NCBI GenBank assembly: GCA_921293015.1
Contig: OV121090.1
Coordinates: 2,728,001 to 2,792,000, forward strand
Length of the DNA: 64,000 nucleotides
Reading direction: 5' to 3'
Origin: Phorcus lineatus
Lineage: Eukaryota; Mollusca; Gastropoda; Trochida; Trochidae
Of the stretch, positions 1-64,000 are shown one piece after another (the stretch's first letter is position 1; each line of letters opens with the position of its first letter). The position numbers and the translations under genes were made by a program. The notes beneath the pieces are model-generated. The model saw only the letters and a list, made by a program, of their open reading frames with translations. It was not told the origin of the DNA and made no database searches.

Positions 1-395
1 CAGAAATATGCATTTTCAAGAAAGTTATTGCAAAAGGACTGATTTTATGGTTGTTTTCGACTTAGACTTTTTCCGCGACTTTGGTCAAAATCGGATAAAT
101 GTACCTCTGCTAGGTCGAAACTGGAGCCCGAACCAAGAATCTGATAGCAAATTCATATTACTCAATCGACAGGACGCAATGTGGTGGACATTTGACCAAG
201 GTTTGGATTCAAAATATGCATTTTGAAGAAAGTTATAACGCTAGATGCAACCGTATATATATAAGAAACTTAGAAGTTTGAAGGTGGTTCAAAACTCGCT
301 AAACGGACCTCTATAAGCTACTGTCTGGGAGCCAAACCAAGAATCTGACAGTAAATTAGTATTACTCAATCGAAAGAACACATTGTAATGTACAT
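1..395 (+). repeat. Left-edge partial satellite unit (unit 0)
   Basis: The window opens inside half A at CAGAAATATG, so the first 16 bp of this unit lie outside. It carries GAGCCCGAACC (near 125) where most units have GAGCCCAAACC; unit 3 (near 1360) shares this, three units later. Confidence 0.95.
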
Positions 396-638
396 TTGAT
401 GAAAGTTTGGTTCAGAAATATGCATTTTCAAGAAAGTTATTGCAAAAGGACTGATTTTATGGTTGTTTTCGACTTAGACTTTTTCCGCGACTTTGGTCAA
501 AATCGGATAAATGTACCTCTGCTAGGTCGAAACTGGAGCCCAAACCAAGAATCTGATAGCAAATTCATATTACTCAATCGACAGGACGCAATGTGGTGGA
601 CATTTGACCAAGGTTTGGATTCAGAATATGCATTTTGA
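396..638 (+). other. Recurrent 80-codon open frame in half A; not called as a gene
   Basis: Each unit holds an open frame from a TTG codon (396) to the TGA at the start of half B; the first ATG is at 420, giving 72 codons. The translation has no signal peptide, membrane segment, repeat or family motif I recognise. The frame recurs because the DNA is copied, not because of visible constraint. Fixed differences between units often change the amino acid (Asp/Glu, Arg/Cys, Asp/Asn, Glu/Lys, Thr/Pro), and at least two units (107 and 120) have in-frame stops. There is no consistent upstream gene structure. Expression from individual units cannot be excluded from sequence alone. Confidence 0.6.
406..613 (+). 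repeat. Half A (208 bp) of the dimeric satellite unit, representative copy
   Basis: First half-unit of the ancient dimer. It starts TTTGGTTCAGAAATATGC and ends ACATTTGACCAAGG. It is homologous over its whole length to half B at 614-817, by direct reading: strong at both ends and weaker in the middle. It holds the most variable sites of the array: GACTTT/GAATTT near 477, CCGCGA/CTGCAA at 485-490 and CAAGAATC/CAAAAATC near 546. It contains the open frame noted separately. CTCAATCGAC near 573 is shared with half B as CTCAATCGAA. Confidence 0.9.
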
Positions 639-817
639 AGAAAGTTATAACGCTAGATGCAACCGTATATATATAAGAAACTTAGAAGTTTGAAGGTGGT
701 TCAAAACTCGCTAAACGGACCTCTATAAGCTACTGTCTGGGAGCCAAACCAAGAATCTGACAGTAAATTAGTATTACTCAATCGAAAGAACACATTGTAA
801 TGTACATTTGATGAAAG
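614..817 (+). repeat. Half B (204 bp) of the dimeric satellite unit, representative copy
   Basis: Second half-unit. It starts TTTGGATTCAAAATATGC in most units (TTTGGATTCAGAATATGC in this one) and ends ACATTTGATGAAAG. In the last 79 bp I count about 14 substitutions and one indel against half A, roughly 80% identity. The opening ~35 bp is also strongly shared, including ATATGCATTTT and AAGAAAGTTAT. The middle aligns with gaps through CTTAGA, CAAAA and ACCTCT. Half B lacks the open frame because the equivalent of TTTTCAAG in half A is TTTTGAAG, which reads TGA. It holds the linked B-haplotype sites and the length-variable TA-rich tract. Confidence 0.9.
666..677 (+). promoter_or_regulatory. TATA-box-like tract in half B (representative)
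   Basis: TATATATATAAG occurs once per unit in the commonest B haplotype and fits the eukaryotic TATA-box consensus. One set of units has GTATGTATATAAG, still TATA-like; another has TATATATAATAAAC. The tract may simply be low-complexity TA sequence. I see no other promoter element and no transcript evidence, so promoter function is only a possibility. Confidence 0.25.
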
Positions 818-1631
818 TTTGGTTCAGAAATATGCATTTTCAAGAAAGTTATTGCAAAAGGACTGATTTTATGGTTGTTTTCGACTTAGACTTTTTCCGC
901 GACTTTGGTCAAAATCGGATAAATGTACCTCTGCTAGGTCGAAACTGGAGCCCAAACCAAGAATCTGATAGCAAATTCATATTACTCAATCGACAGGACG
1001 CAATGTGGTGGACATTTGACCAAGGTTTGGATTCAGAATATGCATTTTGAAGAAAGTTATAACGCTAGATGCAACCGTATATATATAAGAAACTTAGAAG
1101 TTTGAAGGTGGTTCAAAACTCGCTAAACGGACCTCTATAAGTTACTGTCTGGGAGCCAAACCAAGAATCTGACAGTAAATTAGTATTACTCAATCGAAAG
1201 AACACATTGTAATGTACATTTGATGAAAGTTTGGTTCAGAAATATGCATTTTCAAGAAAGTTATTGCAAAAGGACTGATTTTATGGTTGTTTTCGACTTA
1301 GACTTTTTCCGCGACTTTGGTCAAAATCGGATAAATGTACCTCTGCTAGGTCGAAACTGGAGCCCGAACCAAGAATCTGATAGCAAATTCATATTACTCA
1401 ATCGACAGGACGCAATGTGGTGGACATTTGACCAAGGTTTGGATTCAGAATATGCATTTTGAAGAAAGTTATAACGCTAGATGCAACCGTATATATATAA
1501 GAAACTTAGAAGTTTGAAGGTGGTTCAAAACTCGCTAAACGGACCTCTATAAGCTACTGTCTGGGAGCCAAACCAAGAATCTGACAGTAAATTAGTATTA
1601 CTCAATCGAAAGAACACATTGTAATGTACAT

Positions 1632-4600
1632 TTGATGAAATTTTGGTTCAGAAATATGCATTTTCAAGAAAGTTATTGCAAAATGACTGATTTTATGGTT
1701 GTTTTCGACTTAGACTTTTTCCGCGACTTTGGTCAAAATCGGATAAATGTACCTCTGCTAGGTCGAAACTGGAGCCCAAACCAAGAATCTGATAGCAAAT
1801 TCATATTACTCAATCGACAGGACGCAAAGTGGTGGACATTTGACCAAGGTTTGGATTCAAAATATGCATTTTGAAGAAAGTTATAACGCTAGATGCAACC
1901 GTATGTATATAAGAAACTTAGAAGTTTGAAGGTGGTTCAAAACTCGCTAAACGGACCTCTATAAGCTCCTGTGCGCCAGCCAAACCATGAATCTGACAGT
2001 AAATTAGTATTACTCAATCGAAAGAACACATTGTAATGTACATTTGATGAAAGTTTGGTTCAGAAATATGCATTTTCAAGAAAGTTATTGCAAAAGGACT
2101 GATTTTATGGTTGTTTTCGACTTAGACTTTTTCCGCGACTTTGGTCAAAATCGGATAAATGTACCTCTGCTAGGTCGAAACTGGAGCCCAAACCAAGAAT
2201 CTGATAGCAAATTCATATTACTCAATCGACAGGACGCAATGTGGTGGACATTTGACCAAGGTTTGGATTCAAAATATGCATTTTGAAGAAAGATATAACG
2301 ATAGATGCAACCGTATGTATATAAGAAACTTAGAAGTTTGAAGGTGGTTCAAAACTCGCTTAACGGACCTCTATAAGCTACTGTCTGGGAACCAAACCAA
2401 GAATCTGACAGTAAATTAGTATTACTCAATCGAAAGAACACATTGTAATGTACATTTGATGAAAGTTTGGTTCAGAATATGCATTTTCAAGAAAGTTATT
2501 GCAAAAGGACTGATTTTATGGTTGTTTTCGACTTAGACTTTTTCCGCGACTTTGGTCAAAATCGGATAAATGTACCTCTGCTAGGTCGAAACTGGAGCCC
2601 AAACCAAGAATCTGATAGCAAATTCATATTACTCAATCGACAGGACGCAATGTGGTGGACATTTGACCAAGGTTTGGATTCAAAATATGCATTTTGAAGA
2701 AAGATATAACGATAGATGCAACCGTATGTATATAAGAAACTTAGAAGTTTGAAGGTGGTTCAAAACTCGCTTAACGGACCTCTATAAGCTACTGTCTGGG
2801 AACCAAACCAAGAATCTGACAGTAAATTAGTATTACTCAATCGAAAGAACACATTGTAATGTACATTTGATGAAAGTTTGGTTCAGAAATATGCATTTTC
2901 AAGAAAGTTATTGCAAAAGGACTGATTTTATGGTTGTTTTCGACTTAGAATTTTTCCGCGACTTTGGTCAAAATCGGATAAATGTACCTCTGCTAGGTCG
3001 AAACTGGAGCCCAAACCAAGAATCTGATAGCAAATTCATATTACTCAATCGACAGGACGCAATGTGGTGGACATTTGACCAAGGTTTGGATTCAAAATAT
3101 GCATTTTGAAGAAAGATATAACGATAGATGCAACCGTATGTATATAAGAAACTTAGAAGTTTGAAGGTGGTTCAAAACTCGCTTAACGGACCTCTATAAG
3201 CTCCTGTGCGCCAGCCAAACCAAGAATCTGACAGTAAATTAGTATTACTCAATCGAAAGAACACATTGTAATGTACATTTGATGAAAGTTTGGTTCAGAA
3301 ATATGCATTTTCAAGAAAGTTATTGCAAAAGGACTGATTTTATGGTTGTTTTCGACTTAGACTTTTTCCGCGACTTTGGTCAAAATCGGATAAATGTACC
3401 TCTGCTAGGTCGAAACTGGAGCCCAAACCAAGAATCTGATAGCAAATTCATATTACTCAATCGACAGGACGCAATGTGGTGGACATTTGACCAAGGTTTG
3501 GATTCAAAATATGCATTTTGAAGAAAGATATAACGATAGATGCAACCGTATGTATATAAGAAACTTAGAAGTTTGAAGGTGGTTCAAAACTCGCTTAACG
3601 GACCTCTATAAGCTACTGTCTGGGAACCAAACCAAGAATCTGACAGTAAATTAGTATTACTCAATCGAAAGAACACATTGTAATGTACATTTGATGAAAG
3701 TTTGGTTCAGAAATATGCATTTTCAAGAAAGTTATTGCAAAAGGACTGATTTTATGGTTGTTTTCGACTTAGACTTTTTCCGCGACTTTGGTCAAAATCG
3801 GATAAATGTACCTCTGCTAGGTCGAAACTGGAGCCCAAACCAAGAATCTGATAGCAAATTCATATTACTCAATCGACAGGACGCAATGTGGTGGACATTT
3901 GACCAAGGTTTGGATTCAAAATATGCATTTTGAAGAAAGTTATAACGCTAGATGCAACCGTATGTATATAAGAAACTTAGAAGTTTGAAGGTGGTTCAAA
4001 ACTCGCTAAACGGACCTCTATAAGCTCCTGTGCGCCAGCCAAACCATGAATCTGACAGTAAATTAGTATTACTCAATCGAAAGAACACATTGTAATGTAC
4101 ATTTGATGAAAGTTTGGTTCAGAAATATGCATTTTCAAGAAAGTTATTGCAAAAGGACTGATTTTATGGTTGTTTTCGACTTAGAATTTTTCCGCGACTT
4201 TGGTCAAAATCGGATAAATGTACCTCTGCTAGGTCGAAACTGGAGCCCAAACCAAGAATCTGATAGCAAATTCATATTACTCAATCGACAGGACGCAATG
4301 TGGTGGACATTTGACCAAGGTTTGGATTCAAAATATGCATTTTGAAGAAAGATATAACGATAGATGCAACCGTATGTATATAAGAAACTTAGAAGTTTGA
4401 AGGTGGTTCAAAACTCGCTTAACGGACCTCTATAAGCTACTGTCTGGGAACCAAACCAAGAATCTGACAGTAAATTAGTATTACTCAATCGAAAGAACAC
4501 ATTGTAATGTACATTTGATGAAAGTTTGGTTCAGAAATATGCATTTTCAAGAAAGTTATTGCAAAAGGACTGATTTTATGGTTGTTTTCGACTTAGACTT

Positions 4601-4926
4601 TTTCCGCGACTTTGGTCAAAATCGGATAAATGTACCTCTGCTAGGTCGAAACTGGAGCCCAAACCAAGAATCTGATAGCAAATTCATATTACTCAATCGA
4701 CAGGACGCAATGTGGTGGACATTTGACCAAGGTTTGGATTCAAAATATGCATTTTGAAGAAAGATATAACGATAGATGCAACCGTATGTATATAAGAAAC
4801 TTAGAAGTTTGAAGGTGGTTCAAAACTCGCTTAACGGACCTCTATAAGCTACTGTCTGGGAACCAAACCAAGAATCTGACAGTAAATTAGTATTACTCAA
4901 TCGAAAGAACACATTGTAATGTACAT
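1632..4926 (+). repeat. 8-unit higher-order repeat, copy 1 (3,295 bp)
   Basis: Units 4-11. Unit 4 carries the rare tags GACGCAAAGTGG (near 1824) and TGTGCGCCAGCC with ACCATGAATC (near 1970-1990). Unit 6 lacks one A near 2476 (TTCAGAATATG). Unit 7 has GAATTT plus TGTGCGCCAGCC with ACCAAGAATC. The same tags return in the same order 3,295 bp later (8 x 412 minus the 1-bp loss) in units 12-16. Unit 9 repeats the ACCATGAATC tag, hinting at an older shorter duplication inside the block. Confidence 0.88.
2467..2697 (+). other. Unit 6 half A with 1-bp loss, duplicated in unit 14
   Basis: TTCAGAAATATG is shortened to TTCAGAATATG near 2476, and the same loss occurs near 5771 in unit 14. This makes both units 411 bp and moves the open frame's upstream start. 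A shared identical indel 3,295 bp apart supports duplication as a block rather than two independent events. Confidence 0.85.
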
Positions 4927-6985
4927 TTGATGAAAGTTTGGTTCAGAAATATGCATTTTCAAGAAAGTTATTGCAAAAGGACTGATTTTATGGTTGTTTT
5001 CGACTTAGACTTTTTCCGCGAATTTGGTCAAAATCGGATAAATGTACCTCTGCTAGGTCGAAACTGGAGCCCAAACCAAGAATCTGATAGCAAATTCATA
5101 TTACTCAATCGACAGGACGCAAAGTGGTGGACATTTGACCAAGGTTTGGATTCAAAATATGCATTTTGAAGAAAGTTATAACGCTAGATGCAACCGTATG
5201 TATATAAGAAACTTAGAAGTTTGAAGGTGGTTCAAAACTCGCTAAACGGACCTCTATAAGCTCCTGTGCGCCAGCCAAACCATGAATCTGACAGTAAATT
5301 AGTATTACTCAATCGAAAGAACACATTGTAATGTACATTTGATGAAAGTTTGGTTCAGAAATATGCATTTTCAAGAAAGTTATTGCAAAAGGACTGATTT
5401 TATGGTTGTTTTCGACTTAGACTTTTTCCGCGACTTTGGTCAAAATCGGATAAATGTACCTCTGCTAGGTCGAAACTGGAGCCCAAACCAAGAATCTGAT
5501 AGCAAATTCATATTACTCAATCGACAGGACGCAATGTGGTGGACATTTGACCAAGGTTTGGATTCAAAATATGCATTTTGAAGAAAGATATAACGATAGA
5601 TGCAACCGTATGTATATAAGAAACTTAGAAGTTTGAAGGTGGTTCAAAACTCGCTTAACGGACCTCTATAAGCTACTGTCTGGGAACCAAACCAAGAATC
5701 TGACAGTAAATTAGTATTACTCAATCGAAAGAACACATTGTAATGTACATTTGATGAAAGTTTGGTTCAGAATATGCATTTTCAAGAAAGTTATTGCAAA
5801 AGGACTGATTTTATGGTTGTTTTCGACTTAGACTTTTTCCGCGACTTTGGTCAAAATCGGATAAATGTACCTCTGCTAGGTCGAAACTGGAGCCCAAACC
5901 AAGAATCTGATAGCAAATTCATATTACTCAATCGACAGGACGCAATGTGGTGGACATTTGACCAAGGTTTGGATTCAAAATATGCATTTTGAAGAAAGAT
6001 ATAACGATAGATGCAACCGTATGTATATAAGAAACTTAGAAGTTTGAAGGTGGTTCAAAACTCGCTTAACGGACCTCTATAAGCTACTGTCTGGGAACCA
6101 AACCAAGAATCTGACAGTAAATTAGTATTACTCAATCGAAAGAACACATTGTAATGTACATTTGATGAAAGTTTGGTTCAGAAATATGCATTTTCAAGAA
6201 AGTTATTGCAAAAGGACTGATTTTATGGTTGTTTTCGACTTAGAATTTTTCCGCGACTTTGGTCAAAATCGGATAAATGTACCTCTGCTAGGTCGAAACT
6301 GGAGCCCAAACCAAGAATCTGATAGCAAATTCATATTACTCAATCGACAGGACGCAATGTGGTGGACATTTGACCAAGGTTTGGATTCAAAATATGCATT
6401 TTGAAGAAAGATATAACGATAGATGCAACCGTATGTATATAAGAAACTTAGAAGTTTGAAGGTGGTTCAAAACTCGCTTAACGGACCTCTATAAGCTCCT
6501 GTGCGCCAGCCAAACCAAGAATCTGACAGTAAATTAGTATTACTCAATCGAAAGAACACATTGTAATGTACATTTGATGAAAGTTTGGTTCAGAAATATG
6601 CATTTTCAAGAAAGTTATTGCAAAAGGACTGATTTTATGGTTGTTTTCGACTTAGACTTTTTCCGCGACTTTGGTCAAAATCGGATAAATGTACCTCTGC
6701 TAGGTCGAAACTGGAGCCCAAACCAAGAATCTGATAGCAAATTCATATTACTCAATCGACAGGACGCAATGTGGTGGACATTTGACCAAGGTTTGGATTC
6801 AAAATATGCATTTTGAAGAAAGATATAACGATAGATGCAACCGTATGTATATAAGAAACTTAGAAGTTTGAAGGTGGTTCAAAACTCGCTTAACGGACCT
6901 CTATAAGCTACTGTCTGGGAACCAAACCAAGAATCTGACAGTAAATTAGTATTACTCAATCGAAAGAACACATTGTAATGTACAT
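4927..6985 (+). repeat. 8-unit higher-order repeat, partial copy 2 (units 12-16)
   Basis: Unit 12 repeats GACGCAAAGTGG and ACCATGAATC of unit 4. Unit 14 repeats the 1-bp loss of unit 6 (near 5771). Unit 15 repeats the GAATTT plus TGTGCGCCAGCC combination of unit 7. Unit 16 matches unit 8. Correspondence stops at unit 17, which carries CTGCAA where unit 9 does not. Unit 4 has private changes absent from unit 12 (GAAATTTTGG near 1637 and CAAAATGACTG near 1680). Confidence 0.87.
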
Positions 6986-7809
6986 TTGATGAAAGTTTGG
7001 TTCAGAAATATGCATTTTCAAGAAAGTTATTGCAAAAGGACTGATTTTATGGTTGTTTTCGACTTAGACTTTTTCTGCAACTTTGGTCAAAATCGGATAA
7101 ATGTACCTCTGCTAGGTCGAAACTGGAGCCCAAACCAAGAATCTGATAGCAAATTCATATTACTCAATCGACAGGACGCAATGTGGTGGACATTTGACCA
7201 AGGTTTGGATTCAAAATATGCATTTTGAAGAAAGATATAACGATAGATGCAACCGTATGTATATAAGAAACTTAGAAGTTTGAAGGTGGTTCAAAACTCG
7301 CTTAATGGACCTCTATAAGCTACTGTCTGGGAACCAAACCAAGAATCTGACAGTAAATTAGTATTACTCAATCGAAAGAACACATTGTAATGTACATTTG
7401 ATGAAAGTTTGGTTCAGATATATGCATTTTCAAGAAAGTTATTGCAAAAGGACTGATTTTATGGTTGTTTTCGACTTAGAATTTTTCCGCGACTTTGGTC
7501 AAAATCGGATAAATGTACCTCTGCTAGGTCGAAACTGGAGCCCAAACCAAGAATCTGATAGCAAATTCATATTACTCAATCGACAGGACGCAATGTGGTG
7601 GACATTTGACCAAGGTTTGGATTCAAAATATGCATTTTGAAGAAAGTTATAACGCTAGATGCAACCGTATATATATAAGAAACTTAGAAGTTTGAAGGTG
7701 GTTCAAAACTCGCTAGACGGACCTCTATAAGCTACTGTCTGGGAGCCAAACCAAGAATCTGACAGTAAATTAGTATTACTCAATCGAAAGAACACATTGT
7801 AATGTACAT
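6986..7809 (+). repeat. Transition units 17-18 between two HOR families
   Basis: Unit 17 is the first with the CTGCAA half-A tag (7075-7080) and has CTTAATGG instead of CTTAACGG. Unit 18 switches to the GTATATATATAAG, GGGAGCC B haplotype, with private CTAGAC near 7715 and CAGATATATGC near 7417. Confidence 0.8.
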
Positions 7810-9457
7810 TTGATGAAAGTTTGGTTCAGAAATATGCATTTTCAAGAAAGTTATTGCAAAAGGACTGATTTTATGGTTGTTTTCGACATAGACTTTTTCT
7901 GCAACTTTGGTCAAAATCGGATAAATGTACCTCTGCTAGGTCGAAACTGGAGCCCAAACCAAGAATCTGATAGCAAATTCATATTACTCAATCGACAGGA
8001 CGCAATGTGGTGGACATTTGACCAAGGTTTGGATTCAAAATATGCATTTTGAAGAAAGTTATAACGCTAGATGCAACCGTATATATATAATAAACTTAGA
8101 AGTTTGAAGGTGGTTCAAAACTCGCTAAACGGACCTCTATAAGCTACTGTCTGGGAGCCAAACCAAGAATCTGACGGTAAATTAGTATTACTCAATCGAA
8201 AGAACACATTGTAATGTACATTTGATGAAAGTTTGGTTCAGAAATATGCATTTTCAAGAAAGTTATTGCAAAAGGACTGATTTTATGGTTGTTTTCGACT
8301 TAGACTTTTTCCGCGAATTTGGTCAAAATCGGATAAATGTACCTCTGCTAGGTCGAAACTGGAGCCCAAACCAAGAATCTGATAGCAAATTCATATTACT
8401 CAATCGACAGGACGCAATGTGGTGGACATTTGACCAAGGTTTGGATTCAAAATATGCATTTTGAAGAAAGTTATAACGCTAGATGCAACCGTATATATAT
8501 AATAAACTTAGAAGTTTGAAGGTGGTTCAAAACTCGCTAAACGGACCTCTATAAGCTACTGTGTGGGAGCCAAACCAAGAATCTGACAGTAAATTAGTAT
8601 TACTCAATCGAAAGAACACATTGTAATGTACATTTGATGAAAGTTTGGTTCAGAAATATGCATTTTCAAGAAAGTTATTGCAAAAGGACTGATTTTATGG
8701 TTGTTTTCGACTTAGACTTTTTCCGCGACTTTGGTCAAAATCGGATAAATGTACCTCTGCTAGGTCGAAACTGGAGCCCAAACCAAGAATCTGATAGCAA
8801 ATTCATATTACTCAATCGACAGGACGCAATGTGGTGGACATTTGACCAAGGTTTGGATTCAAAATATGCATTTTGAAGAAAGATATAACGATAGATGCAA
8901 CCGTATGTATATAAGAAACTTAGAAGTTTGAAGGTGGTTCAAAACTCGCTTAACGGACCTCTATAAGCTACTGTCTGGGAACCAAACCAAGAATCTGACA
9001 GTAAATTAGTATTACTCAATCGAAAGAACACATTGTAATGTACATTTGATGAAAGTTTGGTTCAGAAATATGCATTTTCAAGAAAGTTATTGCAAAAGGA
9101 CTGATTTTATGGTTGTTTTCGACTTAGACTTTTTCTGCAACTTTGGTCAAAATCGGATAAATGTACCTCTGCTAGGTCGAAACTGGAGCCCAAACCAAGA
9201 ATCTGATAGCAAATTCATATTACTCAATCGACAGGACGCAATGTGGTGGACATTTGACCAAGGTTTGGATTCAAAATATGCATTTTGAAGAAAGATATAA
9301 CGATAGATGCAACCGTATGTATATAAGAAACTTAGAAGTTTGAAGGTGGTTCAAAACTCGCTTAACGGACCTCTATAAGCTACTGTCTGGGAACCAAACC
9401 AAGAATCTGACAGTAAATTAGTATTACTCAATCGAAAGAACACATTGTAATGTACAT
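7810..9457 (+). repeat. 4-unit higher-order repeat, copy 1 (1,648 bp)
   Basis: Units 19-22 in order: CGACATAGAC plus CTGCAA with GACGGT; ATAATAAAC with TGTGTGGGAGCC; a GTATGTATATAAG/CTTAAC/GGGAACC unit; and a CTGCAA unit with the same B haplotype. The next four units repeat the order. Confidence 0.82.
8089..8094 (+). promoter_or_regulatory. AATAAA hexamer in the ATAATAAAC half-B variant (representative)
   Basis: One G-to-T change (ATAAGAAAC to ATAATAAAC) creates the canonical eukaryotic polyadenylation hexamer, just downstream of the TATA-like tract. It recurs in dozens of units. No GU-rich downstream element was established, so a role in ending satellite transcripts is conjecture. Confidence 0.2.
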
Positions 9458-11105
9458 TTGATGAAAGTTTGGTTCAGAAATATGCATTTTCAAGAAAGTT
9501 ATTGCAAAAGGACTGATTTTATGGTTGTTTTCGACATAGACTTTTTCTGCAACTTTGGTCAAAATCGGATAAATGTACCTCTGCTAGGTCGAAACTGGAG
9601 CCCAAACCAAGAATCTGATAGCAAATTCATATTACTCAATCGACAGGACGCAATGTGGTGGACATTTGACCAAGGTTTGGATTCAAAATATGCATTTTGA
9701 AGAAAGTTATAACGCTAGATGCAACCGTATATATATAATAAACTTAGAAGTTTGAAGGTGGTTCAAAACTCGCTAAACGGACCTCTATAAGCTACTGTCT
9801 GGGAGCCAAACCAAGAATCTGACGGTAAATTAGTATTACTCAATCGAAAGAACACATTGTAATGTACATTTGATGAAAGTTTGGTTCAGAAATATGCATT
9901 TTCAAGAAAGTTATTGCAAAAGGACTGATTTTATGGTTGTTTTCGACTTAGAATTTTTCCGCGACTTTGGTCAAAATCGGATAAATGTACCTCTGCTAGG
10001 TCGAAACTGGAGCCCAAACCAAGAATCTGATAGCAAATTCATATTACTCAATCGACAGGACGCAATGTGGTGGACATTTGACCAAGGTTTGGATTCAAAA
10101 TATGCATTTTGAAGAAAGTTATAACGCTAGATGCAACCGTATATATATAATAAACTTAGAAGTTTGAAGGTGGTTCAAAACTCGCTAAACGGACCTCTAT
10201 AAGCTACTGTGTGGGAGCCAAACCAAGAATCTGACAGTAAATTAGTATTACTCAATCGAAAGAACACATTGTAATGTACATTTGATGAAAGTTTGGTTCA
10301 GAAATATGCATTTTCAAGAAAGTTATTGCAAAAGGACTGATTTTATGGTTGTTTTCGACTTAGACTTTTTCCGCGACTTTGGTCAAAATCGGATAAATGT
10401 ACCTCTGCTAGGTCGAAACTGGAGCCCAAACCAAAAATCTGATAGCAAATTCATATTACTCAATCGACAGGACGCAATGTGGTGGACATTTGACCAAGGT
10501 TTGGATTCAAAATATGCATTTTGAAGAAAGATATAACGATAGATGCAACCGTATGTATATAAGAAACTTAGAAGTTTGAAGGTGGTTCAAAACTCGCTTA
10601 ACGGACCTCTATAAGCTACTGTCTGGGAACCAAACCAAGAATCTGACAGTAAATTAGTATTACTCAATCGAAAGAACACATTGTAATGTACATTTGATGA
10701 AAGTTTGGTTCAGAAATATGCATTTTCAAGAAAGTTATTGCAAAAGGACTGATTTTATGGTTGTTTTCGACTTAGACTTTTTCTGCAACTTTGGTCAAAA
10801 TCGGATAAATGTACCTCTGCTAGGTCGAAACTGGAGCCCAAACCAAGAATCTGATAGCAAATTCATATTACTCAATCGACAGGACGCAATGTGGTGGACA
10901 TTTGACCAAGGTTTGGATTCAAAATATGCATTTTGAAGAAAGATATAACGATAGATGCAACCGTATGTATATAAGAAACTTAGAAGTTTGAAGGTGGTTC
11001 AAAACTCGCTTAACGGACCTCTATAAGCTACTGTCTGGGAACCAAACCAAGAATCTGACAGTAAATTAGTATTACTCAATCGAAAGAACACATTGTAATG
11101 TACAT
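9458..11105 (+). repeat. 4-unit higher-order repeat, copy 2 (1,648 bp)
   Basis: Units 23-26 repeat the tag order of units 19-22. Unit 24 has GAATTT where unit 20 has GACTTT with CGCGAATTT, and unit 25 has CAAAAATC where unit 21 has CAAGAATC. B-half tags match in all four positions, so half-A differences arose or were converted after the duplication. Confidence 0.8.
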
Positions 11106-14100
11106 TTGATGAAAGTTTGGTTCAGAAATATGCATTTTCAAGAAAGTTATTGCAAAAGGACTGATTTTATGGTTGTTTTCGACTTAGACTTTTTCCGCGA
11201 CTTTGGTCAAAATCGGATAAATGTACCTCTGCTAGGTCGAAACTGGAGCCCAAACCAAGAATCTGATAGCAAATTCATATTACTCAATCGACAGGACGCA
11301 ATGTGGTGGACATTTGACCAAGGTTTGGATTCAAAATATGCATTTTGAAGAAAGATATAACGATAGATGCAACCGTATGTATATAATAAACTTAGAAGTT
11401 TGAAGGTGGTTCAAAACTCGCTAAACGGACCTCTATAAGCTACTGTGTGGGAGCCAAACCAAGAATCTGACAGTAAATTAGTATTACTCAATCGAAAGAA
11501 CACATTGTAATGTACATTTGATGAAAGTTTGGTTCAGAAATATGCATTTTCAAGAAAGTTATTGCAAAAGGACTGATTTTATGGTTGTTTTCGACTTAGA
11601 CTTTTTCCGCGACTTTGGTCAAAATCGGATAAATGTACCTCTGCTAGGTCGAAACTGGAGCCCAAACCAAAAATCTGATAGCAAATTCATATTACTCAAT
11701 CGACAGGACGCAATGTGGTGGACATTTGACCAAGGTTTGGATTCAAAATATGCATTTTGAAGAAAGATATAACGCTAGATGCAACCGTATGTATATAAGA
11801 AACTTAGAAGTTTGAAGGTGGTTCAAAACTCGCTTAACGGACCTCTATAAGCTACTGTCTGGGAACCAAACCAAGAATCTGACAGTAAATTAGTATTACT
11901 CAATCGAAAGAACACATTGTAATGTACATTTGATGAAAGTTTGGTTCAGAAATATGCATTTTCAAGAAAGTTATTGCAAAAGGACTGATTTTATGGTTGT
12001 TTTCGACTTAGACTTTTTCTGCAACTTTGGTCAAAATCGGATAAATGTACCTCTGCTAGGTCGAAACTGGAGCCCAAACCAAGAATCTGATAGCAAATTC
12101 ATATTACTCAATCGACAGGACGCAATGTGGTGGACATTTGACCAAGGTTTGGATTCAAAATATGCATTTTGAAGAAAGATATAACGATAGATGCAACCGT
12201 ATGTATATAAGAAACTTAGAAGTTTGAAGGTGGTTCAAAACTCGCTTAACGGACCTCTATAAGCTACTGTCTGGGAACCAAACCAAGAATCTGACAGTAA
12301 ATTAGTATTACTCAATCGAAAGAACACATTGTAATGTACATTTGATGAAAGTTTGGTTCAGAAATATGCATTTTCAAGAAAGTTATTGCAAAAGGACTGA
12401 TTTTATGGTTGTTTTCGACTTAGACTTTTTCCGCGACTTTGGTCAAAATCGGATAAATGTACCTCTGCTAGGTCGAAACTGGAGCCCAAACCAAGAATCT
12501 GATAGCAAATTCATATTACTCAATCGACAGGACGCAATGTGGTGGACATTTGACCAAGGTTTGGATTCAAAATATGCATTTTGAAGAAAGATATAACGAT
12601 AGATGCAACCGTATATATATAATAAACTTAGAAGTTTGAAGGTGGTTCAAAACTCGCTAAACGGACCTCTATAAGCTACTGTGTGGGAGCCAAACCAAGA
12701 ATCTGACAGTAAATTAGTATTACTCAATCGAAAGAACACATTGTAATGTACATTTGATGAAAGTTTGGTTCAGAAATATGCATTTTCAAGAAAGTTATTG
12801 CAAAAGGACTGATTTTATGGTTGTTTTCGACTTAGACTTTTTCCGCGACTTTGGTCAAAATCGGATAAATGTACCTCTGCTAGGTCGAAACTGGAGCCCA
12901 AACCAAAAATCTGATAGCAAATTCATATTACTCAATCGACAGGACGCAATGTGGTGGACATTTGACCAAGGTTTGGATTCAAAATATGCATTTTGAAGAA
13001 AGATATAACGCTAGATGCAACCGTATGTATATAAGAAACTTAGAAGTTTGAAGGTGGTTCAAAACTCGCTTAACGGACCTCTATAAGCTACTGTCTGGGA
13101 ACCAAACCAAGAATCTGACAGTAAATTAGTATTACTCAATCGAAAGAACACATTGTAATGTACATTTGATGAAAGTTTGGTTCAGAAATATGCATTTTCA
13201 AGAAAGTTATTGCAAAAGGACTGATTTTATGGTTGTTTTCGACTTAGACTTTTTCTGCAACTTTGGTCAAAATCGGATAAATGTACCTCTGCTAGGTCGA
13301 AACTGGAGCCCAAACCAAGAATCTGATAGCAAATTCATATTACTCAATCGACAGGACGCAATGTGGTGGACATTTGACCAAGGTTTGGATTCAAAATATG
13401 CATTTTGAAGAAAGATATAACGATAGATGCAACCGTATGTATATAAGAAACTTAGAAGTTTGAAGGTGGTTCAAAACTCGCTTAACGGACCTCTATAAGC
13501 TACTGTCTGGGAACCAAACCAAGAATCTGACAGTAAATTAGTATTACTCAATCGAAAGAACACATTGTAATGTACATTTGATGAAAGTTTGGTTCAGAAA
13601 TATGCATTTTCAAGAAAGTTATTGCAAAAGGACTGATTTTATGGTTGTTTTCGACTTAGACTTTTTCTGCAACTTTGGTCAAAATCGGATAAATGTACCT
13701 CTGCTAGGTCGAAACTGGAGCCCAAACCAAGAATCTGATAGCAAATTCATATTACTCAATCGACAGGACGCAATGTGGTGGACATTTGACCAAGGTTTGG
13801 ATTCAAAATATGCATTTTGAAGAAAGATATAACGATAGATGCAACCGTATGTATATAAGAAACTTAGAAGTTTGAAGGTGGTTCAAAACTCGCTTAACGG
13901 ACCTCTATAAGCTACTGTCTGGGAACCAAACCAAGAATCTGACAGTAAATTAGTATTACTCAATCGAAAGAACACATTGTAATGTACATTTGATGAAAGT
14001 TTGGTTCAGAAATATGCATTTTCAAGAAAGTTATTGCAAAAGGACTGATTTTATGGTTGTTTTCGACTTAGACTTTTTCCGCGACTTTGGTCAAAATCGG

Positions 14101-15225
14101 ATAAATGTACCTCTGCTAGGTCGAAACTGGAGCCCAAACCAAGAATCTGATAGCAAATTCATATTACTCAATCGACAGGACGCAATGTGGTGGACATTTG
14201 ACCAAGGTTTGGATTCAAAATATGCATTTTGAAGAAAGATATAACGATAGATGCAACCGTATGTATATAATAAACTTAGAAGTTTGAAGGTGGTTCAAAA
14301 CTCGCTAAACGGACCTCTATAAGCTACTGTGTGGGAGCCAAACCAAGAATCTGACAGTAAATTAGTATTACTCAATCGAAAGAACACATTGTAATGTACA
14401 TTTGATGAAAGTTTGGTTCAGAAATATGCATTTTCAAGAAAGTTATTGCAAAAGGACTGATTTTATGGTTGTTTTCGACTTAGACTTTTTCCGCGACTTT
14501 GGTCAAAATCGGATAAATGTACCTCTGCTAGGTCGAAACTGGAGCCCAAACCAAAAATCTGATAGCAAATTCATATTACTCAATCGACAGGACGCAATGT
14601 GGTGGACATTTGACCAAGGTTTGGATTCAAAATATGCATTTTGAAGAAAGATATAACGCTAGATGCAACCGTATGTATATAAGAAACTTAGAAGTTTGAA
14701 GGTGGTTCAAAACTCGCTTAACGGACCTCTATAAGCTACTGTCTGGGAACCAAACCAAGAATCTGACAGTAAATTAGTATTACTCAATCGAAAGAACACA
14801 TTGTAATGTACATTTGATGAAAGTTTGGTTCAGAAATATGCATTTTCAAGAAAGTTATTGCAAAAGGACTGATTTTATGGTTGTTTTCGACTTAGACTTT
14901 TTCTGCAACTTTGGTCAAAATCGGATAAATGTACCTCTGCTAGGTCGAAACTGGAGCCCAAACCAAGAATCTGATAGCAAATTCATATTACTCAATCGAC
15001 AGGACGCAATGTGGTGGACATTTGACCAAGGTTTGGATTCAAAATATGCATTTTGAAGAAAGATATAACGATAGATGCAACCGTATGTATATAAGAAACT
15101 TAGAAGTTTGAAGGTGGTTCAAAACTCGCTTAACGGACCTCTATAAGCTACTGTCTGGGAACCAAACCAAGAATCTGACAGTAAATTAGTATTACTCAAT
15201 CGAAAGAACACATTGTAATGTACAT
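10282..15225 (+). repeat. 3-unit higher-order repeat (1,236-bp period), about four copies
   Basis: Units 25-36 cycle through three types. First, CAAAAATC half A with the GTATGTATATAAG/CTTAAC/GGGAACC B half. Second, CTGCAA half A with the same B half. Third, CAAGAATC and CCGCGA half A with ATAATAAAC and TGTGTGGGAGCC. Cycles start at 10282, 11518, 12754 and 14402. The third cycle has one extra CTGCAA unit (13578-13989). The cycle breaks at 15226. The block overlaps the second 4-unit copy and the start of the 30-unit HOR, so it is an older layer nested in both. Confidence 0.82.
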
Positions 15226-15504
15226 TTGATGAAAGTTTGGTTCAGAAATATGCATTTTCAAGAAAGTTATTGCAAAAGGACTGATTTTATGGTTGTTTTC
15301 GACTTAGAATTTTTCCGCGACTTTGGTCAAAATCGGATAAATGTACCTCTGCTAGGTCGAAACTGGAGCCCAAACCAAGAATCTGATAGCAAATTCATAT
15401 TACTCAATCGACAGGACGCAATGTGGTGGACATTTGACCAAGGTTTGGATTCAAAATATGCATTTTGAAGAAAGTTATAACGCTAGATGCAACCGTATAT
15501 ATAT

Positions 15505-15520
15505 AAAAAAAACTTATATT
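15505..15520 (+). other. 7-bp length variant (A-run plus ATATT gain), one of four sites
   Basis: Here the 5-bp gain is joined to a longer A-run: TATATATAAGAAAC becomes TATATATAAAAAAAAC (+2 bp), making the unit 419 bp. The four units start at 15226, 28015, 46592 and 50307. Each is a GAATTT unit with TGTGTGGGAGCC, and each is followed at once by a CGACATAGAC plus CTGCAA unit. They therefore share one ancestral two-unit haplotype. The 7-bp form probably derives from the 5-bp form. Confidence 0.92.
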
Positions 15521-16344
15521 AGAAGTTTGAAGGTGGTTCAAAACTCGCTAAACGGACCTCTATAAGCTACTGTGTGGGAGCCAAACCAAGAATCTGACAG
15601 TAAATTAGTATTACTCAATCGAAAGAACACATTGTAATGTACATTTGATGAAAGTTTGGTTCAGAAATATGCATTTTCAAGAAAGTTATTGCAAAAGGAC
15701 TGATTTTATGGTTGTTTTCGACATAGACTTTTTCTGCAACTTTGGTCAAAATCGGATAAATGTACCTCTGCTAGGTCGAAACTGGAGCCCAAACCAAGAA
15801 TCTGATAGCAAATTCATATTACTCAATCGACAGGACGCAATGTGGTGGACATTTGACCAAGGTTTGGATTCAAAATATGCATTTTGAAGAAAGTTATAAC
15901 GCTAGATGCAACCGTATATATATAAGAAACTTAGAAGTTTGAAGGTGGTTCAAAACTCGCTAAACGGACCTCTATAAGCTACTGTCTGGGAGCCAAACCA
16001 AGAATCTGACGGTAAATTAGTATTACTCAATCGAAAGAACACATTGTAATGTACATTTGATGAAAGTTTGGTTCAGAAATATGCATTTTCAAGAAAGTTA
16101 TTGCAAAAGGACTGATTTTATGGTTGTTTTCGACTTAGACTTTTTCCGCGACTTTGGTCAAAATCGGATAAATGTACCTCTGCTAGGTCGAAACTGGAGC
16201 CCAAACCAAGAATCTGATAGCAAATTCATATTACTCAATCGACAGGACGCAATGTGGTGGACATTTGACCAAGGTTTGGATTCAAAATATGCATTTTGAA
16301 GAAAGTTATAACGCTAGATGCAACCGTATATATATAAGAAACTT

Positions 16345-16349
16345 ATATT
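16345..16349 (+). other. 5-bp length variant (ATATT gain), one of nine sites
   Basis: In half B the sequence AACTTAGAAG becomes AACTTATATTAGAAG, making that unit 417 bp. The exact inserted register is ambiguous. Units with the gain start at 16057, 20182, 28846, 33383, 37920, 40397, 42462, 44527 and 56494; the 37920 copy reads ATAGT instead of ATATT. A single origin followed by spread through duplication is the simplest reading. These units are the best anchors for the HOR map. Confidence 0.93.
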
Positions 16350-19300
16350 AGAAGTTTGAAGGTGGTTCAAAACTCGCTAAACGGACCTCTATAAGCTACT
16401 GTGTGGGAGCCAAACCAAGAATCTGACAGTAAATTAGTATTACTCAATCGAAAGAACACATTGTAATGTACATTTGATGAAAGTTTGGTTCAGAAATATG
16501 CATTTTCAAGAAAGTTATTGCAAAAGGACTGATTTTATGGTTGTTTTCGACTTAGACTTTTTCCGCGACTTTGGTCAAAATCGGATAAATGTACCTCTGC
16601 TAGGTCGAAACTGGAGCCCAAACCAAAAATCTGATAGCAAATTCATATTACTCAATCGACAGGACGCAATGTGGTGGACATTTGACCAAGGTTTGGATTC
16701 AAAATATGCATTTTGAAGAAAGATATAACGATAGATGCAACCGTATGTATATAAGAAACTTAGAAGTTTGAAGGTGGTTCAAAACTCGCTTAACGGACCT
16801 CTATAAGCTACTGTCTGGGAACCAAACCAAGAATCTGACAGTAAATTAGTATTACTCAATCGAAAGAACACATTGTAATGTACATTTGATGAAAGTTTGG
16901 TTCAGAAATATGCATTTTCAAGAAAGTTATTGCAAAAGGACTGATTTTATGGTTGTTTTCGACATAGACTTTTTCTGCAACTTTGGTCAAAATCGGATAA
17001 ATGTACCTCTGCTAGGTCGAAACTGGAGCCCAAACCAAGAATCTGATAGCAAATTCATATTACTCAATCGACAGGACGCAATGTGGTGGACATTTGACCA
17101 AGGTTTGGATTCAAAATATGCATTTTGAAGAAAGTTATAACGCTAGATGCAACCGTATATATATAATAAACTTAGAAGTTTGAAGGTGGTTCAAAACTCG
17201 CTAAACGGACCTCTATAAGCTACTGTCTGGGAGCCAAACCAAGAATCTGACAGTAAATTAGTATTACTCAATCGAAAGAACACATTGTAATGTACATTTG
17301 ATGAAAGTTTGGTTCAGAAATATGCATTTTCAAGAAAGTTATTGCAAAAGGACTGATTTTATGGTTGTTTTCGACATAGACTTTTTCCGCGACTTTGGTC
17401 AAAATCGGATAAATGTACCTCTGCTAGGTCGAAACTGGAGCCCAAACCAAGAATCTGATAGCAAATTCATATTACTCAATCGACAGGACGCAATGTGGTG
17501 GACATTTGACCAAGGTTTGGATTCAAAATATGCATTTTGAAGAAAGTTATAACGCTAGATGCAACCGTATATATATAAGAAACTTAGAAGTTTGAAGGTG
17601 GTTCAAAACTCGCTAAACGGACCTCTATAAGCTACTGTCTGGGAGCCAAACCAAGAATTTGACAGTAAATTAGTATTACTCAATCGAAAGAACACATTGT
17701 AATGTACATTTGATGAAAGTTTGGTTCAGAAATATGCATTTTCAAGAAAGTTATTGCAAAAGGACTGATTTTATGGTTGTTTTCGACTTAGAATTTTTCC
17801 GCGACTTTGGTCAAAATCGGATAAATGTACCTCTGCTAGGTCGAAACTGGAGCCCAAACCAAGAATCTGATAGCAAATTCATATTACTCAATCGACAGGA
17901 CGCAATGTGGTGGACATTTGACCAAGGTTTGGATTCAAAATATGCATTTTGAAGAAAGTTATAACGCTAGATGCAACCGTATATATATAAGAAACTTAGA
18001 AGTTTGAAGGTGGTTCAAAACTCGCTAAACGGACCTCTATAAGCTACTGTCTGGGAGCCAAACCAAGAATCTGACGGTAAATTAGTATTACTCAATCGAA
18101 AGAACACATTGTAATGTACATTTGATGAAAGTTTGGTTCAGAAATATGCATTTTCAAGAAAGTTATTGCAAAAGGACTGATTTTATGGTTGTTTTCGACT
18201 TAGACTTTTTCCGCGACTTTGGTCAAAATCGGATAAATGTACCTCTGCTAGGTCGAAACTGGAGCCCAAACCAAGAATCTGATAGCAAATTCATATTACT
18301 CAATCGACAGGACGCAATGTGGTGGACATTTGACCAAGGTTTGGATTCAAAATATGCATTTTGAAGAAAGTTATAACGCTAGATGCAACCGTATATATAT
18401 AATAAACTTAGAAGTTTGAAGGTGGTTCAAAACTCGCTAAACGGACCTCTATAAGCTACTGTGTGGGAGCCAAACCAAGAATCTGACAGTAAATTAGTAT
18501 TACTCAATCGAAAGAACACATTGTAATGTACATTTGATGAAAGTTTGGTTCAGAAATATGCATTTTCAAGAAAGTTATTGCAAAAGGACTGATTTTATGG
18601 TTGTTTTCGACTTAGACTTTTTCCGCGACTTTGGTCAAAATCGGATAAATGTACCTCTGCTAGGTCGAAACTGGAGCCCAAACCAAAAATCTGATAGCAA
18701 ATTCATATTACTTAATCGACAGGACGCAATGTGGTGGACATTTGACCAAGGTTTGGATTCAAAATATGCATTTTGAAGAAAGTTATAACGCTAGATGCAA
18801 CCGTATATATATAAGAAACTTAGAAGTTTGAAGGTGGTTCAAAACTCGCTAAACGGACCTCTATAAGCTACTGTGTGGGAGCCAAACCAAGAATCTGACA
18901 GTAAATTAGTATTACTCAATCGAAAGAACACATTGTAATGTACATTTGATGAAAGTTTGGTTCAGAAATATGCATTTTCAAGAAAGTTATTGCAAAAGGA
19001 CTGATTTTATGGTTGTTTTCGACTTAGAATTTTTTCGCGACTTTGGTCAAAATCGGATAAATGTACCTCTGCTAGGTCGAAACTGGAGCCCAAACCAAGA
19101 ATCTGATAGCAAATTCATATTACTCAATCGACAGGACGCAATGTGGTGGACATTTGACCAAGGTTTGGATTCAAAATATGCATTTTGAAGAAAGTTATAA
19201 CGCTAGATGCAACCGTATATATATAATAAACTTAGAAGTTTGAAGGTGGTTCAAAACTCGCTAAACGGACCTCTATAAGCTACTGTCTGGGAGCCAAACC

Positions 19301-22300
19301 AAAAATCTGACGGTAAATTAGTATTACTCAATCGAAAGAACACATTGTAATGTACATTTGATGAAAGTTTGGTTCAGAAATATGCATTTTCAAGAAAGTT
19401 ATTGCAAAAGGACTGATTTTATGGTTGTTTTCGACTTAGACTTTTTCCGCGACTTTGGTCAAAATCGGATAAATGTACCTCTGCTAGGTCGAAACTGGAG
19501 CCCAAACCAAAAATCTGATAGCAAATTCATATTACTCAATCGACAGGACGCAATGTGGTGGACATTTGACCAAGGTTTGGATTCAAAATATGCATTTTGA
19601 AGAAAGTTATAACGCTAGATGCAACCGTATATATATAAGAAACTTAGAAGTTTGAAGGTGGTTCAAAACTCGCTAAACGGACCTCTATAAGCTACTGTGT
19701 GGGAGCCAAACCAAGAATCTGACAGTAAATTAGTATTACTCAATCGAAAGAACACATTGTAATGTACATTTGATGAAAGTTTGGTTCAGAAATATGCATT
19801 TTCAAGAAAGTTATTGCAAAAGGACTGATTTTATGGTTGTTTTCGACTTAGAATTTTTTCGCGACTTTGGTCAAAATCGGATAAATGTACCTCTGCTAGG
19901 TCGAAACTGGAGCCCAAACCAAGAATCTGATAGCAAATTCATATTACTCAATCGACAGGACGCAATGTGGTGGACATTTGACCAAGGTTTGGATTCAAAA
20001 TATGCATTTTGAAGAAAGTTATAACGCTAGATGCAACCGTATATATATAATAAACTTAGAAGTTTGAAGGTGGTTCAAAACTCTCTAAACGGACCTCTAT
20101 AAGCTACTGTCTGGGAGCCAAACCAAGAATCTGACGGTAAATTAGTATTACTCAATCGAAAGAACACATTGTAATGTACATTTGATGAAAGTTTGGTTCA
20201 GAAATATGCATTTTCAAGAAAGTTATTGCAAAAGGACTGATTTTATGGTTGTTTTCGACTTAGACTTTTTCCGCGACTTTGGTCAAAATCGGATAAATGT
20301 ACCTCTGCTAGGTCGAAACTGGAGCCCAAACCAAGAATCTGATAGCAAATTCATATTACTCAATCGACAGGACGCAATGTGGTGGACATTTGACCAAGGT
20401 TTGGATTCAAAATATGCATTTTGAAGAAAGTTATAACGCTAGATGCAACCGTATATATATAAGAAACTTATATTAGAAGTTTGAAGGTGGTTCAAAACTC
20501 GCTAAACGGACCTCTATAAGCTACTGTGTGGGAGCCAAACCAAGAATCTGACAGTAAATTAGTATTACTCAATCGAAAGAACACATTGTAATGTACATTT
20601 GATGAAAGTTTGGTTCAGAAATATGCATTTTCAAGAAAGTTATTGCAAAAGGACTGATTTTATGGTTGTTTTCGACTTAGACTTTTTCCGCGACTTTGGT
20701 CAAAATCGGATAAATGTACCTCTGCTAGGTCGAAACTGGAGCCCAAACCAAGAATCTGATAGCAAATTCATATTACTCAATCGACAGGACGCAATGTGGT
20801 GGACATTTGACCAAGGTTTGGATTCAAAATATGCATTTTGAAGAAAGTTATAACGCTAGATGCAACCGTATATATATAATAAACTTAGAAGTTTGAAGGT
20901 GGTTCAAAACTCGCTAAACGGACCTCTATAAGCTACTGTCTGGGAGCCAAACCAAGAATCTGACAGTAAATTAGTATTACTCAATCGAAAGAACACATTG
21001 TAATGTACATTTGATGAAAGTTTGGTTCAGAAATATGCATTTTCAAGAAAGTTATTGCGAAAGGACTGATTTTATGGTTGTTTTCGACTTAGAATTTTTC
21101 CGCGACTTTGGTCAAAATCGGATAAATGTACCTCTGCTAGGTCGAAACTGGAGCCCAAACCAAGAATCTGATAGCAAATTCATATTACTCAATCGACAGG
21201 ACGCAATGTGGTGGACATTTGACCAAGGTTTGGATTCAAAATATGCATTTTGAAGAAAGTTATAACGCTAGATGCAACCGTATATATATAAGAAACTTAG
21301 AAGTTTGAAGGTGGTTCAAAACTCGCTTAACGGACCTCTATAAGCTACTGTCTGGGAACCAAACCAAGAATCTGACAGTAAATTAGTATTACTCAATCGA
21401 AAGAACACATTGTAATGTACATTTGATGAAAGTTTGGTTCAGAAATATGCATTTTCAAGAAAGTTATTGCAAAAGGACTGATTTTATGGTTGTTTTCGAC
21501 TTAGAATTTTTCCGCGACTTTGGTCAAAATCGGATAAATGTACCTCTGCTAGGTCGAAACTGGAGCCCAAACCAAGAATCTGATAGCAAATTCATATTAC
21601 TCAATCGACAGGACGCAATGTGGTGGACATTTGACCAAGGTTTGGATTCAAAATATGCATTTTGAAGAAAGTTATAACGCTAGATGCAACCGTATATATA
21701 TAAGAAACTTAGAAGTTTGAAGGTGGTTCAAAACTCGCTAAACGGACCTCTATAAGCTACTGTGTGGGAGCCAAACCAAGAATCTGACAGTAAATTAGTA
21801 TTACTCAATCGAAAGAACACATTGTAATGTACATTTGATGAAAGTTTGGTTCAGAAATATGCATTTTCAAGAAAGTTATTGCAAAAGGACTGATTTTATG
21901 GTTGTTTTCGACTTAGACCTTTTCCGCGACTTTGGTCAAAATCGGATAAATGTACCTCTGCTAGGTCGAAACTGGAGCCCAAACCAAAAATCTGATAGCA
22001 AATTCATATTACTCAATCGACAGGATGCAATGTGGTGGACATTTGACCAAGGTTTGGATTCAAAATATGCATTTTGAAGAAAGTTATAACGCTAGATGCA
22101 ACCGTATATATATAAGAAACTTAGAAGTTTGAAGGTGGTTCAAAACTCGCTAAACGGACCTCTATAAGCTACTGTGTGGGAGCCAAACCAAGAATCTGAC
22201 AGTAAATTAGTATTACTCAATCGAAAGAACACATTGTAATGTACATTTGATGAAAGTTTGGTTCAGAAATATGCATTTTCAAGAAAGTTATTGCAAAAGG

Positions 22301-25130
22301 ACTGATTTTATGGTTGTTTTCGACTTAGAATTTTTTCGCGACTTTGGTCAAAATCGGATAAATGTACCTCTGCTAGGTCGAAACTGGAGCCCAAACCAAG
22401 AATCTGATAGCAAATTCATATTACTCAATCGACAGGACGCAATGTGGTGGACATTTGACCAAGGTTTGGATTCAAAATATGCATTTTGAAGAAAGTTATA
22501 ACGCTAGATGCAACCGTATATATATAATAAACTTAGAAGTTTGAAGGTGGTTCAAAACTCGCTAAACGGACCTCTATAAGCTACTGTCTGGGAGCCAAAC
22601 CAAGAATCTGACGGTAAATTAGTATTACTCAATCGAAAGAACACATTGTAATGTACATTTGATGAAAGTTTGGTTCAGAAATATGCATTTTCAAGAAAGT
22701 TATTGCAAAAGGACTGATTTTATGGTTGTTTTCGACTTAGAATTTTTCCGCGACTTTGGTCAAAATCGGATAAATGTACCTCTGCTAGGTCGAAACTGGA
22801 GCCCAAACCAAGAATCTGATAGCAAATTCATATTACTCAATCGACAGGACGCAATGTGGTGGACATTTGACCAAGGTTTGGATTCAAAATATGCATTTTG
22901 AAGAAAGTTATAACGCTAGATGCAACCGTATATATATAAGAAACTTAGAAGTTTGAAGGTGGTTCAAAACTCGCTAAACGGACCTCTATAAGCTACTGTC
23001 TGGGAGCCAAACCAAGAATCTGACGGTAAATTAGTATTACTCAATCGAAAGAACACATTGTAATGTACATTTGATGAAAGTTTGGTTCAGAAATATGCAT
23101 TTTCAAGAAAGTTATTGCAAAAGGACTGATTTTATGGTTGTTTTCGACTTAGAATTTTTCCGCGACTTTGGTCAAAATCGGATAAATGTACCTCTGCTAG
23201 GTCGAAACTGGAGCCCAAACCAAGAATCTGATAGCAAATTCATATTACTCAATCGACAGGACGCAATGTGGTGGACATTTGACCAAGGTTTGGATTCAAA
23301 ATATGCATTTTGAAGAAAGTTATAACGCTAGATGCAACCGTATATATATAATAAACTTAGAAGTTTGAAGGTGGTTCAAAACTCGCTAAACGGACCTCTA
23401 TAAGCTACTGTGTGGGAGCCAAACCAAGAATCTGACAGTAAATTAGTATTACTCAATCGAAAGAACACATTGTAATGTACATTTGATGAAAGTTTGGTTC
23501 AGAAATATGCATTTTCAAGAAAGTTATTGCAAAAGGACTGATTTTATGGTTGTTTTCGACTTAGACCTTTTCCGCGACTTTGGTCAAAATCGGATAAATG
23601 TACCTCTGCTAGGTCGAAACTGGAGCCCAAACCAAGAATCTGATAGCAAATTCATATTACTCAATCGACAGGACGCAATGTGGTGGACATTTGACCAAGG
23701 TTTGGATTCAAAATATGCATTTTGAAGAAAGTTATAACGCTAGATGCAACCGTATATATATAAGAAACTTAGAAGTTTGAAGGTGGTTCAAAACTCGCTA
23801 AACGGACCTCTATAAGCTACTGTGTGGGAGCCAAACCAAGAATCTGACAGTAAATTAGTATTACTCAATCGAAAGAACACATTGTAATGTACATTTGATG
23901 AAAGTTTGGTTCAGAAATATGCATTTTCAAGAAAGTTATTGCAAAAGGACTGATTTTATGGTTGTTTTCGACTTAGAATTTTTTCGCGACTTGGGTCAAA
24001 ATCGGATAAATGTACCTCTGCTAGGTCGAAACTGGAGCCCAAACCAAGAATCTGATAGCAAATTCATATTACTCAATCGACAGGACGCAATGTGGTGGAC
24101 ATTTGACCAAGGTTTGGATTCAAAATATGCATTTTGAAGAAAGTTATAACGCTAGATGCAACCGTATATATATAATAAACTTAGAAGTTTGAAGGTGGTT
24201 CAAAACTCGCTAAACGGACCTCTATAAGCTACTGTCTGGGAGCCAAACCAAGAATCTGACGGTAAATTAGTATTACTCAATCGAAAGAACACATTGTAAT
24301 GTACATTTGATGAAAGTTTGGTTCAGAAATATGCATTTTCAAGAAAGTTATTGCAAAAGGACTGATTTTATGGTTGTTTTCGACTTAGAATTTTTCCGCG
24401 ACTTTGGTCAAAATCGGATAAATGTACCTCTGCTAGGTCGAAACTGGAGCCCAAACCAAGAATCTGATAGCAAATTCATATTACTCAATCGACAGGACGC
24501 AATGTGGTGGACATTTGACCAAGGTTTGGATTCAAAATATGCATTTTGAAGAAAGTTATAACGCTAGATGCAACCGTATATATATAATAAACTTAGAAGT
24601 TTGAAGGTGGTTCAAAACTCGCTAAACGGACCTCTATAAGCTACTGTCTGGGAGCCAAACCAAGAATCTGACGGTAAATTAGTATTACTCAATCGAAAGA
24701 ACACATTGTAATGTACATTTGATGAAAGTTTGGTTCAGAAATATGCATTTTCAAGAAAGTTATTGCAAAAGGACTGATTTTATGGTTGTTTTCGACTTAG
24801 ACTTTTTCCGCGACTTTGGTCAAAATCGGATAAATGTACCTCTGCTAGGTCGAAACTGGAGCCCAAACCAAAAATCTGATAGCAAATTCATATTACTCAA
24901 TCGACAGGACGCAATGTGGTGGACATTTGACCAAGGTTTGGATTCAAAATATGCATTTTGAAGAAAGTTATAACGCTAGATGCAACCGTATATATATAAG
25001 AAACTTAGAAGTTTGAAGGTGGTTCAAAACTCGCTAAACGGACCTCTATAAGCTACTGTCTGGGAGCCAAACCAAGAATCTGACAGTAAATTAGTATTAC
25101 TCAATCGAAAGAACACATTGTAATGTACAT

Positions 25131-28100
25131 TTGATGAAAGTTTGGTTCAGAAATATGCATTTTCAAGAAAGTTATTGCAAAAGGACTGATTTTATGGTTG
25201 TTTTCGACTTAGACTTTTTCCGCGACTTTGGTCAAAATCGGATAAATGTACCTCTGCTAGGTCGAAACTGGAGCCCAAACCAAAAATCTGATAGCAAATT
25301 CATATTACTCAATCGACAGGACGCAATGTGGTGGACATTTGACCAAGGTTTGGATTCAAAATATGCATTTTGAAGAAAGATATAACGCTAGATGCAACCG
25401 TATGTATATAAGAAACTTAGAAGTTTGAAGGTGGTTCAAAACTCGCTTAACGGACCTCTATAAGCTACTGTCTGGGAACCAAACCAAGAATCTGACAGTA
25501 AATTAGTATTACTCAATCGAAAGAACACATTGTAATGTACATTTGATGAAAGTTTGGTTCAGAAATATGCATTTTCAAGAAAGTTATTGCAAAAGGACTG
25601 ATTTTATGGTTGTTTTCGACTTAGACTTTTTCTGCAACTTTGGTCAAAATCGGATAAATGTACCTCTGCTAGGTCGAAACTGGAGCCCAAACCAAGAATC
25701 TGATAGCAAATTCATATTACTCAATCGACAGGACGCAATGTGGTGGACATTTGACCAAGGTTTGGATTCAAAATATGCATTTTGAAGAAAGATATAACGA
25801 TAGATGCAACCGTATGTATATAAGAAACTTAGAAGTTTGAAGGTGGTTCAAAACTCGCTTAACGGACCTCTATAAGCTACTGTCTGGGAACCAAACCAAG
25901 AATCTGACAGTAAATTAGTATTACTCAATCGAAAGAACACATTGTAATGTACATTTGATGAAAGTTTGGTTCAGAAATATGCATTTTCAAGAAAGTTATT
26001 GCAAAAGGACTGATTTTATGGTTGTTTTCGACTTAGACTTTTTCTGCAACTTTGGTCAAAATCGGATAAATGTACCTCTGCTAGGTCGAAACTGGAGCCC
26101 AAACCAAGAATCTGATAGCAAATTCATATTACTCAATCGACAGGACGCAATGTGGTGGACATTTGACCAAGGTTTGGATTCAAAATATGCATTTTGAAGA
26201 AAGATATAACGATAGATGCAACCGTATGTATATAAGAAACTTAGAAGTTTGAAGGTGGTTCAAAACTCGCTAAACGGACCTCTATAAGCTACTGTCTGGG
26301 AACCAAACCAAGAATCTGACAGTAAATTAGTATTACTCAATCGAAAGAACACATTGTAATGTACATTTGATGAAAGTTTGGTTCAGAAATATGCATTTTC
26401 AAGAAAGTTATTGCAAAAGGACTGATTTTATGGTTGTTTTCGACTTAGACTTTTTCCGCGACTTTGGTCAAAATCGGATAAATGTACCTCTGCTAGGTCG
26501 AAACTGGAGCCCAAACCAAGAATCTGATAGCAAATTCATATTACTCAATCGACAGGACGCAATGTGGTGGACATTTGACCAAGGTTTGGATTCAAAATAT
26601 GCATTTTGAAGAAAGATATAACGATAGATGCAACCGTATATATATAATAAACTTAGAAGTTTGAAGGTGGTTCAAAACTCGCTAAACGGACCTCTATAAG
26701 CTACTGTGTGGGAGCCAAACCAAGAATCTGACAGTAAATTAGTATTACTCAATCGAAAGAACACATTGTAATGTACATTTGATGAAAGTTTGGTTCAGAA
26801 ATATGCATTTTCAAGAAAGTTATTGCAAAAGGACTGATTTTATGGTTGTTTTCGACTTAGACTTTTTCCGCGACTTTGGTCAAAATCGGATAAATGTACC
26901 TCTGCTAGGTCGAAACTGGAGCCCAAACCAAAAATCTGATAGCAAATTCATATTACTCAATCGACAGGACGCAATGTGGTGGACATTTGACCAAGGTTTG
27001 GATTCAAAATATGCATTTTGAAGAAAGATATAACGCTAGATGCAACCGTATGTATATAAGAAACTTAGAAGTTTGAAGGTGGTTCAAAACTCGCTTAACG
27101 GACCTCTATAAGCTACTGTCTGGGAACCAAACCAAGAATCTGACAGTAAATTAGTATTACTCAATCGAAAGAACACATTGTAATGTACATTTGATGAAAG
27201 TTTGGTTCAGAAATATGCATTTTCAAGAAAGTTATTGCAAAAGGACTGATTTTATGGTTGTTTTCGACTTAGACTTTTTCTGCAACTTTGGTCAAAATCG
27301 GATAAATGTACCTCTGCTAGGTCGAAACTGGAGCCCAAACCAAGAATCTGATAGCAAATTCATATTACTCAATCGACAGGACGCAATGTGGTGGACATTT
27401 GACCAAGGTTTGGATTCAAAATATGCATTTTGAAGAAAGATATAACGATAGATGCAACCGTATGTATATAAGAAACTTAGAAGTTTGAAGGTGGTTCAAA
27501 ACTCGATAAACGGACCTCTATAAGCTACTGTCTGGGAACCAAACCAAGAATCTGACAGTAAATTAGTATTACTCAATCGAAAGAACACATTGTAATGTAC
27601 ATTTGATGAAAGTTTGGTTCAGAAATATGCATTTTCAAGAAAGTTATTGCAAAAGGACTGATTTTATGGTTGTTTTCGACTTAGAATTTTTCCGCGACTT
27701 TGGTCAAAATCGGATAAATGTACCTCTGCTAGGTCGAAACTGGAGCCCAAACCAAGAATCTGATAGCAAATTCATATTACTCAATCGACAGGACGCAATG
27801 TGGTGGACATTTGACCAAGGTTTGGATTCAAAATATGCATTTTGAAGAAAGTTATAACGCTAGATGCAACCGTATATATATAATAAACTTAGAAGTTTGA
27901 AGGTGGTTCAAAACTCGCTAAACGGACCTCTATAAGCTACTGTCTGGGAGCCAAACCAAGAATCTGACGGTAAATTAGTATTACTCAACCGAAAGAACAC
28001 ATTGTAATGTACATTTGATGAAAGTTTGGTTCAGAAATATGCATTTTCAAGAAAGTTATTGCAAAAGGACTGATTTTATGGTTGTTTTCGACTTAGAATT

Positions 28101-31100
28101 TTTCCGCGACTTTGGTCAAAATCGGATAAATGTACCTCTGCTAGGTCGAAACTGGAGCCCAAACCAAGAATCTGATAGCAAATTCATATTACTCAATCGA
28201 CAGGACGCAATGTGGTGGACATTTGACCAAGGTTTGGATTCAAAATATGCATTTTGAAGAAAGTTATAACGCTAGATGCAACCGTATATATATAAAAAAA
28301 ACTTATATTAGAAGTTTGAAGGTGGTTCAAAACTCGCTAAACGGACCTCTATAAGCTACTGTGTGGGAGCCAAACCAAGAATCTGACAGTAAATTAGTAT
28401 TACTCAATCGAAAGAACACATTGTAATGTACATTTGATGAAAGTTTGGTTCAGAAATATGCATTTTCAAGAAAGTTATTGCAAAAGGACTGATTTTATGG
28501 TTGTTTTCGACATAGACTTTTTCTGCAACTTTGGTCAAAATCGGATAAATGTACCTCTGCTAGGTCGAAACTGGAGCCCAAACCAAGAATCTGATAGCAA
28601 ATTCATATTACTCAATCGACAGGACGCAATGTGGTGGACATTTGACCAAGGTTTGGATTCAAAATATGCATTTTGAAGAAAGTTATAACGCTAGATGCAA
28701 CCGTATATATATAATAAACTTAGAAGTTTGAAGGTGGTTCAAAACTCGCTAAACGGACCTCTATAAGCTACTGTCTGGGAGCCAAACCAAGAATCTGACG
28801 GTAAATTAGTATTACTCAATCGAAAGAACACATTGTAATGTACATTTGATGAAAGTTTGGTTCAGAAATATGCATTTTCAAGAAAGTTATTGCAAAAGGA
28901 CTGATTTTATGGTTGTTTTCGACTTAGACTTTTTCCGCGACTTTGGTCAAAATCGGATAAATGTACCTCTGCTAGGTCGAAACTGGAGCCCAAACCAAGA
29001 ATCTGATAGCAAATTCATATTACTCAATCGACAGGACGCAATGTGGTGGACATTTGACCAAGGTTTGGATTCAAAATATGCATTTTGAAGAAAGTTATAA
29101 CGCTAGATGCAACCGTATATATATAAGAAACTTATATTAGAAGTTTGAAGGTGGTTCAAAACTCGCTAAACGGACCTCTATAAGCTACTGTGTGGGAGCC
29201 AAACCAAGATTCTGACAGTAAATTAGTATTACTCAATCGAAAGAACACATTGTAATGTACATTTGATGAAAGTTTGGTTCAGAAATATGCATTTTCAAGA
29301 AAGTTATTGCAAAAGGACTGATTTTATGGTTGTTTTCGACTTAGACTTTTTCCTCGACTTTGGTCAAAATCGGATAAATGTACCTCTGCTAGGTCGAAAC
29401 TGGAGCCCAAACCAAAAATCTGATAGCAAATTCATATTACTCAATCGACAGGACGCAATGTGGTGGACATTTGACCAAGGTTTGGATTCAAAATATGCAT
29501 TTTGAAGAAAGATATAACGCTAGATGCAACCGTATGTATATAAGAAACTTAGAAGTTTGAAGGTGGTTCAAAACTCGCTTAACGGACCTCTATAAGCTAC
29601 TGTCTGGGAACCAAACCAAGAATCTGACAGTAAATTAGTATTACTCAATCGAAAGAACACATTGTAATGTACATTTGATGAAAGTTTGGTTCAGAAATAT
29701 GCATTTTCAAGAAAGTTATTGCAAAAGGACTGATTTTATGGTTGTTTTCGACATAGACTTTTTCTGCAACTTTGGTCAAAATCGGATAAATGTACCTCTG
29801 CTAGGTCGAAACTGGAGCCCAAACCAAGAATCTGATAGCAAATTCATATTACTCAATCGACAGGACGCAATGTGGTGGACATTTGACCAAGGTTTGGATT
29901 CAAAATATGCATTTTGAAGAAAGTTATAACGCTAGATGCAACCGTATGTATATAATAAACTTAGAAGTTTGAAGGTGGTTCAAAACTCGCTAAACGGACC
30001 TCTATAAGCTACTGTCTGGGAGCCAAACCAAGAATCTGACAGTAAATTAGTATTACTCAATCGAAAGAACACATTGTAATGTACATTTGATGAAAGTTTG
30101 GTTCAGAAATATGCATTTTCAAGAAAGTTATTGCAAAAGGACTGATTTTATGGTTGTTTTCGACATAGACTTTTTCCGCGACTTTGGTCAAAATCGGATA
30201 AATGTACCTCTGCTAGGTCGAAACTGGAGCCCAAACCAAGAATCTGATAGCAAATTCATATTACTCAATCGACAGGACGCAATGTGGTGGACATTTGACC
30301 AAGGTTTGGATTCAAAATATGCATTTTGAAGAAAGTTATAACGCTAGATGCAACCGTATATATATAAGAAACTTAGAAGTTTGAAGGTGGTTCAAAACTC
30401 GCTAAACGGACCTCTATAAGCTACTGTCTGGGAGCCAAACCAAGAATTTGACAGTAAATTAGTATTACTCAATCGAAAGAACACATTGTAATGTACATTT
30501 GATGAAAGTTTGGTTCAGAAATATGCATTTTCAAGAAAGTTATTGCAAAAGGACTGATTTTATGGTTGTTTTCGACTTAGAATTTTTCCGCGACTTTGGT
30601 CAAAATCGGATAAATGTACCTCTGCTAGGTCGAAACTGGAGCCCAAACCAAGAATCTGATAGCAAATTCATATTACTCAATCGACAGGACGCAATGTGGT
30701 GGCCATTTGACCAAGGTTTGGATTCAAAATATGCATTTTGAAGAAAGTTATAACGCTAGATGCAACCGTATATATATAAGAAACTTAGAAGTTTGAAGGT
30801 GGTTCAAAACTCGCTAAACGGACCTCTATAAGCTACTGTCTGGGAGCCAAACCAAGAATCTGACGGTAAATTAGTATTACTCAATCGAAAGAACACATTG
30901 TAATGTACATTTGATGAAAGTTTGGTTCAGAAATATGCATTTTCAAGAAAGTTATTGCAAAAGGACTGATTTTATGGTTGTTTTCGACTTAGACTTTTTC
31001 CGCGACTTTGGTCAAAATCGGATAAATGTACCTCTGCTAGGTCGAAACTGGAGCCCAAACCAAGAATCTGATAGCAAATTCATATTACTCAATCGACAGG

Positions 31101-34100
31101 ACGCAATGTGGTGGACATTTGACCAAGGTTTGGATTCAAAATATGCATTTTGAAGAAAGTTATAACGCTAGATGCAACCGTATATATATAATAAACTTAG
31201 AAGTTTGAAGGTGGTTCAAAACTCGCTAAACGGACCTCTATAAGCTACTGTGTGGGAGCCAAACCAAGAATCTGACAGTAAATTAGTATTACTCAATCGA
31301 AAGAACACATTGTAATGTACATTTGATGAAAGTTTGGTTCAGAAATATGCATTTTCAAGAAAGTTATTGCAAAAGGACTGATTTTATGGTTGTTTTCGAC
31401 TTAGACTTTTTCCGCGACTTTGGTCAAAATCGGATAAATGTACCTCTGCTAGGTCGAAACTGGAGCCCAAACCAAAAATCTGATAGCAAATTCATATTAC
31501 TTAATCGACAGGACGCAATGTGGTGGACATTTGACCAAGGTTTGGATTCAAAATATGCATTTTGAAGAAAGTTATAACGCTAGATGCAACCGTATATATA
31601 TAAGAAACTTAGAAGTTTGAAGGTGGTTCAAAACTCGCTAAACGGACCTCTATAAGCTACTGTGTGGGAGCCAAACCAAGAATCTGACAGTAAATTAGTA
31701 TTACTCAATCGAAAGAACACATTGTAATGTACATTTGATGAAAGTTTGGTTCAGAAATATGCATTTTCAAGAAAGTTATTGCAAAAGGACTGATTTTATG
31801 GTTGTTTTCGACTTAGAATTTTTCCGCGACTTTGGTCAAAATCGGATAAATGTACCTCTGCTAGGTCGAAACTGGAGCCCAAACCAAGAATCTGATAGCA
31901 AATTCATATTACTCAATCGACAGGACGCAATGTGGTGGACATTTGACCAAGGTTTGGATTCAAAATATGCATTTTGAAGAAAGTTATAACGCTAGATGCA
32001 ACCGTATATATATAATAAACTTAGAAGTTTGAAGGTGGTTCAAAACTCGCTAAACGGACCTCTATAAGCTACTGTGTGGGAGCCAAACCAAGAATCTGAC
32101 AGTAAATTAGTATTACTCAATCGAAAGAACACATTGTAATGTACATTTGATGAAAGTTTGGTTCAGAAATATGCATTTTCAAGAAAGTTATTGCAAAAGG
32201 ACTGATTTTATGGTTGTTTTCGACTTAGACCTTTTCCGCGACTTTGGTCAAAATCGGATAAATGTACCTCTGCTAGGTCGAAACTGGAGCCCAAACCAAA
32301 AATCTGATAGCAAATTCATATTACTCAATCGACAGGACGCAATGTGGTGGACATTTGACCAAGGTTTGGATTCAAAATATGCATTTTGAAGAAAGTTATA
32401 ACGCTAGATGCAACCGTATATATATAAGAAACTTAGAAGTTTGAAGGTGGTTCAAAACTCGCTAAACGGACCTCTATAAGCTACTGTCTGGGAGCCAAAC
32501 CAAAAATCTGACGGTAAATTAGTATTACTCAATCGAAAGAACACATTGTAATGTACATTTGATGAAAGTTTGGTTCAGAAATATGCATTTTCAAGAAAGT
32601 TATTGCAAAAGGACTGATTTTATGGTTGTTTTCGACTTAGACTTTTTCCGCGACTTTGGTCAAAATCGGATAAATGTACCTCTGCTAGGTCGAAACTGGA
32701 GCCCAAACCAAAAATCTGATAGCAAATTCATATTACTCAATCGACAGGACGCAATGTGGTGGACATTTGACCAAGGTTTGGATTCAAAATATGCATTTTG
32801 AAGAAAGTTATAACGCTAGATGCAACCGTATATATATAAGAAACTTAGAAGTTTGAAGGTGGTTCAAAACTCGCTAAACGGACCTCTATAAGCTACTGTG
32901 TGGGAGCCAAACCAAGAATCTGACAGTAAATTAGTATTACTCAATCGAAAGAACACATTGTAATGTACATTTGATGAAAGTTTGGTTCAGAAATATGCAT
33001 TTTCAAGAAAGTTATTGCAAAAGGACTGATTTTATGGTTGTTTTCGACTTAGAATTTTTTCGCGACTTTGGTCAAAATCGGATAAATGTACCTCTGCTAG
33101 GTCGAAACTGGAGCCCAAACCAAGAATCTGATAGCAAATTCATATTACTCAATCGACAGGACGCAATGTGGTGGACATTTGACCAAGGTTTGGATTCAAA
33201 ATATGCATTTTGAAGAAAGTTATAACGCTAGATGCAACCGTATATATATAATAAACTTAGAAGTTTGAAGGTGGTTCAAAACTCGCTAAACGGACCTCTA
33301 TAAGCTACTGTCTGGGAGCCAAACCAAGAATCTGACGGTAAATTAGTATTACTCAATCGAAAGAACACATTGTAATGTACATTTGATGAAAGTTTGGTTC
33401 AGAAATATGCATTTTCAAGAAAGTTATTGCAAAAGGACTGATTTTATGGTTGTTTTCGACTTAGACTTTTTCCGCGACTTTGGTCAAAATCGGATAAATG
33501 TACCTCTGCTAGGTCGAAACTGGAGCCCAAACCAAGAATCTGATAGCAAATTCATATTACTCAATCGACAGGACGCAATGTGGTGGACATTTGACCAAGG
33601 TTTGGATTCAAAATATGCATTTTGAAGAAAGTTATAACGCTAGATGCAACCGTATATATATAAGAAACTTATATTAGAAGTTTGAAGGTGGTTCAAAACT
33701 CGCTAAACGGACCTCTATAAGCTACTGTCTGGGAGCCAAACCAAGAATCTGACAGTAAATTAGTATTACTCAATCGAAAGAACACATTGTAATGTACATT
33801 TGATGAAAGTTTGGTTCAGAAATATGCATTTTCAAGAAAGTTATTGCGAAAGGACTGATTTTATGGTTGTTTTCGACTTAGAATTTTTCCGCGACTTTGG
33901 TCAAAATCGGATAAATGTACCTCTGCTAGGTCGAAACTGGAGCCCAAACCAAGAATCTGATAGCAAATTCATATTACTCAATCGACAGGACGCAATGTGG
34001 TGGACATTTGACCAAGGTTTGGATTCAAAATATGCATTTTGAAGAAAGTTATAACGCTAGATGCAACCGTATATATATAAGAAACTTAGAAGTTTGAAGG

Positions 34101-37100
34101 TGGTTCAAAACTCGCTAAACGGACCTCTATAAGCTACTGTCTGGGAGCCAAACCAAGAATCTGACGGTAAATTAGTATTACTCAACCGAAAGAACACATT
34201 GTAATGTACATTTGATGAAAGTTTGGTTCAGAAATATGCATTTTCAAGAAAGTTATTGCAAAAGGACTGATTTTATGGTTGTTTTCGACTTAGACCTTTT
34301 CCGCGACTTTGGTCAAAATCGGATAAATGTACCTCTGCTAGGTCGAAACTGGAGCCCAAACCAAAAATCTGATAGCAAATTCATATTACTCAATCGACAG
34401 GACGCAATGTGGTGGACATTTGACCAAGGTTTGGATTCAAAATATGCATTTTGAAGAAAGTTATAACGCTAGATGCAACCGTATATATATAAGAAACTTA
34501 GAAGTTTGAAGGTGGTTCAAAACTCGCTAAACGGACCTCTATAAGCTACTGTGTGGGAGCCAAACCAAGAATCTGACAGTAAATTAGTATTACTCAATCG
34601 AAAGAACACATTGTAATGTACATTTGATGAAAGTTTGGTTCAGAAATATGCATTTTCAAGAAAGTTATTGCAAAAGGACTGATTTTATGGTTGTTTTCGA
34701 CTTAGAATTTTTTCGCGACTTTGGTCAAAATCGGATAAATGTACCTCTGCTAGGTCGAAACTGGAGCCCAAACCAAGAATCTGATAGCAAATTCATATTA
34801 CTCAATCGACAGGACGCAATGTGGTGGACATTTGACCAAGGTTTGGATTCAAAATATGCATTTTGAAGAAAGTTATAACGCTAGATGCAACCGTATATAT
34901 ATAATAAACTTAGAAGTTTGAAGGTGGTTCAAAACTCGCTAAACGGACCTCTATAAGCTACTGTCTGGGAGCCAAACCAAGAATCTGACAGTAAATTAGT
35001 ATTACTCAATCGAAAGAACACATTGTAATGTACATTTGATGAAAGTTTGGTTCAGAAATATGCATTTTCAAGAAAGTTATTGCAAAAGGACTGATTTTAT
35101 GGTTGTTTTCGACTTAGACTTTTTCCGCGACTTTGGTCAAAATCGGATAAATGTACCTCTGCTAGGTCGAAACTGGAGCCCAAACCAAGAATCTGATAGC
35201 AAATTCATATTACTCAATCGACAGGACGCAATGTGGTGGACATTTGACCAAGGTTTGGATTCAAAATATGCATTTTGAAGAAAGTTATAACGCTAGATGC
35301 AACCGTATATATATAAGAAACTTAGAAGTTTGAAGGTGGTTCAAAACTCGCTAAACGGACCTCTATAAGCTACTGTCTGGGAGCCAAACCAAGAATCTGA
35401 CGGTAAATTAGTATTACTCAATCGAAAGAACACATTGTAATGTACATTTGATGAAAGTTTGGTTCAGAAATATGCATTTTCAAGAAAGTTATTGCAAAAG
35501 GACTGATTTTATGGTTGTTTTCGACTTAGAATTTTTCCGCGACTTTGGTCAAAATCGGATAAATGTACCTCTGCTAGGTCGAAACTGGAGCCCAAACCAA
35601 GAATCTGATAGCAAATTCATATTACTCAATCGACAGGACGCAATGTGGTGGACATTTGACCAAGGTTTGGATTCAAAATATGCATTTTGAAGAAAGTTAT
35701 AACGCTAGATGCAACCGTATATATATAATAAACTTAGAAGTTTGAAGGTGGTTCAAAACTCGCTAAACGGACCTCTATAAGCTACTGTGTGGGAGCCAAA
35801 CCAAGAATCTGACAGTAAATTAGTATTACTCAATCGAAAGAACACATTGTAATGTACATTTGATGAAAGTTTGTTTCAGAAATATGCATTTTCAAGAAAG
35901 TTATTGCAAAAGGACTGATTTTATGGTTGTTTTCGACTTAGACCTTTTCCGCGACTTTGGTCAAAATCGGATAAATGTACCTCTGCTAGGTCGAAACTGG
36001 AGCCCAAACCAAGAATCTGATAGCAAATTCATATTACTCAATCGACAGGACGCAATGTGGTGGACATTTGACCAAGGTTTGGATTCAAAATATGCATTTT
36101 GAAGAAAGTTATAACGCTAGATGCAACCGTATATATATAAGAAACTTAGAAGTTTGAAGGTGGTTCAAAACTCGCTAAACGGACCTCTATAAGCTACTGT
36201 GTGGGAGCCAAACCAAGAATCTGACAGTAAATTAGTATTACTCAATCGAAAGAACACATTGTAATGTACATTTGATGAAAGTTTGGTTCAGAAATATGCA
36301 TTTTCAAGAAAGTTATTGCAAAAGGACTGATTTTATGGTTGTTTTCGACTTAGAATTTTTTCGCGACTTTGGTCAAAATCGGATAAATGTACCTCTGCTA
36401 GGTCGAAACTGGAGCCCAAACCAAGAATCTGATAGCAAATTCATATTACTCAATCGACAGGACGCAATGTGGTGGACATTTGACCAAGGTTTGGATTCAA
36501 AATATGCATTTTGAAGAAAGTTATAACGCTAGATGCAACCGTATATATATAATAAACTTAGAAGTTTGAAGGTGGTTCAAAACTCGCTAAACGGACCTCT
36601 ATAAGCTACTGTCTGGGAGCCAAACCAAGAATCTGACGGTAAATTAGTATTACTCAATCGAAAGAACACATTGTAATGTACATTTGATGAAAGTTTGGTT
36701 CAGAAATATGCATTTTCAAGAAAGTTATTGCAAAAGGACTGATTTTATGGTTGTTTTCGACTTAGAATTTTTCCGCGACTTTGGTCAAAATCGGATAAAT
36801 GTACCTCTGCTAGGTCGAAACTGGAGCCCAAACCAAGAATCTGATAGCAAATTCATATTACTCAATCGACAGGACGCAATGTGGTGGACATTTGACCAAG
36901 GTTTGGATTCAAAATATGCATTTTGAAGAAAGTTATAACGCTAGATGCAACCGTATATATATAATAAACTTAGAAGTTTGAAGGTGGTTCAAAACTCGCT
37001 AAACGGACCTCTATAAGCTACTGTCTGGGAGCCAAACCAAGAATCTGACGGTAAATTAGTATTACTCAATCGAAAGAACACATTGTAATGTACATTTGAT

Positions 37101-37507
37101 GAAAGTTTGGTTCAGAAATATGCATTTTCAAGAAAGTTATTGCAAAAGGACTGATTTTATGGTTGTTTTCGACTTAGACTTTTTCCGCGACTTTGGTCAA
37201 AATCGGATAAATGTACCTCTGCTAGGTCGAAACTGGAGCCCAAACCAAAAATCTGATAGCAAATTCATATTACTCAATCGACAGGACGCAATGTGGTGGA
37301 CATTTGACCAAGGTTTGGATTCAAAATATGCATTTTGAAGAAAGTTATAACGCTAGATGCAACCGTATATATATAAGAAACTTAGAAGTTTGAAGGTGGT
37401 TCAAAACTCGCTAAACGGACCTCTATAAGCTACTGTCTGGGAGCCAAACCAAGAATCTGACAGTAAATTAGTATTACTCAATCGAAAGAACACATTGTAA
37501 TGTACAT
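25131..37507 (+). repeat. 30-unit higher-order repeat, copy 2 (12,377 bp)
   Basis: Units 61-90 mirror units 31-60: 7-bp gain (28015), CGACATAGAC plus CTGCAA (28434), 5-bp gain (28846), CGACATAGAC with GAATTTGAC (30087), TTACTTAATCGAC (near 31496), 5-bp gain (33383), TTGCGAAAGG (near 33845) and GACCTTTTCC (34212 and 35860). Whole-unit differences cancel in length. Copy 2 has an extra unit at 27603 and two units (31735, 32147) where copy 1 has one (18946). It lacks counterparts of copy-1 units 20599 and 21423. Private changes in copy 2 include TTCCTCGAC near 29350 and GTGGCCATT near 30700. Confidence 0.87.
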
Positions 37508-40396
37508 TTGATGAAAGTTTGGTTCAGAAATATGCATTTTCAAGAAAGTTATTGCAAAAGGACTGATTTTATGGTTGTTTTCGACTTAGAATTTTTTCGC
37601 GACTATGGTCAAAATCGGATAAATGTACCTCTGCTAGGTCGAAACTGGAGCCCAAACCAAGATTCTGATAGCAAATTCATATTACTCAATCGACAGGACG
37701 CAATGTGGTGGCCATTTGACCAAGGTTTGGATTCAAAATATGCATTTTGAAGAAAGTTATAACGCTAGATGCAACCGTATATATATAATAAACTTAGAAG
37801 TTTGAAGGTGGTTCAAAACTCGCTAAACGGACCTCTATAAGCTACTGTCTGGGAGCCAAACCAAGAATCTGACGGTAAATTAGTATTACTCAATCGAAAG
37901 AACACATTGTAATGTACATTTGATGAAAGTTTGGTTCAGAAATATGCATTTTCAAGAAAGTTATTGCAAAAGGACTGATTTTATGGTTGTTTTCGACTTA
38001 GACTTTTTCCGCGACTTTGGTCAAAATCGGATAAATGTACCTCTGCTAGGTCGAAACTGGAGCCCAAACCAAGAATCTGATAGCAAATTCATATTACTCA
38101 ATCGACAGGACGCAATGTGGTGGACATTTGACCAAGGTTTGGATTCAAAATATGCATTTTGAAGAAAGTTATAACGCTAGATGCAACCGTATATATATAA
38201 GAAACTTATAGTAGAAGTTTGAAGGTGGTTCAAAACTCGCTAAACGGACCTCTATAAGCTACTGTCTGGGAGCCAAACCAAGAATCTGACAGTAAATTAG
38301 TATTACTCAATCGAAAGAACACATTGTAATGTACATTTGATGAAAGTTTGGTTCAGAAATATGCATTTTCAAGAAAGTTATTGCAAAAGGACTGATTTTA
38401 TGGTTGTTTTCGACTTAGACTTTTTCCGCGACTTTGGTCAAAATCGGATAAATGTACCTCTGCTAGGTCGAAACTGGAGCCCAAACCAAAAATCTGATAG
38501 CAAATTCATATTACTCAATCGACAGAACGCAATGTGGTGGACATTTGACCAAGGTTTGGATTCAAAATATGCATTTTGAAGAAAGTTATAACGCTAGATG
38601 CAACCGTATATATATAAGAAACTTAGAAGTTTGAAGGTGGTTCAAAACTCGCTAAACGGACCTCTATAAGCTACTGTCTGGGAGCCAAACCAAGAATCTG
38701 ACAGTAAATTAGTATTACTCAATCGAAAGAACACATTGTAATGTACATTTGATGAAAGTTTGGTTCAGAAATATGCATTCTCAAGAAAGTTATTGCAAAA
38801 GGACTGATTTTATGGTTGTTTTCGACTTAGAATTTTTTCGCGACTTTGGTCAAAATCGGATAAATGTACCTCTGCTAGGTCGAAACTGGAGCCCAAACCA
38901 AGAATCTGATAGCAAATTCATATTACTCAATCGACAGGACGCAATGTGGTGGACATTTGACCAAGGTTTGGATTCAAAATATGCATTTTGAAGAAAGTTA
39001 TAACGCTAGATGCAACCGTATATATATAATAAACTTAGAAGTTTGAAGGTGGTTCAAAACTCGCTAAACGGACCTCTATAAGCTACTGTCTGGGAGCCAA
39101 ACCAAGAATCTGACGGTAAATTAGTATTACTCAATCGAAAGAACACATTGTAATGTACATTTGATGAAAGTTTGGTTCAGAAATATGCATTTTCAAGAAA
39201 GTTATTGCAAAAGGACTGATTTTATGGTTGTTTTCGACTTAGAATTTTTTCGCGACTTTGGTCAAAATCGGATAAATGTACCTCTGCTAGGTCGAAACTG
39301 GAGCCCAAACCAAGAATCTGATAGCAAATTCATATTACTCAATCGACAGGACGCAATGTGGTGGACATTTGACCAAGGTTTGGATTCAAAATATGCATTT
39401 TGAAGAAAGTTATAACGCTAGATGCAACTGTATATATATAATAAACTTAGAAGTTTGAAGGTGGTTCAAAACTCGCTAAACGGACCTCTATAAGCTACTG
39501 TCTGGGAGCCAAACCAAGAATCTGACGGTAAATTAGTATTACTCAATCGAAAGAACACATTGTAATGTACATTTGATGAAAGTTTGGTTCAGAAATATGC
39601 ATTTTCAAGAAAGTTATTGCAAAAGGACTGATTTTATGGTTGTTTTCGACTTAGAATTTTTCCGCGACTTTGGTCAAAATCGGATAAATGTACCTCTGCT
39701 AGGTCGAATCTGGAGCCCAAACCAAGAATCTGATAGCAAATTCATATTACTCAATCGACAGGACGCAATGTGGTGGACATTTGACCAAGGTTTGGATTCA
39801 AAATATGCATTTTGAAGAAAGTTATAACGCTAGATGCAACCGTATATATATAAGAAACTTAGAAGTTTGAAGGTGGTTCAAAACTCGCTAAACGGACCTC
39901 TATAAGCTACTGTCTGGGAGCCAAACCAAGAATCTGACAGTAAATTAGTATTACTCAATCGAAAGAACACATTGTAATGTACATTTGATGAAAGTTTGGT
40001 TCAGAAATATGCATTTTCAAGAAAGTTATTGCAAAAGGACTGATTTTATGGTTGTTTTCGACTTAGAATTTTTTCGCGACTTTGGTCAAAATCGGATAAA
40101 TGTACCTCTGCTAGGTCGAAACTGGAGCCCAAACCAAGAATCTGATAGCAAATTCATATTACTCAATCGACAGGACGCAATGTGGTGGACATTTGACCAA
40201 GGTTTGGATTCAAAATATGCATTTTGAAGAAAGTTATAACGCTAGATGCAACCGTATATATATAATAAACTTAGAAGTTTGAAGGTGGTTCAAAACTCGC
40301 TAAACGGACCTCTATAAGCTACTGTCTGGGAGCCAAACCAAGAATCTGACAGTAAATTAGTATTACTCAATCGAAAGAACACATTGTAATGTACAT
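37508..40396 (+). repeat. Irregular block after the 30-mer (units 91-97)
   Basis: Unit 91 is the most changed here: GACTATGGTC, CAAGATTCTG and GTGGCCATTT. Unit 92 has the 5-bp gain with one base different (CTTATAGTAG near 38206). Private changes: CAGAACGC (unit 93, near 38523), GCATTCTCAAG (unit 94, near 38776), CAACTGTAT (unit 95, near 39425) and TCGAATCTGG (unit 96, near 39705). Four of the next five units (94, 95, 97) or their neighbours carry GAATTTTTTCGCGA. The 5-bp gain units at 37920 and 40397 are six units apart, so this may be a longer relative of the following 5-unit HOR. Confidence 0.7.
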
Positions 40397-42461
40397 TTGA
40401 TGAAAGTTTGGTTCAGAAATATGCATTTTCAAGAAAGTTATTGCAAAAGGACTGATTTTATGGTTGTTTTCGACTTAGACTTTTTCCGCGACTTTGGTCA
40501 AAATCGGATAAATGTACCTCTGCTAGGTCGAAACTGGAGCCCAAACCAAGAATCTGATAGCAAATTCATATTACTCAATCGACAGGACGCAATGTGGTGG
40601 ACATTTGACCAAGGTTTGGATTCAAAATATGCATTTTGAAGAAAGTTATAACGCTAGATGCAACCGTATATATATAAGAAACTTATATTAGAAGTTTGAA
40701 GGTGGTTCAAAACTCGCTAAACGGACCTCTATAAGCTACTGTCTGGGAGCCAAACCAAGAATCTGACAGTAAATTAGTATTACTCAATCGAAAGAACACA
40801 TTGTAATGTACATTTGATGAAAGTTTGGTTCAGAAATATGCATTTTCAAGAAAGTTATTGCAAAAGGACTGATTTTATGGTTGTTTTCGACTTAGACTTT
40901 TTCCGCGACTTTGGTCAAAATCGGATAAATGTACCTCTGCTAGGTCGAAACTGGAGCCCAAACCAAAAATCTGATAGCAAATTCATATTACTCAATCGAC
41001 AGGACGCAATGTGGTGGACATTTGACCAAGGTTTGGATTCAAAATATGCATTTTGAAGAAAGTTATAACGCTAGATGCAACCGTATATATATAAGAAACT
41101 TAGAAGTTTGAAGGTGGTTCAAAACTCGCTAAACGGACCTCTATAAGCTACTGTCTGGGAGCCAAACCAAGAATCTGACAGTAAATTAGTATTACTCAAT
41201 CGAAAGAACACATTGTAATGTACATTTGATGAAAGTTTGGTTCAGAAATATGCATTTTCAAGAAAGTTATTGCAAAAGGACTGATTTTATGGTTGTTTTC
41301 GACTTAGAATTTTTTCGCGACTTTGGTCAAAATCGGATAAATGTACCTCTGCTAGGTCGAAACTGGAGCCCAAACCAAAAATCTGATAGCAAATTCATAT
41401 TACTCAATCGACAGGACGCAATGTGGTGGACATTTGACCAAGGTTTGGATTCAAAATATGCATTTTGAAGAAAGTTATAACGCTAGATGCAACCGTATAT
41501 ATATAATAAACTTAGAAGTTTGAAGGTGGTTCAAAACTCGCTAAACGGACCTCTATAAGCTACTGTCTGGGAGCCAAACCAAGAATCTGACGGTAAATTA
41601 GTATTACTCAATCGAAAGAACACATTGTAATGTACATTTGATGAAAGTTTGGTTCAGAAATATGCATTTTCAAGAAAGTTATTGCAAAAGGACTGATTTT
41701 ATGGTTGTTTTCGACTTAGACTTTTTCCGCGACTTTGGTCAAAATCGGATAAATGTACCTCTGCTAGGTCGAAACTGGAGCCCAAACCAAAAATCTGATA
41801 GCAAATTCATATTACTCAATCGACAGGACGCAATGTGGTGGACATTTGACCAAGGTTTGGATTCAAAATATGCATTTTGAAGAAAGTTATAACGCTAGAT
41901 GCAACCGTATATATATAAGAAACTTAGAAGTTTGAAGGTGGTTCAAAACTCGCTAAACGGACCTCTATAAGCTACTGTCTGGGAGCCAAACCAAGAATCT
42001 GACAGTAAATTAGTATTACTCAATCGAAAGAACACATTGTAATGTACATTTGATGAAAGTTTGGTTCAGAAATATGCATTTTCAAGAAAGTTATTGCAAA
42101 AGGACTGATTTTATGGTTGTTTTCGACTTAGAATTTTTTCGCGACTTTGGTCAAAATCGGATAAATGTACCTCTGCTAGGTCGAAACTGGAGCCCAAACC
42201 AAGAATCTGATAGCAAATTCATATTACTCAATCGACAGGACGCAATGTGGTGGACATTTGACCAAGGTTTGGATTCAAAATATGCATTTTGAAGAAAGTT
42301 ATAACGCTAGATGCAACCGTATATATATAATAAACTTAGAAGTTTGAAGGTGGTTCAAAACTCGCTAAACGGACCTCTATAAGCTACTGTCTGGGAGCCA
42401 AACCAAGAATCTGACGGTAAATTAGTATTACTCAATCGAAAGAACACATTGTAATGTACAT
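40397..42461 (+). repeat. 5-unit higher-order repeat, copy 1 (2,065 bp)
   Basis: Units 98-102: a 5-bp gain unit, then CAAAAATC with ATAAGAAAC, GAATTTTTTCGCGA with ATAATAAAC and GACGGT, CAAAAATC with ATAAGAAAC, and GAATTTTTTCGCGA with ATAATAAAC and GACGGT. The last four form an alternating two-unit (824-bp) pattern. Unit 100 unusually combines GAATTTTTTCGCGA with CAAAAATC. Confidence 0.83.
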
Positions 42462-44526
42462 TTGATGAAAGTTTGGTTCAGAAATATGCATTTTCAAGAA
42501 AGTTATTGCAAAAGGACTGATTTTATGGTTGTTTTCGACTTAGACTTTTTCCGCGACTTTGGTCAAAATCGGATAAATGTACCTCTGCTAGGTCGAAACT
42601 GGAGCCCAAACCAAGAATCTGATAGCAAATTCATATTACTCAATCGACAGGACGCAATGTGGTGGACATTTGACCAAGGTTTGGATTCAAAATATGCATT
42701 TTGAAGAAAGTTATAACGCTAGATGCAACCGTATATATATAAGAAACTTATATTAGAAGTTTGAAGGTGGTTCAAAACTCGCTTAACGGACCTCTATAAG
42801 CTACTGTGTGGGAGCCAAACCAAGAATCTGACAGTAAATTAGTATTACTCAATCGAAAGAACACATTGTAATGTACATTTGATGAAAGTTTGGTTCAGAA
42901 ATATGCATTTTCAAGAAAGTTATTGCAAAAGGACTGATTTTATGGTTGTTTTCGACTTAGACTTTTTCCGCGACTTTGGTCAAAATCGGATAAATGTACC
43001 TCTGCTAGGTCGAAACTGGAGCCCAAACCAAGAATCTGATAGCAAATTCATATTACTCAATCGACAGGACGCAATGTGGTGGACATTTGACCAAGGTTTG
43101 GATTCAAAATATGCATTTTGAAGAAAGATATAACGATAGATGCAACCGTATATATATAAGAAACTTAGAAGTTTGAAGGTGGTTCAAAACTCGCTAAACG
43201 GACCTCTATAAGCTACTGTCTGGGAGCCAAACCAAGAATCTGACAGTAAATTAGTATTACTCAATCGAAAGAACACATTGTAATGTACATTTGATGAAAG
43301 TTTGGTTCAGAAATATGCATTTTCAAGAAAGTTATTGCAAAAGGACTGATTTTATGGTTGTTTTCGACTTAGAATTTTTTCGCGACTTTGGTCAAAATCG
43401 GATAAATGTACCTCTGCTAGGTCGAAACTGGAGCCCAAACCAAGAATCTGATAGCAAATTCATATTACTCAATCGACAGGACGCAATGTGGTGGACATTT
43501 GACCAAGGTTTGGATTCAAAATATGCATTTTGAAGAAAGTTATAACGCTAGATGCAACCGTATATATATAATAAACTTAGAAGTTTGAAGGTGGTTCAAA
43601 ACTCGCTAAACGGACCTCTATAAGCTACTGTCTGGGAGCCAAACCAAGAATCTGACGGTAAATTAGTATTACTCAATCGAAAGAACACATTGTAATGTAC
43701 ATTTGATGAAAGTTTGGTTCAGAAATATGCATTTTCAAGAAAGTTATTGCAAAAGGACTGATTTTATGGTTGTTTTCGACTTAGACTTTTTCCGCGACTT
43801 TGGTCAAAATCGGATAAATGTACCTCTGCTAGGTCGAAACTGGAGCCCAAACCAAAAATCTGATAGCAAATTCATATTACTCAATCGACAGGACGCAATG
43901 TGGTGGACATTTGACCAAGGTTTGGATTCAAAATATGCATTTTGAAGAAAGTTATAACGCTAGATGCAACCGTATATATATAAGAAACTTAGAAGTTTGA
44001 AGGTGGTTCAAAACTCGCTAAACGGACCTCTATAAGCTACTGTCTGGGAGCCAAACCAAGAATCTGACAGTAAATTAGTATTACTCAATCGAAAGAACAC
44101 ATTGTAATGTACATTTGATGAAAGTTTGGTTCAGAAATATGCATTTTCAAGAAAGTTATTGCAAAAGGACTGATTTTATGGTTGTTTTCGACTTAGAATT
44201 TTTTCGCGACTTTGGTCAAAATCGGATAAATGTACCTCTGCTAGGTCGAAACTGGAGCCCAAACCAAGAATCTGATAGCAAATTCATATTACTCAATCGA
44301 CAGGACGCAATGTGGTAGACATTTGACCAAGGTTTGGATTCAAAATATGCATTTTGAAGAAAGTTATAACGCTAGATGCAACCGTATATATATAATAAAC
44401 TTAGAAGTTTGAAGGTGGTTCAAAACTCGCTAAACGGACCTCTATAAGCTACTGTCTGGGAGCCAAACCAAGAATCTGACGGTAAATTAGTATTACTCAA
44501 TCGAAAGAACACATTGTAATGTACAT
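42462..44526 (+). repeat. 5-unit higher-order repeat, copy 2 (2,065 bp)
   Basis: Units 103-107 repeat the order of units 98-102. Unit 104 differs, with CAAGAATC and an AGATATAACGATAG B-half start. A third copy starts at 44527: unit 108 shares the 5-bp gain plus the CTTAAC and TGTGTGGGAGCC combination with unit 103. It then breaks off at 44944. Unit 107 carries TAG in place of TGG near 44317. Confidence 0.83.
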
Positions 44527-44943
44527 TTGATGAAAGTTTGGTTCAGAAATATGCATTTTCAAGAAAGTTATTGCAAAAGGACTGATTTTATGGTTGTTTT
44601 CGACTTAGACTTTTTCCGCGACTTTGGTCAAAATCGGATAAATGTACCTCTGCTAGGTCGAAACTGGAGCCCAAACCAAGAATCTGATAGCAAATTCATA
44701 TTACTCAATCGACAGGACGCAATGTGGTGGACATTTGACCAAGGTTTGGATTCAAAATATGCATTTTGAAGAAAGTTATAACGCTAGATGCAACCGTATA
44801 TATATAAGAAACTTATATTAGAAGTTTGAAGGTGGTTCAAAACTCGCTTAACGGACCTCTATAAGCTACTGTGTGGGAGCCAAACCAAGAATCTGACAGT
44901 AAATTAGTATTACTCAATCGAAAGAACACATTGTAATGTACAT

Positions 44944-47422
44944 TTGATGAAAGTTTGGTTCAGAAATATGCATTTTCAAGAAAGTTATTGCAAAAGGACT
45001 GATTTTATGGTTGTTTTCGACTTAGACTTTTTCCGCGACTTTGGTCAAAATCGGATAAATGTACCTCTGCTAGGTCGAAACTGGAGCCCAAACCAAGAAT
45101 CTGATAGCAAATTCATATTACTCAATCGACAGGACGCAATGTGGTGGACATTTGACCAAGGTTTGGATTCAAAATATGCATTTTGAAGAAAGATATAACG
45201 ATAGATGCAACCGTATGTATATAAGAAACTTAGAAGTTTGAAGGTGGTTCAAAACTCGCTTAACGGACCTCTATAAGCTACTGTCTGGGAACCAAACCAA
45301 GAATCTGACAGTAAATTAGTATTACTCAATCGAAAGAACACATTGTAATGTACATTTGATGAAAGTTTGGTTCAGAAATATGCATTTTCAAGAAAGTTAT
45401 TGCAAAAGGACTGATTTTATGGTTGTTTTCGACTTAGACTTTTTCCGCGACTTTGGTCAAAATCGGATAAATGTACCTCTGCTAGGTCGAAACTGGAGCC
45501 CAAACCAAAAATCTGATAGCAAATTCATATTACTCAATCGACAGGACGCAATGTGGTGGACATTTGACCAAGGTTTGGATTCAAAATATGCATTTTGAAG
45601 AAAGATATAACGCTAGATGCAACCGTATGTATATAAGAAACTTAGAAGTTTGAAGGTGGTTCAAAACTCGCTTAACGGACCTCTATAAGCTACTGTCTGG
45701 GAACCAAACCAAGAATCTGACAGTAAATTAGTATTACTCAATCGAAAGAACACATTGTAATGTACATTTGATGAAAGTTTGGTTCAGAAATATGCATTTT
45801 CAAGAAAGTTATTGCAAAAGGACTGATTTTATGGTTGTTTTCGACTTAGACTTTTTCTGCAACTTTGGTCAAAATCGGATAAATGTACCTCTGCTAGGTC
45901 GAAACTGGAGCCCAAACCAAGAATCTGATAGCAAATTCATATTACTCAATCGACAGGACGCAATGTGGTGGACATTTGACCAAGGTTTGGATTCAAAATA
46001 TGCATTTTGAAGAAAGATATAACGATAGATGCAACCGTATGTATATAAGAAACTTAGAAGTTTGAAGGTGGTTCAAAACTCGCTTAACGGACCTCTATAA
46101 GCTACTGTCTGGGAACCAAACCAAGAATCTGACAGTAAATTAGTATTACTCAATCGAAAGAACACATTGTAATGTACATTTGATGAAAGTTTGGTTCAGA
46201 AATATGCATTTTCAAGAAAGTTATTGCAAAAGGACTGATTTTATGGTTGTTTTCGACTTAGACTTTTTCCGCGACTTTGGTCAAAATCGGATAAATGTAC
46301 CTCTGCTAGGTCGAAACTGGAGCCCAAACCAAGAATCTGATAGCAAATTCATATTACTCAATCGACAGGACGCAATGTGGTGGACATTTGACCAAGGTTT
46401 GGATTCAAAATATGCATTTTGAAGAAAGATATAACGATAGATGCAACCGTATATATATAAGAAACTTAGAAGTTTGAAGGTGGTTCAAAACTCGCTAAAC
46501 GGACCTCTATAAGCTACTGTCTGGGAGCCAAACCAAGAATCTGACGGTAAATTAGTATTACTCAATCGAAAGAACACATTGTAATGTACATTTGATGAAA
46601 GTTTGGTTCAGAAATATGCATTTTCAAGAAAGTTATTGCAAAAGGACTGATTTTATGGTTGTTTTCGACTTAGAATTTTTCCGCGACTTTGGTCAAAATC
46701 GGATAAATGTACCTCTGCTAGGTCGAAACTGGAGCCCAAACCAAGAATCTGATAGCAAATTCATATTACTCAATCGACAGGACGCAATGTGGTGGACATT
46801 TGACCAAGGTTTGGATTCAAAATATGCATTTTGAAGAAAGTTATAACGCTAGATGCAACCGTATATATATAAAAAAAACTTATATTAGAAGTTTGAAGGT
46901 GGTTCAAAACTCGCTAAACGGACCTCTATAAGCTACTGTGTGGGAGCCAAACCAAGAATCTGACAGTAAATTAGTATTACTCAATCGAAAGAACACATTG
47001 TAATGTACATTTGATGAAAGTTTGGTTCAGAAATATGCATTTTCAAGAAAGTTATTGCAAAAGGACTGATTTTATGGTTGTTTTCGACATAGACTTTTTC
47101 TGCAACTTTGGTCAAAATCGGATAAATGTACCTCTGCTAGGTCGAAACTGGAGCCCAAACCAAGAATCTGATAGCAAATTCATATTACTCAATCGACAGG
47201 ACGCAATGTGGTGGACATTTGACCAAGGTTTGGATTCAAAATATGCATTTTGAAGAAAGTTATAACGCTAGATGCAACCGTATATATATAATAAACTTAG
47301 AAGTTTGAAGGTGGTTCAAAACTCGCTAAACGGACCTCTATAAGCTACTGTCTGGGAGCCAAACCAAGAATCTGACGGTAAATTAGTATTACTCAATCGA
47401 AAGAACACATTGTAATGTACAT
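44944..47422 (+). repeat. Duplicated 6-unit block, copy 1 (units 109-114)
   Basis: Order: GTATGTATATAAG/GGGAACC unit; CAAAAATC with AGATATAACGCTAG; CTGCAA; a GACTTT unit ending in GACGGT; the 7-bp gain unit (46592); CGACATAGAC plus CTGCAA (47011). The same series returns at 48247-51137 with one extra unit. It also resembles the 3-mer to 7-bp-gain transition inside both 30-mer copies. Confidence 0.78.
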
Positions 47423-48246
47423 TTGATGAAAGTTTGGTTCAGAAATATGCATTTTCAAGAAAGTTATTGCAAAAGGACTGATTTTATGGTTGTTTTCGAC
47501 TTAGAATTTTTCCGCGACTTTGGTCAAAATCGGATAAATGTACCTCTGCTAGGTCGAAACTGGAGCCCAAACCAAGAATCTGATAGCAAATTCATATTAC
47601 TCAATCGACAGGACGCAATGTGGTGGACATTTGACCAAGGTTTGGATTCAAAATATGCATTTTGAAGAAAGATATAACGATAGATGCAACCGTATGTATA
47701 TAAGAAACTTAGAAGTTTGAAGGTGGTTCAAAACTCGCTTAACGGACCTCTATAAGCTACTGTCTGGGAACCAAACCAAGAATCTGACAGTAAATTAGTA
47801 TTACTCAATCGAAAGAACACATTGTAATGTACATTTGATGAAAGTTTGGTTCAGAAATATGCATTTTCAAGAAAGTTATTGCAAAAGGACTGATTTTATG
47901 GTTGTTTTCGACTTAGACTTTTTCCGCGACTTTGGTCAAAATCGGATAAATGTACCTCTGCTAGGTCGAAACTGGAGCCCAAACCAAAAATCTGATAGCA
48001 AATTCATATTACTCAATCGACAGGACGCAATGTGGTGGACATTTGACCAAGGTTTGGATTCAAAATATGCATTTTGAAGAAAGTTATAACGCTAGATGCA
48101 ACCGTATATATATAAGAAACTTAGAAGTTTGAAGGTGGTTCAAAACTCGCTAAACGGACCTCTATAAGCTACTGTCTGGGAGCCAAACCAAGAATCTGAC
48201 GGTAAATTAGTATTACTCAATCGAAAGAACACATTGTAATGTACAT
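47423..48246 (+). repeat. Spacer units 115-116 between duplicated blocks
   Basis: Unit 115 joins a GAATTT half A to the AGATATAACGATAG/GTATGTATATAAG/GGGAACC B half. Unit 116 joins a CAAAAATC half A to a GTATATATATAAG, GACGGT B half. Both are tag combinations otherwise uncommon in the array. Confidence 0.7.
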
Positions 48247-51137
48247 TTGATGAAAGTTTGGTTCAGAAATATGCATTTTCAAGAAAGTTATTGCAAAAGG
48301 ACTGATTTTATGGTTGTTTTCGACTTAGAATTTTTCCGCGACTTTGGTCAAAATCGGATAAATGTACCTCTGCTAGGTCGAAACTGGAGCCCAAACCAAG
48401 AATCTGATAGCAAATTCATATTACTCAATCGACAGGACGCAATGTGGTGGACATTTGACCAAGGTTTGGATTCAAAATATGCATTTTGAAGAAAGATATA
48501 ACGATAGATGCAACCGTATGTATATAAGAAACTTAGAAGTTTGAAGGTGGTTCAAAACTCGCTTAACGGACCTCTATAAGCTACTGTCTGGGAACCAAAC
48601 CAAGAATCTGACAGTAAATTAGTATTACTCAATCGAAAGAACACATTGTAATGTACATTTGATGAAAGTTTGGTTCAGAAATATGCATTTTCAAGAAAGT
48701 TATTGCAAAAGGACTGATTTTATGGTTGTTTTCGACTTAGACTTTTTCCGCGACTTTGGTCAAAATCGGATAAATGTACCTCTGCTAGGTCGAAACTGGA
48801 GCCCAAACCAAAAATCTGATAGCAAATTCATATTACTCAATCGACAGGACGCAATGTGGTGGACATTTGACCAAGGTTTGGATTCAAAATATGCATTTTG
48901 AAGAAAGATATAACGCTAGATGCAACCGTATGTATATAAGAAACTTAGAAGTTTGAAGGTGGTTCAAAACTCGCTTAACGGACCTCTATAAGCTACTGTC
49001 TGGGAACCAAACCAAGAATCTGACAGTAAATTAGTATTACTCAATCGAAAGAACACATTGTAATGTACATTTGATGAAAGTTTGGTTCAGAAATATGCAT
49101 TTTCAAGAAAGTTATTGCAAAAGGACTGATTTTATGGTTGTTTTCGACTTAGAATTTTTCTGCAACTTTGGTCAAAATCGGATAAATGTACCTCTGCTAG
49201 GTCGAAACTGGAGCCCAAACCAAGAATCTGATAGCAAATTCATATTACTCAATCGACAGGACGCAATGTGGTGGACATTTGACCAAGGTTTGGATTCAAA
49301 ATATGCATTTTGAAGAAAGATATAACGATAGATGCAACCGTATGTATATAAGAAACTTAGAAGTTTGAAGGTGGTTCAAAACTCGCTTAACGGACCTCTA
49401 TAAGCTACTGTCTGGGAACCAAACCAAGAATCTGACAGTAAATTAGTATTACTCAATCGAAAGAACATATTGTAATGTACATTTGATGAAAGTTTGGTTC
49501 AGAAATATGCATTTTCAATAAAGTTATTGCAAAAGGACTGATTTTATGGTTGTTTTCGACTTAGACTTTTTCCGCGACTTTGGTCAAAATCGGATAAATG
49601 TACCTCTGCTAGGTCGAAACTGGAGCCCAAACCAAGAATCTGATAGCAAATTCATATTACTCAATCGACAGGACGCAATGTGGTGGACATTTGACCAAGG
49701 TTTGGATTCAAAATATGCATTTTGAAGAAAGATATAACGATAGATGCAACCGTATGTATATAAGAAACTTAGAAGTTTGAAGGTGGTTCAAAACTCGCTT
49801 AACGGACCTCTATAAGCTACTGTCTGGGAACCAAACCAAGAATCTGACAGTAAATTAGTATTACTCAATCGAAAGAACACATTGTAATGTACATTTGATG
49901 AAAGTTTGGTTCAGAAATATGCATTTTCAAGAAAGTTATTGCAAAAGGACTGATTTTATGGTTGTTTTCGACTTAGACTTTTTCCGCGACTTTGGTCAAA
50001 ATCGGATAAATGTACCTCTGCTAGGTCGAAACTGGAGCCCAAACCAAGAATCTGATAGCAAATTCATATTACTCAATCGACAGGACGCAATGTGGTGGAC
50101 ATTTGACCAAGGTTTGGATTCAAAATATGCATTTTGAAGAAAGTTATAACGCTAGATGCAATCGTATATATATAAGAAACTTAGAAGTTTGAAGGTGGTT
50201 CAAAACTCGCTAAACGGACCTCTATAAGCTACTGTCTGGGAGCCAAACCAAGAATCTGACGGTAAATTAGTATTACTCAATCGAAAGAACACATTGTAAT
50301 GTACATTTGATGAAAGTTTGGTTCAGAAATATGCATTTTCAAGAAAGTTATTGCAAAAGGACTGATTTTATGGTTGTTTTCGACTTAGAATTTTTCCGCG
50401 ACTTTGGTCAAAATCGGATAAATGTACCTCTGCTAGGTCGAAACTGGAGCCCAAACCAAGAATCTGATAGCAAATTCATATTACTCAATCGACAGGACGC
50501 AATGTGGTGGACATTTGACCAAGGTTTGGATTCAAAATATGCATTTTGAAGAAAGTTATAACGCTAGATGCAACCGTATATATATAAAAAAAACTTATAT
50601 TAGAAGTTTGAAGGTGGTTCAAAACTCGCTAAACGGACCTCTATAAGCTACTGTGTGGGAGCCAAACCAAGAATCTGACAGTAAATTAGTATTACTCAAT
50701 CGAAAGAACACATTGTAATGTACATTTGATGAAAGTTTGGTTCAGAAATATGCATTTTCAAGAAAGTTATTGCAAAAGGACTGATTTTATGGTTGTTTTC
50801 GACATAGACTTTTTCTGCAACTTTGGTCAAAATCGGATAAATGTACCTCTGCTAGGTCGAAACTGGAGCCCAAACCAAGAATCTGATAGCAAATTCATAT
50901 TACTCAATCGACAGGACGCAATGTGGTGGACATTTGACCAAGGTTTGGATTCAAAATATGCATTTTGAAGAAAGTTATAACGCTAGATGCAACCGTATAT
51001 ATATAATAAACTTAGAAGTTTGAAGGTGGTTCAAAACTCGCTAAACGGACCTCTATAAGCTACTGTCTGGGAGCCAAACCAAGAATCTGACGGTAAATTA
51101 GTATTACTCAATCGAAAGAACACATTGTAATGTACAT
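48247..51137 (+). repeat. Duplicated block, copy 2 with one extra unit (units 117-123)
   Basis: Units 117, 118, 119, 121, 122 and 123 correspond to 109-114; unit 120 (49483-49894) is extra. The 7-bp gains are 3,715 bp apart (46592 to 50307), which is nine units plus 7. Unit 119 is a hybrid with GAATTT followed by CTGCAA. Unit 120 has TTCAATAAAG, which puts TAA in the half-A frame at 49519-49521. Confidence 0.77.
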
Positions 51138-53609
51138 TTGATGAAAGTTTGGTTCAGAAATATGCATTTTCAAGAAAGTTATTGCAAAAGGACTGATTTT
51201 ATGGCTGTTTTCGACTTAGACTTTTTTCGCGACTTTGGTCAAAATCGGATAAATGTACCTCTGCTAGGTCGAAACTGGAGCCCAAACCAAGATTCTGATA
51301 GCAAATTCATATTACTCAATCGACAGGACGCAATGTGGTGGCCATTTGACCAAGGTTTGGATTCAAAATATGCATTTTGAAGAAAGTTATAACGCTAGAT
51401 GCAACCGTATATATATAAGAAACTTAGAAGTTTGAAGGTGGTTCAAAACTCGCTAAACGGACCTCTATAAGCTACTGTCTGGGAGCCAAACCAAGAATCT
51501 GACAGTAAATTAGTATTACTCAATCGAAAGAACACATTGTAATGTACATTTGATGAAAGTTTTGTTCAGAAATATGCATTTTCAAGAAAGTTATTGCAAA
51601 AGGACTGATTTTATGGTTGTTTTCGACTTAGACTTTTTCCGCGACTTTGGTCAAAATCGGATAAATGTACCTCTGCTAGGTCGAAACTGGAGCCCAAACC
51701 AAGAATCTGATAGCAAATTCATATTACTCAATCGACAGGACGCAATGTGGTGGACATTTGACCAAGGTTTGGATTCAAAATATGCATTTTGAAGAAAGAT
51801 ATAACGATAGATGCAACCGTATGTATATAAGAAACTTAGAAGTTTGAAGGTGGTTCAAAACTCGCTAAACGGACCTCTATAAGCTACTGTCTGGGAGCCA
51901 AACCAAGAATCTGACAGTAAATTAGTATTACTCAATCGAAAGAACACATTGTAATGTACATTTGATGAAAGTTTGGTTCAGAAATATGCATTTTCAAGAA
52001 AGTTATTGCAAAAGGACTGATTTTATGGTTGTTTTCGACTTAGACTTTTTCCGCGACTTTGGTCAAAATCGGATAAATGTACCTCTGCTAGGTCGAAACT
52101 GGAGCCCAAACCAAGAATCTGATAGCAAATTCATATTACTCAATCGACAGGACGCAATGTGGTGGACATTTGACCAAGGTTTGGATTCAAAATATGCAAT
52201 TTGAAGAAAGTTATAACGCTAGATGCAACCGTATATATATAAGAAACTTAGAAGTTTGAAGGTGGTTCAAAACTCGCTAAACGGACCTCTATAAGCTACT
52301 GTCTGGGAGCCAAACCAAGAATCTGACGGTAAATTAGTATTACTCAATCGAAAGAACACATTGTAATGTACATTTGATGAAAGTTTGGTTCAGAAATATG
52401 CATTTTCAAGAAAGTTATTGCAAAAGGACTGATTTTATGGTTGTTTTCGACTTAGACTTTTTCCGCGACTTTGGTCAAAATCGGATAAATGTACCTCTGC
52501 TAGGTCGAAACTGGAGCCCAAACCAAGAATCTGATAGCAAATTCATATTACTCAATCGACAGGACGCAATGTGGTGGACATTTGACCAAGGTTTGGATTC
52601 AAAATATGCATTTTGAAGAAAGATATAACGCTAGATGCAACCGTATATATATAAGAAACTTAGAAGTTTGAAGGTGGTTCAAAACTCGCTAAACGGACCT
52701 CTATAAGCTACTGTCTGGGAGCCAAACCAAGAATCTGACAGTAAATTAGTATTACTCAATCGAAAGAACACATTGTAATGTACATTTGATGAAAGTTTGG
52801 TTCAGAAATATGCATTTTCAAGAAAGTTATTGCAAAAGGACTGATTTTATGGTTGTTTTCGACTTAGAATTTTTTCGCGACTTTGGTCAAAATCGGATAA
52901 ATGTACCTCTGCTAGGTCGAAACTGGAGCCCAAACCAAGAATCTGATAACAAATTCATATTACTCAATCGACAGGACGCAATGTGGTGGACATTTGACCA
53001 AGGTTTGGATTCAAAATATGCATTTTGAAGAAAGTTATAACGCTAGATGCAACCGTATATATATAAGAAACTTAGAAGTTTGAAGGTGGTTCAAAACTCG
53101 CTAAACGGACCTCTATAAGCTACTGTCTGGGAGCCAAACCAAGAATCTGACAGTAAATTAGTATTACTCAATCGAAAGAACACATTGTAATGTACATTTG
53201 ATGAAAGTTTGGTTCAGAAATATGCATTTTCAAGAAAGTTATTGCAAAAGGACTGATTTTATGGTTGTTTTCGACTTAGACTTTTTCCGCGACTTTGGTC
53301 AAAATCGGATAAATGTACCTCTGCTATGTCGAAACTGGAGCCCAAACCAAGAATCTGATAGCAAATTCATATTACTCAATCGACAGGACGCAATGTGGTG
53401 GACATTTGACCAAGGTTTGGATTCAAAATATGCATTTTGAAGAAAGATATAACGCTAGATGCAACCGTATATATATAAGAAACTTAGAAGTTTGAAGGTG
53501 GTTCAAAACTCGCTTAACGGACCTCTATAAGCTACTGTCTGGGAGCCAAACCAAGAATCTGACGGTAAATTAGTATTACTCAATCGAAAGAACACATTGT
53601 AATGTACAT
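51138..53609 (+). repeat. 6-unit higher-order repeat, copy 1 (2,472 bp)
   Basis: Units 124-129. Unit 124 carries four private tags: ATGGCTGTTT, GACTTTTTTCGCG, CAAGATTCTG and GTGGCCATTT. Unit 125 has GTTTTGTTCAG and unit 126 has ATGCAATTTGAAG. All recur exactly 2,472 bp later. Not shared with copy 2: CTGATAACAA in unit 128 (near 52945) and CTATGTCG in unit 129 (near 53325). Confidence 0.9.
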
Positions 53610-56081
53610 TTGATGAAAGTTTGGTTCAGAAATATGCATTTTCAAGAAAGTTATTGCAAAAGGACTGATTTTATGGCTGTTTTCGACTTAGACTTTTTTC
53701 GCGACTTTGGTCAAAATCGGATAAATGTACCTCTGCTAGGTCGAAACTGGAGCCCAAACCAAGATTCTGATAGCAAATTCATATTACTCAATCGACAGGA
53801 CGCAATGTGGTGGCCATTTGACCAAGGTTTGGATTCAAAATATGCATTTTGAAGAAAGTTATAACGCTAGATGCAACCGTATATATATAAGAAACTTAGA
53901 AGTTTGAAGGTGGTTCAAAACTCGCTAAACGGACCTCTATAAGCTACTGTCTGGGAGCCAAACCAAGAATCTGACAGTAAATTAGTATTACTCAATCGAA
54001 AGAACACATTGTAATGTACATTTGATGAAAGTTTTGTTCAGAAATATGCATTTTCAAGAAAGTTATTGCAAAAGGACTGATTTTATGGTTGTTTTCGACT
54101 TAGACTTTTTCCGCGACTTTGGTCAAAATCGGATAAATGTACCTCTGCTAGGTCGAAACTGGAGCCCAAACCAAGAATCTGATAGCAAATTCATATTACT
54201 CAATCGACAGGACGCAATGTGGTGGACATTTGACCAAGGTTTGGATTCAAAATATGCATTTTGAAGAAAGATATAACGATAGATGCAACCGTATGTATAT
54301 AAGAAACTTAGAAGTTTGAAGGTGGTTCAAAACTCGCTAAACGGACCTCTATAAGCTACTGTCTGGGAGCCAAACCAAGAATCTGACAGTAAATTAGTAT
54401 TACTCAATCGAAAGAACACATTGTAATGTACATTTGATGAAAGTTTGGTTCAGAAATATGCATTTTCAAGAAAGTTATTGCAAAAGGACTGATTTTATGG
54501 TTGTTTTCGACTTAGACTTTTTCCGCGACTTTGGTCAAAATCGGATAAATGTACCTCTGCTAGGTCGAAACTGGAGCCCAAACCAAGAATCTGATAGCAA
54601 ATTCATATTACTCAATCGACAGGACGCAATGTGGTGGACATTTGACCAAAGTTTGGATTCAAAATATGCAATTTGAAGAAAGTTATAACGCTAGATGCAA
54701 CCGTATATATATAAGAAACTTAGAAGTTTGAAGGTGGTTCAAAACTCGCTAAACGGACCTCTATAAGCTACTGTCTGGGAGCCAAACCAAGAATCTGACG
54801 GTAAATTAGTATTACTCAATCGAAAGAACACATTGTAATGTACATTTGATGAAAGTTTGGTTCAGAAATATGCATTTTCAAGAAAGTTATTGCAAAAGGA
54901 CTGATTTTATGGTTGTTTTCGACTTAGACTTTTTCCGCGACTTTGGTCAAAATCGGATAAATGTACCTCTGCTAGGTCGAAACTGGAGCCCAAACCAAGA
55001 ATCTGATAGCAAATTCATATTACTCAATCGACAGGACGCAATGTGGTGGACATTTGACCAAGGTTTGGATTCAAAATATGCATTTTGAAGAAAGATATAA
55101 CGCTAGATGCAACCGTATATATATAAGAAACTTAGAAGTTTGAAGGTGGTTCAAAACTCGCTAAACGGACCTCTATAAGCTACTGTCTGGGAGCCAAACC
55201 AAGAATCTGACAGTAAATTAGTATTACTCAATCGAAAGAACACATTGTAATGTACATTTGATGAAAGTTTGGTTCAGAAATATGCATTTTCAAGAAAGTT
55301 ATTGCAAAAGGACTGATTTTATGGTTGTTTTCGACTTAGAATTTTTTCGCGACTTTGGTCAAAATCGGATAAATGTACCTCTGCTAGGTCGAAACTGGAG
55401 CCCAAACCAAGAATCTGATAGCAAATTCATATTACTCAATCGACAGGACGCAATGTGGTGGACATTTGACCAAGGTTTGGATTCAAAATATGCATTTTGA
55501 AGAAAGATATAACGCTAGATGCAACCGTATATATATAAGAAACTTAGAAGTTTGAAGGTGGTTCAAAACTCGCTAAACGGACCTCTATAAGCTACTGTCT
55601 GGGAGCCAAACCAAGAATCTGACAGTAAATTAGTATTACTCAATCGAAAGAACACATTGTAATGTACATTTGATGAAAGTTTGGTTCAGAAATATGCATT
55701 TTCAAGAAAGTTATTGCAAAAGGACTGATTTTATGGTTGTTTTCGACTTAGAATTTTTTCGCGACTTTGGTCAAAATCGGATAAATGTACCTCTGCTAGG
55801 TCGAAACTGGAGCCCAAACCAAGAATCTGATAGCAAATTCATATTACTCAATCGACAGGACGCAATGTGGTGGACATTTGACCAAGGTTTGGATTCAAAA
55901 TATGCATTTTGAAGAAAGTTATAACGCTAGATGCAACCGTATATATATAAGAAACTTAGAAGTTTGAAGGTGGTTCAAAACTCGCTAAACGGACCTCTAT
56001 AAGCTACTGTCTGGGAGCCAAACCAAGAATCTGACGGTAAATTAGTATTACTCAATCGAAAGAACACATTGTAATGTACAT
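53610..56081 (+). repeat. 6-unit higher-order repeat, copy 2 (2,472 bp)
   Basis: Units 130-135. Units 130, 131 and 132 repeat the rare tags of 124, 125 and 126; 133 and 134 match 127 and 128 in B-half tags or half-A type. Unit 135 differs from 129 (GAATTTTTTCGCG instead of GACTTTTTCCGCG, and CTAAAC instead of CTTAAC), so the edge of the duplication or a later conversion lies there. Private to copy 2: GACCAAAGTTTGG in unit 132 (near 54648). Confidence 0.9.
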
Positions 56082-56493
56082 TTGATGAAAGTTTGGTTCA
56101 GAAATATGCATTTTCAAGAAAGTTATTGCAAAAGGACTGATTTTATGGTTGTTTTCGACTTAGAATTTTTCCGCGACTTTGGTCAAAATCGGATAAATGT
56201 ACCTCTGCTAGGTCGAAACTGGAGCCCAAACCAAGAATCTGATAGCAAATTCATATTACTCAATCGACAGGACGCAATGTGGTGGACATTTGACCAAGGT
56301 TTGGATTCAAAATATGCATTTTGAAGAAAGTTATAACGCTAGATGCAACCGTATATATATAAGAAACTTAGAAGTTTGAAGGTGGTTAAAAACTCGCTAA
56401 ACGGACCTCTATAAGCTACTGTCTGGGAGCCAAACCAAGAATCTGACAGTAAATTAGTATTACTCAATCGAAAGAACACATTGTAATGTACAT

Positions 56494-58970
56494 TTGATGA
56501 AAGTTTGGTTCAGAAATATGCATTTTCAAGAAAGTTATTGCAAAAGGACTGATTTTATGGTTGTTTTCGACTTAGACTTTTTCCGCGACTTTGGTCAAAA
56601 TCGGATAAATGTACCTCTGCTAGGTCGAAACTGGAGCCCAAACCAAGAATCTGATAGCAAATTCATATTACTCAATCGACAGGACGCAATGTGGTGGACA
56701 TTTGACCAAGGTTTGGATTCAAAATATGCATTTTGAAGAAAGTTATAACGCTAGATGCAACCGTATATATATAAGAAACTTATATTAGAAGTTTGAAGGT
56801 GGTTCAAAACTCGCTAAACGGACCTCTATAAGCTACTGTGTGGGAGCCAAACCAAGAATCTGACAGTAAATTAGTATTACTCAATCGAAAGAACACATTG
56901 TAATGTACATTTGATGAAAGTTTGGTTCAGAAATATGCATTTTCAAGAAAGTTATTGCAAAAGGACTGATTTTATGGTTGTTTTCGACTTAGACTTTTTC
57001 CGCGACTTTGGTCAAAATCGGATAAATGTACCTCTGCTAGGTCGAAACTGGAGCCCAAACCAAAAATCTGATAGCAAATTCATATTACTCAATCGACAGG
57101 ACGCAATGTGGTGGACATTTGACCAAGGTTTGGATTCAAAATATGCATTTTGAAGAAAGATATAACGCTAGATGCAACCGTATGTATATAAGAAACTTAG
57201 AAGTTTGAAGGTGGTTCAAAACTCGCTTAACGGACCTCTATAAGCTACTGTCTGAGAACCAAACCAAGAATCTGACAGTAAATTAGTATTACTCAATCGA
57301 AAGAACACATTGTAATGTACATTTGATGAAAGTTTGGTTCAGAAATATGCATTTTCAAGAAAGTTATTGCAAAAGGACTGATTTTATGGTTGTTTTCGAC
57401 ATAGACTTTTTCTGCAACTTTGGTCAAAATCGGATAAATGTACCTCTGCTAGGTCGAAACTGGAGCCCAAACCAAGAATCTGATAGCAAATTCATATTAC
57501 TCAATCGACAGGACGCAATGTGGTGGACATTTGACCAAGGTTTGGATTCAAAATATGCATTTTGAAGAAAGTTATAACGCTAGATGCAACCGTATGTATA
57601 TAATAAACTTAGAAGTTTGAAGGTGGTTCAAAACTCGCTAAACGGACCTCTATAAGCTACTGTCTGGGAGCCAAACCAAGAATCTGACAGTAAATTAGTA
57701 TTACTCAATCGAAAGAACACATTGTAATGTACATTTGATGAAAGTTTGGTTCAGAAATATGCATTTTCAAGAAAGTTATTGCAAAAGGACTGATTTTATG
57801 GTTGTTTTCGACTTAGAATTTTTCCGCGACTTTGGTCAAAATCGGATAAATGTACCTCTGCTAGGTCGAAACTGGAGCCCAAACCAAGAATCTGATAGCA
57901 AATTCATATTACTCAATCGACAGGACGCAATGTGGTGGACATTTGACCAAGGTTTGGATTCAAAATATGCATTTTGAAGAAAGTTATAACGCTAGATGCA
58001 ACCGTATATATATAAGAAACTTAGAAGTTTGAAGGTGGTTCAAAACTCGCTAAACGGACCTCTATAAGCTACTGTCTGGGAGCCAAACCAAGAATTTGAC
58101 AGTAAATTAGTATTACTCAATCGAAAGAACACATTGTAATGTACATTTGATGAAAGTTTGGTTCAGAAATATGCATTTTCAAGAAAGTTATTGCAAAAGG
58201 ACTGATTTTATGGTTGTTTTCGACTTAGAATTTTTCCGCGACTTTGGTCAAAATCGGATAAATGTACCTCTGCTAGGTCGAAACTGGAGCCCAAACCAAG
58301 AATCTGATAGCAAATTCATATTACTCAATCGACAGGACGCAATGTGGTGGACATTTGACCAAGGTTTGGATTCAAAATATGCATTTTGAAGAAAGTTATA
58401 ACGCTAGATGCAACCGTATATATATAAGAAACTTAGAAGTTTGAAGGTGGTTCAAAACTCGATAAACGGACCTCTATAAGCTACTGTCTGGGAGCCAAAC
58501 CAAGAATCTGACGGTAAATTAGTATTACTCAACCGAAAGAACACATTGTAATGTACATTTGATGAAAGTTTGGTTCAGAAATATGCATTTTCAAGAAAGT
58601 TATTGCAAAAGGACTGATTTTATGGTTGTTTTCGACTTAGACTTTTTCCGCGACTTTGGTCAAAATCGGATAAATGTACCTCTGCTAGGTCGAAACTGGA
58701 GCCCAAACCAAGAATCTGATAGCAAATTCATATTACTCAATCGACAGGACGCAATGTGGTGGACATTTGACCAAGGTTTGGATTCAAAATATGCATTTTG
58801 AAGAAAGTTATAACGCTAGATGCAACCGTATATATATAATAAACTTAGAAGTTTGAAGGTGGTTCAAAACTCGCTAAACGGACCTCTATAAGCTACTGTG
58901 TGGGAGCCAAACCAAGAATCTGACAGTAAATTAGTATTACTCAATCGAAAGAACACATTGTAATGTACAT
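56494..58970 (+). repeat. Third, partial copy of the 30-unit HOR interior (units 137-142)
   Basis: Six consecutive units match 39-44 (16057-18533) and 70-75 (28846-31322): 5-bp gain with TGTGTGGGAGCC; CAAAAATC with GTATGTATATAAG; CGACATAGAC plus CTGCAA; a unit ending in GAATTTGAC; a GAATTT unit with GACGGT; then ATAATAAAC with TGTGTGGGAGCC. Unit 138 shares the CGCTAG B-half start with unit 71, and unit 139 shares GTATGTATATAATAAAC with unit 72. Copy 2 of the 30-mer is therefore the closer relative. Confidence 0.82.
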
Positions 58971-59382
58971 TTGATGAAAGTTTGGTTCAGAAATATGCAT
59001 TTTCAAGAAAGTTATTGCAAAAGGACTGATTTTATGGTTGTTTTCGACTTAGACTTTTTCCGCGACTTTGGTCAAAATCGGATAAATGTACCTCTGCTAG
59101 GTCGAAACTGGAGCCCAAACCAAGAATCTGATAGCAAATTCATATTACTCAATCGACAGGACGCAATGTGGTGGACATTTGACCAAGGTTTGGATTCAAA
59201 ATATGCATTTTGAAGAAAGTTATAACGCTAGATGCAACCGTATATATATAATAAACTTAGAAGTTTGAAGGTGGTTCAAAACTCGCTAAACGGACCTCTA
59301 TAAGCTACTGTCTGGGAGCCAAACCAAGAATCTGACGGTAAATTAGTATTACTCAATCGAAAGAACACATTGTAATGTACAT

Positions 59383-61856
59383 TTGATGAAAGTTTGGTTC
59401 AGAAATATGCATTTTCAAGAAAGTTATTGCAAAAGGACTGATTTTATGGTTGTTTTCGACTTAGACTTTTTCCGCGACTTGGTCAAAATCGGATAAATGT
59501 ACCTCTGCTAGGTCGAAACTGGAGCCCAAACCAAGAATCTGATAGCAAATTCATATTACTCAATCGACAGGACGCAATGTGGTGGACATTTGACCAAGGT
59601 TTGGATTCAAAATATGCATTTTGAAGAAAGTTATAACGCTAGATGCAACCGTATATATATAATAAACTTAGAAGTTTGAAGGTGGTTCAAAACTCGCTAA
59701 ACGGACCTCTATAAGCTACTGTCTGGGAGCCAAACCAAGAATCTGACAGTAAATTAGTATTACTCAATCGAAAGAACACATTGTAATGTACATTTGATGA
59801 AAGTTTGGTTCAGAAATATGCATTTTCAAGAAAGTTATTGCAAAAGGACTGATTTTATGGTTGTTTTCGACTTAGAATTTTCCGCGACTTTGGTCAAAAT
59901 CGGATAAATGTACCTCTGCTAGGTCGAAACTGGAGCCCAAACCAAGAATCTGATAGCAAATTCATATTACTCAATCGACAGGACGCAATGTGGTGGACAT
60001 TTGACCAAGGTTTGGATTCAAAATATGCATTTTGAAGAAAGTTATAACGCTAGATGCAACCGTATATATATAAGAAACTTAGAAGTTTGAAAGGTGGTTC
60101 AAAACTCGCTAAACGGACCTCTATAAGCTACTGTCTGGGAGCCAAACCAAGAATTTGACAGTAAATTAGTATTACTCAATCGAAAGAACACATTGTAATG
60201 TACATTTGATGAAAGTTTGGTTCAGAAATATGCATTTTCAAGAAAGTTATTGCAAAAGGACTGATTTTATGGTTGTTTTCGACTTAGAATTTTTCCGCGA
60301 CTTTGGTCAAAATCGGATAAATGTACCTCTGCTAGGTCGAAACTGGAGCCCAAACCAAGAATCTGATAGCAAATTCATATTACTCAATCGACAGGACGCA
60401 ATGTGGTGGACATTTGACCAAGGTTTGGATTCAAAATATGCATTTTGAAGAAAGTTATAACGCTAGATGCAACCGTATATATATAAGAAACTTAGAAGTT
60501 TGAAGGTGGTTCAAAACTCGCTAAACGGACCTCTATAAGCTACTGTCTGGGAGCCAAACCAAGAATCTGACGGTAAATTAGTATTACTCAACCGAAAGAA
60601 CACATTGTAATGTACATTTGATGAAAGTTTGGTCAGAAATATGCATTTTCAAGAAAGTTATTGCAAAAGGACTGATTTTATGGTTGTTTTCGACTTAGAA
60701 TTTTTCCGCGACTTTGGTCAAAATCGGATAAATGTACCTCTGCTAGGTCGAAACTGGAGCCCAAACCAAGAATCTGATAGCAAATTCATATTACTCAATC
60801 GACAGGACGCAATGTGGTGGACATTTGACCAAGGTTTGGATTCAAAATATGCATTTTGAAGAAAGTTATAACGCTAGATGCAACCGTATATATATAATAA
60901 ACTTAGAAGTTTGAAGGTGGTTCAACAACTCGCTAAAACGGACCTCTATAAGCTACTGTGTGGGAGCCAAACCAAGAATCTGACAGTAAATTAGTATTAC
61001 TCAATCGAAAGAACACATTGTAATGTACATTTGATGAAAGTTTGGTTCAGAAATATGCATTTTCAAGAAAGTTATTGCAAAAGGACTGATTTTATGGTTG
61101 TTTTCGACTTAGACTTTTTCCGCGACTTTGGTCAAAATCGGATAAATGTACCTCTGCTAGGTCGAAACTGGAGCCCAAAACCAAAAATCTGATAGCAAAT
61201 TCATATTACTCAATCGACAGGACGCAATGTGGTGGACATTTGACCAAGGTTTGGATTCAAAATATGCATTTTGAAGAAAGTTATAACGCTAGATGCAACC
61301 GTATATATATAAGAAACTTAGAAGTTTTGAAGGTGTTCAAAACTCGCTAAACGGACCTCTATAAGCTACTGTCTGGGAGCCAAACCAAGAATCTGACAGT
61401 AAAATTAGTATTACTCAATCGAAAGAACACATTGTAATGTACATTTGATGAAAGTTTGGTTCAGAAATATGCATTTTCAAGAAAGTTATTGCAAAAGGAC
61501 TGATTTTATGGTTGTTTTCGACTTAGAATTTTTTCGCGACTTTGGTCAAAATCGGATAAATGTACCTCTGCTAGGTCGAAACTGGAGCCCAAACCAAGAA
61601 TCTGATAGCAAATTCATATTACTCAATCGACAGGACGCAATGTGGTGGACATTTAACCAAGGTTTGGATTCAAAATATGCATTTTGAAGAAAGTTATAAC
61701 GCTAGATGCAACCGTATATATATAATAAACTTAGAAGTTTGAAGGTGGTTCAAAACTCGCTAAACGGACCTCTATAAGCTACTGTCTGGGAGCCAAACCA
61801 AGAATCTGACGGTAAATTAGTATTACTCAATCGAAAGAACACATTGTAATGTACAT
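59383..61856 (+). repeat. Tail 6-unit higher-order repeat, copy 1 (units 144-149)
   Basis: Order: ATAATAAAC with GACAGT; GAATTT unit ending in GAATTTGAC; GAATTT unit with GACGGT and CTCAACCG; ATAATAAAC with TGTGTGGGAGCC; a GTATATATATAAG unit; GAATTTTTTCGCG with ATAATAAAC and GACGGT. Units 150-155 repeat this order. Units 140-141 (57735, 58147) carry the same GAATTTGAC then GACGGT/CTCAACCG pair, so the pair occurs three times. Confidence 0.78.
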
Positions 61857-63850
61857 TTGATGAAAGTTTGGTTCAGAAATATGCATTTTCAAGAAAGTTA
61901 TTGCAAAAGGACTGATTTTATGGTTGTTTTCGACTTAGACTTTTTCCGCGACTTTGGTCAAAATCGGATAAATGTACCTCTGCTAGGTCGAAACTGGAGC
62001 CCAAACCAAGAATCTGATAGCAAATTCATATTACTCAATCGACAGGACGCAATGTGGTGGACATTTGACCAAGGTTTGGATTCAAAATATGCATTTTGAA
62101 GAAAGTTATAACGCTAGATGCAACCGTATATATATAATAAACTTAGAAGTTTGAAGGTGGTTCAAAACTCGCTAAACGGACCTCTATAAGCTACTGTCTG
62201 GGAGCCAAACCAAGAATCTGACAGTAAATTAGTATTACTCAATCGAAAGAACACATTGTAATGTACATTTGATGAAAGTTTGGTTCAGAAATATGCATTT
62301 TCAAGAAAGTTATTGCAAAAGGACTGATTTTATGGTTGTTTTCGACTTAGAATTTTTCCGCGACTTTGGTCAAAATCGGATAAATGTACCTCTGCTAGGT
62401 CGAAACTGGAGCCCAAACCAAGAATCTGATAGCAAATTCATATTACTCAATCGACAGGACGCAATGTGGTGGACATTTGACCAAGGTTTGGATTCAAAAT
62501 ATGCATTTTGAAGAAAGTTATAACGCTAGATGCAACCGTATATATATAAGAAACTTAGAAGTTTGAAGGTGGTTCAAAACTCGCTAAACGGACCTCTATA
62601 AGCTACTGTCTGGGAGCCAAACCAAGAATTTGACAGTAAATTAGTATTACTCAATCGAAAGAACACATTGTAATGTACATTTGATGAAAGTTTGGTTCAG
62701 AAATATGCATTTTCAAGAAAGTTATTGCAAAAGGACTGATTTTATGGTTGTTTTCGACTTAGAATTTTTCCGCGACTTTGGTCAAAATCGGATAAATGTA
62801 CCTCTGCTAGGTCGAAACTGGAGCCCAAACCAAGAATCTGATAGCAAATTCATATTACTCAATCGACAGGACGCAATGTGGTGGACATTTGACCAAGGTT
62901 TGGATTCAAAATATGCATTTTGAAGAAAGTTATAACGCTAGATGCAACCGTATATATATAAGAAACTTAGAAGTTTGAAGGTGGTTCAAAACTCGCTAAA
63001 CGGACCTCTATAAGCTACTGTCTGGGAGCCAAACCACAATCTGACGGTAAATTAGTATTACTCAACCGAAAGAACACATTGTAATGTACATTTGATGAAA
63101 GTTTGGTTCAGAAATATGCATTTTCAAGAAAGTTATTGCAAAAGGACTGATTTTATGGTTGTTTTCGACTTAGAATTTTTCCGCGACTTTGGTCAAAAAT
63201 CGGATAAATGTACCTCTGCTAGGTCGAAACTGGAGCCCAAACCAAGAATCTGATAGCAAATTCATATTACTCAATCGACAGGACGCAATGTGGTGGACAT
63301 TTGACCAAGGTTTGGATTCAAAATATGCATTTTGAAGAAAGTTATAACGCTAGATGCAACCGTATATATATAATAAACTTAGAAGTTTGAAGGTGGTTCA
63401 AAACTCGCTAAACGGACCTCTATAAGCTACTGTGTGGGAGCCAAACCAAGAATCTGACAGTAAATTAGTATTACTCAATCGAAAGAACACATTGTAATGT
63501 ACATTTGATGAAAGTTTGGTTCAGAAATATGCATTTTCAAGAAAGTTATTGCAAAAGGACTGATTTTATGGTTGTTTTCGACTTAGACTTTTTCCGCGAC
63601 TTTGGTCAAAATCGGATAAATGTACCTCTGCTAGGTCGAAACTGGAGCCCAAACCAAGAATCTGATAGCAAATTCATATTACTCAATCGACAGGACGCAA
63701 TGTGGTGGACATTTGACCAAGGTTTGGATTCAAAATATGCATTTTGAAGAAAGTTATAACGCTAGATGCAACCGTATATATATAAGAAACTTAGAAGTTT
63801 GAAGGTGGTTCAAAACTCGCTAAACGGACCTCTATAAGCTACTGTCTGGA
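59480..63850. other. Cluster of 13 single-base indels; probable consensus errors
   Basis: Against the otherwise invariant unit, one-base losses occur near 59480, 59880, 60632, 61335, 63036 and 63849. One-base gains occur near 60090, 60926, 60937, 61180, 61326, 61404 and 63199. Most change a run of 2-5 identical bases, for example CGACTTGG for CGACTTTGG and GTCTGGAGCC for GTCTGGGAGCC. None is shared between neighbouring HOR copies. Half-A frames of units 144, 145, 148 and 153 are broken by them. This is the pattern of unpolished long-read sequence near a contig end or coverage dip. Confidence 0.8.
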
Positions 63851-64000
63851 GCCAAACCAAGAATCTGACAGTAAATTAGTATTACTCAATCGAAAGAACA
63901 CATTGTAATGTACATTTGATGAAAGTTTGGTTCAGAAATATGCATTTTCAAGAAAGTTATTGCAAAAGGACTGATTTTATGGTTGTTTTCGACTTAGAAT
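61857..64000 (+). repeat. Tail 6-unit higher-order repeat, copy 2, cut by the window edge (units 150-155)
   Basis: Units 150-153 repeat 144-147 in both A- and B-half tags: GAATTTGAC near 62628, CTCAACCG near 63061, and ATAATAAAC with TGTGTGGGAGCC near 63371-63440. Unit 154 matches 148 in the B half only (CAAGAATC against CAAAAATC). Unit 155 is partial. Confidence 0.75.
63916..64000 (+). repeat. Right-edge partial satellite unit (unit 155)
   Basis: The last 85 bp begin a new unit at TTGATGAAAG and stop inside half A at CGACTTAGAAT, the GAATTT-type tag. The array therefore continues beyond the window. Confidence 0.95.

What the first reader, a model, noticed from the sequence alone, without database searches (positions are those of the whole stretch)
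12754..37507. Two adjacent 30-unit (12,377-bp) higher-order repeat copies
Tag by tag, units 31-60 reappear in order as units 61-90: paired CTGCAA units, 7-bp gain, 5-bp gain, GAATTTGAC, TTACTTAATCGAC, second 5-bp gain, TTGCGAAAGG, two GACCTTTTCC units, final CAAAAATC unit. Both copies are exactly 12,377 bp although they differ by whole-unit gains and losses that cancel. A 30-mer of a 412-bp dimer is a very long HOR period and implies large-scale unequal exchange or segmental amplification in this array.
Basis: seen in the sequence. Interest (0 to 1): 0.75.

Follow-up and report, generated by a model that had tools for sequence, protein, structure and literature searches.

The report
Tandemly doubled satellite block in topshell
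A 12.4-kilobase stretch of a repetitive DNA array on what appears to be a sea-snail chromosome has been copied once, side by side: a real but ordinary trace of how such arrays grow by misaligned recombination.

Summary
The window is wholly a 412-bp dimeric satellite (209+203 bp halves). Total span and two scaffold lengths match the published assembly of the thick topshell Phorcus lineatus; the window would lie on chromosome 10. Aligning the 155 units blindly against each other, the best match is units 32-61 (12771-25147) against 62-91 (25148-37524), both 12,377 bp. Twenty-eight of 30 units pair, with 25 edits (0.22%) against 1.7% between units at large; two units are unpaired on each side. Score 75; 1000 unit shuffles reach at most 23, 1000 six-unit block shuffles 46.

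'Higher-order repeat period' is not supported: only two copies are seen, and one diagnostic tag occurs exactly twice in the whole assembly, once per copy. Elsewhere the array repeats mainly at lags of 2-12 units. The best reading is one large tandem duplication by in-register unequal exchange, followed by small unit gains or losses. Comparable duplications are described in human satellite arrays. An assembly fault is unlikely but not excluded, since no reads or alternate haplotype could be examined. New member of a known kind; modest interest.

The parts
1..64000 (+). 412-bp dimeric satellite array filling the whole window (about 155 units; halves 209 and 203 bp)
   Evidence: TRF: 412-bp period, 155.2 copies, 98% matches; 155 units; halves of the commonest unit 145 of 189 aligned bases identical
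12771..25147 (+). Copy 1 of the duplicated block, units 32-61, 12,377 bp
25148..37524 (+). Copy 2 of the duplicated block, units 62-91, 12,377 bp
25061..25213 (+). Inferred exchange interval at the junction: 153 bp within which the position of the join cannot be told, the repeat phase being kept
   Evidence: 87 bp identity leftwards from 12770/25147 and 66 bp rightwards from 25148/37525
20616..21027 (+). Unit 51, unpaired in copy 2
21440..21851 (+). Unit 53, unpaired in copy 2
27620..28031 (+). Unit 68, unpaired in copy 1; differs by 11 edits from either neighbour, so not a fresh copy of an adjacent unit
32164..32575 (+). Unit 79, unpaired in copy 1; carries the third GACCTTTTCC tag of copy 2
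18963..19374 (+). Unit 47 of copy 1; fits a hybrid of units 78 and 79 with 1 residual edit (4 and 5 edits to each alone), as a one-unit deletion by recombination would leave; weak evidence
   Evidence: 11.3% of 292 random trials did as well
33400..33816 (+). Unit 82 of copy 2; fits a hybrid of units 50 and 51 with 0 residual edits (1 and 2 edits to each alone); weak evidence
   Evidence: 5.1% of 292 random trials did as well
3296..15242 (+). Short-lag duplications: units 9-33 align with units 12-37 at lags of about 3-4 units
   Evidence: row 1; score 43, 23 pairs, 5 gaps; coordinates
31340..45372 (+). Short-lag duplications: units 77-105 align with units 84-110 at lags of about 5-7 units
   Evidence: row 2; score 36, 26 pairs, 4 gaps; coordinates

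Best explanation
A 412-bp satellite array grew by one large tandem duplication. Two misaligned but in-phase copies of the array (sister chromatids or homologues) recombined about 30 units out of register, or a break was repaired by copying from such a misaligned template, leaving 30 units twice in a row with a join at which the repeat phase is kept. Afterwards each copy gained point changes and gained or lost single units, two units' difference on each side, so that the lengths happen to be equal again. Shown: the block, its order, identity, phase and limits. Inferred: the recombination route and the order of events. The block has no function of its own that I can show; a role of the satellite in centromeric or pericentromeric chromatin is possible but untested.
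For: Score 75 against a maximum of 23 (1000 unit shuffles) and 46 (1000 block shuffles); in-register 0.89 versus out-of-register 6.70 edits. The two copies abut with no spacer unit, units 61/91 and 32/62 being identical. The unit phase is kept through a 153-bp identity tract at the join. The same kind of event at smaller scale is frequent nearby: lags of 2-12 units over 2,683-2,783 kb, and lags of about 7-11 units in a second array on scaffold C14. The copies differ by 25 edits in 11,553 bp plus four units, as expected of an event older than the sequencing.
Against: No reads, alternate haplotype or second individual was examined, so the junction is seen only in one assembly. Crossing-over, break-induced replication and replication slippage cannot be told apart from sequence alone. 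Hybrid-unit scars expected of unit deletion are at best weak: two candidates (units 47, 82) fit, unit 83 does not (3-4 residual edits for each of three pairings), and chance does as well in 5-11% of 292 trials. Of the paired units, 47/78 and 52/83 differ by 4 edits.
Confidence: 0.82

Rival explanations
1. Assembly artefact: the two copies are the two haplotypes of one block, or a graph path walked twice, joined head to tail by the assembler.
For: The assembly note reports 83 haplotypic duplications removed by curation and a purge_dups step, so such faults occurred in this project; 0.22% divergence with a few unit differences is the kind of difference alleles could show. A 200-N scaffold gap lies in the same array at C16:2,846,510-2,846,709, outside the window. 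The array was polished with 10X short reads, which can err in repeats.
Against: No N in the window. An exactly abutting, in-phase join is what recombination gives, though an overlap-based misjoin would give it too.
Confidence: 0.12
2. A true higher-order repeat with a 30-unit period, of which the window happens to show two of many copies.
For: Two adjacent copies in strict order. Long multimers are known in other satellites, for example a 36-mer variant in human DYZ3 (passage seen).
Against: The TTGCGAAAGG-context tag occurs only twice in the assembly. Over 409 units of the extended array no third copy of the block appears among the nine local matches found (one weak match at lag 33-34, score 20, mean 2.47 edits). 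Stretches C16:2,652,001-2,682,000 and 2,852,001-2,900,000 were read only in part (2 kb at 2,870,001), and the 200-N gap is of unknown size.
Confidence: 0.04
3. Chance or selection-driven resemblance of ordered units without common descent as a block.
For: Units are already alike (1.7% mean difference), so some ordered matches arise by chance.
Against: Observed 75 against at most 46 in 2000 shuffles of two kinds.
Confidence: 0.01

Closest known systems
Recent large duplications inside human centromeric alpha-satellite arrays (for example DXZ1 on chromosome X)
   Same: A long run of satellite units, already homogenised, duplicated as a block inside the array. [quoted passage not shown]
   Different: Here 12.4 kb, in an apparent gastropod, in an unrelated 412-bp satellite; CENP-A status unknown; one individual only.
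CentGm-4, the 413-bp centromeric satellite of soybean, with dimer-to-pentamer chromosome-specific multimers
   Same: Similar unit length, chromosome-specific homogenisation and short multimers (PMC11447526, parts 1-3 of 6 read).
   Different: Coincidence of length only: the genome here is apparently a mollusc's, the CentGm-4 sequence itself was not compared, and the multimer lags differ.
PcH-sat of the limpet Patella caerulea (179 bp)
   Same: A gastropod satellite placed at centromeric/pericentromeric regions of some chromosomes by FISH (PMC11121367, passages seen).
   Different: Different unit length; sequence not compared; no block duplication described in the passages seen.
Human alpha-satellite higher-order repeats, including long ones such as the DYZ3 36-mer variant
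   Same: Unit dimers homogenised at a higher level; very long multimers exist (figure legend in PMC9859433).
   Different: Those recur many times and so define a period; the 30-unit block is seen twice.

Membership tests
Tandem segmental duplication inside a satellite array | Two adjacent blocks, same orientation, same unit order, closer to each other than to other parts of the array | tested here: met
   28 of 30 units paired, 0.89 versus 6.70 edits
Tandem segmental duplication inside a satellite array | Present in the chromosome and not made by the assembler | not testable with these tools
   No reads or alternate haplotype at hand; indirect evidence only
Higher-order repeat with a 30-unit period | The multimer recurs as the period of an array stretch (more than one extra copy) | tested here: not met
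   Tag found twice genome-wide; no third copy over 409 units; parts of the array not read
Higher-order repeat with a 30-unit period | Copies of the multimer much more alike than the units inside it | tested here: met
   0.22% between copies against 1.7% between units
Dimeric (412-bp) satellite | Two related but distinct halves alternating along the array | tested here: met
   Halves 145 of 189 aligned bases identical; alternating 209/203 spacings (partial output of a script that timed out)
Centromeric satellite | Bound by the centromeric histone | not testable with these tools
   No ChIP data. No exact CENP-B box on either strand of the window, which does not decide it
Soybean CentGm-4 | Sequence identity with CentGm-4 in a Glycine genome | tested here: inconclusive
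   CentGm-4 letters were not available. Glycine is made unlikely by an invertebrate-type mitochondrial COX1, no Glyco_hydro_14 match and sizes matching Phorcus lineatus. Recalled CentGm-1 letters found nothing, with no positive control

The most novel reading that the evidence does not exclude
The block is the founding step of a new long higher-order repeat: unequal exchange about 30 units out of register is a preferred event in this array (for instance set by a chromatin-loop or replication scale of about 12 kb), so that other individuals carry three or more copies and the array is turned over in 12-kb steps rather than unit by unit.
Probability: 0.05. Interest if true: 0.55.

Novelty: new member of a known kind. 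Interest (0 to 1): 0.24.

Why it matters
It gives a clean, dateable example in an apparent mollusc of a satellite array growing by a single 30-unit step, beside many smaller steps of 2-12 units, and so shows that the mode of growth described for human arrays is not special to them. If long reads confirm it, the pair offers a natural gauge (25 edits plus four unit differences) for how fast fresh satellite copies diverge and lose units. It does not change ideas of how satellites evolve.

Tried and rejected
Species lead rejected: unit length and a literature hit suggested soybean CentGm-4. Bowman-Birk PF00228 found nothing, but its controls rang nowhere either, so it is uninformative. Glyco_hydro_14 PF01373: no match, 0 candidates. 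COX1 on scaffold C74 reads through with the invertebrate code, 516 aa in table 5; the echinoderm-type codes also leave it open, but table 5 keeps lysine where I recall it conserved. Of two genome notes with 957.8 Mb, Phorcus lineatus has chromosomes of 62.25 and 49.55 Mb matching C7 and C16; the planthopper note has neither number in its text, and 504 scaffolds.

Haplotype check: the unplaced scaffold C14 (100 units) against C16 (409 units) gave no local unit alignment scoring 10 or more, so C14 is not a colinear alternate of the part read, although the two share identical units (29 zero-distance pairs).

Result that ranks above the finding: over the extended array the top local match is not the 30-unit block but a long short-lag chain (score 87; 210 pairs, 56 gaps, mean 2.94 edits), the block being second at 75 (20 shuffles, max 15). 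Within the window the block is first.

Mechanism: hybrid-unit scars of unit deletion were sought; two weak fits, one failure. Pfam scan of a reverse-transcriptase-like reading frame from C16:3.2 Mb gave 0 families, so that label is only by eye. ARAGORN on L045 found 0 tRNAs. Searches for '412 bp' with satellite terms and for Phorcus with satellite DNA found 0 papers; in a library of open-licence papers this does not show that nothing is in print.

Full report
Setting. The window is G000:C16:2,728,001-2,792,000 of a 957,807,699-base genome in 74 scaffolds. Its total span and the lengths of C7 (62,246,125) and C16 (49,551,290) match the Darwin Tree of Life note for Phorcus lineatus (957.8 Mb; chromosome 4, 62.25 Mb; chromosome 10, 49.55 Mb; passages and section 5 read). 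A complete-looking COX1 on C74 uses an invertebrate-type code. The identification is by sizes and is not a sequence match.

The array. Tandem Repeats Finder sees one array over the whole window, period 412, 155.2 copies, 98% matches. Anchoring gives 155 units, 93 of them distinct, at a mean distance of 7.06 edits, 1.7%. The unit is a dimer of 209- and 203-bp halves, 145 of 189 aligned bases identical. The array extends beyond the window: satellite is seen from 2,676,600 (tag) to 2,872,000; 2-kb samples at 2,650,001 and 2,900,001 are not satellite. A gap of 200 N lies at 2,846,510-2,846,709, 54.5 kb right of the window. Genome-wide the anchor word occurs 3042 times with up to 2 mismatches; only the first 100 places are listed, on C7 and C8, but C14 and C16 carry it too.

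The duplication. A Smith-Waterman alignment of the string of units against itself, with no prior position given, returns units 32-61 against 62-91 as the best match in the window: 28 pairs, four unit gaps, 25 edits, 11 of 28 pairs identical. Both blocks are 12,377 bp. At base level the diagonal sits at 12,377, then 12,789, then 13,201, then 12,377 again. Shuffling units (1000) gives at most 23; shuffling blocks of six (1000), which keeps short-range repetition, gives at most 46; the observed score is 75.

Limits and junction. Left of 12771/25148 the two sequences agree for 87 bp and right of 25148/37525 for 66 bp, so the exchange can be placed only within 25061-25213, inside a tract where the units agree. 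Beyond it similarity falls back to background: units 31/61 differ by 5 edits, 30/60 by 10, 62/92 by 12. The copies abut with the unit phase kept, as homologous recombination between units would give.

Not a period. The 35-mer around TTGCGAAAGG occurs twice in the whole assembly, at 2,749,043 and 2,761,832, once in each copy. The 36-mer around TTACTTAATCGAC occurs 18 times: 2 in the copies and 16 at 2,676,600-2,700,541. Over 409 units of the extended array nine local matches score 20 or more: a short-lag chain (lags mainly 2-6, some 12; score 87), the 30-unit block (75), and seven others with lags of 8-13, 12-17, 10-11, 20-24, 2-3, 6-7 and 33-34 units (scores 39 to 20). The 33-34 match is weak (mean 2.47 edits). 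So the 30-unit block is the only long-lag match of high identity, and it is seen twice.

Other arrays. Units of C7 and C8 are alike (mean 2.4 edits), and both stand apart from C16 (13.4 and 13.9); C14 lies nearer C16 (9.0; 29 zero-distance pairs) (10 kb each of C7 and C8 and 41.4 kb of C14). That is chromosome- or locus-specific homogenisation, as in other satellites. C14 has its own preferred lags, about 7-11 units and multiples of these.

Mechanism. Unequal in-register exchange explains the block, its phase and its limits. Later single-unit changes are shown by the unpaired units, but whether they were losses or gains is inferred. Unit 68 differs by 11 edits from both neighbours, so a fresh copy of an adjacent unit is unlikely and loss from copy 1 is simpler. 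Hybrid units expected from unit deletion: unit 47 fits 78|79 with 1 edit and unit 82 fits 50|51 with 0, but unit 83 does not fit any of three pairings well (3-4 edits), and 5.1% (0 edits) to 11.3% (1 or fewer) of 292 random trials do as well. This is weak support.

Artefact. The assembly was made from 32-fold HiFi reads with Hifiasm 0.15.3, purge_dups and 10X polishing; 83 haplotypic duplications were removed by curation. The copies differ on average once in about 460 bp and share no exact stretch longer than 1154 bp, so reads of usual length should separate them. Without the reads or the alternate haplotype I cannot exclude a misjoin, and I give it 0.12.

Known or new. Large block duplications within satellite arrays are described in human centromeres (DXZ1, hundreds of kilobases in two genomes; passage in PMC9859433), and short multimers in a 413-bp plant satellite (PMC11447526, parts 1-3 of 6 read). 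Searches of an open-licence library with gastropod, mollusc and Phorcus terms listed no paper on this satellite; only listings were seen except where stated. The satellite itself may be undescribed, but the event is of a known kind.

Noticed in passing
G000:C14, about 41.4 kb (L023, 1400 bases in); and C14:80,001-82,000, 120,001-122,000 (L040, L041): The 412-bp array on unplaced scaffold C14 ends directly in an unrelated 167-bp satellite. A word of that satellite occurs 15,060 times genome-wide with up to 2 mismatches (first 100 places listed, on C1 and C5), far more than the 412-bp anchor, so the 167-bp repeat may be the main centromeric satellite and the 412-bp one a neighbour.
   Followed up: partly
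G000:C16:2,600,001-2,602,000 and 2,650,001-2,652,000 (L029, L030): A 167-bp period lies left of the window's array too. By eye it resembles the C14 repeat in inverse orientation, but the exact 27-mers tested were absent on both strands, so it is a diverged relative at best.
   Followed up: partly
G000:C16:2,683,460-2,698,715 (L044, L009): The left part of the array repeats at lags of 4, 8, 12, 16, 20 and 24 units, which suggests a four-unit (about 1648-bp) multimer; this, not the 30-unit block, looks like a real higher-order period.
   Followed up: partly
G000:C14:1-41,400 (L019-L023): The C14 array shows lags of about 7-11 units with weaker matches at about twice and three times that, a different local multimer from the one on C16.
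   Followed up: partly
G000:C16:2,799,181 onwards (L013-L016): Right of the window, 6 units of 386 bp carry a 26-bp shorter form not seen among the window's 155 spacings.
   Followed up: no
G000:C16:2,846,510-2,846,709 (L018): A 200-N scaffold gap sits inside the array, so its true length is unknown.
   Followed up: no
G000:C16:2,300,001 / 2,400,001 / 2,500,001 (L026, L027, L028): Three sampled 2-kb stretches left of the array are minisatellites with periods of 61, 29 and 47 bp.
   Followed up: no
L044 and L023, open frames of 92 codons: Most satellite units hold the same 92-codon open frame; probably a chance frame in a repeat, not tested.
   Followed up: no
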